The notes below the pieces were generated by a model. It was given only the letters and a program-made list of their open reading frames with translations. It ran no database searches and had not been told where the DNA came from. DNA of 64,000 bases, from contig NZ_CP035807.1 in NCBI RefSeq assembly GCF_008329945.1, positions 3,224,001 through 3,288,000 on the forward strand. The letters are read 5' to 3'. Source of the DNA: Thiospirochaeta perfilievii (GTDB lineage Bacteria > Spirochaetota > Spirochaetia > DSM-2461). Of the stretch, positions 1 through 64,000 are shown piece after piece; within the stretch, counting starts at the first letter, position 1; each line of letters starts with the position of its first letter. A program made the translations under genes and the position numbers.

Positions 1-597
1 CCATCCTATTTTAGTAGTATAGCAACGGAACACTGTTTTTTTACACCAATTAAAGATGGCCTATCTACTCTAAATTTAGAGTTTGATAAGAGTAATAAGC
101 AGTCTGTTAAAAACTATCTTAGAGAGTATGTAAAGTATAATACCTTTGAAATATCAATCCCATGTTTAAGGGATAGTAATTTAGCTCCTGAGGGTAAATC
201 AGGGTTAGAGATTAGCATCTTATTTGATTATGATTTAACAAAAAATATTATTGAACAAGGGTGGAAGAGGGAGTTTAAAGAGTATATGGAGGACCTTTTA
301 ATTGAGCAATTAAATACTCTTTATCCAAAATTAAAAAAGAGCATTATTAAGAGATTTTCTTCTACTCCCTTAACAGTTGAACGGTATACTAGTAGTAGTG
401 ATGGGGCAATAATAGGATGGGCCTTTACTAACCCTAAAATGCCTGTTATTCATAAATTCCTACAGGTTGCTAAGTCTGTAAAAACTCCTATAGACTCTGT
501 TTATCAGTGTGGACAGTGGACATATAGTCCTGCAGGGCTACCTATATCCATTTTAACTGGGAAATTGGCGGCTAACAAAATTCTTAAGAAATATTAG
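1..597 (+). CDS. Phytoene desaturase-like NAD(P)/FAD-dependent oxidoreductase, 5' end outside the window
   Basis: The reading frame is open from base 1 to a TAG at 595-597, giving the last 198 residues of a longer protein; the internal ATG at 286 is not the true start. The C-terminal stretch GQWTYSPAGLP followed by ISILTGKLAA matches the conserved C-terminal FAD-binding segment of the CrtI / all-trans-retinol 13,14-reductase type flavoprotein family. These enzymes desaturate or saturate polyene or isoprenoid chains using FAD. The N-terminal Rossmann dinucleotide motif lies upstream of the window, so the substrate cannot be judged. A short stem and T-rich tract follow the stop. The family call is fairly secure, the specific function is not. 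Confidence 0.7.
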   Translation, partial: PSYFSSIATEHCFFTPIKDGLSTLNLEFDKSNKQSVKNYLREYVKYNTFEISIPCLRDSNLAPEGKSGLEISILFDYDLTKNIIEQGWKREFKEYMEDLLIEQLNTLYPKLKKSIIKRFSSTPLTVERYTSSSDGAIIGWAFTNPKMPVIHKFLQVAKSVKTPIDSVYQCGQWTYSPAGLPISILTGKLAANKILKKY

Positions 598-618
598 CCT
601 AATGTTTAGGTTTTATTA
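598..618 (+). terminator. Weak possible terminator after the oxidoreductase gene
   Basis: A 5-bp stem (CCTAA, loop TGT, TTAGG, 598-610) is followed by TTTTATTAG. The stem is short, so this is only a tentative intrinsic terminator. Confidence 0.3.
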
Positions 619-715
619 GATTTTTGTTAAACCGTACCTTAAATAAATAATGGAATTTACATATTTTTTTTTAAGGGATATAAACTTCTTAATGACTTAT
701 TAAGGAGTATTTAAT

Positions 716-2812
716 TTGAGCATAAAGTCAAAGTTAATGTTATATATTGGAGGAACCCTTTCTGTTCTACTTGTCTTCTCATTTTCAATTTTAATCTACC
801 TATCTTATATAGAAATAAAAGATAACCTTGATATAGAGATGAATAATGAATCTACTACTATTACGAAGCAGGTATCAGATTTAATAAATACTTCCGCAAA
901 AAGTTACTTAATGGGTGTTGGTAATAGTGCACTAGTTATATCCCAAAATTTCAAAGGTGATAATAAAGAACAGTTAATTAGTGATCTAGTTAAAATACGT
1001 TTTTTAAAAACAGGGTTTATATTTATAACGGATGAAAAAGGAATAATAATTGGTCATCCTAATAAGGATTTAATTGGAACCATCTCTCCTATGCTCTCCT
1101 GGTTACAAAGGTTAAAGCATGATGAAAATGAGTTTAAAGAGTACGATGAATTGAATCGAAATAAACTTGTTTATAGGGTCTATGATACACACCTAGGGAT
1201 AAATATATGTGTTTCAGCTTATACATCAGAGTTTATTAATGCTGTTGATTTAAAAGAGTTAAATAAAACTATGAATAATATAAAAATTGGTAAAAGTGGA
1301 TATCCCTTTTTAATAGGGTATGATGGTAGAATTATCACCCACCCTAACAGGGAACTTTTACATGAAAACGGAAATGAACTTATAACTAAGATAGTTGAGA
1401 GTAAAAGTGGCTTTATTTTGTATAATTGGAGGATTAGTGATGAGAAAATTAGAGAGAAGTATGTTAAGTATAAAAATGATAAAAACTCAGAAATTATAGT
1501 TGCTGTTACCGGTTATATAGATGAAGCTTATAGAACACTACATAATCAGATTAAATTAATAATAATTATAGGTTCTCTAGTTTTAATAGTTGTATTACTT
1601 CTAATAACCCTTGTTTCTTCAAAAGTTACGACCCCTTTAAATAAATTCACAGACAAATTTAAGGATATATCTATAGGCCAAGGAGATTTGACCCAAAGAA
1701 TGGAAGTTAAAAGCGGTGATGAACTTGGTATTATGGCAGAATATTTTAACAAGTTTTTGGACAATTTACAGAAAATAGTTAATAGTGTTAAAAACTCTTC
1801 ATTAAAAACAATGGAGATTAAAAATAGAATATTGTCAGACGTTGATGAGACTTCTATAGCTTTAAGTCAGATAAATAGCAATGTTAATAGAATAAACGGC
1901 CAGACAGATGATCTATTTATCAATGTTAATAGTAGTGCCCTTTGTGTAACTACAATAAGCAAGGATATAAAAGAGCTTAATAGCTCAATAAATAAACAGG
2001 TTAAGATGTTTGATTTAACCTCACTAGATGTTTCTAATATGATTGAGTCTATTTCAAATGTACTTAAAATAACCGAATTTAAGCAAGAGTCTACAAAAAA
2101 ATTAGTTGAGAAGTCCCTAGAAGGGGGTGAAATAATTAATAAAACATTAATAGCGGTAAAAGAGGTTAGTTCTAAAGTAAGTAGTATAAAAAATATGGCT
2201 GAAGTAATAACAAATATTGCTAGTCAGACCAACTTACTATCAATTAATGCTGCTATAGAAGCCGCCCATGCAGGTGATTCTGGTAAGGGTTTTGCAGTTG
2301 TTGCAAATGAAATAGGGAAACTTGCTGATTCTTCTAGTAAAAACTCAGTAAAAATATCATCTGTTATTAAGGATATTGAAAAGTCTATAATTGCCACGGA
2401 TGATTTAAGCCATAAAACAAGTGATAGCTTTAATCTAATATTGTCAGAAATAAATGAATTAGTTGAAACTTTAGATAGTATAAATAAACGTAATAGAGAG
2501 TTAAATAATGATGGCAAAAGTGCTTTAAGTTCAATTAATGAGTTAAATAGTCAATCGCATCTTGTTATGAATATGATAAACTCTATAAAAAATGAATCAG
2601 ATGAGGTAAAGAGTGCTATGGATAAGACAAAGGTAGTAACTACAAATTTAGTTAGCGGGGTAAAAGAGATTAGTATTAGTGTCAAGGGGATAACAGAGTC
2701 TATTGATGGGCACAAATCTACCACTGTTGAGCTTGAAGAGAATAGTCTTTTATTAGATAAACAGATTAATAAGTTTAAAAGTTACCCTATGTCCGAAGTG
2801 AGTAAGTCTTAA
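716..2812 (+). CDS. Methyl-accepting chemotaxis protein with periplasmic dCache sensor
   Basis: A 698-residue membrane chemoreceptor starting at TTG 716, which is preceded by a good AAGGAG ribosome-binding site at 702-707. A transmembrane segment lies at about residues 8-30. A periplasmic double-Cache region follows, with the two characteristic repeats [16 protein letters not shown] and [17 protein letters not shown] second membrane segment lies at about 280-300, then a HAMP domain and the cytoplasmic signalling domain. The hairpin-tip motif is present as [20 protein letters not shown]. It should bind a small periplasmic ligand and control a CheA/CheW complex; the ligand cannot be deduced. 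It is monocistronic here, facing modC tail to tail. Confidence 0.93.
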
Positions 2813-2826
2813 ATAGACAGTATACC

Positions 2827-3525
2827 CTATCTTCTATATAGGTCATATTTTTTAATTGGATTGCTCTTAATTATGTCAAATATTGAGCCAAAGCCAACTT
2901 TTTTGCCCTTTTCTATAACATAAATGTCATCTGTAATTCTCTGTATATCCGGTAGATCATGACTAATTATAAGCATTGGAATGTTTAAACTATCCCCAAC
3001 TCTTTTTATATATGGTAAAATTGACTCTCTAAGATTGTTATCAACAGCATTAAATGGTTCATCTAATAGTAGTAACTTTGGGGATGTTAAAATAGCTCTT
3101 CCAATGGCAACTCTCTGTTGTTCTCCTCCTGATATCCTATTAGGCATAACATCTAAAAGATTATTTAATCCTAATAGTTCTGTAACTTCGCTTAAAGAGA
3201 TGGATCTATCTTTAATATATCTACAACCAAACTCAAGATTTTCCCTAACATTTAGATGGGGAAATAGAAGTTTTTCTTGAAAAACTACTCCTATTCTCCT
3301 CTTATTAGGGGGAATGAAAATTTTCTGTTTTACATTAACTAGAGTCTCTCCATCTAATTTAATAAATCCTGTTGAAGGTCTTAATAAGCCATTTAATAGG
3401 GAGAATAAAGAAGTTTTTCCAGCCCCAGAATGGCCATAAATCCCATAGGTTTTATTGTGAAACTCAGCGGATAAGTCTAGTTTAAACTCTCTTCTTTCCA
3501 GTTGAATATCAAACTCTAATCCCAT
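2827..3525 (-). CDS. modC: Molybdate ABC transporter ATP-binding protein
   Basis: A 232-residue ABC ATPase with Walker A GHSGAGKTS, signature ISGGEQQRVAIGRA and Walker B LLLLDEPF. It is the last gene of a minus-strand modA-modB-modC operon, starting 2 nt after the modB stop codon. It should power uptake of molybdate (or tungstate) through ModB. Classical ModC is about 350 residues with a C-terminal molybdate-binding TOBE/MOP domain. This protein ends soon after the nucleotide-binding domain and has no room for one, so it cannot sense substrate by that route. Substrate assignment rests mainly on ModA. Sulfate or tungstate transport cannot be excluded. Confidence 0.85.
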   Translation of the reverse strand: MGLEFDIQLERREFKLDLSAEFHNKTYGIYGHSGAGKTSLFSLLNGLLRPSTGFIKLDGETLVNVKQKIFIPPNKRRIGVVFQEKLLFPHLNVRENLEFGCRYIKDRSISLSEVTELLGLNNLLDVMPNRISGGEQQRVAIGRAILTSPKLLLLDEPFNAVDNNLRESILPYIKRVGDSLNIPMLIISHDLPDIQRITDDIYVIEKGKKVGFGSIFDIIKSNPIKKYDLYRR

Positions 3526-3527
3526 AC

Positions 3528-4211
3528 TTAATTCCCTCTCTTTTTTATTTTTTTCTCAAAAATATTAGATATCACCAGCGCTAAAAATGAGATTAAAATG
3601 GATATTGTCACAAGTAGGGCGGCATAACCCTCCTCCCCAGGAATTTGAAGTTTCGAGTAGACTGCCAATGGAATTGTTCTTGTTACTCCACTAATGTTTC
3701 CTGCAAAAGTCATTGTTGCACCAAACTCTCCAAGGCATCTTGCAAAACCTAAAACAACACCATTTATTATACCAGGAATAATTTGTGGAAGAGTAACTCT
3801 TAAAAGTATACTATATCTACTTGCTCCTAGGGTTTTTGCAACACCTTCTAATTTTTTATCCAACATTTCTAAGGAAATTTTTATGCTTTTATATATAAGT
3901 GGGAAGGAAACAACCATGGATGTTATTACAACAGCTGCAGGTGTAAATGCTACTCTAATATTAAACCATTTAAATATAATAGACCCTACTAAGCCATTTT
4001 TCCCTAGGATTATTAGTAGTAAATAACCTATTGTAACAGGGGGCATAACAAGGGGTAGGTTTATTACTCCATCTAGTAAGCTTTTTCCGTGGAAATCCCC
4101 CTTTGTAATAATTAGGGATATAAATAGAGCTATTGGAAGGTTTATAATAGTAGCTAAAGTTGCCATTTTTACCGATAATAGTATAGTTGTTATAAGCTCA
4201 TTATAATCCAT
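3528..4211 (-). CDS. modB: Molybdate ABC transporter permease
   Basis: A 227-residue inner-membrane permease with about five transmembrane helices. It carries the cytoplasmic EAA-loop signature (GVAKTLGASRYSILLRVTLP, then IIPGI) that docks onto the ATPase. Its length and the LVMPPVTIGYLLL segment fit the ModB/CysT family. It sits between modA and modC with gaps of 16 and 2 nt, so all three are expected to be co-transcribed and to form one importer for molybdate or tungstate. Confidence 0.9.
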   Translation of the reverse strand: MDYNELITTILLSVKMATLATIINLPIALFISLIITKGDFHGKSLLDGVINLPLVMPPVTIGYLLLIILGKNGLVGSIIFKWFNIRVAFTPAAVVITSMVVSFPLIYKSIKISLEMLDKKLEGVAKTLGASRYSILLRVTLPQIIPGIINGVVLGFARCLGEFGATMTFAGNISGVTRTIPLAVYSKLQIPGEEGYAALLVTISILISFLALVISNIFEKKIKKRGN

Positions 4212-4227
4212 ATATTCCCTCTAAAAG

Positions 4228-4986
4228 CTATTTTTTAGGTATAAAACCATACTTAGTGAATATCTCTTTAGCCTCATTACTATTTACAAGGTAGTCATAA
4301 AAAAGCTTACCCTCTTTTGAACTAAACTTTGTTAATCCACAGTAGTACTCTATACTTGGGTGAGACTCTACAGGGAATTGGGAAACAATTTTTACCCTAT
4401 TTGACTTTTTTGCATCTGATAAATAGACAATGCCTAACTCAGCCTCAGAAAACTCGATAACAGATAGGGCTCCTCGGACATCTAATGTTGGTTGTATACG
4501 ATCCTTTAATACTTTAAACCAATTAAAATACTCTAAGGCAGCTTTTCCGTAGGCTCCTGCAGGAACAAAGGTAGGGTCTCCTAGGGATAACCTTCCACTA
4601 AATAAACTAGGTAGTGAACTATTTTTATCCATATCAAAACTCCTAATTTCCGAATCTATAGGTGCTATTAAAACTAATCTATTACTAAGAAATGGTTTAA
4701 AATCTAATAACAATTTAAGGTTATTAACATACTCTATCCATCTACTAGAAGCTGAAATATAGACGTCTGCTACACCTCCACTGTTTAACTGTCTTGCAAG
4801 GGTTCCACTTGCTCCTGGGTTTGTATTTACTTTAATACCACTACTTTTTTTAAAAGTTTCTGCAAGCTCTTCAATTAAATCAGTGGTACTAGCGGCGTTA
4901 TATATTGTTAGCTCTTTTCTCTCATCCCCAAATTGAGCAGGAACTACAATAATTAAATAACAAAGAAAAAGTAGTATTTTTTTCAT
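4228..4986 (-). CDS. modA: Molybdate-binding periplasmic protein
   Basis: A 252-residue solute-binding protein with a Sec signal peptide (residues 1 to about 17). The mature part begins with the ModA-family pattern LTIYNAASTTDLIEELA and later GASGTLARQL, DVYISAS and GAYGKAALEYF. It binds the oxyanion in the periplasm and delivers it to ModB. It is the first gene of the operon, with an AAGGAG site 7 nt before the ATG. A 15-bp palindrome about 40-50 bp upstream overlaps the likely promoter. Molybdate supply suggests that the organism makes a molybdopterin enzyme, none of which is in this window. Confidence 0.9.
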   Translation of the reverse strand: MKKILLFLCYLIIVVPAQFGDERKELTIYNAASTTDLIEELAETFKKSSGIKVNTNPGASGTLARQLNSGGVADVYISASSRWIEYVNNLKLLLDFKPFLSNRLVLIAPIDSEIRSFDMDKNSSLPSLFSGRLSLGDPTFVPAGAYGKAALEYFNWFKVLKDRIQPTLDVRGALSVIEFSEAELGIVYLSDAKKSNRVKIVSQFPVESHPSIEYYCGLTKFSSKEGKLFYDYLVNSNEAKEIFTKYGFIPKK

Positions 4987-5022
4987 AAGTTAACTCCTTA
5001 TAGGAATTACTGTATTATATAT

Positions 5023-5037
5023 TTGATTAATAATCAA
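5023..5037. promoter_or_regulatory. Palindrome TTGATTAATAATCAA upstream of modA
   Basis: A perfect 7-1-7 inverted repeat located just upstream of a TATAAT-like element reading toward modA on the minus strand. It resembles an FNR box (TTGAT-N4-ATCAA) but has five rather than four central bases, so FNR binding is doubtful. The position suits a repressor or dual regulator of modABC. Confidence 0.4.
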
Positions 5038-5091
5038 TATTACCGTAAAAAATTGAGACAATTTACATTTTTGTCAAATTTTAGTTAAAAT

Positions 5092-5107
5092 TTTACATAA
5101 ATGTAAA
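5092..5107. promoter_or_regulatory. Inverted repeat TTTACAT-AA-ATGTAAA between modA and slyD
   Basis: Perfect 7-bp arms with a 2-bp centre. Another half-site, TTTACAT, lies at 5062-5068. The intergenic region holds only these repeats and a TATAAT (5189-5194) that probably serves the downstream isomerase gene. The cognate regulator is unknown. Confidence 0.3.
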
Positions 5108-5215
5108 CTATAAGAATTAATATGAACTTTTTCTGAAATAACCAATTATGTAATTTAAACTATAGAAAAAAAATATGTAAATCTATATTATAATTGCACA
5201 ATTAAGGATGGTTAT

Positions 5216-5719
5216 ATGGTAATAACAAAAAATAGTATGGTTACAGTAGATTATACTCTTAAAGATGATAAGGGTATTGTTATAGATAGTTCAAAAGAGA
5301 GTGGTCCATTCTCTTATATTCAAGGAATGGAGGAGACTCTACCTGGAATGGAAGAGATATTGGAAGGACAAAAAGAGGGTTTTACATTTGATGGAGTTAT
5401 CCCATGTGATAAAGCCTATGGAAAAAGAGATAAAGAGTTTTTTATGCCTGTTCCAAAAGGTGATTTTGAAAATGCTGATGCTTTAGAAGTAGGTATGTCT
5501 ATCTCAATAATTAATAATTACGATGAAGCTCAAGAGATGGAAATTATTGCTATTGATAATGAAAATATTACTATTGATGCAAATAGCCCATATGCAGATA
5601 TGGATATTCAGTTCTCTTGCAAGGTTCTAGAGGTGCGTGAAGCTACAAAAGAGGAGATCGAAGAGTCTTTAGAAGAGTTACACCACCACGATGAGGATTG
5701 TGACTGCGGTAACCATTAA
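5216..5719 (+). CDS. slyD: SlyD-type FKBP peptidyl-prolyl cis-trans isomerase
   Basis: A 167-residue cytoplasmic prolyl isomerase and chaperone. The N-terminal FKBP half shows VTVDYTLKDDKGIVIDSS and GMEETLPGMEEILEGQKEG, followed by the inserted-flap region with the conserved AYGKRD segment. The C-terminus is a short metal-binding tail rich in His, Asp and Cys (HHHDEDCDCGNH), shorter than the E. coli SlyD tail. SlyD proteins assist protein folding and can donate nickel to hydrogenase maturation. The ATG at 5216 has an AAGGA site about 8 nt upstream. The gene is monocistronic and ends in a strong hairpin terminator shared with the converging cupin gene. Confidence 0.92.
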   Translation: MVITKNSMVTVDYTLKDDKGIVIDSSKESGPFSYIQGMEETLPGMEEILEGQKEGFTFDGVIPCDKAYGKRDKEFFMPVPKGDFENADALEVGMSISIINNYDEAQEMEIIAIDNENITIDANSPYADMDIQFSCKVLEVREATKEEIEESLEELHHHDEDCDCGNH

Positions 5720-5720
5720 T

Positions 5721-5774
5721 AAAAAAAGGGGCTGTTGTAAAAGTCATTATGACTTTCAACAGCCTTTTTTTATG
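5721..5774. terminator. Bidirectional intrinsic terminator between slyD and the DUF985 gene
   Basis: A run of A bases is followed by a long hairpin: GGCTGTTG pairs with CAACAGCC and AAAGTCA with TGACTTT, with a 2-nt bulge and a TTA loop. A T run follows. The flanking A and T tracts make it work for both converging genes. The stop codon of the minus-strand gene lies within the T run. Confidence 0.9.
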
Positions 5775-6270
5775 TCAACTTTTCAATTATAGTGCTATGT
5801 TCTGGATATAGCTTTATAAGCTCTTTGCTTTTAAATAGTTCAAAGTCCATAAAATCAAAACCAAAGCTTACCATACAGCCAACTAGGGATACTCCCTTTC
5901 CTGATTTAATATAAGATCCAAATATTGTTCCTGCAGGTACTATTACCTGGGGATACTCATTTTTATTTACATCTAATCCAAGGGTTATCTCACTTAACTT
6001 ACCACTATTATCTATCATAACAATAGTTAATGGTTCACCTCCGTGGAAATACCACACTTCATCGGATTTTAGCCTATGGAAGTGGGAAACCTCCATATCG
6101 TTTAGCATAAAATATATACTACTGGATAAAGCCCTATATTCACTTCTCTCAAGACCAAAATCTCTACCATTTAAAGTGATAGGGGATCTGTATGTTTGTG
6201 AATAATAACCTCCCTCAGGATGTGCCGTTAGGGATAGTTTTTTTATAATGTTCTCTCTGTCTATGTTCAT
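5770..6270 (-). CDS. DUF985 (Cupin_5) family protein
   Basis: A 166-residue single-domain cupin. Family hallmarks are [13 protein letters not shown] near the N-terminus, [19 protein letters not shown], then [13 protein letters not shown], and a late [13 protein letters not shown]. The beta-barrel pocket has candidate metal ligands in HFHR and the following Glu. Members are small cupins of poorly defined enzymatic function. The start codon overlaps the stop of the upstream chemoreceptor gene by 4 nt (ATGA), so the two are translationally coupled. This implies a functional link or at least matched expression. Family assignment is firm, function unknown. Confidence 0.85.
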
Positions 6271-8303
6271 AATATGAATCCTTCTAATAATTTTTCTAGG
6301 TCATTAGTTGCTTCTTCATTTTGTAATATTACTCTTTTTAACTCTTTAACACTATTTTGAATATTTTTTGTACCATTACTCTGTTCTAGAGATGCCTGTT
6401 CAATCTGCTTAAAACTATTTTGTAACCCCTCTATAGAGCTATTCATAATTACGTTTTTAGACTGTTGTAACTTAGTTATCTCTCGTATCGATTGGGTTGA
6501 ATCCATTAAGGATGTTATCGCCCCTAAAACTTCATTTGTTCCTGCAGACTGCTCACTCATAGCTAAGGATACTTCATCTATTAACTGGCTTGTATGTTTT
6601 ACATCAACACCTACAATATTTAATGCCTTACCAGCTCCTTCAGATAATTCAACCCCGTTATTAACTAGGGAGATCATTTTTTTTATGTGGTCAGATATCT
6701 GTTTTGCACTACCAGATGAATCTTCAGCTAACTTTCTTACTTCCTGGGCTACAACTGCAAAACCTTTACCGGACTCCCCTGCGTGAGCTGCCTCAATAGC
6801 TGCATTCATTGCAAGAAGGTTAGTTTTATCTGCGATATTAGTAATAACTGAAACCATCTGTATAATCTCATCAGAAAACTCCTCAACCCGCTTAACAGCT
6901 ACTATTGATTGGTTTACAGCCTCGCCACCCTTATTTGCTACAGTTACTAGGTTGTTACTAAGGTCATTAGCTGATCTTGTTGTTTGGTTTACAGACTCAA
7001 TATTTGCTGCCATCTCATTTATTGAGCTTGAAGTTTGTTCAACAAATGATGCCTGGGTTTCAATATTTTGTGCAATCTGTTCCACCGACTCTAACATCTC
7101 TTTTAGGTTGTTTGTAGTCTCATTAGCGATCTCAATTTGATCCTTAGTACTTTTTGAAGTCTGTTCATTTGCAGCTACAATGTTATAGGTAGAATCCTCA
7201 GTTGTGATTAGAACATTTTTTATTACATTTGCAGATTGTTTTACATTACTCCCTAGGTTTTTAACCTCTTTCAGTAGACTTCTTAGGCCCCCTAGAAAGT
7301 TATTAATTGTATCAGTTAGTTCACCTACTTCATCATAATCTAGAATCTCGACCTGTTTTGTTAAATCCCCATTACCCATAGAAATTTCCTTCATCTTACT
7401 ATTTAGATTTTGCAACTGTTTTCTCTGAAATAGGGATGATGTATATTGAAATATAATTGTAACAATAAGTAGCTGAAAGAAATATATTATATATATAGGG
7501 GTTACACTAGGTTTTGTATCTTTGGTGAAATCATAGGGGAATGTTATAATACTTTTATCTACTTGTAAAAACTGGGCAGTCTCCTCTATATAATTCCTTC
7601 TTGCCTCATTTAAAGTTAAATCCCCTTTTACTACTTTGTGCAGTAACTCTTCGTACATCATCTCTGAGGTGTATATCATTTTACTAGCATCAATAAGAGT
7701 TAGGGATATAAAAACTGTTAATGAGGTTATAAGTATTACATTTTTTCTATGAATAGGCATCTTCCTAGGGGAAGATTCTATTGTATAAATTTTTAGTAGG
7801 GACTTCGCCTTATAGATAGACATATTAATAATGTTATACTCAATAACTGAGAATATAGCTGCGGTAGAAAGGGTGTAGAGCAGACTAACAATAAAACTGT
7901 TCAAAACAAATGGACTAGTTATTAGGTTTACAATAAAGGATATTAGATAGACAAAAATATTCATAATAATAATTACACTATTTAACCGTGTAATAATTTT
8001 TATAGCTCTATCCCTCTCATTTGTATCTAACTCTTCTTTGTTAAATATTTTATAAGTCGTATCATGAAAGGGTTTTAAGTATTTATTTAATATTACACCA
8101 ATTATAGTTCCAGGTAATAAGCCATATAATAAGGACTCTTTAATTAGGCTTATTCCAAGTCTCTCTTTGTTAACTATTCCATGCATTAAACCCATGGTAA
8201 GATTTGAAGATAGGGTTGTTAATGCCAAACTTGCCGATATTACTATTATCGATGTCAGTACTACTTTTAATCTAAATTCCGGATATTCACTGTTTAATCT
8301 CAT
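6267..8303 (-). CDS. Methyl-accepting chemotaxis protein with polytopic membrane sensor region
   Basis: A 678-residue chemoreceptor. Instead of the usual two membrane helices, the first 290 residues contain about six hydrophobic segments (roughly 12-34, 52-72, 105-130, 135-165, 188-208 and 268-290). A modest extracytoplasmic loop lies between the last two. A HAMP domain follows (about 292-345, [20 protein letters not shown]). The signalling domain carries the hairpin-tip motif [20 protein letters not shown]. The membrane region does not match a sensor family I can name and may itself be the sensing unit. A GGAG site lies 8 nt before the ATG. It overlaps the DUF985 cupin gene by 4 nt downstream. 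Confidence 0.9.
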
Positions 8304-8360
8304 TTTTTTGACTCCACTTATTTTATTAAAATAATTCCTTTAGTTGCAGTAATCAACTAT

Positions 8361-8366
8361 ATTATA
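8361..8366 (-). promoter_or_regulatory. Probable -10 element (TATAAT on the minus strand) for the chemoreceptor-cupin operon
   Basis: TATAAT read on the minus strand about 58 nt before the chemoreceptor ATG. No convincing -35 hexamer is seen at 17 nt upstream, and no FliA-type element is present. Confidence 0.4.
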
Positions 8367-8395
8367 GAATATTAACAAAAATTTAATGTTTACAA

Positions 8396-9082
8396 TTAAT
8401 CTTCCTCTAGAAGAATCTCATCATTAAAAAACTCTTCATACATAATATCTTCGATAATCTGAGTTACTTGAATATGTAGATCCTTAGTATAAATAAGTTT
8501 ATGATCTAGAAAAAGTTGAGCCCTATAATCCTCTCCCTCACTCTCTAAAAACAGAGTTATAACATCTATTAATTCATCTATATCACTTTTATCCTTAACA
8601 TAAACTTCTATGTTTTCTAAAAGCCGGTTAAAAGCGCTGTATGGTTCATAATCTAAATCTGATAAATCCTTATCTTTTTCGGATTGTAACTCTAGCTGCC
8701 CTAAAAGAGATATTAAATAGTTAAAGGCCTCCCTTGTTTTATTATAATTCGATGTAAAGTAGTAGCTATCAAACTCATCATTACCCTTAATTAGAGATAG
8801 TTCAAGTTTATGTTCAATCCTCTCACCTATATAATCAGCAATTATTGTTTTATCAAATAGAGTCTCATCTTTAAATTTTACACTTAAAGCTGTAGACCAG
8901 TTGTTATCTACACCTAGGTTAATATTTATATACTTATAACCATTTTTTAGTTCCCATGTTTCAACTTCTATATTTGTATTGTATATTGTTCCATTATTAA
9001 AAAGATCAATATCCTTAGGTTTAAATATATAACTACTATTAATAAACTGTTTTATACCTAACTTTACTAGTATATCTGTCAT
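8396..9082 (-). CDS. Unrecognised acidic cytoplasmic protein
   Basis: A 228-residue protein that I cannot place in a family. It has no signal peptide or membrane segment. It is rich in acidic residues and ends in a strongly acidic tail (FFNDEILLEED). The N-terminal half is beta-rich in appearance (NTNIEVETWELKNGYKYI) and the C-terminal half looks helical. A very good ribosome-binding site (AGGAGAGGAG, 7 nt from the ATG) and codon use like its neighbours support it as a real gene. It is transcribed alone, divergently from the TetR gene, with no functional clue from context. Confidence 0.75.
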   Translation of the reverse strand: MTDILVKLGIKQFINSSYIFKPKDIDLFNNGTIYNTNIEVETWELKNGYKYININLGVDNNWSTALSVKFKDETLFDKTIIADYIGERIEHKLELSLIKGNDEFDSYYFTSNYNKTREAFNYLISLLGQLELQSEKDKDLSDLDYEPYSAFNRLLENIEVYVKDKSDIDELIDVITLFLESEGEDYRAQLFLDHKLIYTKDLHIQVTQIIEDIMYEEFFNDEILLEED

Positions 9083-9158
9083 TTTATTCTCCTCTCCTAT
9101 ATATAGTTAACAAATATAATTTTAAAATAGGAAAGTGGCAATTGCTATAAGATATCTT

Positions 9159-9188
9159 TTGATTTACAAGATCCATTTATATGATAAT
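9159..9188 (+). promoter_or_regulatory. Putative promoter of the tetR gene, apparently giving a leaderless mRNA
   Basis: TTGATT (9159-9164), 18 nt, then GATAAT (9183-9188). The ATG at 9197 lies only 8 nt after the -10 element and no ribosome-binding site is visible, so the transcript would start at or next to the initiation codon. Confidence 0.4.
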
Positions 9189-9196
9189 ATCAGTTT

Positions 9197-9835
9197 ATGG
9201 GACGAACAGAATTAACACCAAAAGAACGGGCTAGAAGATTGAATATTATCCTAGAGGCTTCAAAAACGATATTCCTTAAAAAAGGGTATTTTAAGACTAC
9301 TATGGAAGATATCGCAATTGAATCTGGTTTAAGCAGAAGGACTATGTATCTCTATTTTAAAAATAAGGATGAGTTATCCTACGAGATAGTATTAAGAGCA
9401 TTTAAGAGTTTAGAGAAGATGGTAAAAGAGTCTTCCCTCTCTAATAGGTGTGGTTTAGATAGATTAAGGGATGTAAGCCAGGGCTACTTAAACTATTACA
9501 AAACAAATTTTGCAGATTTAACATTTACTATGTTTTTTGACTTTAAAATTAATACCAATATTTTAGGAGAGTCCCAGATAAAAGAGTGTCTCTTCCTAAT
9601 TAGTGAGATTATTAATACAATTGATGACTGTTTAAAAATTGGAATAGAGGATGGCTCAATTCGTAATACTATTAGTGATACACGGAAAAGTGCCATAGCC
9701 ATAATAAATATTATTCATGCTACAATGCAAAAACTTGCAGTTCGTAGGGATATTCTCGAAACAGCATCTACCTACTCTGCAAATGATCTTATATATGAGA
9801 TGTTTGATATATTCTTTAATTCAATAAAATCATAA
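9197..9835 (+). CDS. TetR/AcrR family transcriptional regulator
   Basis: A 212-residue regulator. Residues 13-60 form the TetR helix-turn-helix region: ILEASKTIFLKKGYFKTTMEDIA then GLSRRTMYLYFKNKDEL. The rest is the helical ligand-binding and dimerisation domain. It lies directly upstream of the RND exporter operon in the same orientation. A 15-bp palindrome overlaps the putative transcription start of that operon, so it most likely represses the exporter until an exported lipid-like or hydrophobic compound binds. The ATG has no Shine-Dalgarno sequence and lies 8 nt after a -10-like element. Confidence 0.9.
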   Translation: MGRTELTPKERARRLNIILEASKTIFLKKGYFKTTMEDIAIESGLSRRTMYLYFKNKDELSYEIVLRAFKSLEKMVKESSLSNRCGLDRLRDVSQGYLNYYKTNFADLTFTMFFDFKINTNILGESQIKECLFLISEIINTIDDCLKIGIEDGSIRNTISDTRKSAIAIINIIHATMQKLAVRRDILETASTYSANDLIYEMFDIFFNSIKS

Positions 9836-9850
9836 TTTTTTTATATTTCA

Positions 9851-9879
9851 TTGACCTTTATAAATTATCTTATTATTTT
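9851..9879 (+). promoter_or_regulatory. Putative promoter of the RND exporter operon
   Basis: TTGACC (9851-9856), 17 nt, then TATTTT (9874-9879), with the start of transcription expected near 9886, just before the palindromic operator. Confidence 0.45.
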
Positions 9880-9882
9880 GAT

Positions 9883-9911
9883 TACACAGTGAGTGTATTA
9901 AATACACAGTG
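9883..9911. promoter_or_regulatory. Likely TetR-family operator
   Basis: A perfect 15-bp palindrome GTGTATT-A-AATACAC (9893-9907) is embedded in two direct copies of TACACAGTG (9883-9891 and 9903-9911) spaced 20 bp apart. It lies at the predicted transcription start of the exporter operon and downstream of a TetR gene, the usual arrangement for a local repressor. Confidence 0.6.
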
Positions 9912-9940
9912 TGAGTAATTTAAATAGTAAGGAGTTCATT

Positions 9941-12631
9941 TTGAAGTGGATATTAAAACATTCAAAAATTGTAATTAGCGTAATTTTACTAATTACAGCT
10001 TTTTTAGGGTATCAAATAAAAGATCTAGTAATAGATAATGACGTAAATAATTTTTTCCCTAAAGATAACCCAGTATATGTTAGAACAAAGGCGATAGATG
10101 ACATATATGGAAGCCAGGTAGTTATGGATATTGCTATTACATCAAAGCAAAAAACCATATTAACAAAGGAAACAATTGAGGTTATTAAAAACATAACTAG
10201 AGATATTGAGAATCTAAAGTATGTTGATGATGTAACAAGCCTAACTAACAGTGATTTCCCAGAGGGATCAGACCTTGGAATGACTGTAGAGTCCCTAGTA
10301 ACAGATGACTTTACAGGTTCTACTAAGGAGTTATTAACTTTAAAACATAAGTTGTTAGACTGGCCTGATATGTATAGAAGGGTTTTATACTCTGACGATT
10401 TTAAGTCTACCCAGATTATTACATCTATAGACCATAAAATTGAGTCTGATTCCCTAGGGATACTTTATAATCAAATCCTTGATATATGTGAAAAATATAA
10501 AGATGATAACCTTGAGTTTGCAGTAGCTGGTAATCCTGTTGTAAATGAGGTTGCTAAGACCTATATGTATACGGATTTAGCAATACTAATCCCATTTGTT
10601 GTATTAGTGATTCTCTTTTCACTTTTTATATCCTTTAAAAAGATAGAAGGAACTATCCTTCCCCTAATTACTGTTGTTATTAGTACCATTTGGACTGTTG
10701 GGTTAATTTCCATGTTACATTATGACTTTACAGTTGTAACAACCTGCTTACCTGTTTTATTAATTGCAGTCGGTAGTGCATTTGGAATACATATTATTAA
10801 CCACTACTACCACGAATTAGAGAAAAAAGCTGGAACTATTTCTAAGGAAGAGCACTTTGAAGTAATTATTGACGGTTTAAAAACTGTAATTAAACCAGTT
10901 ATTTTAGCATCAGTTACTACAGTGTTAGGTTTCTTATCAATATTATCTAGTCCTGTTGGCCCACTAAAAACCTTTGGTTTATTCTCGGCTATAGGTGTAA
11001 CAATAGCCCTAGGTCTATCCCTTGTTTTTATTCCAGCTATGTTAGCTACAAAAAAGAGTCCAAAGGGTCTAGTTTTAGTAGATAGCGATGAAATTGAAAC
11101 AGGTTTTTTAATTAGCCTATATAACTACTTTAGTAAAAAGACTCCCCGGATAATTTTTATTACACTAATTCTATTATGTGTCTCTTTTTATGGTATTAAA
11201 AGATTAAATATAGAGAGCTCCCTAATTAAATACTTTCCAGAGGACTCTTTTATTAGATTAGACAATGAGTTAATTGCTGATAAGTTTGCAGGAACTAACG
11301 CCTTTGCCATAGAGATAAAGGGTAGTGAGCCTGGGGATTTAACAGATCCAATAATAATTAAAAAGATGGATGAACTCTCGGAGTATATTACAAACAATAA
11401 TCCAGAAGTTGGTAAGGTATTATCCTTTAGTGATTTTATTAAAAGAATTAATAAGGTGATGAACTATCCAATAATTGATGAGTCTAATATAACAGATGAG
11501 TATGTTGATGATAGTTCTACAGATTATACAGAAGAGGACTCCTTGGGCGACTTTTTTACAGAGGATACATCCACTGAAGATGACTCCTTTAGTGACTTTT
11601 TTACAGAGGAAACTTCTAGTGAGGATGACTCCTTTGGTGACTTTTTTGCCCAGGATGAAGAAACTGTTGATAGTGAGTTAACAGGGGATTCTAATAACTA
11701 TACAGAGCAGTATGTAAAAGAGATAACATATAGTGATTTCTTAGATCTTCTACACGATATTCACCAAAATAGTAGCACATTTAACTTAAGTGGTGATGAA
11801 CTTATTGAAGAGATAAATAAAATATACAACTATAACGGTGCTGCTTATAATGAGGTACCAACAGACCCTAAAAAATATGGTGCAGTGGATACAGAAGAGT
11901 TAAAAAATCTTATTTCCCAATACCTACTACTATATTCAGGATCCTTAGACCTATTTGCAGACGATGCATTAGCTCCCTCTGCAGCAAGAATGGTTGTATA
12001 TATTAAAAATAACGAAACAAATACAACTAAGAAGATTATTAAGGATGTTGAGAACTTTGCAGCAATTAACTTCCCAGAAAATATCACTGTTGAGTGTTCA
12101 GGGGTAGCTGCATTAGAACTTGCATTAACAGATATGATTACAGGTTCCCAGATAGTAAGTTTATTAATCGCTCTACTACTGGTTTACATAATTATATCCC
12201 TATCATTTAAATCACCAATTGCTGGTCTATTTGGTATTGTACCACTATCAGTAGCAATAGTAATCAACTTTGGAATTATGGGTATATTTGGTATCAACCT
12301 TGATATGATAACAGCCCTTGTAGCTTCAATCGCCATTGGTGTTGGAGTTGATTATACTATCCACTTTTTAAATACATATCACAAACAGAGACTACTAAGC
12401 GATGACTTAAAAGTAGTTTCTAAAAATACAATTGTTACATCTGGAAAGGCAATTATTATAAATGCCGTTTCAGTAGCCCTTGGTTTTATGGTTTTAGTTT
12501 TTAGTAACTTTATTGTTCTAAGATATATAGGTGTATTAGTTGCAATAATTATGATTACATCATCTCTTGCAGCACTAACAATCTTACCAATTTTATTAAA
12601 AATCTTTAAACCAAAATTTATATTGAAGTAA
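9941..12631 (+). CDS. RND/MMPL superfamily exporter
   Basis: An inner-membrane transporter of about 896 residues. A longer frame opens at GTG 9911. The TTG at 9941 is preferred because TAAGGAG (9928-9934) sits 6 nt before it and the protein then begins MKWILKHSKIVISV at the first membrane helix. There are two halves, each with one transmembrane helix, a large periplasmic loop and five more helices. The second half has the proton-relay type motif GVGVDYTIHFLN; the matching site in the first half (AVGSAFGIHIIN) lacks the Asp. The second periplasmic loop holds three 15-residue acidic repeats (residues 533-577, DSxxDFF core). With the LolA-like and outer-membrane proteins downstream it probably moves lipid-like molecules across the envelope. 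Confidence 0.88.
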   Translation: MKWILKHSKIVISVILLITAFLGYQIKDLVIDNDVNNFFPKDNPVYVRTKAIDDIYGSQVVMDIAITSKQKTILTKETIEVIKNITRDIENLKYVDDVTSLTNSDFPEGSDLGMTVESLVTDDFTGSTKELLTLKHKLLDWPDMYRRVLYSDDFKSTQIITSIDHKIESDSLGILYNQILDICEKYKDDNLEFAVAGNPVVNEVAKTYMYTDLAILIPFVVLVILFSLFISFKKIEGTILPLITVVISTIWTVGLISMLHYDFTVVTTCLPVLLIAVGSAFGIHIINHYYHELEKKAGTISKEEHFEVIIDGLKTVIKPVILASVTTVLGFLSILSSPVGPLKTFGLFSAIGVTIALGLSLVFIPAMLATKKSPKGLVLVDSDEIETGFLISLYNYFSKKTPRIIFITLILLCVSFYGIKRLNIESSLIKYFPEDSFIRLDNELIADKFAGTNAFAIEIKGSEPGDLTDPIIIKKMDELSEYITNNNPEVGKVLSFSDFIKRINKVMNYPIIDESNITDEYVDDSSTDYTEEDSLGDFFTEDTSTEDDSFSDFFTEETSSEDDSFGDFFAQDEETVDSELTGDSNNYTEQYVKEITYSDFLDLLHDIHQNSSTFNLSGDELIEEINKIYNYNGAAYNEVPTDPKKYGAVDTEELKNLISQYLLLYSGSLDLFADDALAPSAARMVVYIKNNETNTTKKIIKDVENFAAINFPENITVECSGVAALELALTDMITGSQIVSLLIALLLVYIIISLSFKSPIAGLFGIVPLSVAIVINFGIMGIFGINLDMITALVASIAIGVGVDYTIHFLNTYHKQRLLSDDLKVVSKNTIVTSGKAIIINAVSVALGFMVLVFSNFIVLRYIGVLVAIIMITSSLAALTILPILLKIFKPKFILK
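11537..11671 (+). repeat. Three tandem 45-bp coding repeats in the exporter gene
   Basis: Units begin at 11537, 11582 and 11627, exactly 45 bp apart. Each encodes a 15-residue acidic segment with a DSxxDFF core followed by T or A and acidic residues. They lie in the second periplasmic loop of the RND protein. Confidence 0.85.
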
Positions 12632-12644
12632 TTAGGAGAGAAAA

Positions 12645-13409
12645 ATGAAGAAGTTAATAGCTTTATTAAGTTTAGTTTTTATAGCTTCAGGGGTTTACGC
12701 CCTTGATGGAAAAGAGATTGCAACTAGCGCACATAATGTTTCAAAGAGTAAAACAACCCATAGTGCAGTATCTATGACTCTAGTTGATAACAATGGTAAG
12801 GAAGATGTAAGACTTTTAGAAGAGTTTGGAAAGAAAGAGAACGACCTATCTACAACAGTTATGGTATTTAGATCCCCTGCATCTGTAAAAAATACAAGAT
12901 TTTTAAAACAAGAGAACGATGGCAGTGCAGATGATAAGTGGATATATCTTCCAGCTTTAAAAAGGGTTAGAAGAATTGCATCCTCTGATGGTTCAAAATC
13001 ATTTATGGGAACAGATTTTACATACGATGATATGGAGACAAGGGATGTAGAGAGGGATATTCATACATTATTAAAAGAAGAGGCTGTAAACGGTGTGGAT
13101 TGTTATGTTGTTAAGGCTGAAGCTAAGGACTTAAATGATTCCCAATACTCATACAGGGTTTCTTGGATTAGAAAGGATAACTTTGTCCCAATTAAAATGG
13201 AACTATATGATTCTAATAAAGAGTTATTAAAAGTGATGAAGGTTCTTGATTTACAAAATATTGATGGTTTTTGGACTCCAATGGAAGTAGTTATGGAGAA
13301 TGTTCAAACAGAGCATAAAACAATTTTATCAATAAAAAAAGTAGAGTTTGATAAGGGCGTTAATCCAAAGGTATTTACTCAAAGTTACCTATCAAGTGGG
13401 AGGATCTAA
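12645..13409 (+). CDS. Outer membrane lipoprotein-sorting (LolA-fold) periplasmic protein
   Basis: A 254-residue protein with a cleavable signal peptide (residues 1-19, ending SGVYA). The remainder matches the family of LolA-like proteins often encoded beside MMPL transporters. Typical segments are WIYLPALKRVRRIASSD, SFMGTDFTYDDM and the late VMENVQTEHKTILSI. The half-barrel fold should shield a lipid acyl chain during transit of the periplasm. It starts 13 nt after the exporter stop with an AGGAGAG site. Its stop overlaps the next start by one base, so the three genes form one operon. It is not LolA itself but a dedicated partner of the exporter. Confidence 0.85.
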   Translation: MKKLIALLSLVFIASGVYALDGKEIATSAHNVSKSKTTHSAVSMTLVDNNGKEDVRLLEEFGKKENDLSTTVMVFRSPASVKNTRFLKQENDGSADDKWIYLPALKRVRRIASSDGSKSFMGTDFTYDDMETRDVERDIHTLLKEEAVNGVDCYVVKAEAKDLNDSQYSYRVSWIRKDNFVPIKMELYDSNKELLKVMKVLDLQNIDGFWTPMEVVMENVQTEHKTILSIKKVEFDKGVNPKVFTQSYLSSGRI

Positions 13410-14740
13410 TGATTAAGTCAATTAAACTACTATTACTTACTACGATATTTACTGTTCTACCCCTAGTAGCAGATGATTTTTTTGATGACTTTGCAACAGA
13501 TGAGGCAGGTTCTACAAATGGTGTAGAGATTAGTGGAAGTATTGACCTAGGTTTAAGGTCATACAACTTTGAAGATATGTTAGATGAAACAGCAGATGTG
13601 GATACAAATGCTAACTTAAAACTTACTTACCAAGGGTCATTAGCTGATATAACTTTAACTACTAAGGTTAATAAAGAGTCTATAACTCTAGATGAGTGTT
13701 ATACTAATATGTATTTTGATAAGTTTAATGTAGAAGCTGGTATATTAAAAACTGTATGGGGTAAGGGGGATAAACTACATGTTGTTGACCTATTAAACCC
13801 TACAGACTACTCAACATACTTTATTACAGACTATTTAGAGAATAAAATTGCAACTCCTACAGTTAAATTTAATATTCCTTTAGGTGCTACAGGACTATTA
13901 GAGTTAGCCTACCTTCCAACTTTTAGTTCAGATGTTCTACCAACAAGTGGTAGATGGGTACCAAATGATGTAAAGGTATTATTATCAACTGTTACAAACT
14001 TGGTAAAAAGTAGTGCTGCAGCTAAGTACGGTGAAGTTTATACTGCAAATATAGGAACAGCTACACCTGAGCAAATTGGGAATGCTACAGGGTTAGCTTA
14101 TGCTGCATCACTTGAAGTTCTACAAGCTGGATCAGATATGTCCCAATACTACCAGGATACAAACAGCCTCTCCTTTGGTCAGTATGCAGTACGGGGTACA
14201 GCAAGTCTAAGTGGATACGACTTAGGTCTACTCTACTACTATGGGTATAATTCTAAACCAGAACTAAATGAGTCAAAAATGCTTTTAGAGTATGAGAAGA
14301 AGCAGATGATAGGGTTAGAGTTTGGTAGAGCTATTTTAGGATTTAACCTAAGAGGTGAGTTAGCATACTACTTAATGGATAAAAGTGAAAACTCCTTAAA
14401 CTATGTTGCTGGATTCGACTACAATTTTCCTATTCACAATCTTAATTTAAATGCTCAAATTAAGGGTAACTACTTTTTAGATAGTGAAAATGACAATACA
14501 AATATGGTTGTAGGTAAATTATCAGATACCTTTAACCACGAAGCAACATCTCTATCTGTAACTACTATCTACTTTGTAGAGGATAAAGATTTTATGATTA
14601 AGCCAGAATTTACTACAAATATTGGTGATACAACAAAATTAGAAATTACCACCTGCTTGTTTAATGGTGATAGTGATACAATGCTAGGGCAGTATGATGA
14701 TAATGATTATATATCAGTTAACATAAATTATATGTTTTAG
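13409..14740 (+). CDS. Predicted outer-membrane beta-barrel partner of the RND exporter (DUF1302-like)
   Basis: A 443-residue protein with a signal peptide (about residues 1-21). The mature N-terminus is acidic and aromatic (DDFFDDFATDEAG). A barrel-like series of alternating beta-strands follows (VEISGSIDLGLRSYNF, NLKLTYQGSLADITL, FNVEAGILKTVWGKGDKLHV). The chain ends in ISVNINYMF with a terminal Phe, as in proteins inserted by BamA. The order exporter, LolA-fold protein, outer-membrane protein suggests a trans-envelope lipid route. The acidic DFF motif resembles the repeats in the exporter loop. The family name is a similarity judgement from the N-terminal third (ILKTVWGKGD, VVDLLNPTDYS). 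Confidence 0.75.
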   Translation: MIKSIKLLLLTTIFTVLPLVADDFFDDFATDEAGSTNGVEISGSIDLGLRSYNFEDMLDETADVDTNANLKLTYQGSLADITLTTKVNKESITLDECYTNMYFDKFNVEAGILKTVWGKGDKLHVVDLLNPTDYSTYFITDYLENKIATPTVKFNIPLGATGLLELAYLPTFSSDVLPTSGRWVPNDVKVLLSTVTNLVKSSAAAKYGEVYTANIGTATPEQIGNATGLAYAASLEVLQAGSDMSQYYQDTNSLSFGQYAVRGTASLSGYDLGLLYYYGYNSKPELNESKMLLEYEKKQMIGLEFGRAILGFNLRGELAYYLMDKSENSLNYVAGFDYNFPIHNLNLNAQIKGNYFLDSENDNTNMVVGKLSDTFNHEATSLSVTTIYFVEDKDFMIKPEFTTNIGDTTKLEITTCLFNGDSDTMLGQYDDNDYISVNINYMF

Positions 14741-14759
14741 TTAATTTTTTATTTCCTTT

Positions 14760-14781
14760 GGCAGGTATTAGTTTACCTGCC
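14760..14781. terminator. Hairpin after the exporter operon
   Basis: Perfect 8-bp stem GGCAGGTA / TACCTGCC with a 6-nt loop, followed by TTCCTTAAAA rather than a clean T run. It probably ends or stabilises the operon transcript, and it overlaps the unlikely TTG start of the next frame. Confidence 0.5.
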
Positions 14782-14808
14782 TTCCTTAAAATGATATGTT
14801 TTATTGTT

Positions 14809-15660
14809 ATGAAAAATATCAAAAAATTTCTACTAATAAACCTAGGACTAATTATTATGTCAGTAGGATTACACTTCTTTCTAATTGCATCGGACTTAGC
14901 AGCCGGGGGAATTATCGGTTTAGCTATGGTCATTAACCATTTTTTCCCAATATTACCCATAGGTATTATTATGACTGCCTTAAATATATTACTTACAATT
15001 GTTGCTTTAATTCTTTTTGGTAAGAAATTTACAGCTCATACTGTTTATTCAAGTTTAGCCCTATCAGGTATAATATTTCTCTTTGAGTTACTCCTCCCCT
15101 TAGATGGACCAGTTGTAGAGGATACACTACTTAATCTAATTTTTGGTATTGTAATACAGGGGATTGGAATGGCTATTATCTTTTATCAGGATGCATCAAC
15201 TGGGGGCACAGATATTATAGCTAAGGTTTTAAACAAATATTTTCATACAGAGATTGGCCGGGCACTACTAATTACAGACTTTGTTGTTGTAATATTTGCA
15301 GGTTTAGCCTTTGGATTTACCCTTGGTTTATGGGCATTAGTTGGAATTATATTAAATGGACTAGTTATAGATAGGGTAATAGCAGGTTTTGAAGAGAAGC
15401 TACACATTTTAGTTATTAGCCACAGATATGAAGATATAAATCGCTTTGTTTTAGATAAGATTGATCGAACTACTACAATTTATGATGCAAGGGGTGGTTA
15501 TTCTGGTGAGAAGAAAAATGTTATCCAGGTAATACTAAATAAAAAAGAGTATATAAGGCTTAAACAGTATATAAGAAGTATAGATAAGGATGCATTTATT
15601 AGTGTAAGCTTTACCCACGAAGTCCTAGGTGAAGGGTTTAATCAATATCTACACTCCTAA
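14809..15660 (+). CDS. YitT family membrane protein (DUF161/DUF2179)
   Basis: An integral inner-membrane protein of 283 residues from the ATG at 14809. The frame can be extended to a TTG at 14758, but that would run through a hairpin and add non-conserved residues. About five membrane helices carry the family pattern (SVGLHFFLIASDLAAGGIIG, then FYQDASTGGTDIIAKVLN). A cytoplasmic C-terminal DUF2179 domain follows, with the conserved TIYDARGGYSGEKKNVI segment. Function in bacteria is undefined; transport or signalling roles are assumed. The 3' end overlaps the converging Aat-like gene by 4 nt. No clear ribosome-binding site precedes either candidate start. Confidence 0.85.
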   Translation: MKNIKKFLLINLGLIIMSVGLHFFLIASDLAAGGIIGLAMVINHFFPILPIGIIMTALNILLTIVALILFGKKFTAHTVYSSLALSGIIFLFELLLPLDGPVVEDTLLNLIFGIVIQGIGMAIIFYQDASTGGTDIIAKVLNKYFHTEIGRALLITDFVVVIFAGLAFGFTLGLWALVGIILNGLVIDRVIAGFEEKLHILVISHRYEDINRFVLDKIDRTTTIYDARGGYSGEKKNVIQVILNKKEYIRLKQYIRSIDKDAFISVSFTHEVLGEGFNQYLHS

Positions 15661-16106
15661 GGATGATATATTCCACATTTGTAGAAACTCATTATTACTG
15701 TGTTTAATTGGAAATTATCCCTATATAGAGTTAAATCTTTTAAATTATACATTAAATGGATATAAGATTTTGTAAACCAACTCTCACTTCCATGGTGTAG
15801 TTTTAGTAGGGGTAAAAAACTATCTAGGTCTTGGTTTATAATAAGTTTATACTCTAGTTTTAATAACCTCTTAACTTTTTTACTTATGTGTAGGTTATTA
15901 AAGTGTAGTACAGCATAGGCCTCCTGCATCTCTGGGAGTAGAATATCCCCTATATAACAAAAGTTATTGCTGACACAAATAAGCCCCATTTGGGATAGTT
16001 TAATATATAACTCCTTGGAAAAATTATCGCTCCAGTAGTAACCTATCCCAGGCTTAAAACCATTCTCTATCATATCTATTGAAATATATGGTATTGGGTC
16101 TGTCAT
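15657..16106 (-). CDS. Aat-like (leucyl/phenylalanyl-tRNA-protein transferase-related) protein, C-terminally truncated
   Basis: A 149-residue protein whose middle (AYAVLHFNNLHISKKVKRLL, then ESWFTKSYIHLMYNL) aligns with the Aat segment around AVLWPESLHISRSMKR and GTWITRGVVEAYHRL of E. coli. Aat transfers Leu or Phe to N-terminal Arg or Lys for the N-degron pathway. Full-length enzymes need about 90 more residues forming the GNAT-like catalytic half, and those are absent. Here the stop codon coincides with the 3' end of the YitT gene. It may be a remnant produced by deletion or a shortened relative with another role. Start ATG is at 16106. Family similarity is moderate, activity doubtful. Confidence 0.5.
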   Translation of the reverse strand: MTDPIPYISIDMIENGFKPGIGYYWSDNFSKELYIKLSQMGLICVSNNFCYIGDILLPEMQEAYAVLHFNNLHISKKVKRLLKLEYKLIINQDLDSFLPLLKLHHGSESWFTKSYIHLMYNLKDLTLYRDNFQLNTVIMSFYKCGIYHP

Positions 16107-16192
16107 TGAGCCTCCTATTTGTTAAACAAGCACATATGTAAACTATACCTATTTTAGAATAATTGTTAATATAACTAAAGGGAGTTTAATAG

Positions 16193-16720
16193 ATGGATGT
16201 TTTATTACATGTATGTTGTGGACCCTGTGCAGTTGGTTCTATACCTAAAATAGAGGAACATAATGTTACCCTCTACTTTTCAAATTCAAATATAAATAGC
16301 TATGAAGAGTTTGAAAAAAGATATGAAACTGCGGTTACGGTTTCTAACTACTATAAAGAGAGTATAATTAAAGATAAATATGAACACAACAGATGGTCAG
16401 AGCATATTAAAGGTTTAGAGGGTGAGCCTGAAAAGGGTAAAAGGTGCCTTAAGTGTTTTGAGTATAGTTTTATTCAAAGTGCAAAAAAAGCTAAGGAGTT
16501 AGGGATAGATAATTTTACATCCACCTTAACAATTAGCCCACATAAAAACTCAAAGATTATAATGGAGATCGGAGAGAGGGTTGCAAAGGAGTATGGTTTA
16601 AACTACGTAATGGTAGACTTTTGCAAAGAAAATGGTTTTAAACTGAGTACCGACTTATCAAAAGAGTTAGGACTATATAGACAGAAATATTGTGGATGCG
16701 AATACTCAATATGGTTTTAA
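16193..16720 (+). CDS. queH: Epoxyqueuosine reductase QueH
   Basis: A 175-residue enzyme of the DUF208 family that performs the last step of queuosine synthesis, reducing epoxyqueuosine in tRNA, in place of the cobalamin enzyme QueG. The cysteines that bind the metal and iron-sulfur centres are visible: adjacent C8-C9 with C12 (LLHVCCGPC), C85/C88 (RCLKCFE) and C167/C169 (YCGCEYS). Length is typical, and a GGGAG site precedes the ATG. It is followed 18 nt later by nfo on the same strand, probably co-transcribed. No other queuosine gene is seen here. Confidence 0.92.
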   Translation: MDVLLHVCCGPCAVGSIPKIEEHNVTLYFSNSNINSYEEFEKRYETAVTVSNYYKESIIKDKYEHNRWSEHIKGLEGEPEKGKRCLKCFEYSFIQSAKKAKELGIDNFTSTLTISPHKNSKIIMEIGERVAKEYGLNYVMVDFCKENGFKLSTDLSKELGLYRQKYCGCEYSIWF

Positions 16721-16738
16721 AAACAATGGAGAATTAAT

Positions 16739-17578
16739 ATGAAATATATAGGTGCCCACGTATCAGCTAGTGGGGGTGTTGAAAATGCACCATTAAATGC
16801 TAATAAAATTGGTGCAAAGGGATTTGCTCTCTTCACTAAAAATCAGAGGCAGTGGGAAGCTAAGGAGTTAACAAAAGAGAGTATCGATCAATTTAAAAAG
16901 TATATGGAGGAATTTGGGTATAACGCTAGTCATGTACTACCCCATGGAAGTTATTTAATAAATCTTGGTAACCCTGATCCTCTAAAACGGGAGAAGTCTC
17001 TAAACTCTCTAATTGGAGAGATGAAGAGGTGTTACTCCCTTGGGCTAGATAGGCTAAACATTCACCCAGGTAGTCACTTAAAAGGATACTCAGAGGATGA
17101 GTGTCTAAAGATCATAGCTCAGCAGGTTAATAAAGCTCTTGGTGAAACTACCGGTGTATCAATAGTTTTAGAGAATACAGCCGGTCAGGGAACTAATTTA
17201 GGTTATAAGTTTGAGCATATAAAGCAGATAATTGATCTTGTAGAGGATAAGAGCAGAATAGGCTTTTGCCTAGATACCTGCCACGCCTTTGTTGCCGGGT
17301 ACGATATAAGAACAGAGGATGAGTATAATAAAACAATGGATGAATTAGAATCCAAAATTGGTTTTAAGTATTTAATGGGTGTTCATGTAAACGACTCTAA
17401 GGCTGAACTTGGTAGTAAGAAGGATAGGCACCACTCCATAGGTGAGGGGTTTATTGGAATCGATGCTTTTAAGTTTTTAATGCAGGATGATAGATTTAAC
17501 AAAGTCCCTATGGTATTAGAGACTATTGACGATACTATTTGGGATAAAGAGATTGAGATTTTAAACTCTTTTATTTAA
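16739..17578 (+). CDS. nfo: Endonuclease IV (AP endonuclease)
   Basis: A 279-residue TIM-barrel AP endonuclease that cleaves DNA 5' to abasic sites in base-excision repair. The family signatures are all visible: [67 protein letters not shown] and [20 protein letters not shown], then GEGFIG. These contain the His, Glu and Asp ligands of the trinuclear zinc site. Length matches E. coli Nfo. A GGAG site lies 7 nt before the ATG. The stop overlaps that of the converging radical SAM gene. Confidence 0.96.
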
Positions 17579-18531
17579 TAAAGACCTCCTAACCCTCTAC
17601 CACATTTAGGGTTGGGACAGACACCATCTACTAAGTTGTTTTTTATATGGGAATTCAATCTATCCACTAAGATACCCCCACAACTAGGACAGTAGGTATT
17701 AGAGCTTGTTTCTCCAGTTATATAGTCTGGGTATACATGTCTTAGTCCAACCTCCTTAGCAACTCTAATAGCCTTGGTTATCATGGGTTTTGTTGTCCCT
17801 TGTATGTTTTTAAACTTGTAACTTGGATGGAATGCTTTAAAGTGAAGGGGAATAGAATCTCCTAATTTATTAAAAACCCAGGAAGCTAAGTTTGTTATCT
17901 CTGTGGTTGAATCATTTAAGCCAGGGATTAGCAGCATTGATATCTCAAGCCAAGTATCTGACTTTGATAAAAAAAGTATAGTATTTAAAATCGTATCAAG
18001 ATCACCACCAAGAATACTTTTATATCGATCATTATTAAATAGTTTTATATCTATATTTACAGCATCAATATTTTCAAAGAAGCTAGATAGGTATTTAGAG
18101 GATATATATCCACAGGACTCCATATATGTTTTAATACCATGTTTCTTAAATAGCTTAGCTGCATCTACTATATATTCATAGGAAATTATTGGTTCATTAT
18201 ATGTAAATGTAATAGAGTTTAGGCTTTCACTAACGGCCAAATTAAGTAGCTCCTTGGGTTTAAAGTATCTTAAAGTATTACTTTTAAATTTAGAGTGCTC
18301 CCTACTAATACTCCAGTTTTGACACCATGGACAAGTTAGGTTACATCCTAGGGAACCCATGGATAGGGTCTTAGTTCCGGGGTATACATGGTAGAGGTTT
18401 CTATTTTCAATCTTATCTATACTGCCTATTGAGAACATACCTAGGTTTTGTGTTCTATTTCCACACTTACCAAAGCCATTAGGGGTTAAGAGACAGTTAT
18501 TAGGGCATAGATCACACTTAAATTTATCCAT
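17575..18531 (-). CDS. AmmeMemoRadiSam-system-type radical SAM protein (PFL-activase related)
   Basis: A 318-residue radical SAM enzyme. The CX3CX2C motif that holds the 4Fe-4S cluster is [12 protein letters not shown] (C63, C67, C70). It is preceded by an N-terminal cysteine set (C6, C9, C13, C23) and followed by a C-terminal zinc-ribbon pattern (YCPSCGG and CPNPKCG). The pattern is that of the AmrS family, usually encoded with Memo-like and AMMECR1-like proteins. Neither partner is nearby, so it is an orphan in this window. The reaction is unknown. An activase role for a glycyl radical enzyme is an alternative but less likely. Confidence 0.8.
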
Positions 18532-18556
18532 TAATTTAAGTGTAGGTTAAAAGTTT

Positions 18557-18585
18557 TTGAATTTACAAATAAATACACATATACT
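18557..18585 (+). promoter_or_regulatory. Promoter placing the diguanylate cyclase start codon at +1
   Basis: TTGAAT (18557-18562), exactly 17 nt, TATACT (18580-18585). The ATG at 18592 follows after 6 nt, the position expected for transcription initiation, and no Shine-Dalgarno sequence is present. This predicts a leaderless mRNA. Confidence 0.55.
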
Positions 18586-18591
18586 TTATTT

Positions 18592-20925
18592 ATGATCAAT
18601 GTTGGAATAATAATTACAAATTTATACGACCACTATCAACAAACACTTTTACGAGGAATAGAGTACTACTGTAAAGATAAAAATATAAGATTTTTTGCCT
18701 TTGTAGATATGGGAATTACAGATACTCCCTTATCTTCTATTATATATAAAAGTAACTTAGATGTTGTTGTTTTATTATCACCATCCTTAGCATCCTTATA
18801 TGGTTATGAGAATTTAAGTAGTTTTGTAGATTCCCTTCCGGACATACCTATTATTAGTGTAGGTCTTACACTTCCTGGTTGTTATAATATCCTTGTGGAT
18901 AATAGAATGGGTGTTTTTAATCTTATGAACCACTTAATTGTAGATCATGGGAAAAAAAGAGTTGCATTTATTAAGGGGCCAGATACAAATAGAGAAGCAT
19001 TTGAGAGGTTTGAAGCTTATAAAGAGAGTTTAAACCATAATAACATCCCATTTAACTATAAATTAATATCTCCTGGTAATTTTACTCCAGGTGATGGACG
19101 AAAGGGCCTATCCCTTATTATGGATATACGAAAGGAGAGTTTTGATGCTGTTTTTTGTTGCCATGACCTATCAGCCTATGAAGTAATCCAGAGTCTTCAA
19201 AGTCGTGGTTATAAGGTTCCTGAAGATGTAGTAGTAGTTGGATTTGATAACTTTGACTTAAGTAGTAGCTTCTCTCCTGCATTATCAACTGTAAAACAAC
19301 CAGTATATAATATTGGATTAATTGTTGGAGAGTATATAGATGGTATAACAAGGGGTAAAAATATATCTAAGGACCTGCTAATTGATACCCAAATAGTTCT
19401 AAGGGAGTCATGTGGTTGTATTAGGTCTATTAATTCTGATTTAAAGTTTAAAAAACCAGAAAAAGAGAGGAGTATAGAGGAGTTAGTACAAAAGGCCCAG
19501 GGAATAATCCTAGAATCAAATAAATTCAAATATGAAGTAGGAGAGTATAATAAAAAACTTCAAAAATCTATATCATTTTTTTCTGCAAAGCTACTTGAGA
19601 GTATAAAAAATAGGGATTCGATAATTCTACTTAAAGAGATTAAGGAACTTCAAATGGGAACAAGTAGTATGGATCTTGATCTTCCATTTTGGAAATATGT
19701 CTTAGAGGAGTATAATTTAGTAATTTTAGAAGGCTTATTAGATAGTGAGCTTCAGCTATATATCTCTTCAATATTAAATATGGCCCTTATTATACTCTAT
19801 GAAAATGAGAGAAAACTAGTTGATGTACAAAATGTAGATAATAGATCAATTATTCAGTATACAAATGAAATAGGAGACCTACTTTTAACATGTAAAAATG
19901 ACGAGGAGTTGAAAAAAATATTAAAAAATGGTCTCTCAACTGTAAGAATAGATAACTGCTTTATTGTCCTGTTTACAAATAAAGAGGATGTAGGAGAACT
20001 CTATTTTAGTAGGAATATGGAGAACCTTTTTGAAAATGACTCCTATGAGTTTAATCTTAGAAGTATAATCCCCAATAATCTTGGGAAAGCATCATTAAAG
20101 TCCTATATTTTTTGTGGCTTACAAGTAAATAAAAGCTATGTTGGATATATATTAATCGAGAATGGAGACTACCCTAATATGATGTATAGCTTTATATCTA
20201 AAAAGGTCTCCTACGGATTTAAGAATATCTCATTAATAAAAAAGATGAACTCCTACGCTATGGAGCTTGAAGAGGCTGTAAAAGAGAGAACAGCAGAGTT
20301 GGAAATGGCAAATAAGAGACTCCAGGAGAGATCAGTAAGGGATCAGCTAACAGGTCTGTATAATAGAAGATTTTTAAATGAGAGTATTATCTCAATAAAT
20401 GATGTTGGCCTTTATGGTGTTGTGCTAATAGATTTAGACCATTTTAAGCTTGTTAATGATGTTTATGGGCACACTTCTGGGGATAATGTTATTAAAGAGT
20501 TGGCAAAGAGTTTAACCTATGTTGTTAGACCAGAGGACTATGTAATAAGGCTTGGAGGAGAGGAATTTCTTTTAGTCTTAAGGAATTTTAAAAGGGAATT
20601 TATTAAAAAGTTTGTAAATAAAGTTAGAGATGCGGTTAAAGAGACTAAGTTTATAATGGAAAATGGTGATGAAATATATAAAACTTGTTCCCTTGGTGCC
20701 ATGGTTTATAATCCTGTAGAAAATAATGTTTTAAATTTTACATCCGCTATTTCAATAATTGATAAGTGTTTATATATATCTAAAGAGAAAGGCCGGGACA
20801 GGGGTGTTATTATAGATGTATATATAAACCAGTTTACCGGTTGTTCAGATATTGGGGAGTACATTACAAAGAACTTTCAGAAGTGTATAGAGACTCAAAA
20901 AATAAAATTAATCGAATCAAATTAG
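18592..20925 (+). CDS. Diguanylate cyclase with cytoplasmic LacI-type sugar-binding sensor domain
   Basis: A 777-residue soluble protein. Residues 1 to about 275 are a LacI/PurR-type periplasmic-binding fold without the helix-turn-helix (GIIITNLYDHYQQTLLRGI, DNRMGVFNLMNHLI, VPEDVVVVGFDNFDL). A linker and GAF-like region with a coiled coil follow, then a GGDEF domain from about residue 584 (RDQLTGLYNRRFL). The active-site loop is GGEEF (655-659). The allosteric inhibition site RPED (646-649) is intact, exactly five residues upstream. It should make cyclic di-GMP in response to an intracellular sugar-like ligand, with product inhibition. A PilZ c-di-GMP receptor is encoded at 47.5 kb. There is no signal peptide. 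Confidence 0.9.
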   Translation: MINVGIIITNLYDHYQQTLLRGIEYYCKDKNIRFFAFVDMGITDTPLSSIIYKSNLDVVVLLSPSLASLYGYENLSSFVDSLPDIPIISVGLTLPGCYNILVDNRMGVFNLMNHLIVDHGKKRVAFIKGPDTNREAFERFEAYKESLNHNNIPFNYKLISPGNFTPGDGRKGLSLIMDIRKESFDAVFCCHDLSAYEVIQSLQSRGYKVPEDVVVVGFDNFDLSSSFSPALSTVKQPVYNIGLIVGEYIDGITRGKNISKDLLIDTQIVLRESCGCIRSINSDLKFKKPEKERSIEELVQKAQGIILESNKFKYEVGEYNKKLQKSISFFSAKLLESIKNRDSIILLKEIKELQMGTSSMDLDLPFWKYVLEEYNLVILEGLLDSELQLYISSILNMALIILYENERKLVDVQNVDNRSIIQYTNEIGDLLLTCKNDEELKKILKNGLSTVRIDNCFIVLFTNKEDVGELYFSRNMENLFENDSYEFNLRSIIPNNLGKASLKSYIFCGLQVNKSYVGYILIENGDYPNMMYSFISKKVSYGFKNISLIKKMNSYAMELEEAVKERTAELEMANKRLQERSVRDQLTGLYNRRFLNESIISINDVGLYGVVLIDLDHFKLVNDVYGHTSGDNVIKELAKSLTYVVRPEDYVIRLGGEEFLLVLRNFKREFIKKFVNKVRDAVKETKFIMENGDEIYKTCSLGAMVYNPVENNVLNFTSAISIIDKCLYISKEKGRDRGVIIDVYINQFTGCSDIGEYITKNFQKCIETQKIKLIESN

Positions 20926-20972
20926 TTCTAGATATAGACTAGAATCAGAATCTTAGGTATATTAACTCTCCC

Positions 20973-21010
20973 GAAGCAGATACACAACAAGTAGCGTGTA
21001 TAGCTGCTTC
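20973..21010 (+). terminator. Hairpin in the nrdD leader (terminator or attenuator)
   Basis: GAAGCAG pairs with CTGCTTC and ATACAC with GTGTAT (13 bp in all, a 2-nt bulge and a 10-nt loop), followed by TTCTGTTT. It may end the cyclase transcript or act as an attenuator before nrdD. A smaller stem (TTCTAG / CTAGAA, 20926-20944) lies upstream. Confidence 0.45.
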
Positions 21011-21039
21011 TTCTGTTTAATAAGCACTAGGAGATATAT

Positions 21040-23295
21040 ATGAATATAGTAAAAAGAGATGGAAAAATTGTAAGTTTTGATAGGACAAAGATAGAAAATG
21101 CAGTTTTAAAGACCTGCCAAAATTTAGGATATAAATTATCGGATAAGTTATCTAATGTTCCTTCTATTGTGGAGAACCACCTTTTAAAGGATGGGGTTAA
21201 ACAGATTGAGATTGAAAAGATACAAGACCTTGTAGAAAAAGAGTTAATGCATATCGATGAGGATATTGCAAAAGAGTATATTCTTTATAGAAACAGACGA
21301 AATAGAATTAGACGAAGCCGGGTTTACCATCAGATCGATGAAATGATACAGGCTAAAAAAAATGACCTTACAAATGAAAATGGAAATATGAACACAGAGA
21401 CCCCATCAGGAATGATATCTAAAGTTGGATTTGAGAGTTCTAAGGAGTTCGCATTAGAGAGTCTACTAAACCATGAAGATAGGGTAGCCCACGAAAAGAA
21501 GGATATGCATATTCATGACCTAGATTTTTATCTTACAAAGTCTTTAACTTGTATCCAAACAGATCTTGGTAAGGTTTTTAAAAGTGGTTTTGAAACTGTA
21601 AATGGAGGAGTAAGAGCTCCAAAGAGAATATCTACAGCTGTTGGATTAACAGCAATTTCAATTCAAACCTCCCAAAATGAGATGCATGGAGGACAATCCA
21701 TCCACGCCTTTGACTTTAATATGGCACCCTTTGTTTTAATGTCTTTTAAAGAACACTACAGAGAGGGGTCTGATATTCTAGCCATAGATGTAGAGGGTTT
21801 AAAGGACTTTTCAATTTCTGAATATAGTAATAAACCCCTAGATGGTTTGCAGGGTGAACAGAGAGTATATCAGTACGCAATAAATAAAACTGTAAAAGAG
21901 ACAAAACAGGCCATGGAGGGTTTAATCCATGACTTAAATATAATGAACTCAAGAAGTGGAAATCAAGTTCCATTCTCTTCAATAAACTTTGGTACAGATA
22001 CCTCCCCAGAGGGAAGATTAGTTATTAAAAGTTACCTGGAAGCTGTTCAAAACGGTGTTGGAAATGAGAGAAAGACTGCAATATTCCCAATCTCAATTTT
22101 TAAGGTTAAAACCGGAATAAACAGAAGAGAAGGGGATAAGAACTACGATCTTTTCCTCTTTGCTCAAGAGGTTACATCCCAAAGATTTTTTCCAAACTTT
22201 ATTAATCTGGATGCACCCTTTAATCAGAGTGATAAGTGGGATATTAATGACCCTAACAGATGGTATCATGAACCTAGTACAATGGGTTGTAGAACAAGGG
22301 TATATGAGAATCGATTTGCAGAAAATAGCTCTGTTGGTAGGGGTAATGCTTCATTTACATCTGTAAATATTGTAAGAATAGCCTTAAAGTCACTATCAAT
22401 TGCTGATGACTTAAAGGGTAGAATGGAGTATTTCTATACTGAGCTTAATAATATTTTAGAGAGCGCTGCAAAACAGTTAGTAAATAGATGGAATTGGCAA
22501 AAAACTGCGCTAGCTAGGCAGTTCCCCTATGTTATGAAGTATATTGCAGAACATAACGATGGTATTAAGGGTAATGATAATGTAGAAGATATTATAAAGC
22601 ATTTCTCCCTAAGTATCGGGTTTATAGGTCTAGCTGAAACTTTAGTCGCCCTAACATCAACTAAGGACCTAGATGGTAACTATGTTAAGGGTAAACACCA
22701 TGGAGAGGATGATACTGTTCAAGAACTAGGTATAGAGATTGTCTCTTTTATGGATAAAAAGTGTAAGGAGTTAGCTGAAACTTATGATAAAAACTTTGGA
22801 CTTTTAGCTACACCAGCAGAGGGTCTAAGTCACACTTTTACAGACTCTGATAGAAAACTTTTTGGAATAGTAGAGGGAGTTACAGATAGGGAGTATTATA
22901 CTAATAGTAACCACGTTCCAGTATATTATAAGTGTTCTGTATTTCATAAGGCCCAGGTAGAAGCTAAATATCACTCTTTAACCCCTGCAGGTCATATCTT
23001 CTATATAGAGATGGATGGAAATCCATTAGATAACCTTAAAGCAGTTAAAACAGCTTTAGACTATATGTTAGATATAAATATCGGTTATGTTTCTATAAAT
23101 CACTTTGATAATAGTTGTCTAGATTGTGGTGCCCATTTCTACAATAGACAACCAGAGAAGTGCCCTATGTGTGGTAGCCAGGATATTGATATAACTGAGA
23201 GAATTACAGGGTATTTAGTTGGAACACTAGACAAGTGGAATAGGGGTAAATTTGCAGAACAGAGGGATAGAGTATCCCATAATTTTGGAGCTTAA
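21040..23295 (+). CDS. nrdD: Anaerobic (class III) ribonucleoside-triphosphate reductase
   Basis: A 751-residue glycyl radical enzyme that reduces ribonucleoside triphosphates to deoxy forms without oxygen. Residues 1 to about 90 are the ATP-cone regulatory domain (IVKRDGKIVSFDRTKIENAV). The catalytic barrel follows (HIHDLDFY, GGVRAPKRISTAVGLTA, QNEMHGGQS). Near the C-terminus are the zinc-binding cysteines CLDCG and CPMCGS and the radical loop RITGYLVG, with Gly724 as the radical site. It is directly followed, without a gap, by its activase nrdG. This gives deoxynucleotide synthesis under anoxia. An AGGAG site precedes the ATG. Confidence 0.97.
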   Translation: MNIVKRDGKIVSFDRTKIENAVLKTCQNLGYKLSDKLSNVPSIVENHLLKDGVKQIEIEKIQDLVEKELMHIDEDIAKEYILYRNRRNRIRRSRVYHQIDEMIQAKKNDLTNENGNMNTETPSGMISKVGFESSKEFALESLLNHEDRVAHEKKDMHIHDLDFYLTKSLTCIQTDLGKVFKSGFETVNGGVRAPKRISTAVGLTAISIQTSQNEMHGGQSIHAFDFNMAPFVLMSFKEHYREGSDILAIDVEGLKDFSISEYSNKPLDGLQGEQRVYQYAINKTVKETKQAMEGLIHDLNIMNSRSGNQVPFSSINFGTDTSPEGRLVIKSYLEAVQNGVGNERKTAIFPISIFKVKTGINRREGDKNYDLFLFAQEVTSQRFFPNFINLDAPFNQSDKWDINDPNRWYHEPSTMGCRTRVYENRFAENSSVGRGNASFTSVNIVRIALKSLSIADDLKGRMEYFYTELNNILESAAKQLVNRWNWQKTALARQFPYVMKYIAEHNDGIKGNDNVEDIIKHFSLSIGFIGLAETLVALTSTKDLDGNYVKGKHHGEDDTVQELGIEIVSFMDKKCKELAETYDKNFGLLATPAEGLSHTFTDSDRKLFGIVEGVTDREYYTNSNHVPVYYKCSVFHKAQVEAKYHSLTPAGHIFYIEMDGNPLDNLKAVKTALDYMLDINIGYVSINHFDNSCLDCGAHFYNRQPEKCPMCGSQDIDITERITGYLVGTLDKWNRGKFAEQRDRVSHNFGA

Positions 23296-23757
23296 ATGTT
23301 AAATATTTCAGGGTTTTATGATAGCAGTTGTACAAATGGAGAGGGATGGAGAAGTGTTATCTTTTTTTCAGGATGTCCCCATAAGTGCAAGGGGTGTCAT
23401 AACCCTGAAACCTGGGACTTTAGTTCAGGAGAACCAATTAGTGTAGATGAACTAACTAGTATGGTCTTAAAAAACAGTAGTTATATTGATGGTGTAACCC
23501 TAAGTGGAGGGGAACCCTTTCAAGAACGAAATATTGATGAGTTATTAACTTTAATTAATAATTTAAAAAAACATAACCTTACTATTTGGTGTTACTCTGG
23601 TTATAAGTATGAGGATCTTTTAATAAATCCCATGTTTAGGAAGCTTTTAGATAAGATAGATGTCCTAATTGATGGTCCTTATATAGAAGAACTCTTTGAT
23701 CCTAACCTGAAATTTAGGGGTTCTTCAAACCAAAGTGTTAAATATTTAACAAAATAA
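23296..23757 (+). CDS. nrdG: Anaerobic ribonucleotide reductase activating protein
   Basis: A 153-residue radical SAM activase. The cluster-binding motif CX3CX2C is CPHKCKGC (C27, C31, C34), followed by the glycine-rich SAM-binding segment VTLSGGEPFQE. It abstracts hydrogen from Gly724 of NrdD to create the glycyl radical. The ATG directly follows the nrdD stop codon, so the two are co-translated. The length is typical of NrdG. Confidence 0.96.
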   Translation: MLNISGFYDSSCTNGEGWRSVIFFSGCPHKCKGCHNPETWDFSSGEPISVDELTSMVLKNSSYIDGVTLSGGEPFQERNIDELLTLINNLKKHNLTIWCYSGYKYEDLLINPMFRKLLDKIDVLIDGPYIEELFDPNLKFRGSSNQSVKYLTK

Positions 23758-23809
23758 AAGAAGCTACCGATAATTATTACTATAAAAGATTAACTAACAT
23801 TAATAAGTC

Positions 23810-23838
23810 TTGATTTATATGTTTACCTCATTTATAAT
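23810..23838 (+). promoter_or_regulatory. Sigma-70-type promoter of the giant lipoprotein gene
   Basis: TTGATT (23810-23815), 17 nt, then a perfect TATAAT (23833-23838), giving a start near 23845 and a short 5' leader with GGGGG before the ATG at 23883. Confidence 0.7.
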
Positions 23839-23882
23839 GGGACATATTAATTTTTTGTAATATATTTTAGCTTGGGGGCTTC

Positions 23883-26800
23883 ATGATATCAAAGATTTAC
23901 TATTTTATAGTAGCAACTCTAATTATAGCAACTTTAGTTGCGTGTGAACTTTTTACATCAGGTTATGGGGAGAAGGTTGACTTAAGTGAACCTAGTATCT
24001 CAATAAGCGATCCTGTTAATGTGGAGTATAAGGGTGGAACTTTTACTCTAAAGGGTGTTGCCTCTGATGATACTAGTATAAAAGAAGTTGTTGTTGAATT
24101 TAAAAGCCCTGTAACTAATGATACAAAAACTAGAACTGCAACTTTAAGCGATAATAACTGGTATTTAGATATTGATAGTGATGACTCCTCCATATTTAAA
24201 GATGGAGAAGTTGAATTTACTGTTACTGCTATAGACTCTGTTGATAAAAAGAGTAGCAAAAATATTATAGTTTATCTAGATAACACCCTTCCTACTGTTT
24301 TAGTTGAATCCCCAAATTCCCAGGATAAAGATATAATTAATGGTATTCTTGATGTTATAGGATCAGCCAAAGACGCAAGTCTAGAGAAGCTTGAAGTTTA
24401 CATTGTTTCGTCAGATGATCCTACAAAAAGATATTTAGGTGTAACAGAGGGAACTTCTAGTTGGAAAGCAACATTTAATACAGAGAAATTAGAAATAGGT
24501 CTATTATCAAGTCAGACATACTATTTGGAAGTAATCGCCTATGATGTTGCAGGTAATCAGAGTAGTTACTTCTATTATAATGATGACTTATTTAGTGAAG
24601 AGATGACTCAAATAAAATCAGACCTTGGGATAAATAGTAGACCTATTGATATGTTAGCAGATATTAATAATATCGATCTTTTTGAATCGATACAGAGGTC
24701 AGATAGCTTAGCTGATAGGCTTAATTTTAATATATACCAAGATAGAGATAGACCAGAGATTATTTTGTCTAGTGATTGGGATCTTTCTTCTCCAGATAAT
24801 CTTAAATCATTTACAAATAGTGTAAATCTATCAGCTCAAGTTAAAGATGACGATGGTATTAAGACCATCGTTTTATCTGTTTATAAAAAGAGTGATAATT
24901 CACTTGTTAGACAGGGGACAATTAAACCTCTTGGATCTAGGAGCTATAATTTAGATGTAATACTAGACTCGGTTAATTGGTCTGGGTTTACTATGACCCC
25001 TGATCTTAGTAGTGGAATACTTCCAGAGGACTCTTACTATTTTACCCTAACTGTAACTGATATAGAGGGTGCATTTTCAGGTGTTGCAGATTTACCTAAC
25101 CCGGCAAATTTTGGAATAGACAGAAATAACCCAGAAGTAAAAATATTATCCTCATTATCAAATAAATATTACAATTCAAATGTAGATGTTATTATTGAAG
25201 CGAAGGATAATGTAGGTGTAACTAAGGTTGATCTATATATTAACGATGTAGATGATAAAACCCCTCTAAGTGCAATAAAACAAGATGATGGAAATTGGAA
25301 ATATACAGTAAAAACTTTAGACTATATAACAGAAGAAGATTTAGATGTAAACCTAAGTATAAAAGTTGTTGCCTCCGATGCTAGTGGAAAAACCGACACT
25401 GAGAGTATGTCTATTTACTTAGATATATTACCTCCAGTGTTAGAAGATTCAAAGATAACTATGCCAGCTAGTTTAAATCAAACTGTGGAAATAGAAGTTA
25501 CTCCTGTAGATAAAAACCTTGATAGTGTCGAATATAATTTAGATAATGAAGAAGATTGGAAACCAGTTAGTAAGGTTGATGGTTCTACTAGTATAATTAC
25601 TCTGTTAACAACAGATTATGCGGATGGAAATCATACTCTTAACTTAAAGGCAATTGATACTGCTGGGAATATTACTGAGCTTTCTAAAATTATTACCATA
25701 GATCAAGATTCTGATAAACCTGTAATTACATTTAAAACACCAGATGAAACAAATGATATCAATAGTTTTTCAGGCGCTGTTACTATTTTGGCTGAACTTA
25801 AAGATGATGATGCTATTGATGAAGAAAGTATCGTTTTAAAAATTGATGATGAAAAAGTTATTGCTTCAGAATATATAAAGCAGAATGTTGGGGGAGTTGT
25901 TACATTAAAATATACTCCAACATTTGATGATGATGGTGATCATAGTGTTTCAGTATTTGTAGCAGATAAAAAAGATATTGGTGTTGTGAAGGATGTAACA
26001 AAAAATATAGATTTTGTAATCGACTCTCGTGGTCCTACTATCAATAATATAAAAGTAGATTCAGAAGTTATCTCTAGTTTAATGTATAAAAAATCAGACT
26101 TTACTCTTTCGGGTAATGCAGCTGACTTAAAGGATGTTTCAAAGATTACAATAAAAGCTACATTTGGTGATTCGGAACCAGTTATTTATGTTATACCTTT
26201 TGATGCTGTTACTCCAAATGTTACATGGATTCAAATTATCAATGTGGATGGTAATGTTAATGATAGTGAAGAAAAGCCTCTTACAGTAACAATAGAAGCA
26301 ATAGATGCAGCTGGTAATTCAAGCGGTATTGTTACTAAAAATTTAATTATTGATAAAATAAAACCTGTATTAGATAGTGTATTATCATCGAATATTGAGA
26401 ATTTAAATGGAATAGAGACTATATCTGGAGGAGCTAGTGATGATCATTTATCATCAGTTAAAATAGCTTATATCGGTAAGAATGATGGTAAAACATCTTG
26501 GCTTAATATTGAAGGTTCACCGTATTCCTGGAAATATTATCTTGATACTAAAAAAATTGAAGATGGAAATTCCACTTTTTATGTACAAGCTACAGATCTT
26601 TCAGGAAATATTTCTAATAAAGAATACACTATAAATATAGATCAGCTAAGCGATAAACCTCAGTTTATATTTGATAAACCTATTATTAGCGGGGGAAATG
26701 AGACTACAAACTTGTTTGGATCGTCTGCTTCTGTTTCAGGATCAGTAACAGATGATGACGGTATTGATAGAGGTGAAATAAATATTTATCTATATGATTA

Positions 26801-27887
26801 TGATAATGTATTACTATACACAACAAATTTTATCCCAACTCCAGGTGGTTCTGATAAATCCATACCTTGGGAATTTGATCTATCTTCCTTGTCTCAGGGG
26901 ATTTATTATATTCAAGTTGAGGCTAAAGATGATATAGATTATAAATTGAATGGAGATGTAGTCTCTTCTAATATTTCAAATAAGAATATTTTTGCTATCG
27001 ACTTTGGTGCACCAACTTTAGATATATCTTCCCCTTTAAATGCCACTACAGAAATAACCTATCTAAATAGTCAAATGATTCTAGCTGGTAATGTAAAAGA
27101 TGGTTTAGGAGTTAAAACATTAACTTATCAATTAGGTTCTTTAGACAAAGTTACTATATTTACAGATAAGCAGTACTTAGACTACAACTGGTCTAAAACA
27201 TTAACTTTAGATGAACTTAAATTAGCAGGAACAAGTTTTAGTATTAACTTAGAAGCTACAGATATTACAGGAAAAGTTATTAAATCTACTATGCCTGTTT
27301 TTATTGATGAATCAGGACCAATACTTACAGTTACTACACCACTTAATAATTCTATTAATGAATCAAGTCCTATATCTTTAGAAGGTACTATTCTGGATCT
27401 AGGTTCCGGGTTTAGTTATCCAGTGGATGGTGATTTAAGTTCCTTAAATTATGATTTAGCTTATAGTTTAAATAGTGGAGTAGATGTGCCTATTTCTTTA
27501 ACAGAGGGTGATACTAAGTGGCTAAAAGATTTAGAACTTACTACAGAAGGAACATACAATCTTAAATTTAAATCTAAGGATAGAATAGGGAATGTAAAGA
27601 ATAGCTCAAATATAACATTCTATTATGATAAATCTAAACCTGATTTTACAGAAGTTGACTCTACTTACAGCGAAACTGAAGTTTTAACTAATAGTAGTGT
27701 TAATTTTGGTGGACACTTATCTGATAGTAATGGGCTATTAGCTTTTAATGTTAAAGTAAATACTGAAGATGAAATCAATTTATTAAGTTCTGTAGAGTCT
27801 AATGGGACTTGGTCATATACCCTTCCAAAGGTCGATGGGATTATAGTGTTACATTTACAGCAACAGATAAAGCAAATAGATCGGTAG
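23883..27887 (+). CDS. Giant Ig-like repeat lipoprotein, N-terminal frame (frameshifted)
   Basis: The first 1,334 codons of a giant surface protein. It begins with a lipoprotein signal peptide whose lipobox is LVAC (Cys21), so the mature protein is lipid-anchored. The rest is a string of divergent Ig-like/cadherin-like domains of about 95-110 residues. Most end in ATDxxGN-type strands, and linkers have forms such as QDSDKPVITF or FVIDSRGPTI. The last meaningful residues are near TLPKVDG. Beyond codon 1318 the frame gives a short nonsense tail, while the Ig-like sequence continues in the -1 frame (next entry). One extra G in the GGG at 27837-27839 would join both into about 4,778 codons. Adhesion or polymer binding is inferred from architecture. 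Confidence 0.8.
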   Translation: MISKIYYFIVATLIIATLVACELFTSGYGEKVDLSEPSISISDPVNVEYKGGTFTLKGVASDDTSIKEVVVEFKSPVTNDTKTRTATLSDNNWYLDIDSDDSSIFKDGEVEFTVTAIDSVDKKSSKNIIVYLDNTLPTVLVESPNSQDKDIINGILDVIGSAKDASLEKLEVYIVSSDDPTKRYLGVTEGTSSWKATFNTEKLEIGLLSSQTYYLEVIAYDVAGNQSSYFYYNDDLFSEEMTQIKSDLGINSRPIDMLADINNIDLFESIQRSDSLADRLNFNIYQDRDRPEIILSSDWDLSSPDNLKSFTNSVNLSAQVKDDDGIKTIVLSVYKKSDNSLVRQGTIKPLGSRSYNLDVILDSVNWSGFTMTPDLSSGILPEDSYYFTLTVTDIEGAFSGVADLPNPANFGIDRNNPEVKILSSLSNKYYNSNVDVIIEAKDNVGVTKVDLYINDVDDKTPLSAIKQDDGNWKYTVKTLDYITEEDLDVNLSIKVVASDASGKTDTESMSIYLDILPPVLEDSKITMPASLNQTVEIEVTPVDKNLDSVEYNLDNEEDWKPVSKVDGSTSIITLLTTDYADGNHTLNLKAIDTAGNITELSKIITIDQDSDKPVITFKTPDETNDINSFSGAVTILAELKDDDAIDEESIVLKIDDEKVIASEYIKQNVGGVVTLKYTPTFDDDGDHSVSVFVADKKDIGVVKDVTKNIDFVIDSRGPTINNIKVDSEVISSLMYKKSDFTLSGNAADLKDVSKITIKATFGDSEPVIYVIPFDAVTPNVTWIQIINVDGNVNDSEEKPLTVTIEAIDAAGNSSGIVTKNLIIDKIKPVLDSVLSSNIENLNGIETISGGASDDHLSSVKIAYIGKNDGKTSWLNIEGSPYSWKYYLDTKKIEDGNSTFYVQATDLSGNISNKEYTINIDQLSDKPQFIFDKPIISGGNETTNLFGSSASVSGSVTDDDGIDRGEINIYLYDYDNVLLYTTNFIPTPGGSDKSIPWEFDLSSLSQGIYYIQVEAKDDIDYKLNGDVVSSNISNKNIFAIDFGAPTLDISSPLNATTEITYLNSQMILAGNVKDGLGVKTLTYQLGSLDKVTIFTDKQYLDYNWSKTLTLDELKLAGTSFSINLEATDITGKVIKSTMPVFIDESGPILTVTTPLNNSINESSPISLEGTILDLGSGFSYPVDGDLSSLNYDLAYSLNSGVDVPISLTEGDTKWLKDLELTTEGTYNLKFKSKDRIGNVKNSSNITFYYDKSKPDFTEVDSTYSETEVLTNSSVNFGGHLSDSNGLLAFNVKVNTEDEINLLSSVESNGTWSYTLPKVDGIIVLHLQQQIKQIDR

Positions 27888-30800
27888 AGATAAATAGGAA
27901 GATAAAGATTGATGCGACTCTTCCAGAATTAAATGTTAAAAGTATAGTTTCAGATGTTTCAGGTGTTGATGATGGTAAGGAAGTGCTTTCAGGTAATTAT
28001 AAATTTGAAGGTAGTTCTTCTGATACAGGTTCAAATGTTAAATCGGTATATTATAGTTTAAATGGAAATGAATACCTGTTAGCAACTGGTACAACAATAT
28101 GGAATGTAACAGTAGATACCACGTCTTTACCTGAGGGTGTAAATAATATAAAATTTAAAGCTACAGACAACTCAGGAAACTTTGTTGAGAGTAGTGATAT
28201 AGAGTTTGTTGTAGACCAAAGTGCCCCAATACTAAGTGAAACATTTATAGGTTCATCTCAAAAGAAAACAAACATCTCTTATACTTTAGAAGGAACAATT
28301 TCCGATACCTATGGAATAGCTAGCTTAACAATAAATGGTAATGCTCCAACAACAAATAGTGGTGGATCATGGACATATAGTGTAACAACTCCAGTAGAGG
28401 GAGAAGAAACTTATACGGTAGTTGCTACAGATAACTCTGGTAGAAAAACAAGTTTAACAAGATCCGTATTATATGATGTAACAGCTCCTGAAGTAGATGG
28501 AATTGATGCTATAACTGGTTTTGTAAGTGGTAGTTCATATACATTTAAAGGAGTGGCTTCCGATGATAATGGAGTTACTAACTCTGGGATAAATAAAGTT
28601 GAGTACCAAGTAACAGCAAAAGATGTTGCAGTTGTAGAAGAGGATTGGGTAGCCGCTAGTGGAAGTACTAGCTGGAATGGAACCTTTGCTCTTAGTATCT
28701 CAGAAGGTGATAAGACAGTACATGTAAGGGTAACTGATGAAGCAGGAAATGTAAGTGTAATATCAACAAAAGATTTTGTTTTTGATCAGGGAGTACCAAG
28801 TCTAGCTGTAACAACAAACCCTGTTTCCATAACTAAAGGTTTCTTTACAATATCAGGAACAGCTAGTGATAGTAATGGATTAAAAGATAATAAAATAAAC
28901 CTAAATGTAGCAGGAACAGACTACCTAATAACAGTAACAGATGGATCTTGGACATATACAGGGGATTTATCTGGTAAAACTGACGGTTCATACGACATAA
29001 CAGTACTTGCCACAGATGTAGCAGATAGACCAAGTGTAGAGCTTGTAAAATCTATTCAGGTTGATAAGGTAGCTCCACTAGTAGAAGTAGGAACAGTGTC
29101 ACCTCTTGTAAATACAGATGAAGTAAATGGAACAATAGAGTTTAGTGCAACAGCTTCAGATCCTAATGGATTAGAGGGTGTTCGTTATTGGATACTCCCA
29201 TCAACAGATGAAGCCCCAAGTTGGGATACTACTAATTATACTCTTTTTGGAGCAGCACCATACTCCGTAACAGGAATAGATACAACAGATACAAGTAAGT
29301 TCACAGATGGGAATAGCTACAAAATTTGGGTATTAGCTCGGGATAAGGCTGGTAATGATAATATCGATTCAAAATTAATAACAGTAAACCAGGCCTCAGA
29401 TATCCCAACCGTTGACTTTACTAATATTGAAAAAATAACATCAGAGATAGCAATAGATTCAACTCCATCAGCAACAAAAAATCTATTTCTATCAACAGTT
29501 AAAATAATAGGAACAGTTGCAGATGATGATTCTGTAGATGCTTCTACAATCCAAGTAAGTTTAAATGGAGCAGCTCCAACAGGTGTTACTACAGGTAACA
29601 GTTCATCAAATGGTTCTTTAGTCTACTGGGATAATACATTTGCTACTGGATTAGTAGATGGAAATAATACTTTAGTTGTAACAGCCACAGATACAAATGG
29701 GAAAGCTTTTACCTCTGATACGTATAACTTTTTTGTAGATAAATCGAATCCAAGTTTAACAATAACAGACAATAAACCTGCAGAAGGTAGTAGTGTAAAA
29801 AGTGTTATAACACTTTCAGGAACAGTCTCAGATGCACACTTAGAAAGTGTATTAGTAACTCTAGAAGGTGGAAATGTAACAGAGGCAACAGTAAGTGGTA
29901 GTAGTTGGAATCTAGTTTCAAACGCATCAGGGTTTGATGCAGAAGGAACTAAAACTATTACAGTAACTGCAACAGATAAATTTGGTAAAACAACCGAGAA
30001 AGAGATATCTGTTTTATATGATAAAACAGCACCAACCTTAGCTCCTGGAGAAATCGACTCAGATGTATCAGGTGTAGCCGAAGGTCTAGAAGTGATATCT
30101 GGAGAGTATATATTTACTGGAACTGCAAGTGATACGAACTCTTTAGTAAGCAAAGTAGAGTACAGTTTAAATGGTGCAGCCTATGAATTAGTAACAGGTA
30201 CAAATAGTTGGAATGTAACAGTAGATACCACGTCTTTATCTGAGGGTGTAAATAATATAAAATTTAAAGCTACAGACAACTCAGGAAACTTTGTTGAGAG
30301 TAGTGATATAGAGTTTGTAGTAGACCAAAGTGCCCCAATGCTAAGTGAAACCTTTATAGGTTCATCTCAAAAGAAAACAAACAGCTCTTATACTTTAGAA
30401 GGAACAATTTCCGATACCTATGGAATAGCTAGCTTAAAAATAAATGGAAATGCTCCAACAACAAATAGTAGTGGATCATGGACATATAGTGTAACAGCTC
30501 CAGTAGAGGGAGAAGAAACTTATACAGTAGTTGCTACAGATAACTCTGGTAGAAAAACAAGTTTAACAAGATCCGTATTATATGATGTAACAGCTCCTGA
30601 AGTAGATGGAATAGATGCTATAACTGGTTTTGTAAGTGGTAGTTCATATACATTTAAAGGAGTGGCTTCCGATGATAATGGAGATACTAACTCTGGGATA
30701 AATAAAGTTGAGTACCAAGTAACAGCAAAAGATGTTGCAGTTGTAGAAGAGGATTGGGTAGCCGCTAGTGGAAGTACTAGCTGGAATGGAACCTTTGCTC

Positions 30801-33800
30801 TTAACATCTTAGAAGGTGATAAGACAGTACATGTAAGGGTAACTGATGAAGCAGGAAATGTAAGTGTAATATCAACAAAAGATTTTGTTTTTGATCAGGG
30901 AGTACCAAGTCTAGCTGTAGCAACAAACCCTGTTTCCATAACTAAAGGTACCTTTACAATAGCAGGAACAGCTAGTGATAGTAATGGATTAAAAGATAAT
31001 AAAATAAACCTAAATGTAGCAGGAACAGACAACCTAATAACAGTAACAGATGGATCTTGGACATATACAGGGGATTTATCTGGTAAAACTGACGGTTCAT
31101 ACGACATAACAGTACTTGCCACAGATGTAGCAGATAGACCAAGTGTAGAGCTTGTAAAATCTATTCAGGTAGATAAGGTAGCTCCACTAGTAGAAGTAGG
31201 AACAGTGTCACCTCTTGTAAATACAGATGAAGTAAATGGAACAATAGAGTTTAGTGCAACAGCTTCAGATCCTAATGGATTAGAGGGTGTTCGTTATTGG
31301 ATACTCCCATCAACAGATGAAGCCCCAAGTTGGGATACTACTAATTATACTCTTTTTGGAGCAGCACCATACTCCGTAACAGGAATAGATACAACAGATA
31401 CAAGTAAGTTTACAGATGGGAATAGCTACAAAATTTGGGTATTAGCTCGGGATAAGGCTGGTAATGATAAAGCAGATTCTAAAGAGATAACAGTAAACCA
31501 GGCCTCAGATATCCCAACCGTTGACTTTACTAATATTGAAAAAATAACATCAGAGATAGCAATAGATTCAACTCCATCAGCAACAAAAAATCTATTTCTA
31601 TCAACAGTTAAAATAATAGGAACAGTTGCAGATGATGATTCTGTAGATGCTTCTACAATCCAAGTAAGTTTAAATGGAGCAGCTCCAACAGGTGTTACTA
31701 CAGGTAACAGTTCATCAAATGGTTCTTTAGTCTACTGGGATAATACATTTGCTACTGGATTAGTAGATGGAAATAATACTTTAGTTGTAACAGCCACAGA
31801 TACAAATGGGAAAGCTTTTACCTCTGATACGTATAACTTTTTTGTAGATAAATCGAATCCAAGTTTAACAATAACAGACAATAAACCTGCAGAAGGTAGT
31901 AGTGTAAAAAGTGTTATAACACTTTCAGGAACAGTCTCTGATGCACACTTAGATAGTGTTTTAGTAACTCTAGAAGGTGGAAATGTAACAGAGGCAACAG
32001 TAACTGGTAGTAGTTGGAATCTAGTTTCAAACGCATCAGGGTTTGATGCAGAAGGAACTAAAACTATTACAGTAACTGCAACAGATAAATTTGGTAAAAC
32101 AACCGAGAAAGAGATATCTGTTTTATATGATAAAACAGCTCCAACCTTAACTCCTGGAGAAATAGACTCTGAGGTATCAGGTGTAGCCGAAGGTAGAGAA
32201 GTGATATCTGGAGAGTATATATTTACTGGAACTGCAAGTGATACGAACTCTTTAGTAAGCAAAGTAGAGTACAGTTTAAATGGTGCAGCTTATGAATTAG
32301 TAACAGGTACAAATAGTTGGAATGTAACAGTAGATACCACGTCTTTAACTGAGGGTGTAAATAATATAAGTTTTAAAGCTATAGACAACTCAGGAAACTT
32401 TGTTGAGAGTGGTGATATAGAGTTTGTAGTAGACCAAAGTGCCCCAATACTAAGTGAAACCTTTATAGGTTCATCTCAAAAGAAAACAAACAGCTCTTAT
32501 ACTTTAGAAGGAACAATTTCCGATACCTATGGAATAGCTAGCTTAACAATAAATGGAAATGCTCCAACAACAAATAGTGGTGGATCATGGACATATAGTG
32601 TAACAACTCCAGTGGAGGGCGAAGAAACTTATACAGTAGTTGCTACAGATAACTCTGGTAGAAAAACAAGTTTAACAAGATCCGTATTATATGATGTAAC
32701 AGCTCCTGAAGTAGATGGAATAGATGCTATAACTGGTTTTGTAAGTGGTAGTTCATATACATTTAAAGGAGTGGCTTCCGATGATAATGGAGTTACTAAC
32801 TCTGGGATAAATAAAGTTGAGTACCAAGTAACAGCAAAAGATGTTGCAGTTGTAGAAGAGGATTGGGTAGCCGCTAGTGGAAGTACTAGCTGGAATGGAA
32901 CCTTTGCTCTTAGTATCTCCGAAGGTGATAAGACAGTACATGTAAGGGTAACTGATGAAGCAGGAAATGTAAGTGTAATATCAACAAAAGATTTTGTTTT
33001 TGATCAGGGAGTACCAAGTCTAGCTGTAACAACAAACCCTGTTTCCATAACTAAAGGTTCCTTTACAATATCAGGAACAGCTAGTGATAGTAATGGATTA
33101 AAAGATAATAAAATAAACCTAAATGTAGCAGGAACAGACTACCTAATAACAGTAACAGATGGATCTTGGACATATACAGGGGATTTATCTGGTAAAACTG
33201 ACGGTTCATACGACATAACAGTACTTGCCACAGATGTAGCAGATAGACCAAGTGTAGAGCTTGTAAAATCTATTCAGGTTGATAAGGTAGCTCCACTAGT
33301 AGAAGTAGGAACAGTGTCACCTCTTGTAAATACAGATGAAGTAAATGGAACAATAGAGTTTAGTGCAACAGCTTCAGATCCTAATGGATTAGAGGGTGTT
33401 CGTTATTGGATACTCCCATCAACAGATGAAGCCCCAAGTTGGGATACTACTAATTATACTCTTTTTGGAGCAGCACCATACTCCGTAACAGGAATAGATA
33501 CAACAGATACAAGTAAGTTTACAGATGGGAATAGCTACAAAATTTGGGTATTAGCTCGGGATAAGGCTGGTAATGATAAAGCAGATTCTAAAGAGATAAC
33601 AGTAAACCAGGCCTCAGATATCCCAACCGTTGACTTTACTAATATTGAAAAAATAACATCAGAGATAGCAATAGATTCAACTCCATCAGCAACAAAAAAT
33701 CTATTTCTATCAACAGTTAAAATAATAGGAACAGTTGCAGATGATGATTCTGTAGATGCTTCTACAATCCAAGTAAGTTTAAATGGTGGCTCTTATGTTT

Positions 33801-36800
33801 CTGTTGATTCTGGAACAACATCAGATAATGGTTCATTAGTTAGTTGGAGTCATACTTTTTCTAGTTCAGACTTAATTGAGGGAGACAATGAATTTACAGT
33901 GAAAGTTTCTGATATAAATACTTTAGCTAAAACTTTAACTTCCGAAGTTTATCATTTCTTTGTTGATAAATCTGACCCTGTAGTTAATGTGTCTGAACCA
34001 ATACAAAGTGCTTATGTTAAAGGTTCAGCAAGAACCAGTGGAGAAGCATATGATGGTACATCTTTAGCATCATTTACAATTACTGCAAATAATGCATCAA
34101 CTACATCAGTAATAAATGTAGATAATGCAAATACCCAATGGGGATTAACAACCACAGAAAACACTGGTGAGTTTTATTGGGATACTACTAATGAAAAATA
34201 TATCTGGGATTTTGCACTCGAACAGTTACCAGATGAATATGAAAATAGACCAATAACAATTTCTTATAATGCAGTCGATTCATTTGATAAAAAGAGCGTT
34301 GTAGATAGATCAATTACTATTGATTCTGTATCTCCAGATGTCGATATTCAATATCCTGCACTAGATTCAGTTGTTACTGGATCAGTAACAATTAAAGGGA
34401 TAACTACAGATGAAAAGATGAAAACTGTTGAAATTAAACTTGGAAACAGTGGTTCTTGGGAGTTATTAGATGGTACATATAACTGGAGTAAAACTATTAA
34501 TACTGTTGCCACTTCTGTTTATACTGATGGAAATGATCAAGGTGATGGTACATGGGAATATCCTGTACAAATTAGAGCTACAGATTCTGCAGGTAATGTT
34601 ACTATTGAAAATTCATATCAATTTTATATTAGTCCAGACCTTGATAAACCAACTGTTAGTATTACATCCCCTTCAAATGGAGCAAAACTAGGTGGAACAA
34701 TATTACTAATTGGAACAGCCACAGATAATGAAGCTGTTAGTAAGGTTTATATTAGAGCAGATGTAAATGGAGATGGGGATTTTGTAGACTCATATGATCT
34801 AGATAATAATCCAGGAACTTCTCATATTTTTGATAATGAGTCTTCGTGGACAGAAATTACAAACTTTAGTAACAGTGTATGGCAACAGGAGATAAATAGT
34901 GATGGTCTTCTTTACAGTGAAAATTCAAATATTACAGGTGCAACTGGTGTAATAAATATTCAATTCAAAGCTGTAGATCTAAAGGGTGTAGAGAGTCTGT
35001 TGGTTACAAGAAATATTGATATTGACAGTACATTCCCTGAAATTACTCAATTTGAAGTACTTGATGATAATTCTAATCCTATAACAGATGTAAAAGGTAC
35101 TTTTGATATCAAAGTTTCTACAACAGATAATGAAGGTGGAATAACAGCTATAGATATTAGTTATAATGGTGGAATTAGCTATGAATCTGTATTAAGTACA
35201 GGTTCTCCTAATGTTACTGAAACGTTAACAATCCCTGTAGATTCTATAAATGAACTAGGTTATACAAATAGTAGTGATATAATTAACGTTAGATTAAAAG
35301 TAACAGATACAACAGGTTATCAGTCTTTTAAAAGTCTTCAATTAAGTATTGATAATATTAATCCTACAGCATCTTACACTGGCCGAGTTGATGATATTGG
35401 AACTGCAGGGGGAACAGGGGTTGAGAATCGAGTAACTGTTTCAGGTATTTATGAAGATACTGGTCTTGTAAGTAGTTTTGGTAGAATTGAAGCATACTTA
35501 TCCCAGGATGGAGTAATTATTGATCCAAATACTGGAGAAACAAGTAGTAATACCACTATAGATTTTAATGATGGCAATGGAGCTGTTGTTTATCCAGATA
35601 ATAATAAAGATCTTATCACAATTGATTGGGATGCTGCTGTCCTAGAGAGAGGGAAAGATGACTCTGGAGATGGAGATGGATATTACGAATATATTTCAAC
35701 AGCTTCTGGTGTATATAACTGGTCTGCAGAGTTTGATACTAGTTCTATTGATACAGACTTAGGAGCCGTAGAACTTCACTATGTTGTATATGATAAAGCA
35801 GGAAACTCTAGTCACTATGTAGAAATAATGTTGATTGTTGGTTCGGACTTAGATGATAGTGGAGTAATTGAGGAGTCAGAGCAGATGGCATACCCTCAAT
35901 CCTTCCAAGCAAGAAGTGGATTACTTTATGTTGAATTATTTGGTGGTAGTAAAGCAAACTATTATCTAGAAATATCAGACTCTTCAGGTGTGGTTAAAAC
36001 AACAGATAAAAATACAACTGAAACAACTTTTAATACTTCAGCCTATGATGGTGAAACAGAGTTCATTATTAGGGTTTACGACTATGTTGATGGTGTGAAT
36101 GATACTTTGAAATTAACTAAAAATTTAGAAGTTGATATGAAGGGAGCTGATACAATTCCTCCTACAATTACAGTTAGTGATTTAACAACTAATTCTGTTG
36201 TTGATGGTCATTTAGATGTGGGTGATTTTAGTTCTAATCCTGCAACAAACACCAATGATAAGGATATTAGTGGAGAGCTTCAATTTATTGGAGTAGCAGC
36301 TGATGATTCAAGAATAAAAGATATAACATTAAGCATAACGGGAGAAAGTGATGTAGTAATTGCACAGTGGGTTGAAGGTCTATTTAAATCTGTAGATCCA
36401 AATACAACAATTGTTAGCCAGGAATTACATTGGAAAGATGGTCATACTGTTAATTTTACATATAACTGGGATACTGAAACTTTAACAAATGTTGCTGATG
36501 AAAATAGAGTTGTTGAATTTACAGTTAATGATTTTATTGCAGACCACACTGTAAGTGATATTGACCAGTTTGATGTAGTTCCATATATAACTTCTATTAC
36601 TAGAAATGGTTTTAATACTAATAGATCTAAACTAGGATTCTACCCAGTAAGAAGAGAAGAGACTGGTTTAATTATAGATGGGTTTAACCTAAGAAGTACA
36701 ACAATACCTGGTAGTGTTACTATTGATAATATTTCCATTTCATCAACAATTAGTGGAAGTAGTGATAGTTCAATATTAATTGATATACCAACAACAGCAA

Positions 36801-38218
36801 GATCAGGATATTTAGAACTTACTGTAAATGGCGTTTCAGCCATAAATAATAGTAATAATAACAACTATACTACAAATAGTGAGAAGAATCCTTACCTAGA
36901 AGAATCAGAGTTATGGACAGATGATAGATATATTCATATTTGGCAATCTAACAATACATCAACTGGTTCAAATAGAGGGTACTTTACAGGCAGTGATTCA
37001 CCTAAGTATCCAGCAATGACAATAGACAATAGTGGTCTTTTATATGCATCTTGGAGTAATTATGCTGATTCAACAATAAATTATGCTCCTAATAATGGAA
37101 ATGCTACACAAATTTATCAGGCATATGACCCATCAGAACATACAGACATCTCCTTTGGAGACAGACTCTCTGTTGTTTGGAATGCAAATATCTATGGGAA
37201 TAATAGGTGGGATGTAACAGGAGCCGGAGGTGTTTATGTATGGGATTCAAATGCAAATGCTGCAGCTTCTAGAAACTCTGGTAATGCCTATGAATCTGAA
37301 CTTTTATATCATGATGAACAGTTAATGCAGTTTGTTAATGAGAGAGTTATTACAAATGGTAATGATATTCATGTTAGTTATTATGATACTGATACTAAAT
37401 CTATAAAATATTGGCATAAAACAAGCGGTAGTAATCCTAGTTATAGCTGGGACAATACTGAAAGAAAATATATTTTTGATAATGAATCCCAGTACTATAC
37501 TTGGGTAAACTTAGATGGTTATTATGATACCCACGATACTTATAATACAAATCGTGTTTTAGGTGGAACTGGTAGTAGAACAGATACTATGAAGGCTGGT
37601 GAGTATAGTGCTATTGATGTAAATAGTAATGGATACCCACTTGTAGCATATTATGATTTAACAAATCAGAAAGTTAAATTAGCTGTTTCAAGTTCGACAA
37701 ATCCTAAAGTTGGAGACTGGTTAACTCAGGATGTAACATCTAATAGCAGTTATACTGGTAAGTTTATCTCAATGAGAGTAGATTCCAGTAATTATGTTCA
37801 TATGACATTCTATAAAACAAGTACAGGAGACCTTATGTATATTAAATCAACAAATAATCCATCTGACGGAACAGCTTACACATTTGATGATCCAGTATTA
37901 ATAGACTCAAATGGATCCGTAGGAATGTGGGCAGACTTAACGTTAGATGGAACAACTCCAATTATTTCATATCTTGATTCTTCTAGAGTTAATACTTTTG
38001 ATGGTTTAAAAGTTGCAACAATTGAAACAGATTTTGATATAAATAACGATGGCTCAGCTGATACAGTATGGGAAACCCAAAACATACCTTTAGCCTATGA
38101 GGCAGACAGTGTAAGAACCAGCGTAGAAGCAGATACTGGAACAAACTTCTGGGATAAGGCTGTTGGATATGGCTCTAGTGATTATTATAGAATTGCTTAT
38201 TATGTTCCAAAACAGTAA
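27809..38218 (+). CDS. Giant Ig-like repeat surface protein, C-terminal frame with near-identical 703-residue repeats
   Basis: A 3,469-codon frame; genuine coding sequence starts near 27840, and the ATG at 27809 is inside the overlap. In order: divergent Ig-like domain; 2.7 near-identical copies of a 703-residue block, each about seven Ig-like domains (28100-33786); further divergent Ig-like domains with Ca-binding-type loops, including a canonical EF-hand loop DLDDSGVIEESE (35846-35881); an IPT/TIG-like domain (about 36.6-36.9 kb, LIIDGFNL to GYLELTVNGV); and a C-terminal propeller-like region with repeated YPLVAYYD / IISYLDSS strands. Its stop overlaps the next start by one base. It is probably an extracellular, lipid-anchored, calcium-stiffened adhesin or ligand-capture fibre; this is inference. 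Confidence 0.82.
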   Translation: MVIYPSKGRWDYSVTFTATDKANRSVEINRKIKIDATLPELNVKSIVSDVSGVDDGKEVLSGNYKFEGSSSDTGSNVKSVYYSLNGNEYLLATGTTIWNVTVDTTSLPEGVNNIKFKATDNSGNFVESSDIEFVVDQSAPILSETFIGSSQKKTNISYTLEGTISDTYGIASLTINGNAPTTNSGGSWTYSVTTPVEGEETYTVVATDNSGRKTSLTRSVLYDVTAPEVDGIDAITGFVSGSSYTFKGVASDDNGVTNSGINKVEYQVTAKDVAVVEEDWVAASGSTSWNGTFALSISEGDKTVHVRVTDEAGNVSVISTKDFVFDQGVPSLAVTTNPVSITKGFFTISGTASDSNGLKDNKINLNVAGTDYLITVTDGSWTYTGDLSGKTDGSYDITVLATDVADRPSVELVKSIQVDKVAPLVEVGTVSPLVNTDEVNGTIEFSATASDPNGLEGVRYWILPSTDEAPSWDTTNYTLFGAAPYSVTGIDTTDTSKFTDGNSYKIWVLARDKAGNDNIDSKLITVNQASDIPTVDFTNIEKITSEIAIDSTPSATKNLFLSTVKIIGTVADDDSVDASTIQVSLNGAAPTGVTTGNSSSNGSLVYWDNTFATGLVDGNNTLVVTATDTNGKAFTSDTYNFFVDKSNPSLTITDNKPAEGSSVKSVITLSGTVSDAHLESVLVTLEGGNVTEATVSGSSWNLVSNASGFDAEGTKTITVTATDKFGKTTEKEISVLYDKTAPTLAPGEIDSDVSGVAEGLEVISGEYIFTGTASDTNSLVSKVEYSLNGAAYELVTGTNSWNVTVDTTSLSEGVNNIKFKATDNSGNFVESSDIEFVVDQSAPMLSETFIGSSQKKTNSSYTLEGTISDTYGIASLKINGNAPTTNSSGSWTYSVTAPVEGEETYTVVATDNSGRKTSLTRSVLYDVTAPEVDGIDAITGFVSGSSYTFKGVASDDNGDTNSGINKVEYQVTAKDVAVVEEDWVAASGSTSWNGTFALNILEGDKTVHVRVTDEAGNVSVISTKDFVFDQGVPSLAVATNPVSITKGTFTIAGTASDSNGLKDNKINLNVAGTDNLITVTDGSWTYTGDLSGKTDGSYDITVLATDVADRPSVELVKSIQVDKVAPLVEVGTVSPLVNTDEVNGTIEFSATASDPNGLEGVRYWILPSTDEAPSWDTTNYTLFGAAPYSVTGIDTTDTSKFTDGNSYKIWVLARDKAGNDKADSKEITVNQASDIPTVDFTNIEKITSEIAIDSTPSATKNLFLSTVKIIGTVADDDSVDASTIQVSLNGAAPTGVTTGNSSSNGSLVYWDNTFATGLVDGNNTLVVTATDTNGKAFTSDTYNFFVDKSNPSLTITDNKPAEGSSVKSVITLSGTVSDAHLDSVLVTLEGGNVTEATVTGSSWNLVSNASGFDAEGTKTITVTATDKFGKTTEKEISVLYDKTAPTLTPGEIDSEVSGVAEGREVISGEYIFTGTASDTNSLVSKVEYSLNGAAYELVTGTNSWNVTVDTTSLTEGVNNISFKAIDNSGNFVESGDIEFVVDQSAPILSETFIGSSQKKTNSSYTLEGTISDTYGIASLTINGNAPTTNSGGSWTYSVTTPVEGEETYTVVATDNSGRKTSLTRSVLYDVTAPEVDGIDAITGFVSGSSYTFKGVASDDNGVTNSGINKVEYQVTAKDVAVVEEDWVAASGSTSWNGTFALSISEGDKTVHVRVTDEAGNVSVISTKDFVFDQGVPSLAVTTNPVSITKGSFTISGTASDSNGLKDNKINLNVAGTDYLITVTDGSWTYTGDLSGKTDGSYDITVLATDVADRPSVELVKSIQVDKVAPLVEVGTVSPLVNTDEVNGTIEFSATASDPNGLEGVRYWILPSTDEAPSWDTTNYTLFGAAPYSVTGIDTTDTSKFTDGNSYKIWVLARDKAGNDKADSKEITVNQASDIPTVDFTNIEKITSEIAIDSTPSATKNLFLSTVKIIGTVADDDSVDASTIQVSLNGGSYVSVDSGTTSDNGSLVSWSHTFSSSDLIEGDNEFTVKVSDINTLAKTLTSEVYHFFVDKSDPVVNVSEPIQSAYVKGSARTSGEAYDGTSLASFTITANNASTTSVINVDNANTQWGLTTTENTGEFYWDTTNEKYIWDFALEQLPDEYENRPITISYNAVDSFDKKSVVDRSITIDSVSPDVDIQYPALDSVVTGSVTIKGITTDEKMKTVEIKLGNSGSWELLDGTYNWSKTINTVATSVYTDGNDQGDGTWEYPVQIRATDSAGNVTIENSYQFYISPDLDKPTVSITSPSNGAKLGGTILLIGTATDNEAVSKVYIRADVNGDGDFVDSYDLDNNPGTSHIFDNESSWTEITNFSNSVWQQEINSDGLLYSENSNITGATGVINIQFKAVDLKGVESLLVTRNIDIDSTFPEITQFEVLDDNSNPITDVKGTFDIKVSTTDNEGGITAIDISYNGGISYESVLSTGSPNVTETLTIPVDSINELGYTNSSDIINVRLKVTDTTGYQSFKSLQLSIDNINPTASYTGRVDDIGTAGGTGVENRVTVSGIYEDTGLVSSFGRIEAYLSQDGVIIDPNTGETSSNTTIDFNDGNGAVVYPDNNKDLITIDWDAAVLERGKDDSGDGDGYYEYISTASGVYNWSAEFDTSSIDTDLGAVELHYVVYDKAGNSSHYVEIMLIVGSDLDDSGVIEESEQMAYPQSFQARSGLLYVELFGGSKANYYLEISDSSGVVKTTDKNTTETTFNTSAYDGETEFIIRVYDYVDGVNDTLKLTKNLEVDMKGADTIPPTITVSDLTTNSVVDGHLDVGDFSSNPATNTNDKDISGELQFIGVAADDSRIKDITLSITGESDVVIAQWVEGLFKSVDPNTTIVSQELHWKDGHTVNFTYNWDTETLTNVADENRVVEFTVNDFIADHTVSDIDQFDVVPYITSITRNGFNTNRSKLGFYPVRREETGLIIDGFNLRSTTIPGSVTIDNISISSTISGSSDSSILIDIPTTARSGYLELTVNGVSAINNSNNNNYTTNSEKNPYLEESELWTDDRYIHIWQSNNTSTGSNRGYFTGSDSPKYPAMTIDNSGLLYASWSNYADSTINYAPNNGNATQIYQAYDPSEHTDISFGDRLSVVWNANIYGNNRWDVTGAGGVYVWDSNANAAASRNSGNAYESELLYHDEQLMQFVNERVITNGNDIHVSYYDTDTKSIKYWHKTSGSNPSYSWDNTERKYIFDNESQYYTWVNLDGYYDTHDTYNTNRVLGGTGSRTDTMKAGEYSAIDVNSNGYPLVAYYDLTNQKVKLAVSSSTNPKVGDWLTQDVTSNSSYTGKFISMRVDSSNYVHMTFYKTSTGDLMYIKSTNNPSDGTAYTFDDPVLIDSNGSVGMWADLTLDGTTPIISYLDSSRVNTFDGLKVATIETDFDINNDGSADTVWETQNIPLAYEADSVRTSVEADTGTNFWDKAVGYGSSDYYRIAYYVPKQ
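27837..27839 (+). other. Frameshift joining the two halves of the giant lipoprotein
   Basis: Reading GTC GAT GGG and then continuing with GAT TAT AGT (one G read twice or one G missing from the run) fuses the upstream Ig-like frame to the downstream one in the middle of a domain. The corrected gene length of 14,337 nt is divisible by three. A sequencing error, a true mutation or slippage are all possible. Confidence 0.8.
28100..30208 (+). repeat. 2,109-bp tandem coding repeat, copy A
   Basis: Starts at the TGGAATGTAACAGTAGATAC segment. The same landmarks recur exactly 2,109 bp (703 codons) later without a net indel. Compared with copy B there are about 20-25 residue differences in 703. Confidence 0.93.
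30209..32317 (+). repeat. 2,109-bp tandem coding repeat, copy B
   Basis: Second full copy. It is distinguished by private variants such as PMLSETF, GDTNSG, LNILEGD, AVATNP and TKGTFTIAG, where copies A and C agree with each other. Confidence 0.93.
32318..33786 (+). repeat. 2,109-bp tandem coding repeat, copy C (partial, 1,469 bp)
   Basis: Matches the first 1,469 bp of copies A and B and ends abruptly after AAGTTTAAATGG. There copies A and B continue with an Ala-Ala-Pro codon set, while this one changes to a diverged Ig-like domain. Confidence 0.92.
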
Positions 38219-39495
38219 TGGGTAGGTTTACATTGAAAGGAAAAGTAATAATAGCAGGTCTTATATTATCATTAGGCCTGTTTTTAACATTTTTAATAGT
38301 CATAAATAACAGAAAAAAAATAGAAGGTGAAATTAATTTAGTAATTAATTCCTCAAATAGTAAATACGATAATTTTAGTGAAAATATTTTGAAATCTTAT
38401 TCATATAAGAGTGATAAGAGGGTTAAAATTACCACGTCGGTTAAAAATGAATCAAATTATTTAGGATATATAAATAAAAGTTTTTTATTAGAAAACAGTG
38501 AGGATATTTTTTATACAGTTTTTAGCTCTCAGTTATATAATAGTTTAAGGGAGAAATCAGGGCTTAGATACTTCGATAATTATATAACGGAAGATCTTGT
38601 AAAACCATTTTACACCTTAAGTATGGATTCAAGTAGTTATTTTTATATACCTATAACTTGGTCTCCTTGGGGTATATATTATAATAAGGAGATCTTTAAA
38701 GAGTACAATTTGAAAGAACCTTCTACCTTAGATGAGTTAGATACTCTTTGTGCAAAGATGCTAGATTACAATATTACTCCTTTTTCTATGCTACAAGATT
38801 TAAAATGGCCAATAACCGCATGGTTTGATTACCTTAATATTAGATTAAACGGTATTCAGTTTCATAAAAACTTATTAAATGGATTGATTGAATTTACAGA
38901 TCAAAGAGTCTTACAAACTTATGAAAGATTATATCTATTGATAAATAAAGGATATTTCTATTTCGATGATTCGATTGAGTGGACAGAAATGTTAAAACAG
39001 ATTGATAGCAGAGAAACAGCTATGGTTTTAGGAGGAGCATTTTATTACGAAAATGCATCAGAAAAATTAAAGAAGAATTTAGGTTGGTTTCCTTTCCCTC
39101 TAGTTGATGTTGGAGAAAGTTATAATGAGATAATATCATCTTCTGGTTTTGTTGGCAAAACTGTTGCAGGTGTAAATGAAGATGTTTTCGAAGACTTCTA
39201 TAAATATGCTCTATCAGAAGGTGGACAAAATATTGTAGTAAATTATTCAAATTTATATCCTATTAACGAAAAATCTTTAAATAAACTAAATCGAGAAGAT
39301 TTAAATAAAGCATATACTCATATAAAAAATTCTACATCATTAACATCTTCCTTTGAAAGAAATAGTAATGAAACAATTATACAACCTCTTAAATGGTCTA
39401 TTTCTTCATTATTTAACATTAGTGATAAAGAAGAAATAAAAGTAATTTTAAGCAAACTAGAAGAAATTCGTATCTCAAGTCTAAAATTGGAATAA
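38218..39495 (+). CDS. Membrane-anchored ABC-type sugar-binding-protein-like protein (orphan)
   Basis: A 425-residue protein whose ATG overlaps the stop of the giant gene (TAATG), so it is translationally coupled. An N-terminal membrane segment (about residues 9-28) lacks a lipobox Cys and looks like an uncleaved anchor or signal peptide. The rest resembles family 1 extracellular solute-binding proteins: IPITWSPWGIYYNKEIFKEY, PSTLDELDTLCAKMLD, AMVLGGAFYY, NLGWFPFPLV. Such proteins bind sugars or oligosaccharides for ABC importers. No permease or ATPase gene is near, so it may capture or sense ligands held by the giant surface protein. That role is inference; the fold assignment is reasonably good. 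Confidence 0.75.
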   Translation: MGRFTLKGKVIIAGLILSLGLFLTFLIVINNRKKIEGEINLVINSSNSKYDNFSENILKSYSYKSDKRVKITTSVKNESNYLGYINKSFLLENSEDIFYTVFSSQLYNSLREKSGLRYFDNYITEDLVKPFYTLSMDSSSYFYIPITWSPWGIYYNKEIFKEYNLKEPSTLDELDTLCAKMLDYNITPFSMLQDLKWPITAWFDYLNIRLNGIQFHKNLLNGLIEFTDQRVLQTYERLYLLINKGYFYFDDSIEWTEMLKQIDSRETAMVLGGAFYYENASEKLKKNLGWFPFPLVDVGESYNEIISSSGFVGKTVAGVNEDVFEDFYKYALSEGGQNIVVNYSNLYPINEKSLNKLNREDLNKAYTHIKNSTSLTSSFERNSNETIIQPLKWSISSLFNISDKEEIKVILSKLEEIRISSLKLE

Positions 39496-39563
39496 TATAG
39501 ATAATATTAAAGAGATGTTTAAAATATATCGTTAATTAAAGTATAGTCTAAATACAATATTAC

Positions 39564-39579
39564 CAAATATTAATATTTG
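39564..39579. promoter_or_regulatory. 16-bp perfect palindrome CAAATATTAATATTTG
   Basis: Located directly upstream of the -35 element of the following promoter. It could be an operator (for example for the LacI-type regulator downstream) or a weak terminator stem; it has no T run. Confidence 0.4.
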
Positions 39580-39608
39580 TTGTAATCCTGTAATAAATAG
39601 GTTAAAAT
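39580..39608 (+). promoter_or_regulatory. Promoter of the 1,967-residue Ig/beta-barrel protein gene
   Basis: TTGTAA (39580-39585), 17 nt, TAAAAT (39603-39608); the start codon follows at 39642 with GAGG 6 nt upstream. Confidence 0.55.
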
Positions 39609-39641
39609 AGTACAAAATTTACACTTTTAATGAGGTTCTTA

Positions 39642-42600
39642 ATGAAGAAATATATCTATATATATCTACTGGTTATTTTTCTACCAGCAATTGGTTTTTC
39701 CCTAGGACAGACAGAGGAGTCCGATTATAAACAGGTCTCTGGAAAGGATAACTGGGAGTATGAAGTTCCTCTAGAAGGGAAGGAGCCTGGAGAGTATAAT
39801 CTTCTAATAAGAGCTAAAGACAAGGCAAATAATGAGGTGTTTACTGGCCCCTTTGATATCTTTGTTGATCCAGAGTCCGATCTACCACTAGTTTCAATTA
39901 CAAATCCATCATCCTTTATGAGGGTTGGTGGTAATCTTAATATTGTAGGTACTGCTAGGGATGATGATAGTGTAGATAAAGTTTTAATAAAAGTTAATGA
40001 TGGTGAGTTTGAAGAAGTTGTAGGTACACAGTTCTGGAGCTACTTTTTAAGTGCAGATAAAGTAGAGGATGGACAGCATACAATAACTGCAAAAGCTGTG
40101 GATATTAATGGTCTAGAAGGTAGGGAGGTCTCTGTAACCTATAATCAGGACACCTTAAAACCTACAAATACAATAGAGAACTACAGTAATGGAGTTATTT
40201 TTTCAGGTAAGGTTAATATTAAAGGTAAGGTTGTTGATGCCAATGGAATAAAAAATATATCCCTTAGTACCGATGACCAAAAATCATATAACTCTATAAA
40301 GTTTGAGAAGGATAAAACCAGCGAGTTTTATTTTTTTGATATAGATATAGATACTAGAAAATTAGAAGATGGGCCTAATATCTACTGGATTAAAAGTGAT
40401 GATAAAACAGGTTCAACAGCCTATACTGCATTTCTCTTTTTTGTCGATAATATTGGACCAGAAATAACCATTATTGACCCTGTAGAGAAGGATATACTAA
40501 ATGGTAGGGTCTCTTTAAGTGGTAAAATTAGTGATAAGATTGGAATAAAATCCTTTAAATATATATATAACGAAGTAGAGAAAGAGATAACATTAAAAGC
40601 TGGGAACCCCTATTGGACTACAAATATAGATTTTTCAGCTGAGAATAAAATCGATCCTGAAATAGTTTTAATTACAGAGGATACATCTGGAAACTCCACA
40701 GAGTTAAAGTACAAATTTAATATAGATAGAGAGAGTGATAAACCTCTACTTAATATAACATCCCCTCTATTGGATACAACATATAAAGAGGATCTAATAA
40801 TTGAGGGGTATGTTACAGATGATGACTATGTAAAGGGGATATCCTATACATTAGATGGGGATGAACCAGTTGTAATAGAGACATTTAACTCTTTCTCTAA
40901 AACATTAGAAAATCTGTCATCTGGATCCCACACAGTTAAACTTAGGGCTATAGATAGTAACGATCTCTATGGAGATGAGATTGAAATACCCTTTGTTATA
41001 GATGGAAAATCCCCTGAGATTTTATTAGAAAACCTAAAAAAAGGTGAGAGTGAAATACCCTTTACACCTGGAATAAATGTGACTACAGATGGTGGTTATA
41101 GTATAAATGGAAAAGTTTTATCTGGTAATAACATAGTCTCTTTAAAGTATAAGATTGGTAGGGGGGATTTTATTGAGCTTCCCCTTAAAAAAAGTGACAA
41201 TATTGGAGAGACAAAATTTGCTATAAACATTGATAGTAGTTTTTTTTATGGAGTTCTGGATTTTACCATATATGCTAAAGATGAGTTTGGGAATGAAGTC
41301 TCTAAAGAGTCTAATATCTATGTAAAAAACTACTCAGTAGTAAATGAAAATTGGGGTCTATCCTACGCCTCTCTTCCTGGAAGAAATAATATTCTATTAA
41401 GGGAAAATAAACCATTTACTATCTATTTTAATGGGCCAGATATTAAGTCGGTAGAGTCAGAACCAAAAAGCGATGTTATTAAAATAAATAATGATACTCA
41501 AGTTATTACAATATCAAGTGGAAAAGAGGGCAGAGTAGAGGATTTAAAGTTTATAGTTAATACTGATAAGGGTGTATATGAAACTACTAAGTTTAACTTT
41601 AGTGTAGATGTTACAAACCCTATAATAGTGCTAGACAATCCAAAGTTAAATTCTAATCAATCTACAGCCTTAGCTGTTTCTGGTTCTATTAAGGAGACTC
41701 TATTAAGTAAGTTAGAGTATAGGTACTCAAATGAAGAGGGATTTAAGGATATTAAGTTTTCAGGAACCACTGGAGATTATAGTTTTAGAACTACTCTAGA
41801 TATTCCTGTAGTAAGTAGTGAATCACTATCAATAGAGTTACAAGCAACGGATAATTTTGGAAACAGCTCTACAATTAGTAGATCCTTTGGTATAAATGAA
41901 AATAAGTTTGTTCAGACTCTTCTTAAGGAGGAGTTAGATTTAAATAGTGGGAAATCCTCTGATAAACCTGTTTTAGAGGTTAACTACCCACAAAATAACG
42001 AGGTATTTTTTGATAAGCCTCTGCTCTCTGGGTTTACAAGGGATGATGACTCTATTAAGTCTATTAAAGTAAGTGATGGTTTAGAGGGAGGTAAAGAGAT
42101 AACTGTAGCAACAAATGGTTTTTTTGATATTCCTCTTACAGAGTTTGGTGAGGGGTCTAAAACCCTCTATGTTACAGCAATAGATATTAATGGGGTCGAG
42201 TCTAAATCAAAAAAAATAAGTTATACATTTCAGGCTAAAAAGAGTTCTATAAATATAAAAAGATATAGAGAAGAAGCTTATGAAGGGGATTATAACCTTG
42301 GTGTTTTAATTAATAGAGAACCATCTGCATCTTTGATTGGAAGTGTTCTAGAGGATATTAATGGAGACTTAAGTTATAGAATAAATGATGACCCTTTAAA
42401 GAAAATTGAGATTATAGATGGCAGTTTTACCATTAACCTACCAAAGGGCCTTCCATGGGGAAGAAATGAGGTTCTCCTTACTTATACCGATATGTATGGT
42501 AGAGAGGAGAGCTTCAAATCCTTCTTTTTTATTGTTGATAAGATAAATATAAATGGTATAAAGGATGAGTTAGGTCTATATTTTTCCGATGAAAGATTAT

Positions 42601-45545
42601 CTAGTGAGTATATTGATCTAGGTTCAAATAAGCCTTTAATTGGTTATTTTAATGGTAGAAGTATCAAAGATATAACTTTAGAAGCAGAGAAAGGCACAGT
42701 TCCTGATTTTATAGAAGTAAAAAATAGAGATAATACTATTATTATAGACTCTAAGGGAAATGGTATATCTAAGGGTGTTCGAGTTGTTGTTACAACTGTA
42801 GATAATGATATATTTTATTCAAACTTTTTTAAGTTTATTAAAGATGATTTTAGTCCGGAGATAGAGTTAGAAACCCTTGATAATCAATTTATTAGGGGTA
42901 GCATAAATTTAATTGGTAGGATAAAAGACAACCTAAAAGTAAGTAGTTTAAGTTACTCTATAAATAGTGGAATTACATGGCAGGATCTTGAATTAGCTAT
43001 ACCAAAGGAGCCTGTTAAGAAGGAGAAGTACACAGCTACCTCCCCATTAGATAATATAAAAGTTGTAAAAGAGGAACCAAAAGAGTTTATCTTTACCCAA
43101 GAGGTAGATTTTAGTAATAGGGCTGATGGTGGTTATAGCATCTGGATTAAAGGGGTTGATTTAAGTGGCAGGGAAGTTGTAAAAAAAATATCCTTTATTA
43201 AAGATAATACAAATCCCGAAATCTCCCTATTTATACCGGGGAACGATGAGATAAATGGTGTAATTACATTAATTGGGAAGTCAAAGGATAATATCGAGTT
43301 AGACAGTATATCATACTCTAAGGATGAAAAGAGTTTTACCCCAGTAGTTGCTTCTGGTGTTTTTAACTTTGACATCGATTTTGGAGAGGATGAAGTATTT
43401 CCTGAAACTTTTGTAATAAGAGCTCTTGATAAAGCTGGTAATTATAAGGATATATACCCTCTATTTAACATTAATAGGGAGGGGGATAAGCCTGTAGTTC
43501 AAATTCAGACACCTATAAATAAAGAGATAATAAGGAATGACTTTATTATTTCAGGTATGGTTTTTGATGATGATGGAGTAGGGGAGATTCTCTACTCGCT
43601 AGATGGTGGAGATCTCTATCCTATAGCTAAAAATGAGAATAACTTCTCGGTAAATATTCCCTTAGAGAGTATTACAAATAATGAACATACAATAACTGTA
43701 AAGGCTGTAGATGTATTAGGGGTAGAGAGTGATGTTGTAACTTCTACTTTCTGGGTCTCTAAGGAGGAGCCAACTAGTAACCTTATTCTACCAAGCATTG
43801 ATGATACAAAAAATGGTACAATAAAGCTTGTTGGAACTAGTTTTGATGAAAATGGAATAGACTCAGTTTATGTTTCTACCGATAATGGTGTTTCATATCA
43901 AAAAGCCCAGGGTAAGGATAACTGGACATATAATTTTAATACAAAAAATATAAAAGATGGTACATACTCCCTATTTGTTAAAGCAATTGATAAATTAAAA
44001 ACAGAAGGGTTTTACTCTACCCTTATTAATATTGATAATACCCCTCCTGAGCTTGTGATAATCCAACCGGTTGATGGTGATATCCTATCAGATAAAATTG
44101 TATTTAGTGGAAGAAGTAGCGATAATATTGGCCTTAAACGTGTAGATTATAAGATCTATACCCATACCCAGGCAGAAAGTAATAATATAGTTGTAGGGGA
44201 AGGAAACCTTACTAACAATGGTATATTTAATATTGATATTCCATTAGAAGGATTTGAGCCTGGTGAGTATAATATAGAGCTAATAGCCTATGATAAAGCT
44301 GATAATAGATCTATTTCTACCCGTAATTTTACAGTAACTCCTTCTGATAATGCAGGAGATATTGAGCTTCTATTTCCACAACCCGGCTCTAATCAGACAG
44401 GTGTTTTTGAGATATCTGGAAAAATTCTTGGTTTTAAACCTGTAGATTTTGTAGAGTGTTTTATTGATGGGGAGTTATTTAGTGAGATTAAAGTTAATGA
44501 ATTTAACTACTTTAATCTTAAAGTTAATACTAGAAGTTTTAAAGATGGAGAGCATACTATATCTTTAAAAGGAACCCTTGAAGATGGTCAGGTTTACGAT
44601 ACTCCAAACTACACCTTTAATATTCAAAATAGTGGTGCTTGGTTGGAAATAACAAATATGAAAACCGGAGAGAATATATCTGGAAGGCCATTTTTAACTG
44701 GAAAAGCAGGATATATTGGGGATGAGAGTATTACTCCTATCCTAGTAGAAGTAAGTCTTGATAATGGACAAATATTTCATCCTGCAGTTGGTCAGTCCTC
44801 TTGGGAATTTAGAGTTGAAACATGGCAGTATGAAGACGGATTAACTCCAATACTTGTACGATCTAAATACTCTAATGGAGAGAGTAAAACAAGTAGAGTT
44901 GCTGTTAATATTGATAGAACTGACCCTACGGTCTCTGTTATAGAAGACCTTGAAATGGGTAGGTTTAACGATAGTATTAAAATGTCTGGTACAGCTTTTG
45001 ATTCCAATGGTTTAACTGATATCTCTGTTATATTAAGGGATGGATCTAAGTCAAACTATGAGGTACCAGGTCTTTTCCAAGGAATGTTTATAGATATTGA
45101 GACAGGATATGGAAAGCTTTATGGAACCGGTATAGGATTCACATTTTTTGACGACAATGTAAAACTTCAATTTACATATGGAGAGACAAGAACATCTTCT
45201 ATTGATGCTAGGATTAAGGGAGCATTTTATGGCGGTAAGTTGTTGGCTAATATCTATACATTAGAGTACGGGGCATTCTTAGGTCCAGATTTTAGCCCAT
45301 TCTCTTCATCTCTGGCCTTTGGGGCAAGTTTTACTAATAAAACCCTATCTGTAAGTGATATGGATTCAATAATGTGGTACTCAGCTGTTGTAAGTCAATT
45401 AGAGTTTATTAAAGTTAAATTTGACTCAAAATATATCAGTTCTCTATCCCTATATTTAGACTTTGAAGCTACACTTATAAGTTCTGAGAATACTGGTGGT
45501 TTTTTCCCTAGGTTAGGAATAGGTTCTAGGATAACACTGTTCTAG
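39642..45545 (+). CDS. Ig-like repeat protein with C-terminal outer-membrane beta-barrel
   Basis: A 1,967-residue secreted protein. The ATG at 39642 is chosen over 39630 because GAGG (39632-39635) is spaced 6 nt from it and the signal peptide then begins MKKYIYIYLL. After the signal peptide the chain enters directly in the second half of an Ig-like domain (QVSGKDNWEYEVPLEGK). About 15 divergent Ig-like domains follow, many with SDLP or SDKP linkers and DDD-containing first strands, as in the giant neighbour. The last 165 residues or so look like an amphipathic barrel (GYGKLYGTGIGFTFFDD, GAFYGGKLLANIYTLEYGAF) and end IGSRITLF with terminal Phe. It probably anchors in the outer membrane and displays the repeats outward or into the periplasm. 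Confidence 0.8.
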   Translation: MKKYIYIYLLVIFLPAIGFSLGQTEESDYKQVSGKDNWEYEVPLEGKEPGEYNLLIRAKDKANNEVFTGPFDIFVDPESDLPLVSITNPSSFMRVGGNLNIVGTARDDDSVDKVLIKVNDGEFEEVVGTQFWSYFLSADKVEDGQHTITAKAVDINGLEGREVSVTYNQDTLKPTNTIENYSNGVIFSGKVNIKGKVVDANGIKNISLSTDDQKSYNSIKFEKDKTSEFYFFDIDIDTRKLEDGPNIYWIKSDDKTGSTAYTAFLFFVDNIGPEITIIDPVEKDILNGRVSLSGKISDKIGIKSFKYIYNEVEKEITLKAGNPYWTTNIDFSAENKIDPEIVLITEDTSGNSTELKYKFNIDRESDKPLLNITSPLLDTTYKEDLIIEGYVTDDDYVKGISYTLDGDEPVVIETFNSFSKTLENLSSGSHTVKLRAIDSNDLYGDEIEIPFVIDGKSPEILLENLKKGESEIPFTPGINVTTDGGYSINGKVLSGNNIVSLKYKIGRGDFIELPLKKSDNIGETKFAINIDSSFFYGVLDFTIYAKDEFGNEVSKESNIYVKNYSVVNENWGLSYASLPGRNNILLRENKPFTIYFNGPDIKSVESEPKSDVIKINNDTQVITISSGKEGRVEDLKFIVNTDKGVYETTKFNFSVDVTNPIIVLDNPKLNSNQSTALAVSGSIKETLLSKLEYRYSNEEGFKDIKFSGTTGDYSFRTTLDIPVVSSESLSIELQATDNFGNSSTISRSFGINENKFVQTLLKEELDLNSGKSSDKPVLEVNYPQNNEVFFDKPLLSGFTRDDDSIKSIKVSDGLEGGKEITVATNGFFDIPLTEFGEGSKTLYVTAIDINGVESKSKKISYTFQAKKSSINIKRYREEAYEGDYNLGVLINREPSASLIGSVLEDINGDLSYRINDDPLKKIEIIDGSFTINLPKGLPWGRNEVLLTYTDMYGREESFKSFFFIVDKININGIKDELGLYFSDERLSSEYIDLGSNKPLIGYFNGRSIKDITLEAEKGTVPDFIEVKNRDNTIIIDSKGNGISKGVRVVVTTVDNDIFYSNFFKFIKDDFSPEIELETLDNQFIRGSINLIGRIKDNLKVSSLSYSINSGITWQDLELAIPKEPVKKEKYTATSPLDNIKVVKEEPKEFIFTQEVDFSNRADGGYSIWIKGVDLSGREVVKKISFIKDNTNPEISLFIPGNDEINGVITLIGKSKDNIELDSISYSKDEKSFTPVVASGVFNFDIDFGEDEVFPETFVIRALDKAGNYKDIYPLFNINREGDKPVVQIQTPINKEIIRNDFIISGMVFDDDGVGEILYSLDGGDLYPIAKNENNFSVNIPLESITNNEHTITVKAVDVLGVESDVVTSTFWVSKEEPTSNLILPSIDDTKNGTIKLVGTSFDENGIDSVYVSTDNGVSYQKAQGKDNWTYNFNTKNIKDGTYSLFVKAIDKLKTEGFYSTLINIDNTPPELVIIQPVDGDILSDKIVFSGRSSDNIGLKRVDYKIYTHTQAESNNIVVGEGNLTNNGIFNIDIPLEGFEPGEYNIELIAYDKADNRSISTRNFTVTPSDNAGDIELLFPQPGSNQTGVFEISGKILGFKPVDFVECFIDGELFSEIKVNEFNYFNLKVNTRSFKDGEHTISLKGTLEDGQVYDTPNYTFNIQNSGAWLEITNMKTGENISGRPFLTGKAGYIGDESITPILVEVSLDNGQIFHPAVGQSSWEFRVETWQYEDGLTPILVRSKYSNGESKTSRVAVNIDRTDPTVSVIEDLEMGRFNDSIKMSGTAFDSNGLTDISVILRDGSKSNYEVPGLFQGMFIDIETGYGKLYGTGIGFTFFDDNVKLQFTYGETRTSSIDARIKGAFYGGKLLANIYTLEYGAFLGPDFSPFSSSLAFGASFTNKTLSVSDMDSIMWYSAVVSQLEFIKVKFDSKYISSLSLYLDFEATLISSENTGGFFPRLGIGSRITLF

Positions 45546-45596
45546 TAGATACTTTATTTTTTTATACTAATTCTATAAAATAGCTTAGAGGTTTAT

Positions 45597-46603
45597 ATGG
45601 CAGTAACAATTAATGATGTAGCAAAAATGGCAGGTGTTTCCCATACAACGGTATCATGGGTAATACACAACGATCCTAGAATTACTCAAAAGACAAAGGA
45701 TAAGGTAAATAAAGCTATTGAAAAGCTAAATTATCATCCTAATTACAATGCGAGAAGTCTTGTTAAGGGTAAAACCGATGCTATTGCTGTAGTTACAAGC
45801 TTTTTCTCAACATACTTTGAGTTAAGTGTATTAAGGGGTATAGAGACTGCCATGGGCAACTGTAAGAAAAATTACAACCTTAACCTATACTCCACATCAA
45901 ATAGGGAAGATGAAGTATTAAACGAGATTCTTTACGGAAGAAGAGCTGATGCAGTAATACTTTTAAGTGAATCTCCATCACAAAAAATAATTAATGATTA
46001 TAATGCAAAAAACATACCTCTTATTCTTGTAGAAAATTATCATGATGAACTTATATCTGTAAAGTCAAACAGTATTAAGGGGGTAAGGATGCTGCAGATT
46101 ATCTCTTTAGTATAGGTTTAAGTAAAATTGGAATAATTGTAGAGAATTTAACAGATGAAGATATTCCTGGTCTTAGTCAGGTTGAAAGAATGATAGGGTT
46201 TAAAAAGTCCTTTGAAGAGCACGGTTTAACTGTTAATGAAGATTTAGTATTTGAACTAAAACATTTTAGAATGGAAACAGGCCGTAATTTTGCAAGAAAG
46301 ATTGTTAATGAGAATATCGATATAGATGGAATTTTTTGCGCAGCAGGGGATAAGGTTGCACTAGGTCTAATAGATGAGCTTAAGAAGCTTGGCAAACGGA
46401 TACCAGAGGATTATGCTGTTGTTGGTTTTGATGATATTGATATAGCAGAGTTAGTATCACCACCTTTAACAACTATTAGACAGGATTTACACGGACTAGG
46501 TGAGACCGCATATAATTTAGCTGTTCAGGCTATAGAGAAGGAAGAAATTACCCAGAGACATATAGAGTTTGATACAACATTAATAGTTAGGGGAACAGCT
46601 TAA
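45597..46603 (+). pseudogene. LacI family transcriptional regulator, interrupted by a frameshift
   Basis: Residues 1-60 are a canonical LacI DNA-binding domain (VTINDVAKMAGVSHTTVSWVI) with the hinge region. The ligand-binding domain begins at DAIAVVTSFF. The first frame ends at a stop at 46113-46115 just after SNSIKG. The ligand-binding domain continues in another frame (KDAADYLFSIGLSKIGIIV, later PEDYAVVGFDDIDIAELVSP and TTIRQDL) to the TAA at 46601-46603. One extra G in the GGGGG at 46079-46083 restores a single frame of about 335 codons. It probably regulates the coupled glycosidase-like gene and perhaps the Ig-protein genes. A sequencing error rather than a true pseudogene is quite possible. 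Confidence 0.85.
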
Positions 46604-47514
46604 TGATAGGTTTAAAGATATATAGCGTCCCAAAAAACATTGAGGATTTTTTTGAGAAAATTAAGAGTATTAATGTTGATACTCTATTTATATCCAAGGA
46701 AGTATACTCTTCTAAGGAGTTTGTTTTTACGTTAAAAATTAGGAAAATAACTTTTTACTGTATATTCCAAGTATTTTATAATCCTAGCTATCTTAAAGTT
46801 AACCCCTCTGCTTACTCAATAACAGAGAGGGGAGAGAAGGCAATTGATGAGTGGGTACACTTTGTTTGTCCAAGTGATAATAAGTATAAAGAGTACTTAA
46901 TAGGTGAGGTAGCTTATATAACAGAACAGATAAAACCTACAGGAATAAGTTTAGATTTTATAAGGCAGTTTATCTTTTGGGAAAAAGTTCACGATGTCAG
47001 TTCTGAAAGACTTATAAAGAGTTGTAAATGTCCAAGATGTAGGGATAAATCCCCATCTAAGGAGATTACAAACACTGTTAAACTATTTTCATCTTTTATA
47101 AAAAAGAGCCAACCAGATTGTATTATCGGCCTACACAGTGTGCCTTGGAAAGAGGGGGAGTTTAATAACGGCTTATTAGAAATTGCAGGACAGGATTTAA
47201 ATAAATTAGGGAGTTATGTAGATTTTATATCTCCTATGTGTTATTCCCATATGCTAAAAAAAGAGCCTAACTGGATTAACCAAGTTGTAAAGGATCATAA
47301 AAACCGGTCACAAATAAGTGTAATCCCAGCAGTACAGGTTAAAGAGTGTTATTTATCAAATAAACTCAATAAAAGTGAGTTAAAAGAGATAATAATAGAG
47401 TCTATTAAAAAACCTTCTGGAGGGATTATTTTATGGAGTTGGGATTACATAGTGGATAGTGAAATATATAATTGGTTAAACGTAGAGTTCAGAGACCTCT
47501 TTTTCGATATTTGA
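46603..47514 (+). CDS. TIM-barrel glycoside-hydrolase-like protein
   Basis: A 303-residue cytoplasmic protein whose ATG overlaps the LacI stop codon by one base (TAATG). It has no signal peptide. The segments WVHFVCPSDNKYKEYLIGEV, then KPTGISLDFIRQFIFWE, VDFISPMCYSHML and GGIILWSWDYI follow the strand-end pattern of putative glycoside-hydrolase-like TIM barrels, in which a conserved (L/S)D(F/Y)(I/V)R motif carries the active-site Asp. The CKCPRCRD segment adds a possible metal-binding Cys pair. Substrate is unknown; coupling to a LacI regulator suggests sugar or oligosaccharide metabolism. The 3' end overlaps the converging PilZ gene by 39 nt. Confidence 0.55.
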   Translation: MIGLKIYSVPKNIEDFFEKIKSINVDTLFISKEVYSSKEFVFTLKIRKITFYCIFQVFYNPSYLKVNPSAYSITERGEKAIDEWVHFVCPSDNKYKEYLIGEVAYITEQIKPTGISLDFIRQFIFWEKVHDVSSERLIKSCKCPRCRDKSPSKEITNTVKLFSSFIKKSQPDCIIGLHSVPWKEGEFNNGLLEIAGQDLNKLGSYVDFISPMCYSHMLKKEPNWINQVVKDHKNRSQISVIPAVQVKECYLSNKLNKSELKEIIIESIKKPSGGIILWSWDYIVDSEIYNWLNVEFRDLFFDI

Positions 47515-48252
47515 CTGTAGAATATCACCAATATAACCATGAATCTTATTTTTACTATCATCACTCATACTATTTGTAAACATTATAACAACTAATCTCT
47601 CTTTATCGGATATATCCCTAGAGCCAAACACAATACCATCAACTAATATTAATTTACCATTTAATTTTAACTGCATTTTTCTTAATAGAGCATTCTTTGA
47701 TAACTCTACATCTTCATCAAATATACAGGACATACCAACTGAGCTTATATCGTGAATTGTTCCGGTATTTAGTTGTCCTGCAATCTGAACATTAAAGGTT
47801 GATTTTGATTTATTTGTTGAAGTCGCTCTAATATACTTTCTCTTTCCCTTACACTCATTTACTTCAAGAGTTTTAAGAATAATCTGTTTACTCTCTTCCT
47901 TTCCAAGTTTTAGTTGGATAAAGCCACAGGTAATAGATAGATCCATTAGGTATTTCTCTGCTAAATCATGGTTTTCGTTATATGTCAAAATCCCTATTTG
48001 AACTCCTTTTAAGTCCTCATTAGTAGAGATCGACTGAACATAGTCAAACCACTCCTGCTCAGTAAGGTTTTCATCGATATTAATAAATATAATAGAATCA
48101 TTATACTTTTTTAATAAAAGTTTAACCTTTCTATAGTCGACTAATTTGTATATCTCGTACTCTGAAGATATTAAATCATGAAATACATCCTGCTGAATAA
48201 CACTATGTGGGTAGAGGAAAAAAACCTTCTTACCAAATTGATTAGAACTCAT
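47476..48252 (-). CDS. PilZ domain (c-di-GMP receptor) protein
   Basis: About 258 residues from ATG 48252; an in-frame TTG at 48267 exists, but the GGAG lies directly against it. The N-terminal 130 residues resemble a receiver-like alpha/beta domain (VFFLYPHSVIQQDVFHDL, DSIIFINID). The C-terminal half is PilZ, with the c-di-GMP-binding residues in RKYIR (R138xxxR142) and DISSVG (D168xSxxG173). It should respond to cyclic di-GMP, for example that made by the cyclase at 18.6 kb, and influence motility or surface behaviour. It lies downstream of a chemoreceptor gene on the same strand, 23 nt from its stop, so the two are probably co-transcribed. Confidence 0.85.
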   Translation of the reverse strand: MSSNQFGKKVFFLYPHSVIQQDVFHDLISSEYEIYKLVDYRKVKLLLKKYNDSIIFINIDENLTEQEWFDYVQSISTNEDLKGVQIGILTYNENHDLAEKYLMDLSITCGFIQLKLGKEESKQIILKTLEVNECKGKRKYIRATSTNKSKSTFNVQIAGQLNTGTIHDISSVGMSCIFDEDVELSKNALLRKMQLKLNGKLILVDGIVFGSRDISDKERLVVIMFTNSMSDDSKNKIHGYIGDILQSNIEKEVSELYV

Positions 48253-48275
48253 AACTAATTGTAACAACTCCTTTT

Positions 48276-50267
48276 TTAGATAACTATATCTTTTCCTTTA
48301 AAGAAACTACTATAATCCTTATCAATACCCATTATATGATTAAGAATCCAGTCTTGAAGGAACTCTAGAAGTTCGTTTGATAATATTTTATTTCCAGCCT
48401 CAGCATCACTTAATATCTTATCTGCACTATCTAACATATTTTTATGTATCTTTTTATGGGATTCCTTATCTGGATAGTTATACATGTCAAAGGCCTTCTC
48501 TTCTGCAGCAAAATGCCAATGTGTATACTCTACTAACTCTCTAATAATATCGATAACTTGACTCTCTCCTAATCCATTTGACATAGCTGTAGATAGCTTA
48601 TTAATTAGGTCAAAAAGAACCTTATGATGTTTATCAAACTCATTAACACCAACAGATAGTTCCGGTGTAAATGTAACAAAGGCCTGATTATTTATAGTAG
48701 ATAAAATCTCAACTATTCTGTTTGAATTATCAACTACTTTATTAAAAGTTTTATTTGCCTCTATTAAATTTTCTTTAGCGACATTCTCACAGATAAGTTT
48801 TATATTTTGATGAAGTTCGTTATGAACTATGTCTAGATTTTTAATCTGATCACTATTAAGAGATTGCTTTCCAAATTTTGTTATCCACTGACCTAACCTA
48901 CAATCAGAGCTAGTAATAATACCAGCATCTTCAATAGACATAGTTCCATCAATAATTGCTCTTGATTTTGCTACCCAATTTATATGACCTAGAATTAAAT
49001 TTTTATATTTAACCTTTTGTGCTAAGTTGGAGTCTGTGTCTGAGTTGGCATTTGACTCTAATTTTGATACTTCTTTTATTAATTTCAATAGTACACCATT
49101 TATATCAAAGTAAGACTGAGAAAGTTTAGTTGATACAATATTAATTTCCTTAGACTCATTGTGGAGCTTTTTCATAGACTCATTTAATATTTGAGATAAC
49201 TCTTTTGTTCCCTCAAATGTCTCTGTAACTCCATTTGCACCAATTTCCATCTCATTCATTGAATTCTTATTATGTTCAGATATCTGTACTAACTCCTGAA
49301 TGTTTTTTGTAACATTTCTCGCATTACTTAGTAAGGTATCCGATTTATTTGTTATTTCGTTAAATGTATCTACTACTCTGTTAACACCTGTATCAATCCT
49401 CTTAAATGTTTCACCACTTTGACTACTCAATTCAGAAGCTAGAGTTATATTTGTATCTAAATCCTTTAATGTAAGAGAGATGTTTTTAGCATTACTAGCA
49501 GTTAAGGATGCAAGCTTTCTAATCTCCTCTGCAACAACAGCAAAACCCTTACCGGCTTCCCCAGCATGGGCAGCTTCTATTGCTGCATTCATACTTAAAA
49601 GATTAGTCTTAGAAGCTATACTATTAATTACAGTATTTAAAGAGAGAACATCCTCTACACTTCCCTTAACTGTTTTTATAAACTCATTTGTTTTATTTAT
49701 TTTCTCAGAACCTACTGAAGTTAAGTCTACTAACTCTTTAGACTCCCTAATTCTATCATTTGCTGTTTTGGATATATACTCAATTGATCCGGTCATCTCT
49801 GTAATTGAGTTGTAGTTTTCATTTACTTTACTGTTTTGTATAGTCATTTTATCACTAAGACTTGCTATTGAGGCTTGAATCTCTTCTATAGCTGCAGAAC
49901 CCTCCATAATGTAGTCAGATAAAGTAAGGGTACGCTCCTTATTTTCACTAGCATCAATACTAATATTAGATGCATTAATTAGAATTTTTTGAACTTGGGT
50001 ACTTAAACGGCTACTCGCCTTCTCTGTATTTATGCTTATATTGTTTATTGACTGGAAAAAAGAGGCAATATTATGCATTCCCTTTTTCAATTTAAGTAGA
50101 TGTTCATCCCCAGGAATTAGGTCGGGTAGACCATCAGTTTTCTCTATATGTCCCTTAACAAAATCATCAATAACTTTATAAAGATCATCCTTTTTATCCC
50201 TTTTTTTTAATAGAAGAATAGTTTCTAATATTAAGGCAATTATTAAAATAAGTATAACTATTAGCAT
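48276..50267 (-). CDS. Chemoreceptor with cytoplasmic CZB and bacteriohemerythrin domains
   Basis: A 663-residue protein with a single N-terminal membrane segment (residues 1-17) and no periplasmic domain. The MCP signalling domain follows (hairpin tip [20 protein letters not shown]). Next is a CZB zinc-binding domain at about 415-520 ([28 protein letters not shown]). Residues 533-663 are a bacteriohemerythrin with a full diiron ligand set: the His of DKHH, HFAAE, HKKIH and HIMGID. The hemerythrin should bind oxygen and the CZB zinc (or hypochlorous acid via its Cys), making an intracellular oxygen or redox chemotaxis sensor. It is the first gene of a pair with the PilZ gene. Confidence 0.92.
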
Positions 50268-50325
50268 TTGAACTCCAAATTTTAAGTTATACTCATTTTA
50301 ATCTATAAATAGGGTTTATACTAGC

Positions 50326-50850
50326 TCAATATTTACTATCAGCATAGCTTAACCAGCCTCCAGCTCTAACTAGATCTTTATCAAAGTCAGATATACTAAA
50401 TGTAAACTCACTTTTTTTATCACTAGAGGATACTATTATTAGGTTTTTCTCGATATCTACACCAATAATTGTATCTAAACCGGAGAATTCCTCAAATATT
50501 TTATCTATACTCTTCTTATCCAGGGTTATTGCTAACATCCCACAGTTGTACATGTTTTGTCTAAATATTCTTGCAAAACCCTCGGCTATAACAACATTGA
50601 TATCGTTCATCTCTAAAGCCCAAGGTGCATGTTCCCTTGAGGATCCACAACCAAAATTATCCCTTGTTACAATAATTGAGTTTGGCTCAATATCTGTAGT
50701 TACATTAAACCCTTCCATTTCTAGATCCTCTAATAAGTAGGGTTTTAAAGCTATTTTTGTAACTTCAGTTAAATATCTTGCAGGTATTATCTCATCAGTA
50801 TTAATATCAGATCTATCTAGAAATAGGACTTTCCCTTTAAAATTTTTCAT
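50326..50850 (-). CDS. leuD: Isopropylmalate dehydratase-type small subunit
   Basis: A 174-residue swivel-domain subunit of an aconitase-family hydro-lyase. Signatures are NTDEIIPARYL, FGCGSSREHAPWAL and VIAEGFARIFRQN. It pairs with the large subunit encoded just upstream; the genes overlap by one base. Together they would isomerise 2- and 3-isopropylmalate in leucine synthesis. The substrate-recognition loop after ARYL reads TEVTKIAL. No other leucine gene is present and a regulator of XRE-cupin type leads the operon. Homoaconitate, citramalate-derived or dimethylmalate substrates therefore remain possible. Confidence 0.82.
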   Translation of the reverse strand: MKNFKGKVLFLDRSDINTDEIIPARYLTEVTKIALKPYLLEDLEMEGFNVTTDIEPNSIIVTRDNFGCGSSREHAPWALEMNDINVVIAEGFARIFRQNMYNCGMLAITLDKKSIDKIFEEFSGLDTIIGVDIEKNLIIVSSSDKKSEFTFSISDFDKDLVRAGGWLSYADSKY

Positions 50851-52133
50851 TATTTATCCTCCGAAGCTAAAGTTATTTCTCCTGCTATAGCTGTTGCTGC
50901 TGCAGAAGCAGGACTCATTAAATGTACCATTCCGCCTTTACCCATTCTTCCTGAAAAGTTTCTATTTGTTGTAGAAGCACAAACTTCACCCTTAGCTAAT
51001 ACTCCGTTACTCATACCTAAACACGCTCCACAAGTTGGGTTTGTAACACAGAAACCAGCAGTATCAAAAATTTCTAATAGTCCCTCTTTAAGCGCCATAT
51101 TATAGGTTTTAGGACTTGCAGGAGATACTATTGCCCTTACAAATTTATTAACCTTTTTACCCTTAAGAACTGCTGCTGCTTCTCTTAAATCTTCAATTCT
51201 ACCATTAGTACAACTTCCAATATATACCTGATCAACTTTAGTTCCAGCTAGGGATTCAATTGTCTCTACTTGATCTGGCTTAAAACCAACTGTTGCCACA
51301 GGAACTACATCATCAATAGAGAATTCAATAACCTGTGCATATTTTGCATCATCATCGGATTTCCATTTAGCGTACTCTTTTACAGCCATCTCTTTAGTCT
51401 TAAACTCGTCCTCAATAAATGGCCACAGGTAGTCTACAGTAGTTTCATCAGGGTAGCAGATTCCAACAGTTCCACCAGCTTCAATAGCCATATTACAAAC
51501 AGTCATTCTCTCTTCCATTGTCATATCATCAATAACACTACCTGTAAATTCGATAACCTTATTTGTCGCTCCGTTTACACTTAGCTTTTTAATTATTGAT
51601 AAAATTATATCCTTGGCATAGACACCTTTATTTCTCTTCCCTGTAACATTTATTTTTATTGTTTCAGGTGTTTTAAAAGTACATATTCCCTTTAGAATTC
51701 CAACCTGAAGATCAGTTGTTCCTACTCCTGCAGCAAAAGCCCCAAAGGCACCATGGGTACAAGTATGACTATCACCCATAATTATTGTGTAACCTGGCCT
51801 TGAAAAACCGTTCTCGGGGAAAAGAGCATGACAAACACCGTTATTTCCAATATCAAAGAAATCCTTAATATCATGACGTCTAGCCCAATCTCTAAGAATC
51901 TTAGCCTGCTCTGCAGTTTTACTATCCTTAGATGGGGTAACATGGTCTACAACCGCTTTAATTTTAGTATTATCAAATACCCTATCTAATCCCTTAGCTA
52001 CAAGATCATTTATTGCAACTGGTGTTGTTATTTCATGACAAAATACAGCATCAAGTTTTAAAACACTAATGCCTCCACTTAATGTGTCTACTGTGTGGGC
52101 TTCAAATATTTTTTCTGCTATTGTTTTTCCCAT
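50850..52133 (-). CDS. leuC: Isopropylmalate dehydratase-type large subunit
   Basis: A 427-residue 4Fe-4S hydro-lyase subunit of the two-subunit LeuC/HacA class. The cluster cysteines are visible in YIGSCTNGR and in NPTCGACLG. Other aconitase signatures are DHVTPSKD, MGDSHTCTHGAFGAFAAGVG and NRNFSGRMG. The length of about 420 residues is that of the clostridial and archaeal-type enzyme rather than the 466-residue proteobacterial LeuC. It lies 4 nt downstream of the XRE-cupin gene and overlaps leuD by one base, a compact operon. Substrate is presumed isopropylmalate, with the reservation noted for the small subunit. Confidence 0.85.
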   Translation of the reverse strand: MGKTIAEKIFEAHTVDTLSGGISVLKLDAVFCHEITTPVAINDLVAKGLDRVFDNTKIKAVVDHVTPSKDSKTAEQAKILRDWARRHDIKDFFDIGNNGVCHALFPENGFSRPGYTIIMGDSHTCTHGAFGAFAAGVGTTDLQVGILKGICTFKTPETIKINVTGKRNKGVYAKDIILSIIKKLSVNGATNKVIEFTGSVIDDMTMEERMTVCNMAIEAGGTVGICYPDETTVDYLWPFIEDEFKTKEMAVKEYAKWKSDDDAKYAQVIEFSIDDVVPVATVGFKPDQVETIESLAGTKVDQVYIGSCTNGRIEDLREAAAVLKGKKVNKFVRAIVSPASPKTYNMALKEGLLEIFDTAGFCVTNPTCGACLGMSNGVLAKGEVCASTTNRNFSGRMGKGGMVHLMSPASAAATAIAGEITLASEDK

Positions 52134-52137
52134 ATTT

Positions 52138-52719
52138 TTACTCCTTAAAAAATAGTATTTTTGGTGGATTAACCATCCAAAGTGCCTTCAGGGGCTCATT
52201 GGAAAGACACTCTACCTTATGTGGAATCTCAGAAGAGAAGGAGATGCTGTCTCCAGCTTTAAAAAAGAACTCATCCTTACCGTAGGTCAGTTTTCCTTCA
52301 CCTTCTAAAATATACCCAAACTCATTCCCTGTGTGACCATAGTCGTCGTGTCCCTTTTGTGAACCCTTACTTATTTCCATTATAAAGCTCTCAATTGCAT
52401 TCTTTTCTATAGCCCCTGGCAGTACTGAGAGTTGGTGATAAACTATACCATCAGTCTCAATTTTTCTTCGATCTTCTTTTTTTAAAATAGATACCTTTCG
52501 TTTCTTCTGGTAATCAGAGAATAGATAGTCTAAATCTACATCTAAAGCTTCTGCTATAGAGAATAGTGTATCTATAGATGGAGAGACTTTATTTCTCTCT
52601 ATTTGGGATATTAAACTCTCAGATACTGCAACTTTAGCAGCAACTGTTTTTAAAGTTATCCCTTTTTTCTCCCTAATATCTCGTAATTTTTCACCAAATC
52701 TATATACTGTCTTCTTCAT
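52138..52719 (-). CDS. XRE family regulator with C-terminal cupin domain
   Basis: A 193-residue transcription factor. Residues 9-65 are an HTH of the XRE/Cro type (LRDIREKKGITLKTVAAKVA, SESLISQIERNKVSPSIDTL). Residues about 110-190 form a cupin barrel (HTGNEFGYILEGEGKL, FKAGDSISFSSEIPHKVE) that likely binds a small effector. It is the first gene of the operon with leuC and leuD, so it probably autoregulates and controls the hydro-lyase. A 25-bp palindrome centred on its -35 element is the obvious operator candidate. Confidence 0.9.
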   Translation of the reverse strand: MKKTVYRFGEKLRDIREKKGITLKTVAAKVAVSESLISQIERNKVSPSIDTLFSIAEALDVDLDYLFSDYQKKRKVSILKKEDRRKIETDGIVYHQLSVLPGAIEKNAIESFIMEISKGSQKGHDDYGHTGNEFGYILEGEGKLTYGKDEFFFKAGDSISFSSEIPHKVECLSNEPLKALWMVNPPKILFFKE

Positions 52720-52723
52720 GTCT

Positions 52724-52740
52724 ACTTAACTCTCTTAAGT
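52724..52740. promoter_or_regulatory. Inverted repeat ACTTAA-CTCTC-TTAAGT in the XRE-cupin leader
   Basis: Perfect 6-5-6 repeat immediately upstream of the XRE-cupin start codon, between the -10 element and the ATG. It could be a second operator site or an mRNA stem affecting translation. Confidence 0.35.
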
Positions 52741-52741
52741 A

Positions 52742-52770
52742 TATATTAAGTATATAGATATCTTTAGTCA
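52742..52770 (-). promoter_or_regulatory. Promoter of the XRE-leuC-leuD operon
   Basis: Read on the minus strand: TTGACT (52765-52770), exactly 17 nt, then TAATAT. This is a near-consensus sigma-70 promoter pointing at the XRE-cupin ATG at 52719. Confidence 0.65.
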
Positions 52771-52787
52771 ATATTTAATTGACTAAA
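52763..52787. promoter_or_regulatory. 25-bp perfect palindrome, likely operator of the divergent promoter region
   Basis: Arms TTTAGTCAAT and ATTGACTAAA (10 bp each) flank a 5-bp centre. Each arm contains a TTGACT -35-like hexamer, one per strand. A protein bound here would block the XRE operon and probably the divergent protease gene. Confidence 0.6.
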
Positions 52788-52827
52788 TAACTTTTAAAGT
52801 CCAAAATAATTTTAAATTGAGGTGTTT

Positions 52828-54807
52828 ATGAAATTTAAAAATAGAATAAAATTTGTTGTTATAGCTATAACTATTAGTTTTTTAGGTTGTGTTTCCCCTA
52901 AAGATGGTCAAAATCGTACTCTTTCTAACAGAAAAAGAGAGATTGTTTTAAACTCAACTTTTGAAGTTTTAATTAAAAAACCTGTTAAGGATAATTTAAC
53001 TTATGAAAGAGATTTACCATGGGATAATATCTCCTATAATATAAGGAATGATGAGTACTACTCTATAGGTACAGCTTTCTCTGTATCTGATAAGGAGTTA
53101 CTTAGTGCCTTCCATGTTATACAGCTAGGAGAGGACTCTTTAGTCTATAGAAATTACTATATAAGAGATAACAAGGGTAATGTATATGAGGTTGACAATG
53201 TTACATCTTTTAATAAATCTAAGGATTTTATAAAGTTTACTGTAAAAGATTACACTTTTGATTATTGGTTACAACTTGAGGATACATATACAATTAATAC
53301 TACTGTATTCTCTGTTGGGAATGCCTATGGTGAGGGTATCATTATTAGGGATGGAAATTTAATTGGTACAATACCTGAGTCGGAAAATGGTCAATGGGTA
53401 TTTTTAAAGAGTTCATCGGATGTTAATTCTGGAAACAGTGGTGGTCCTTTATTAAACTCAAATGGTAAAGTTATTGGAATTGTTTCTAGTAAAAAAGATA
53501 ATATAGCCTACTCAATTCCTATAAATGAAGTAATAAGTCAAGAACCAAATAAAGGATTTTTCCACTATAATTTAAGATATGGTTTTAGTCTTTTCCCTGA
53601 AAGATTAAAAGCAGAGTACTTTGATTTTAGCTTTGACTTGCCAATGAACTATCAACGAATTATAAAAGAGACTAAGGAGATAGTTAATAGGGAGTATAAG
53701 TTAAAAATGGATATGCTTTTTGAGGAAAATCGAGGTGAGACATTTCCCAATGGTAATTCATCCCTAGAAGCGTTAATTGGTAATACCTATAGTTTTATGC
53801 CACAGGTTATATTTAAGGATCAAACGAGTAAGGTTTGGACAATATCTGGAATAGAGAATAAGTCTGAAAATCTAAGGGGTGAGGGGAGTTTATCCTATAG
53901 TTCACTTTTTGATGAGTCATTTATTATTAATATAGATAAACCAGATAAAATATCCCTAGGTGAGTTAGTTAGTGACTCCTCTAAAGTCATGGATCTGGTG
54001 CTAGAGGGTATAAATGTCCCTAGAAAATTTGCTGGTGAGGATATTCGAATACTATCCTATGGGAAACCTATGGAGAGTCGTTTTATTATGGATGATTATG
54101 GCAGAAAGTGGAAACGATCAATATGGTTAATTGATTTTTCAGATGAAGTTTTAATATCCTATACACTACCAACACCTAAGGGAGTTTATGGAATAGTTAC
54201 TAGTAGTCGAAGTTCTAATTTGCATGACCTTGCCTATGACTATGATAAAATGCTTAATTTTGTAGAAATATCCTACTATGGAACATTTGAAGAGTGGTCT
54301 GAATTCCTCTCTTTATCAGACTTAATTCCTAATAGGTTTAAGGATATTTCTATTTACAAAAATAATGATGGAAAAGTAGTATTAGACTCCTCTATATTTT
54401 CTGTAAATGATTATCAAGATATCTTTGAAAACAACAGTAAACTAGAGATTACACTAGATTTTGATATTTTTAAAAAGAGTGAAAAAAATATATGGGATAT
54501 AAGAAGGGTAGTTTTTGCAGAGGAGAATAGGGATAACTTTTTTGTTTTATATAATAATCTTAAACCACAAGCTGCTATGAGAAAGGCGTATAAGGAGTCT
54601 TGGGAGGACTTTTTAACTGTAAGTCACCCATTTAATAGTTCTCCATTTATTGAGGATAGCTCAGCTAAAATTGGTAAACTTTTAAACTTTGACATTGGAG
54701 AGGAAGCTCCTGATGAGATCTTCTCTATCTTTTTAAGTAAAGAGGGTAAAGTTGAAGATGATTTAATGGCTAAATATTTAGACAGTATTAACATATCCCT
54801 TAAATAG
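52828..54807 (+). CDS. Trypsin-like serine protease lipoprotein
   Basis: A 659-residue lipoprotein starting at ATG 52828, with GAGG 5 nt upstream; a GTG at 52822 is less likely. The lipobox is FLGC (Cys21). Residues about 70-240 are a trypsin-like (S1/HtrA-type) protease domain with a complete triad: His96 (LLSAFHVI), Asp133 (KSKDF) and Ser204 (GNSGGPL). No PDZ domain is recognised. The remaining 420 residues match nothing I know. It should act in the periplasm or on the cell surface on misfolded or specific envelope proteins. It is divergent from the XRE-leuCD operon and ends at a strong terminator. Confidence 0.82.
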   Translation: MKFKNRIKFVVIAITISFLGCVSPKDGQNRTLSNRKREIVLNSTFEVLIKKPVKDNLTYERDLPWDNISYNIRNDEYYSIGTAFSVSDKELLSAFHVIQLGEDSLVYRNYYIRDNKGNVYEVDNVTSFNKSKDFIKFTVKDYTFDYWLQLEDTYTINTTVFSVGNAYGEGIIIRDGNLIGTIPESENGQWVFLKSSSDVNSGNSGGPLLNSNGKVIGIVSSKKDNIAYSIPINEVISQEPNKGFFHYNLRYGFSLFPERLKAEYFDFSFDLPMNYQRIIKETKEIVNREYKLKMDMLFEENRGETFPNGNSSLEALIGNTYSFMPQVIFKDQTSKVWTISGIENKSENLRGEGSLSYSSLFDESFIINIDKPDKISLGELVSDSSKVMDLVLEGINVPRKFAGEDIRILSYGKPMESRFIMDDYGRKWKRSIWLIDFSDEVLISYTLPTPKGVYGIVTSSRSSNLHDLAYDYDKMLNFVEISYYGTFEEWSEFLSLSDLIPNRFKDISIYKNNDGKVVLDSSIFSVNDYQDIFENNSKLEITLDFDIFKKSEKNIWDIRRVVFAEENRDNFFVLYNNLKPQAAMRKAYKESWEDFLTVSHPFNSSPFIEDSSAKIGKLLNFDIGEEAPDEIFSIFLSKEGKVEDDLMAKYLDSINISLK

Positions 54808-54814
54808 TATTAGA

Positions 54815-54846
54815 AATAATCCCATAATTATATGGGATTATTTTTT
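54815..54846. terminator. Strong intrinsic terminator after the protease gene, shared with uvrD
   Basis: Perfect 12-bp stem AATAATCCCATA / TATGGGATTATT with an ATTA loop, followed by a T run on the plus strand. The minus-strand helicase gene ends inside the stem, and its own 3' side reads TTTCTAAT, so it may serve both directions. Confidence 0.88.
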
Positions 54847-56832
54847 CCAAGGCATTCTAGAGAAAAATACTTTAGCTTCTTCTTCCTCTTCAACAACATT
54901 GTCACACTCAACAACTTCTTTAAGGTTATCAGGAATTTCATCTAGAAACCGGGAAGGAATCGCCTCTACGGTATCATTCATAGACCTTCTTTTTTGACAA
55001 GCAGTAATGTATAGATGCTCCCTTGCCCTAGTTATAGCAACATAAAATAGTCTACGCTCTTCTTCCACATTTCCAGACTCTTCCACACTTTTCTGATGGG
55101 GAAGTATATGATCCTCCACACCTGCTAAAAATACATTGTTAAACTCTAACCCCTTAGAAGCGTGTATTGTCATTAAGTTAACCTTACCCTTATCGTCATC
55201 ATCGGATTCACTTCTTGTAATAAGTGTTATTCTATTAAGGTATTTTTGTAGAGTTGGTTCTGTATTATCCGGGTTATTTTCCCATCTAGTAATAAAATCT
55301 ATAAATGTCTGAATATTATCATACTTCCATTTGGCTATTTTTTCATTATCCGGGTGCTCTGTTACTAACATTCCCCAATAATCAATCTCTTCAACAAACT
55401 CTCTTACTGTATCTGATATTTTTAATTCCTCATCATGAAATTTAACCTTAAACTCTTCAATTAAATCTATAAAGTCTGCTAAACCTGAGTGGGCGGCACC
55501 TTTTAATGGGGTGAATTGGTCAAAAACTAGCTCTGTTGAGGCTGAGTATAGGCTGGATCTTCTCTCTGTAGACTTTCCTATCATGATTTCCAATGATTTT
55601 TTACCAACACCCCGTCTTGGAGTATTTATTATCCGGAGAAAATTAACATCATCATCTGTATTAACTATAAGTTTTAAATAGGAGATAATATCTTTAATTT
55701 CCTTTCTTTGAAAGAAACTTGTTCCTCCAGACATAACATAGGGGATATTACATGCTAACAGAGAGTCCTCAATAGCTTTTGATAGGCCATTTGTCCTAAT
55801 TAGAATACCAAAGTCATCATATTTTTTTCTATCCCGTATAACAGCGCTGGCGATAGTCTCTGCAATAAAGTCAGCTTCAGCTCTCTCATCTTCAGGGTAA
55901 CTAGTCTGAATTATCTTTGCATTAGGATCGATCTCAGTCCACAGATCCTTGGATTTCCTATTTGTATTATTTTTAATTACAGAGTTGGCTGCTTCTAAAA
56001 TTATCCCTGTAGATCTATAATTTCTCTCTAACTTAATCTCTTTTAACTCTGGAAAATTTCGCTCAAAAAGTAGTAGGTTTTCGTAGTTTGCTCCTCTCCA
56101 TGAGTATATTGATTGATCATCATCACCAACTACACAGATGTTTCTATACTTGTCAGCAAGTAGTTTTATAAAGTTATATTGCAGAATAGAAGTATCTTGA
56201 AACTCATCAACCATTATATATTTATACCTATTTTGGTACTCCTCTAAAACTTCAGGATTACTCTCTAAAATCTCCTTTGGTCTTACAATTAAGTCGTCAA
56301 AATCAACAGCATTATATAGTTTTAGGTGCTCGTTATACTCATCATATAGGGGTCTATGGAGCTCATTATTTGTGTCCCATTTTATTCTTCCAGTTTTTAA
56401 CCCCGAAATTATATTGGATAACTCGTTTAGTTCTGCCCACTCATATTTTAACTTAAGCTCCCTTGCTGCCTCTTTTATACAGCTATTTTTATCAGTAGGA
56501 TCATATATGGTAAAGTTAGGTCTATATCCTAAGTAGTGTATTTTTTCCCTTAATATTTTAACTCCAAAGGCATGAAAAGTAGATACAGTTAAATTGCTTA
56601 GCTTCTTACCGGTTATAGATTTAACCCTCTCTTCCATCTCTCTTGCTGCCTTATTAGTAAAGGTAAGGGCTAGAATGTTTGATTGGGGAATCCCATGGTT
56701 AAGCATATTGGCTATTCTATTTGTAACAACACCGGTCTTTCCACTACCTGCACCTGCAATAATTAATACAGGACCCTCAATTGTGTCTACTGCAAGTTTC
56801 TGTTCTGGATTTAAATTAACCTTTGTTCCCAT
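54838..56832 (-). CDS. UvrD/Rep/PcrA-type ATP-dependent DNA helicase
   Basis: A 664-residue superfamily 1A 3'-5' helicase. Motifs in order: Walker A AGAGSGKT, Ia LTFTNKAAREME, II VDEFQDTS, III VVGDDDQSIYSWRGA, IV LERNYRS, V VNLMTIHASKGLEF and VI ERRLFYVAITRARE. The size and absence of a long C-terminal extension fit Rep or a short PcrA. It unwinds DNA during repair or restart. It is the last gene of a minus-strand operon behind pabA, pabB, pabC and an M28-type peptidase gene, whose 3' end it overlaps by 17 nt. Confidence 0.93.
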   Translation of the reverse strand: MGTKVNLNPEQKLAVDTIEGPVLIIAGAGSGKTGVVTNRIANMLNHGIPQSNILALTFTNKAAREMEERVKSITGKKLSNLTVSTFHAFGVKILREKIHYLGYRPNFTIYDPTDKNSCIKEAARELKLKYEWAELNELSNIISGLKTGRIKWDTNNELHRPLYDEYNEHLKLYNAVDFDDLIVRPKEILESNPEVLEEYQNRYKYIMVDEFQDTSILQYNFIKLLADKYRNICVVGDDDQSIYSWRGANYENLLLFERNFPELKEIKLERNYRSTGIILEAANSVIKNNTNRKSKDLWTEIDPNAKIIQTSYPEDERAEADFIAETIASAVIRDRKKYDDFGILIRTNGLSKAIEDSLLACNIPYVMSGGTSFFQRKEIKDIISYLKLIVNTDDDVNFLRIINTPRRGVGKKSLEIMIGKSTERRSSLYSASTELVFDQFTPLKGAAHSGLADFIDLIEEFKVKFHDEELKISDTVREFVEEIDYWGMLVTEHPDNEKIAKWKYDNIQTFIDFITRWENNPDNTEPTLQKYLNRITLITRSESDDDDKGKVNLMTIHASKGLEFNNVFLAGVEDHILPHQKSVEESGNVEEERRLFYVAITRAREHLYITACQKRRSMNDTVEAIPSRFLDEIPDNLKEVVECDNVVEEEEEAKVFFSRMPWKK

Positions 56833-58441
56833 AATACCTCTTCCATATTTTTATATTCTCTCGACCATCCATTTCAAGCTGAATTAGTTTGTATAACTGT
56901 GAACAACCAAGCCAACTAACCCTAGAAAAATTGATGCTAAGGCAGTTATTATTATTTAGTTTTGATATTTTAATCAATAGTAATCTTAAACCTTTTAGTA
57001 GGTTTGATGGGTCTAGTTTTAGTAGTGATTTAGGATCAAATTCCCCACTATTTAATATTAAAATGTCTTCTTGTTGAAGTAACTCAATTGATCCTACTTT
57101 ATTATTACTATCCATAATCTCAATAGTAGATTTAGTACTACTCTTTTTATATAAAAGTTTTATCTGGGACCTGCTTGTAAGTGGTATAGACTTAATAAAG
57201 TAGTCATTTTCAATTGCTTTTAAAATATTATTATAAAAAAAATCTACTCTATTCCTAAAATTTGACTCAGTTGAAAGATCATCGATTCTTTTACGTATAA
57301 TAAGGGGTAGATTTTTAAAATCACTTTTTACCCTATCTTCAACAAACTTATAAATGTTGTATGTAAGGTCTGGGCCCTTATTCCCACACTTAACCTTAAA
57401 ATACTCGATTACTTCTGGCTTTAACTCTGAACTATATAGTTTGAACTCTAGTAAAAGATCAATGTTATAGTTTTTCATTAAGTTTATATTAAGAGGATCA
57501 TTTTTTATATAATCATTAAGACTTTTAATCTTAATCCCTCTTTCTATATTATTAATAATCTCTTGATTATAGCAGTTAAATTTTAGATCACCTATATCAA
57601 TATCTTTAATAACTTCATTTAAAGTAATATTTGATAATATTAAAAGAAGTGGAGATAATATATTCCATGATCTAGGATCTAGAGTCTCAATTTTGTCATC
57701 TAAGCTATGGTTTGTAAGCCAACTTTTTGGTAGTTTATTAGGGTTCATCTTGTAATCAATAGCTTCTCTATATGGGAGTAGGGAGATAAGAACGGCTGGA
57801 TACTCGTTTAATATAAGCCCTAAATCATCGGAAAAAAGTGGATTTAAGTAGAAAAACTCACCACTATTTACACTTAATAAAATCTCCTCAGCATTGTTTT
57901 TAACCCTATTTATTCTGCCTCTTATAGTGGAATCAATATAACTTTTTTTATAGTGACTCTTAATTAAGTTCTCCCCAGCAGTGCCTAAAAGTATAGTTGT
58001 ACCAATTCCACACATATCAAAAACATAGAAACTTAGATTATTAATACTCTTAGATCTTAAGTATCTACCTAATTTGTAGGATCCCTGGGATGTAACTGAT
58101 GAGTCTCCTACTAACTCCTCTTTATCTGTAAAAATAATAATACTATTGTGTTTTTTATTTTTTATACGTTTTCCATGGTATAAAAGGTAAAATACAGCAG
58201 CGCTATTATCATTTGCTCCAGGGGTGTTTTCAACCCTATCATAGTGGGCTAATAAAACATTAGAGTGCTCTTTTGATACAAGGTTGTATGGGAAAAGTAC
58301 TATATGAATAGAGTCTTCAAAGTTTATTATTGAGTAGGGAATACCCTCTCTCTCTAATATCGATACAATTATCTCTCTTCTGTTACAGTTAAGTTCACAA
58401 AATTCTTTAAATATCTTCTGCTCTTTTAAACTATTTTTCAT
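56816..58441 (-). CDS. M28-type zinc peptidase domain fused to an unknown C-terminal region
   Basis: A 541-residue cytoplasmic protein without signal peptide. Residues 1 to about 270 resemble M28 aminopeptidases. LLAHYDRVENTPGANDNSAA supplies His66, Asp68 and the bridging Asp78, and FTDKEE supplies Glu108/Glu109. A later SLDDKIETLD segment suits the region before the last His ligand. The remaining 270 residues match no family I know and end in a segment (FSRVSWLGCSQLYKLIQLEM) reminiscent of an STAS or regulatory fold. It overlaps pabC by 4 nt and uvrD by 17 nt, so it is made from the pab operon. Whether it cleaves peptides or has become a binding protein is open. Confidence 0.65.
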   Translation of the reverse strand: MKNSLKEQKIFKEFCELNCNRREIIVSILEREGIPYSIINFEDSIHIVLFPYNLVSKEHSNVLLAHYDRVENTPGANDNSAAVFYLLYHGKRIKNKKHNSIIIFTDKEELVGDSSVTSQGSYKLGRYLRSKSINNLSFYVFDMCGIGTTILLGTAGENLIKSHYKKSYIDSTIRGRINRVKNNAEEILLSVNSGEFFYLNPLFSDDLGLILNEYPAVLISLLPYREAIDYKMNPNKLPKSWLTNHSLDDKIETLDPRSWNILSPLLLILSNITLNEVIKDIDIGDLKFNCYNQEIINNIERGIKIKSLNDYIKNDPLNINLMKNYNIDLLLEFKLYSSELKPEVIEYFKVKCGNKGPDLTYNIYKFVEDRVKSDFKNLPLIIRKRIDDLSTESNFRNRVDFFYNNILKAIENDYFIKSIPLTSRSQIKLLYKKSSTKSTIEIMDSNNKVGSIELLQQEDILILNSGEFDPKSLLKLDPSNLLKGLRLLLIKISKLNNNNCLSINFSRVSWLGCSQLYKLIQLEMDGRENIKIWKRYYGNKG

Positions 58442-59181
58442 AATTTAAGTAAACCTTGGATGTTTTTAACCCGATCTGTTGGTATTCTTAAACTGTCAAT
58501 CCTACTAACAACTTCTATCCCTCTAATTGAGTTTGTTATAAAAAACCCATCACAACTCTTTAAATCTTCTGTATATATTTCCTTCTCAAAAATTGTGTAT
58601 CCCCCAATATTTTTTAAAGATAGTAGGTGTGTTCTAATTACTCCAGGTAGTAGTGGCAGAGTAGCAGGAGGTGTTAAAATACTCTCCCCATTTATTAAAA
58701 AAATATTTGCTATACCAGTTTCTAATAATCTCTCTTTATGGTCTTTAAAAATTGTATTACTATTTTGTAAATTATTGTAATAATTTAAACTCTTGTAGTT
58801 GTATATTGGGTCATTACCCCTTATTTTTTTTGATACTTGAAGCTCATGGACCATAGATTTATATGGGAGTTTAGTTGTTGAAATTAAAAAAGATACTCTC
58901 TCTAGATCCTTAAATATCACAATTTTAACCCTTGCTGAGTTTAGGTTGTTCTCCCTAAGAACTGTTTTTATTAAATTCTCAAAGTTCAGTTTAGGAAGAT
59001 TAAAGTTAAAAAATATAATACTCATCTCTATTCGTTCTAAGTGGTAGTTTAAATGTAAAATATTGTTTTCAATAACTTTAATAGTTGTAAAGAAGCCTTC
59101 CCCAAAGTTAAATCCGCTACATAGGGGAGATATACATCTATCATTTTCATCTAAAACTCTATTATTGAATATAATCTTCAC
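58438..59181 (-). CDS. pabC: Aminodeoxychorismate lyase-like class IV aminotransferase
   Basis: A 247-residue PLP fold-type IV enzyme (LCSGFNFGEGFFTTIKV, HLNYHLERIEMS). The PLP lysine is expected in the YNYKSLNYYNNL segment, and ETGIANIFLINGESILTPP and LLPGVIRTHLL complete the family pattern. Next to pabA and pabB it should release pyruvate from aminodeoxychorismate to give p-aminobenzoate for folate. Branched-chain or D-amino-acid aminotransferase activity is an alternative for this family, but context argues for PabC. It overlaps pabB by 20 nt and the peptidase gene by 4 nt. Confidence 0.85.
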   Translation of the reverse strand: MKIIFNNRVLDENDRCISPLCSGFNFGEGFFTTIKVIENNILHLNYHLERIEMSIIFFNFNLPKLNFENLIKTVLRENNLNSARVKIVIFKDLERVSFLISTTKLPYKSMVHELQVSKKIRGNDPIYNYKSLNYYNNLQNSNTIFKDHKERLLETGIANIFLINGESILTPPATLPLLPGVIRTHLLSLKNIGGYTIFEKEIYTEDLKSCDGFFITNSIRGIEVVSRIDSLRIPTDRVKNIQGLLKL

Positions 59182-60472
59182 AGTTTACCGCCTTAAAAAT
59201 AGATTTTAGTTTAACTAAGAACTCCAGATACTCATCTGTAGGATCAGAATCTATTGTAACAGCTCCTCCAGAATTAAAAACTATTTTATTATCTTTTATT
59301 ACAGCGCTTCTAATTACAATATTACTATTAAGATACTCTTTATTCATTATAAATAGCGTTCCGGTATATAAGTTTCTTGAGGACTTCTCTAGCTCTTCGG
59401 TAATTTCCATACATCTTATTTTTGGGCATCCAGTAATAGAACCTCCTGGAAATGTAGCTTTTATTAGGTCTACTATGGAACAGTTATCCTCTAGTACACC
59501 ATTTATAATTGAGACAAGGTGGTGTACACTTTTATAGTGTTCAACTCTTTTTTTATTTACAACCTGAACACTTCCTACTTTACAAACCTTAGATAGATCA
59601 TTTCTTAGTAAATCTACAATCATATAGAGTTCTGCCTGATTTTTTGAAGATTTATATAGCTTTTTTTGAAGCTCCATATCCTCCTGTAGGTTATCAGAGC
59701 GTTTAATAGTTCCCTTTATAGGTCTACTTTCAACTAATCTATTTTCAACGTTAAGGTATAGTTCTGGACTATTGGATATAATAGTATATCCATCTCTTTC
59801 TAAATATGCGGAGTAGGGAGCACTGTTTTGATAGTATAATTTTTTAAAAAGAGCTAGTGGTGAGCCTACAAAGTCACCTATTATTCCCTGGGTTAAGTTA
59901 ACTTCGTAAACCTCCCCATCTAGTATGTACTCCTGTATCTTTTCCACATTTTTTATATACTCTGATTTAGAGAAGTCAGGTGTCAAATTTTCAACTTTAA
60001 AATCCGTATCTTTAAAACTCTCCCCAGAAAAGTTATTCTCATCATGGTAACTAATACTTATCTTAAATAACTCTCTATTACTGTTATCGAAATAGTAGTA
60101 CTCCTTATATAGTGTCCAGTTAAAATAGGGGAATTTTATTAAATCTGTTGTCTGCTTTTTAATATTTTCAATAGAGTGTAAAGCCTCGTAACTTATATAA
60201 CCAATGGCACCTATTCTGTTTATTGGGTATGGATAGGTGTGAAAATCTGTAGAATTATTTAACTCTTCTACTCTCTGCCAGAAACTGTCTAAGTCTGTAA
60301 TAGTTACATCCCTAGCAGGTTTAATACCAATAACAGACTGTTTTGAAATATCATCTCGACCTTCTCCTGTTAATATTGAAGGTTTAAAATCCCTATCTAA
60401 TTGAAGAAAAAATGAGGTGGGTTCACAATAATCGATTTTACTGATTTTATAACTCAATATTCTATTGTTCAT
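59162..60472 (-). CDS. pabB: Aminodeoxychorismate synthase component I
   Basis: A 436-residue chorismate-utilising enzyme. The N-terminal region (IGAIGYISYEALHSIE) resembles the anthranilate-synthase N-domain. The catalytic part shows YILDGEVYEVNLTQ, SNSPELYLNVENRLVESRPI then KGTIKR, KNQAELYMIVDLLRNDLSKV, ATFPGGSITGCPKIRCMEI and NIVIRSAVIKDNKI. With PabA glutaminase it converts chorismate to 4-amino-4-deoxychorismate. TrpE is the alternative, but the pabC neighbour favours PabB. The overlaps with pabA (4 nt) and pabC (20 nt) show tight coupling. Confidence 0.88.
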   Translation of the reverse strand: MNNRILSYKISKIDYCEPTSFFLQLDRDFKPSILTGEGRDDISKQSVIGIKPARDVTITDLDSFWQRVEELNNSTDFHTYPYPINRIGAIGYISYEALHSIENIKKQTTDLIKFPYFNWTLYKEYYYFDNSNRELFKISISYHDENNFSGESFKDTDFKVENLTPDFSKSEYIKNVEKIQEYILDGEVYEVNLTQGIIGDFVGSPLALFKKLYYQNSAPYSAYLERDGYTIISNSPELYLNVENRLVESRPIKGTIKRSDNLQEDMELQKKLYKSSKNQAELYMIVDLLRNDLSKVCKVGSVQVVNKKRVEHYKSVHHLVSIINGVLEDNCSIVDLIKATFPGGSITGCPKIRCMEITEELEKSSRNLYTGTLFIMNKEYLNSNIVIRSAVIKDNKIVFNSGGAVTIDSDPTDEYLEFLVKLKSIFKAVNCEDYIQ

Positions 60473-61038
60473 ATAAGATTATACTCCACAAAAAAATTAC
60501 TAACTAATTTGTCTCCATACTCTGTTAAAAATGATTCAGGGTGAAACTGCAAGCCGTATATAGGTCTAGTTTTGTGGGTAATGGCCATAATCGTTCCATC
60601 CTTTGAGTACCCTAATATCTTAACTTCTTTAGATGGCTCTATAACTAGAGAGTGATATCTAGCTATTTCAATTGTTTTAGGTATATTCTTAAAAAGTGGA
60701 CTTGTTTTATGGGTAAATATTGATACTTTACCATGTATAGGCCTTACCCCTCTAACAGTTTTACCTCCAAAATACTCATTGATACACTGCATACCAAGAC
60801 ATATGCCTAGAACTGGAGTTGATATTTTTATATTATCAAGAACTTCTTTAACAATTGGTGTAGCCTTAGGCCTACCTGGGCCAGGAGAAATTATAATGGC
60901 ACTATAATCATCTATTTTATCTATGGATATCTCATAATCCCTTAAAACATCAATAGGCCCTGGATACTGACTTTTTATTAGATGTAACAAGTTATATGTA
61001 AAAGAATCATAGTTATCAATTAATAGTATTCTATTCAT
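60469..61038 (-). CDS. pabA: Aminodeoxychorismate synthase glutamine amidotransferase component
   Basis: A 189-residue class I glutamine amidotransferase: DNYDSFTYNLLHLI, SPGPGRP, the nucleophile Cys80 in GICLGMQC, RYHSLVIE, and the catalytic pair His166/Glu168 in LQFHPESF. It supplies ammonia to PabB. It could also serve anthranilate synthase, as in organisms with a shared subunit. First gene of the pabA-pabB-pabC-peptidase-uvrD operon, divergent from flgF with a compact 80-nt intergenic region. Confidence 0.92.
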   Translation of the reverse strand: MNRILLIDNYDSFTYNLLHLIKSQYPGPIDVLRDYEISIDKIDDYSAIIISPGPGRPKATPIVKEVLDNIKISTPVLGICLGMQCINEYFGGKTVRGVRPIHGKVSIFTHKTSPLFKNIPKTIEIARYHSLVIEPSKEVKILGYSKDGTIMAITHKTRPIYGLQFHPESFLTEYGDKLVSNFFVEYNLI

Positions 61039-61069
61039 ATCTATTTTATATCAAAAAAAATATCTTTAC

Positions 61070-61096
61070 TAAAGTAAAATCTACATATACCGAAAA
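61070..61096 (+). promoter_or_regulatory. FliA (sigma-28) type promoter for flgF-flgG
   Basis: TAAAGTAA (61070-61077), exactly 11 nt, ACCGAAAA (61089-61096), close to the flagellar consensus TAAAGTTT-N11-GCCGATAA. It lies 22 nt before the flgF start codon. The -35 part overlaps a small inverted repeat TTTACT-AA-AGTAAA (61065-61078). Confidence 0.65.
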
Positions 61097-61118
61097 TAGA
61101 TTTAAGGGAGGATTGTAT

Positions 61119-61967
61119 ATGGTAAGAGGACTTTATACAGGTGCTAGTGGCATGCAGGCTCAAATGCATAAAATGGATGCACTTTCTAACAATTTGGCAA
61201 ATGTTAATACTACAGGGTATAAAAAAGATACCTCTGTGCAAAAAGCTTTTCCCCAGTTATTACTTAGTAGGTTAAATGATAATGGAGTACATAAATTTCC
61301 ATTTGGCTCTAGTGATTCCGCACCAATTGTAGGCAAATTGGGTATGGGTGTAGAGTATAATGAAAGTTTTACAGTTTTCGAGCAAGGTTCATTAAAACAG
61401 ACAGATAACCCATTTGATTTAGCCCTGGAAGATAAGGGGTTTTTCACTATAGATACACCCTTTGGTGAGAGATATACACGGAATGGAACCTTTACTTTAG
61501 GTAAAGAGGGAATGTTGTTAACAAAAGAGGGCTATCCTGTAATGGGAGAAGAGGGTCCTATATATATAAAGAAAAACAATTTTATGATTGATAAAGATGG
61601 AAATGTTTTCCAAAATGGGGATTATTCAGATGATCCAAAACAGATGGTTTCAATGGAGTCTAATGAGTGGAAAAATACTGAAAAGGTAGACTCTATTAAG
61701 ATTGTAGGCTTTGACAACGATAGGTTCATTAAAAAAACAGGTTCTTCTTTATGGGCAGCTACTGAGAATTCAGGAAGCGCTGAAATTTTAAGAGGAACAG
61801 AAAGACCTAAGGTATCCCAAGGGTTTATAGAGGCATCAAATGTTAACTCTGTTAACGAGATGGTAAATCTTATATCAGTAAATAGAGCCTATGAAGCAAA
61901 TCAGAAGGTTATATCTACCCAGGATAATTTAACTGGTAAACTTATAAATAACGTGGCAAGGGCTTAG
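61119..61967 (+). CDS. flgF: Flagellar basal-body rod protein FlgF
   Basis: A 282-residue rod protein. The ATG at 61119 is favoured because GGGAGG (61106-61111) is 7 nt upstream; the TTG at 61113 is too close. The N-terminal flagellar rod motif is VRGLYTGASGMQAQ then ALSNNLANVNTTGYK. The C-terminal coil carries VNSVNEMVNLISVNRAYEAN. FlgF and FlgG form the proximal and distal rod through the periplasmic space, here inside a spirochaete-type envelope. It is followed by flgG 9 nt later and driven by a FliA-like promoter. Confidence 0.93.
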   Translation: MVRGLYTGASGMQAQMHKMDALSNNLANVNTTGYKKDTSVQKAFPQLLLSRLNDNGVHKFPFGSSDSAPIVGKLGMGVEYNESFTVFEQGSLKQTDNPFDLALEDKGFFTIDTPFGERYTRNGTFTLGKEGMLLTKEGYPVMGEEGPIYIKKNNFMIDKDGNVFQNGDYSDDPKQMVSMESNEWKNTEKVDSIKIVGFDNDRFIKKTGSSLWAATENSGSAEILRGTERPKVSQGFIEASNVNSVNEMVNLISVNRAYEANQKVISTQDNLTGKLINNVARA

Positions 61968-61976
61968 GAGTAGTAT

Positions 61977-62771
61977 ATGATGAGATCATTATGGACCGCA
62001 GCATCAGGTATGAACGGTCAACAATTTAATATAGATACAATTTCAAATAACTTATCAAATGTTAATACAACAGGCTTTAAAGAGGTTAGGGCAGAGTTTG
62101 AAGATCTACTCTACCAAAACTCAAGAATTGCAGGAACCCCAGCAACAAGGGATACTGTAGTACCTACAGGTATACAGGTTGGACACGGTGTAAAAGTTGC
62201 TGCGACCCAAAGAATGTTTACCCAAGGGTCTATAAGGCAGACGGATAATGACGCGGATATGGCAATAACTGGTGAAGGTTTTTTTAGAATACAGCAGTTA
62301 GATGGCTCTGATGGTTTTACAAGAAATGGAGCTTTTAAAATTGATGTTAATGGACAGGTTGTAACAGCAAATGGAAATAAGGTTGAACCAGAAATTATTT
62401 TACCAGAGGGGTTTATTAGAAACTCCCTTGCTATAAGTGCAGATGGTAGGGTTACTGTAAAGGTTCCAGGGAACGATGATAATATAGAGGTAGGGCAGAT
62501 GGAAATTTATCGGTTTGTAAACCCTGCAGGTCTACAAGCTATTGGTTCAAATACGTTTAAAATTACAAATGCATCTGGGGAAGCAATTGGTGGTAGACCA
62601 GGTTTTGATGGAATGGGTGAGATTAAACATAAGTTTTTAGAGAGTTCAAATGTTTCTACAGTAAAAGAGATGGTTAATATGATAGTCGCCCAAAGAGCTT
62701 ACGAATTAAATTCTAAGGCGATCCAAACATCTGATAGTATGTTAGGTATTGCAAATAATCTTAAAAGATAG
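61977..62771 (+). CDS. flgG: Flagellar distal rod protein FlgG
   Basis: A 264-residue rod protein of typical length. The N-terminal motif is SLWTAASGMNGQQFNIDTIS then NNLSNVNTTGFKE. FlgG-specific regions are QGSIRQTDNDADMAITGEGF and the C-terminal SNVSTVKEMVNMIVAQRAYE. AGGAG (61966-61970) precedes two adjacent ATG codons; the first is used here. It builds the distal rod above FlgF and ends at a strong hairpin. Confidence 0.96.
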   Translation: MMRSLWTAASGMNGQQFNIDTISNNLSNVNTTGFKEVRAEFEDLLYQNSRIAGTPATRDTVVPTGIQVGHGVKVAATQRMFTQGSIRQTDNDADMAITGEGFFRIQQLDGSDGFTRNGAFKIDVNGQVVTANGNKVEPEIILPEGFIRNSLAISADGRVTVKVPGNDDNIEVGQMEIYRFVNPAGLQAIGSNTFKITNASGEAIGGRPGFDGMGEIKHKFLESSNVSTVKEMVNMIVAQRAYELNSKAIQTSDSMLGIANNLKR

Positions 62772-62774
62772 ATC

Positions 62775-62808
62775 AAAATGACTGGTAAATCCAGTCATTT
62801 TTTTTTGA
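62775..62808 (+). terminator. Intrinsic terminator after flgG
   Basis: 11-bp stem AAAATGACTGG / CCAGTCATTTT with a TAAAT loop, continuing into a T run. It overlaps the 3' end of the converging ParB-like gene. Confidence 0.88.
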
Positions 62809-63184
62809 ATAACTTATTAAAAAAGTTTGATATACAATTTATTATTTTACTAAAAAAGGATGGGTTTTGAAGTTTTTTCAGTCTTTGGTAGGCAGATTGT
62901 AATTCATAATCTGTAAAATCTTTTCTTACTAGGTTCTCTTCTAACTCCCTCTCAATTAACTCTATTTTTGAAGGGTCATCAATAACTTTAGTCTCAATTA
63001 GTTGCCAACCAAGCTGTTTAGCAGACTCTAATCTTCTAAAACCAGATATTAGTTCATACCTATCGTTGATTATTATAGGGTGAAATAATCCATACTTATT
63101 TAGGCTATCCTTTAATACTTCCAAGTCCCCTATATCAATTCTGATTCTTTTTTTTATTCGAATCTCTGCTATTTTTACCAACAT
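62795..63184 (-). CDS. Small ParB N-terminal-domain (ParB/Srx fold) protein
   Basis: A 129-residue protein containing only the ParB N-terminal fold: LKDSLNKYGLFHPIIIND, YELISGFRRLESAKQLGW and ERELEENLVRKDFTDYE. The GFRR and ENLVRxDF pattern matches the nucleotide-binding boxes of ParB. There is no helix-turn-helix for parS binding and no dimerisation domain. The chain ends in a hydrophobic and lysine-rich tail (IINCISNFFNKLFKKK), which could sit on the membrane. It starts 3 nt after the stop of the penicillin-binding protein gene, so it is translationally coupled to it. A chromosome-partitioning role is therefore unlikely. Confidence 0.8.
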   Translation of the reverse strand: MLVKIAEIRIKKRIRIDIGDLEVLKDSLNKYGLFHPIIINDRYELISGFRRLESAKQLGWQLIETKVIDDPSKIELIERELEENLVRKDFTDYELQSAYQRLKKLQNPSFFSKIINCISNFFNKLFKKK

Positions 63185-63187
63185 TTT

Positions 63188-64000
63188 TTAGTCCCATAAT
63201 TCGTCTATAGATAAATCCTCATCACTATTACTCTCTGGTTCACTATTTTCAAAGAAGTCTGTTTCCATCTTAATACTATTAAGTATATTCTGATCCGGAG
63301 ATATTTCAACCTCAATCAGATCCATAATTTTAAATATGGTCTCATTTCTTGCTTCTTGAACAAATGTGTGGTATTCGCAGAAGGTTGTTGGTTCAGTTCC
63401 TGTCTTATATACTTCTCTAATGGTATCTGGACAGTTTTGAGATGCCAGGTCTCCAGAAACAGCACAAATAGTTCGCTCAATTATACCATTAGGTCTAAAG
63501 AACTGTTTTACAGGTAGATCCTTATGAATTTCAGCCATATATTTTGCCCATACAAAACCGGCTAATACTGCTCCATTATTATTTTGACCTAGTGTATTTG
63601 ATCCTTTGTCAAAACCATACCATAAACTTGTTGTATAATAAGGAGAGTAACCTACAGCCCAGCTATCCTTCCAGTTTTGACTGGTTCCTGTTTTACCAGC
63701 AATAGCCATTCCATTAAAACCTATACCGTACTTCTCTTCTGTTCTCCACCCATAGTTTAGTGTTCCCCCAGGAGCCTTAGTTGTCTCTAATATACTTGTC
63801 ATAATATATGCATCCTGGGCAGACATAATCTGATTTTCAGGCCTATATGACTTTTGTAGCATGTCATCCTCAACGTGGGTAATTATTGCACCATTTTGAT
63901 TCTCAATAAATTTAATACCGTATGGGTCATTTGCTTTCCCTTGATTTGCAAATGTTGCAAAAGCTCTTACCATTTGACCTGGAGATACTGTAGTTGTACC
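63188..64000 (-). CDS. Class A penicillin-binding protein (PBP1-type), C-terminal part
   Basis: The frame is open to the window edge (its last codons read GTTTVSPGQ before MVRAFATFAN), so only about 270 C-terminal residues are seen and the ATG at 63973 is internal. The transpeptidase KTG motif is present (IAGKTGTSQNWKDSWAVGYS), followed by WYGFD and the C-terminal tail with CAVSGDLAS and CPDT, as in PBP1A family enzymes. The glycosyltransferase domain and the SxxK active-site serine lie beyond the window. It polymerises and cross-links peptidoglycan. It is followed by a coupled ParB-like gene. Confidence 0.9.
   Translation of the reverse strand, partial: GTTTVSPGQMVRAFATFANQGKANDPYGIKFIENQNGAIITHVEDDMLQKSYRPENQIMSAQDAYIMTSILETTKAPGGTLNYGWRTEEKYGIGFNGMAIAGKTGTSQNWKDSWAVGYSPYYTTSLWYGFDKGSNTLGQNNNGAVLAGFVWAKYMAEIHKDLPVKQFFRPNGIIERTICAVSGDLASQNCPDTIREVYKTGTEPTTFCEYHTFVQEARNETIFKIMDLIEVEISPDQNILNSIKMETDFFENSEPESNSDEDLSIDELWD

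Follow-up and report, generated by a model that had tools for sequence, protein, structure and literature searches.

What would a spirochaete build from a giant immunoglobulin (Ig)-repeat lipoprotein, a solute-binding-like protein and an Ig-repeat outer-membrane barrel protein encoded one after another? The three genes lie on the plus strand of the 64,000-nucleotide stretch of DNA analysed here (the window), and a first-pass annotation had proposed that they form a polymer-capture or adhesion apparatus with its own regulation.

Organisation of the locus and its three products

The order and coordinates of the three successive genes were confirmed. The giant gene (23883-38218, about 4,780 codons) is followed on the plus strand by the gene for a solute-binding protein (SBP)-like product of 425 aa (38218-39495), the Ig/barrel gene (39630-45545), a LacI-type regulator gene (45597-46603) and a gene for a 303-aa protein (46603-47514). 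The SBP-like gene is indeed coupled to the giant gene by TAATG, the TAA stop of the one and the ATG of the other having an A in common. The barrel protein comes to 1,967 aa when the second ATG (39642) is taken as its start. Promoter-like matches 5' of the giant gene and of the barrel gene exceed those in shuffled sequence, and we give them no weight because the region is very AT-rich. Further upstream, at 18592-20925, the window encodes a LacI-type periplasmic-binding domain fused to GGDEF, which is also found upstream of the module in the same-genus genome G001.

As assembled, the giant gene is not the single open frame that had been described. It consists of two overlapping open reading frames in different frames, 23883-27887 (1,334 aa) and 27809-38218, and the one-base break between them falls at about 27840, within a GGG run. 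The LacI-type gene is likewise assembled as two pieces, 45597-46115 and 46190-46603, and here the one-base break falls within a G5 run close to 46080. Since both breaks sit in G runs and G001 has both genes unbroken (3,938 aa for the giant and 335 aa for LacI), assembly error is the likelier explanation, and real mutations in the two genes are less likely.

The giant bears out its description as a lipid-anchored Ig-repeat protein. It carries a lipoprotein signal with the lipobox LVAC at residues 18-21 (recognised by pattern only), and about 38 Ig-type domains were detected in it with a profile made from repeats of the window itself. The lipobox, together with the N-terminal motif C(D/E)LF.PGLG..VD, is common to giants of several families. 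Between 27900 and 33800 lie nearly three tandem copies of a 2,109-bp unit (703 codons, 7 Ig domains each), whose DNA is mostly 95-100% identical; these units may reflect recent amplification or conversion, and their copy number may have been miscounted by the assembly. The last 560 residues (36536-38215) were modelled as an IPT/TIG-like domain followed by a seven-bladed beta-propeller (mean pLDDT 76). The closest folds to this propeller are CylK (Z 30) and lectins of Photorhabdus and Burkholderia (Z 26-28), at an identity of about 10%. Beyond weak TIG / Big_7 edges the propeller region matches no Pfam family, and it matches none in NCBIfam. Propeller folds are common and bind many things; the lectin-like fold of this one makes adhesion or polymer capture plausible.

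The barrel protein has a signal peptide, about 17 Ig domains by a profile from the window's own repeats, and the C-terminal outer-membrane barrel that had been predicted for it. In a structure model of the segment 44931-45542, residues 51-204 (45081-45542) form an eight-stranded OmpA-like barrel (mean pLDDT 82, most strands above 90) with OprF, NspA and OmpA as its closest folds (Z 14-15). Even-stranded barrels have both termini in the periplasm, so that eight strands predict a periplasmic location for the Ig rod of this protein rather than the surface exposure assumed earlier. Apart from weak TIG / Big_7 edges, the barrel end belongs to no Pfam family. A classical autotransporter (type Va) was considered for this protein and dropped, as that architecture requires 12 strands and the model has eight.

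The SBP-like protein scores above the curated cut-off of PF01547 (SBP_bac_1), with an E value of 1e-16; its N-terminus is a hydrophobic anchor and has no lipobox, in keeping with its description as a membrane-anchored solute-binding-like protein. Its closest matches are sugar-binding proteins, AcbH and NagB1/NagB2 among them, and it retains a motif found around residue 145 of permease-linked relatives. Proteins occupying the same slot in distant lineages, between or beside the giant and barrel genes, also have an N-terminal transmembrane (TM) segment and usually no lipobox. Six of 14 slot relatives match SBP_bac_1, and six far-diverged slot proteins compared with permease-linked SBPs gave an hhalign probability of 96.6% (E 7e-10). 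In the same-genus genome G002 the match is weak and visible to a sensitive profile only, and it is also weak in one further group of genomes. The slot protein of L105 was rejected as an SBP-like protein, being an aminopeptidase.

The first-pass annotation had named an ABC permease pair beside the SBP-like gene as one of two observations that would tell against its proposal. In the cases examined gene by gene, namely the window and the slot relatives in G004, G022 and G055, no such pair adjoins the SBP-like gene. The window's own genome has three ordinary SBP genes (L150-L152) that do adjoin permease pairs, as do those of G009 and G028. Another orphan arrangement was noticed in G001, where an SBP-like lipoprotein gene directly follows a gene for a two-TM protein and has no permease pair (L145, 2382-5501).

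Distribution of the genes across spirochaetes

We searched 199 Spirochaetia genomes, chosen with a completeness threshold of 90%, and found the barrel in 66, the giant C-terminus in 61 and both in 59 (Fisher p 6e-40, without correction for phylogeny). When a giant C-terminus is on the same contig as the barrel, the two lie within 15 kb of each other in 43 of 46 cases, and in many genomes with short giants the two genes overlap or are separated by about 35 bp or less. Of the 66 genomes, 65 have one copy of the barrel gene and G011 has two; giants number from one to five per genome. Barrel relatives also occur outside the class Spirochaetia in a survey of the phylum; in a scan of named genomes, 257 stretches encode barrel relatives, and the 80 that were kept are all labelled as spirochaetes except one labelled 'bacterium'. 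Synteny in related spirochaetes had been suggested as a check on the locus, and the genes do co-occur and stand together across many families. That the giant and the barrel protein would work together, as a core pair, is well supported by the linkage of their genes.

The complete genome G209:C1 illustrates the range of giants, with five propeller-ended open frames of 2,038 to 6,178 codons and one barrel gene.

The core consists of the giant and the barrel protein, and the SBP-like gene goes only with long giants. We divided giants into short (up to about 2,230 codons) and long (from about 2,470 codons), with the data already in view. In a census of flanks, some of them truncated where a contig ended, an SBP-like gene stood beside the giant or barrel gene clearly in 23 of 36 long-giant genomes, weakly in 5 and not in 8, versus none of 21 short-giant genomes (p 5e-7, with weak cases counted as absent and relatedness ignored). 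The association with length is not just a difference between families, because families f1 and f25 each contain both length classes. The neighbour is the giant gene in the window and in G004, G055, G140, G009, G018, G022, G102, G115, G173, G186, G093, G212 and others, and it is the barrel gene in G200 and L095/L114/L133. G004 and G009 keep the SBP-like gene with the giant gene and have the barrel gene elsewhere, which makes the giant the likelier partner of the SBP-like protein. A single origin of the slot genes was neither shown nor rejected by their tree (AU p 0.10). A role for the SBP-like protein as a partner of the core pair is moderately supported, and we consider it very probable, judging from the sequences, that the three genes form a recurrent module.

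The genes farther downstream behave differently from the module. The LacI-type gene and the 303-aa gene had been described as a coupled regulator and glycosidase-like pair; their TAATG junction at 46603 stands, but the LacI-type gene is split in the assembly and the glycosidase label rests on a sub-threshold similarity to DUF4015, a family of putative glycosyl hydrolases (E 0.0016, 18 bits against a 27-bit cut-off). The 303-aa protein also has no convincing relative in the PDB. Of two same-genus relatives, G001 has LacI after the barrel gene, G002 does not have it beside the barrel gene, and the 303-aa gene is absent from the locus in both. Since LacI is missing in the one and the 303-aa gene in both, we left LacI regulation out of the module, and the claim that the apparatus has its own regulation did not hold up. 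A PilZ-domain gene 3' of the barrel gene (47476-48267) recurs within the genus; in G059 a REC-GGDEF-PilZ relative directly follows the barrel gene (L054, 15586-17400); the PilZ gene was excluded from the module because its recurrence beside the barrel gene is limited to the genus and G059.

A proposed working of the module

Our best reading, to which we give a probability of about one half, is that the module makes up a stalk of the cell envelope that carries a binding head, together with an anchor in the outer membrane and a partner in the inner membrane. We prefer it because about 38 Ig domains make the giant far longer than the width of the periplasm, and because its end is a lectin-like propeller. 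We infer the membrane side of each part, and the target of the propeller, from predicted folds and signal sequences. How the work would be divided among the three proteins we propose only tentatively. The giant would be a lipid-anchored stalk, and the propeller at its end would be the head that binds carbohydrate or protein. The barrel protein, which has a single copy also in genomes with several giants, would be the outer-membrane anchor they have in common, and its rod of about 17 Ig domains would extend into the periplasm. The SBP-like protein would sit in the inner membrane, face the periplasm and work with the giant by holding, assembling or sensing it, rather than feed an ABC importer.

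The same parts could instead make a mechanical tether across the envelope, with all three proteins periplasmic and no function at the surface. The outer membrane would then be held by the barrel protein and the inner membrane by the TM-anchored protein; the giant, with its lipid anchor in a periplasmic leaflet, would bridge them or run along them. The eight-stranded barrel, which places its Ig rod in the periplasm, the N-terminal anchor that would make the SBP-like protein face the same compartment, and the linkage of the three genes are all consistent with such a tether. It is nevertheless rather unlikely, given the length of the giant, the sugar-binding lectins among the closest folds of its propeller, and the fact that spirochaete lipoproteins are often surface-exposed. 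We regard as still less probable that the module captures and imports a polymer, the giant and the barrel protein gathering polysaccharide and the SBP-like protein passing oligosaccharides to an ABC permease encoded elsewhere. The nearness of the window's SBP-like protein to AcbH and NagB1/NagB2, the retained motif around residue 145 and the nearby LacI gene point in this direction. Against import speak the absence of a permease pair beside the slot genes examined, the divergence of many slot relatives past Pfam recognition, the failure of the LacI and 303-aa genes to be conserved with the module, and a TM anchor in place of a lipobox or cleavable signal.

A further explanation grants that the giant and the barrel protein are a real pair and treats the SBP-like gene as unrelated to them, a neighbour that several lineages recruited or acquired by chance insertion. 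Its orientation and place do vary (on the same strand or convergent, after or before the giant, after the barrel gene), eight long-giant genomes have no SBP-like gene nearby, and the AU test leaves room for more than one origin of the slot genes. Yet the adjacency recurs across many families, in 23 to 28 of 36 long-giant genomes compared with none of the 21 short-giant genomes, and G004 and G009 have kept the SBP-like gene with the giant although their barrel gene lies elsewhere. We therefore judge chance neighbourhood to be quite improbable. The function named in the earlier proposal, adhesion or polymer capture, is plausible from the lectin-like fold of the propeller. A bolder formulation, which we hold to be possible but doubtful, is that of a new spirochaete envelope machine in which one Ig rod of the outer membrane would serve a single giant propeller-tipped stalk or several, and an orphan SBP fold, put to a new use, would act as the inner-membrane partner that the longest stalks alone require.

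Comparison with known systems

The first-pass annotation knew of no named system with this gene set, and our search of open-licence papers agrees, as it found no named giant Ig lipoprotein/barrel/propeller system in spirochaetes with these genes. TDE2699, from a proteomics table of Treponema denticola (PMC5643300), was considered as a counterpart and not used, as no tie to these genes was found. The individual folds are already known, and Ig-repeat envelope proteins are a known kind. The core pair is widespread in Spirochaetota, yet neither of its conserved ends has a Pfam family. The module also looks like a case in which a transport-type fold recurs in an apparently non-transport role, and it is a defined gene set amenable to a clear knockout test.

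Each product resembles a known protein and departs from it in a distinct way. The propeller of the giant shares its fold with PLL and PHL, the seven-bladed propeller lectins of Photorhabdus (Z 26-28), but this is a comparison of fold alone at 8-10% identity, and the propeller here is fused to a giant Ig stalk. The SBP-like protein has the fold of the family 1 ABC sugar-binding proteins AcbH and NagB1/NagB2, with partial sequence similarity, and differs from them in being TM-anchored and in having no adjacent permeases. The barrel protein agrees with outer-membrane proteins of the OmpA/OprF type in barrel fold and strand number; its periplasmic part, however, is N-terminal and made of Ig repeats, and a Pfam scan of the protein gave no OmpA match that would indicate the peptidoglycan-binding domain. 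Like OmpL47 and the Ig-like surface proteins LigA and LigB of Leptospira, it is a spirochaete envelope protein with Ig repeats. It just reaches the cut-off of the NCBIfam OmpL47-type domain (40.4 against 40) and falls far below the OmpL47 equivalog cut-off (32.6 bits against 250). What sets it apart from both OmpL47 and LigA/LigB is its C-terminal barrel and its partner, the giant.

Follow-up and report, generated by a model that had tools for sequence, protein, structure and literature searches.

The window analysed here is a stretch of 64,000 nucleotides from the spirochaete Thiospirochaeta perfilievii. It contains a giant gene for a lipoprotein built largely of Ig-like domains, which the assembly presents as two open reading frames (ORFs). 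A tandem array of nearly identical coding units lies within it. The features of the locus, in window coordinates, are as follows.

23883-27887, plus strand: N-terminal ORF of the giant gene, 1,334 aa; lipoprotein signal LVAC-ELFTSGYGEKVD and about 12 Ig-like domains
27810-27845, plus strand: frame break, where homology leaves frame 3 of the upstream ORF and continues in frame 2, that of the downstream ORF
27809-38218, plus strand: 3,469-aa ORF for the C-terminal part of the giant protein, with array, distal stalk and head
27908-28099, plus strand: left edge of the array; N-terminal part of domain d0, a diverged homologue of the start of D7
28100-29568, plus strand: core, copy 1 (half of d0, D1-D4, half of D5)
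29569-30208, plus strand: spacer, copy 1 (half of D5, D6, half of D7)
30209-31677, plus strand: core, copy 2
31678-32317, plus strand: spacer, copy 2
32318-33786, plus strand: core, copy 3; its D5 continues into a D5 orthologous to that of a same-genus relative (genome G001)
33787-34111, plus strand: right edge of the array; rest of D5 and start of the next domain, a diverged homologue of the spacer start
36563-38215, plus strand: C-terminal head; a short "VPYI" domain, then a predicted beta-propeller
38218-39495, plus strand: gene for a solute-binding protein, its start falling on the array ORF's stop codon
39630-45545, plus strand: another Ig-rich protein of 1,971 aa, whose C-terminal stretch resembles an outer-membrane barrel ending in Phe

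Organization of the giant gene

The giant protein consists of about 40 domains, with the array in mid-stalk. The lipobox LVAC stands at the start of the upstream ORF, and its Cys is invariant in the family alignment. The array ORF begins at TTG and has no signal peptide or other export signal of its own. Pfam (E<=0.01) recognizes Big_13, Big_7, Glucodextran_B, Big_3_3 and Big_3_2 in the giant gene and no Big_2, and NCBIfam Ca_tandemer matches are present.

The ortholog in G001 (locus L017) is a single, repeat-free frame of 3,943 aa that stays open through the domain where the frame breaks in the window. It adjoins a gene resembling the window's anaerobic ribonucleotide reductase. Residues 1-1334 of the upstream ORF are collinear with G001 residues 1-1325 at 48% identity. 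Collinearity resumes at D4/D5 of copy 3 and extends over G001 residues 2279 to about 3402. Since both flanks are collinear with an ortholog in one frame, the two ORFs are halves of one gene.

A reading made from the sequence alone (the sequence-only reading) had assigned the array to a surface protein. At the level of the family this probably holds, given the lipobox at the start of the upstream ORF. As assembled, however, that signal and the array ORF stand in different frames, a point the sequence-only reading had missed, and if the assembly is read literally the array lacks export.

A LacI-type regulator gene is also split, 7 kb downstream of the array ORF. Its HTH part (45597-46115) and its sugar-binding domain (46190-46603) are in different frames, likely through an assembly indel or because it is a second pseudogene. 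Because the giant gene and the regulator are both broken within 20 kb, assembly indel errors are plausible, and the frame break at 27810-27845 may plausibly be one of them. Programmed frameshifting was considered for this break and set aside, since inspection by eye revealed no classical slippery sequence and the broken regulator makes a sequence error likelier.

The repeat array

When the window is compared with itself, positions 28100-33786 form 2.70 in-register copies of a 2,109-bp unit that codes for seven Ig domains. Identity at a lag of 2,109 bp starts exactly at 28100 and stops at 33786. Shared 20-mers number 2,704 at this lag and 1,145 at a lag of 4,218, with no further recurring lags in the window. 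In a search of the whole genome (3.70 Mb, two contigs) the unit matches only 28100-30208, 30209-32317 and 32318-33786, and no copy was found elsewhere.

The order within the array is core-spacer-core-spacer-core, with a 1,469-bp core present three times and a 640-bp spacer twice. DNA identity is 98.0% between copies 1 and 2 (42 differences in 2109 positions), 98.3% between copies 1 and 3 (25 in 1470) and 98.5% between copies 2 and 3 (22 in 1470), without a single indel. The proteins of copies 1 and 2 are 97% identical. The unit of 703 aa comprises seven Ig-like domains, D1-D7, of 87-115 aa each. Antisense ORFs at 29623-30153 and 31732-32262 are the same frame in both spacers and were taken as chance.

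Within the unit the domains are unlike. Adjacent domains in the array are 22-42% identical, whereas mean identity reaches 93% for domains seven apart and 89% for those fourteen apart. At all other spacings the mean is 32-37% (about 33%). The longest exact direct repeat inside one unit is 12 bp, compared with identical stretches of up to 506 bp between units. The sequence-only reading had described 2.7 in-register copies of a block of about seven domains, with about 97 percent protein identity and highly diverged neighbouring domains, and each of these points is borne out.

The edges of the array are also related to the unit. On the left (27839-28096), protein identity to unit residues 617-702 is 49%. 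To the right of 33786, homology continues to unit residue 596, and the third match is 87% identical overall. If the diverged edges, which the sequence-only reading had overlooked, are counted, the array spans nearly three units. Because the edge domains are diverged homologues of unit domains, the crossovers probably fell within related domains.

A model of the D2-D3 pair has a predicted Ig fold (pLDDT 86), with the giant adhesin SiiE among its structural neighbours, alongside other adhesins. A search of PDB sequences with the unit gave no match.

Probable exchange between copies

In the core, copies 1, 2 and 3 carry 16, 13 and 7 private variants. Differences between copies are clustered (P 0.0002, 0.0006 and 0.05). 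For copies 1 and 2, nine close pairs of differences are seen against 2.4 expected (P 0.0002). One cluster, at the end of D4, consists of eight differences private to copy 1 within 16 bp. The longest identical runs measure 452-506 bp, where about 212-244 would be expected (P about 0.001-0.002). We read the clustered differences and long identical tracts as signs of gene conversion after duplication.

The synonymous divergence between copies (dS) is 0.013-0.036, a value that does not serve as a clock. The conversion-like tracts mean that the copies have been exchanging sequence, so age is not readable from their identity. Values of dN/dS between copies are about 0.43, 0.30 and 1.1, which lend weak support to selection on the array.

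A changing stalk

Elsewhere in the genus, the closest match to the block reaches 39% protein identity. With copies 98% identical, this supports an amplification later than the split from the genus-mates. The sequence-only reading had called the amplification very recent. It is recent relative to the genus split, but conversion blurs any finer age.

In G001, the conserved root and the conserved distal stalk are separated by about 950 aa of Ig domains that are not clearly orthologous to those in the window. The same zone of the window holds d0, D1-D3 and two further seven-domain units. The flanks are orthologous and the zone in G001 is unlike and shorter, which indicates that it has changed since the genus split. 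No trace of a seven-domain period is found in G001. On the reading we favour, the array is a genuine tandem amplification, specific to this lineage, of a block of seven Ig domains within a giant lipidated protein's stalk.

A further ortholog (L018, on contig G002:C36) lies on a contig that ends within the matching stalk zone. Its frame breaks in mid-stalk, some 200 bp short of the contig's end. The break sits at an apparent short tandem duplication at a VEYSL motif and may be a contig-end error or real.

The family and its heads

In members of the family a P-G-L-G-x-x-[VI]-D motif comes after the lipobox, the stalk is made of Ig domains, and the head at the C-terminus, about 500-600 aa long, begins with a VPYI motif. 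The window has the lipobox, the motif in the variant form CELFTSGYGEKVD after the lipobox Cys, the Ig stalk and the VPYI domain with its propeller-like head, with start and head on two ORFs. When the class was searched with a profile built on the N-terminal 150 aa, members turned up in 104 of its 297 genomes, and in 66 of the 206 better ones. Named matches to this profile are Spirochaetales genomes, for example Candidatus Marispirochaeta associata; the nearest named relative is the Spirochaetales MAG JAFGYD010000091.1, of the same genus. With the C-terminal region as query, no relative was found among the named genomes. Literature searches on giant spirochaete Ig lipoproteins returned no description of the family. 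In two genomes, three giant family genes lie within about 30-40 kb on one strand (L110-L112 on G274:C2; L089, L093 and L107 on G229:C7).

Pfam assigns the head to no family, and a PDB sequence search with it gave one weak match only (E 0.067). Its AlphaFold model, built from five sequences, has a mean pLDDT of 58, with 70-88 in the middle part. The best structural matches of this model are beta-propellers, namely the PLL, PHL and CV39L lectins (TM by target 0.54-0.59), sialidases and polysaccharide lyases. From the model, a carbohydrate-binding tip is a reasonable guess.

The heads do not follow the stems. The window and its genus-mate L017 are 47% identical at the N-terminus, 64-65% before the head and 29% in the last 560 aa. 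For L019, from another genus, the corresponding values are 28%, 49-50% and 60%. Likewise, L017 and L023 (from the genus of L019) have heads that are 55% identical and N-termini that are 29% identical. Such discordance implies that heads moved, or that old alternative types were sorted, independently of stems. Judged by these identities, the heads are mosaic relative to the stems, across genera. The locus points to a widespread spirochaete family of giant lipoproteins whose heads seem to be exchangeable.

Models for the origin and role of the array

The model that we favour, with moderate confidence, is recombination-driven lengthening of a stalk. It would be a block form of the process proposed for Periscope Proteins, operating in a giant, N-terminally lipidated spirochaete surface protein. 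In this model, unequal homologous recombination between the 2.1-kb copies, with their identical stretches of up to 506 bp, would add or remove whole blocks, and gene conversion would homogenise them. An Ig domain is about 4 nm long. Each seven-domain block might therefore extend the stalk by roughly 25-30 nm, and a longer stalk would move the predicted carbohydrate-binding propeller head further from the cell.

One alternative, which we consider unlikely, is that the gene is a pseudogene. The frame break would then be real, and the array ORF a decaying remnant whose repeat no longer serves any function. In favour of this, the gene is in two ORFs that differ in frame, of which only the first carries the export signal, and the G002 ortholog also has its mid-stalk break, about 200 bp from its contig end. 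Against this, 3,469 codons stay open, and across 5.7 kb of array the copies show no indel relative to one another. Moreover, the same-genus ortholog in G001 is intact, and the LacI-type regulator at 45597-46603 is likewise broken, which points to assembly indel errors.

Another model is concerted evolution. Here the seven-domain period is old, and gene conversion has kept the middle uniform while the outer edges diverged. The half-domains at both edges, as diverged homologues of unit domains, and the conversion-like tracts between copies would both be expected. The genus-mate, however, lacks the period, and its zone is not domain-orthologous, so that we hold this model to be improbable too.

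Finally, the copy number may be wrong, collapsed from more copies or falsely expanded, as the unit is longer than short reads, tandem repeats are a known source of assembly errors (PMC6868369) and the G002 contig ends in the matching stalk zone; but the main contig of 3.67 Mb, one of two in total, suggests long reads, and private substitutions in every copy (none being a plain duplicate of another) make a wholly false duplication less likely, which leaves this the most doubtful explanation. The copy number in the assembly is the assembler's figure, and the window is known from one strain. The differences in protein length between strains and the further copies hidden by collapse, both suggested in the sequence-only reading, are possibilities only.

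Block repeats in related giants

Recombination-driven lengthening, the reading preferred here, raises the matter of folding. Near-identical neighbouring domains misfold, and length-variable stalks are thought to bear a folding cost (PMC8201768, PMC4660218). Experiments with titin domains explain why there is a rule that neighbours be unlike (PMC4660218), a rule that Periscope Proteins break (PMC8201768). Because the unit here consists of seven unlike domains, the gene has both a long recombination substrate in its DNA and unlike folding neighbours. Such a unit would allow length to change by recombination without the cost of misfolding.

A survey took in 95 Ig-rich ORFs of the class, each 1,200 aa or longer. 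Repeats were 50-aa windows at least 70% identical, a spacing of 60-240 aa being taken as one or two domains and one of at least 300 aa as three or more. Near-identical domains one or two apart were found in none of the 95, and block repeats at three or more domains in nine, though the events are few, the ORFs are related and include some partner genes, and the thresholds were picked after the window had been seen. Long repeats also get lost in short-read assemblies. Three further family members have near-identical blocks at the DNA level, which measure 957 bp in L024, 1,065 and 1,089 bp in L077 and 1,761 bp in L092 (in a single-contig genome), compared with 2,109 bp in the window.

These stalks thus appear to keep the unlike-neighbour rule. 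The same survey picture would arise without selection if mutation favoured long blocks. With none of 95 giants having like neighbours and nine having block repeats, the survey makes the idea of cost-free length change testable.

A broader proposal is more tentative, and we would put it forward as possible only. Stalks might grow solely via blocks of three or more unlike domains, with like neighbours selected against, and lectin-like heads might be exchanged between genera. Together these would make up an undescribed, class-wide modular adhesin system. If this is true, the gene pairs long stretches of homologous DNA, suited to length switching, with folding neighbours that are unlike.

Comparison with known systems

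The closest parallel is with the Periscope Proteins, such as SasG, Rib, Sgo_0707 and CdrA (PMC8201768, PMC9704523). Both have long, highly identical DNA repeats within one gene, coding for a stalk of repeats that are folded domains in the Periscope Proteins and predicted to be so here, and in both, length change by recombination is proposed. Periscope repeats are tandem repeats of >50 aa, at least 80% identical, within one protein; the array repeats a 703-aa unit at 97% protein identity. Periscope Proteins carry a functional tip domain, to which the conserved, C-terminal propeller-like head (model pLDDT 58) may correspond here. They are anchored at the cell surface; the lipobox on the upstream ORF and across the family would suit such anchoring, the frame break in the window would not. 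Their repeat number varies between strains, as it would here if the array is of that kind. By analogy, the array may work like a Periscope stalk, a rod shape being suggested by the predicted Ig fold.

The two differ in their unit. In the Periscope examples the repeat is a domain or short domain unit and like domains lie close together, with SHIRT neighbours 82-100% identical (PMC8201768, PMC9704523). In the spirochaete array it is seven unlike domains, with adjacent identity of 22-42%. The Periscope examples are sortase-anchored or inverse autotransporters, whereas the spirochaete protein is an N-terminal lipoprotein with its head at the C-terminus. Block duplication is an already known type of event; what is distinctive here is that whole blocks of unlike domains repeat, and never neighbouring domains.

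LigA and LigB of Leptospira (PMC7821625) are likewise spirochaete lipoproteins with tandem bacterial Ig-like domains, some with a C-terminal extension. They share the N-terminal lipoprotein signal, found here as LVAC on the upstream ORF. Lig domains belong to Big_2, in contrast to the Big_13 and Big_7 that Pfam reports here without any Big_2. They are only moderately alike and have no near-identical repeats, whereas the giant protein comprises about 40 domains and ends in a propeller-type head.

Giant adhesins of the SiiE type resemble the protein in predicted repeat fold and in their very long stalk, and the NCBIfam Ca_tandemer matches are a further likeness. They are exported by type I secretion and are not known to carry an N-terminal lipobox. 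The super-repeats of titin have a higher-order period of several unlike Ig-type domains, as the array does. To our knowledge, they are eukaryotic, old and diverged, without near-identical copies in the DNA.

Neighbouring genes

The listed ORFs that flank the solute-binding protein gene (38218-39495) on either side are non-transporter genes. In several relatives (e.g. L025, L028 and L031-L033), Ig-rich genes of 1,350-1,960 aa adjoin the giant gene. Their adjacency hints that the giant gene and its adjoining Ig-rich gene might form a functional pair. Elsewhere in the window, an MMPL-family transporter gene contains a 45-bp in-frame tandem repeat of 2.6 copies (11531-11647).
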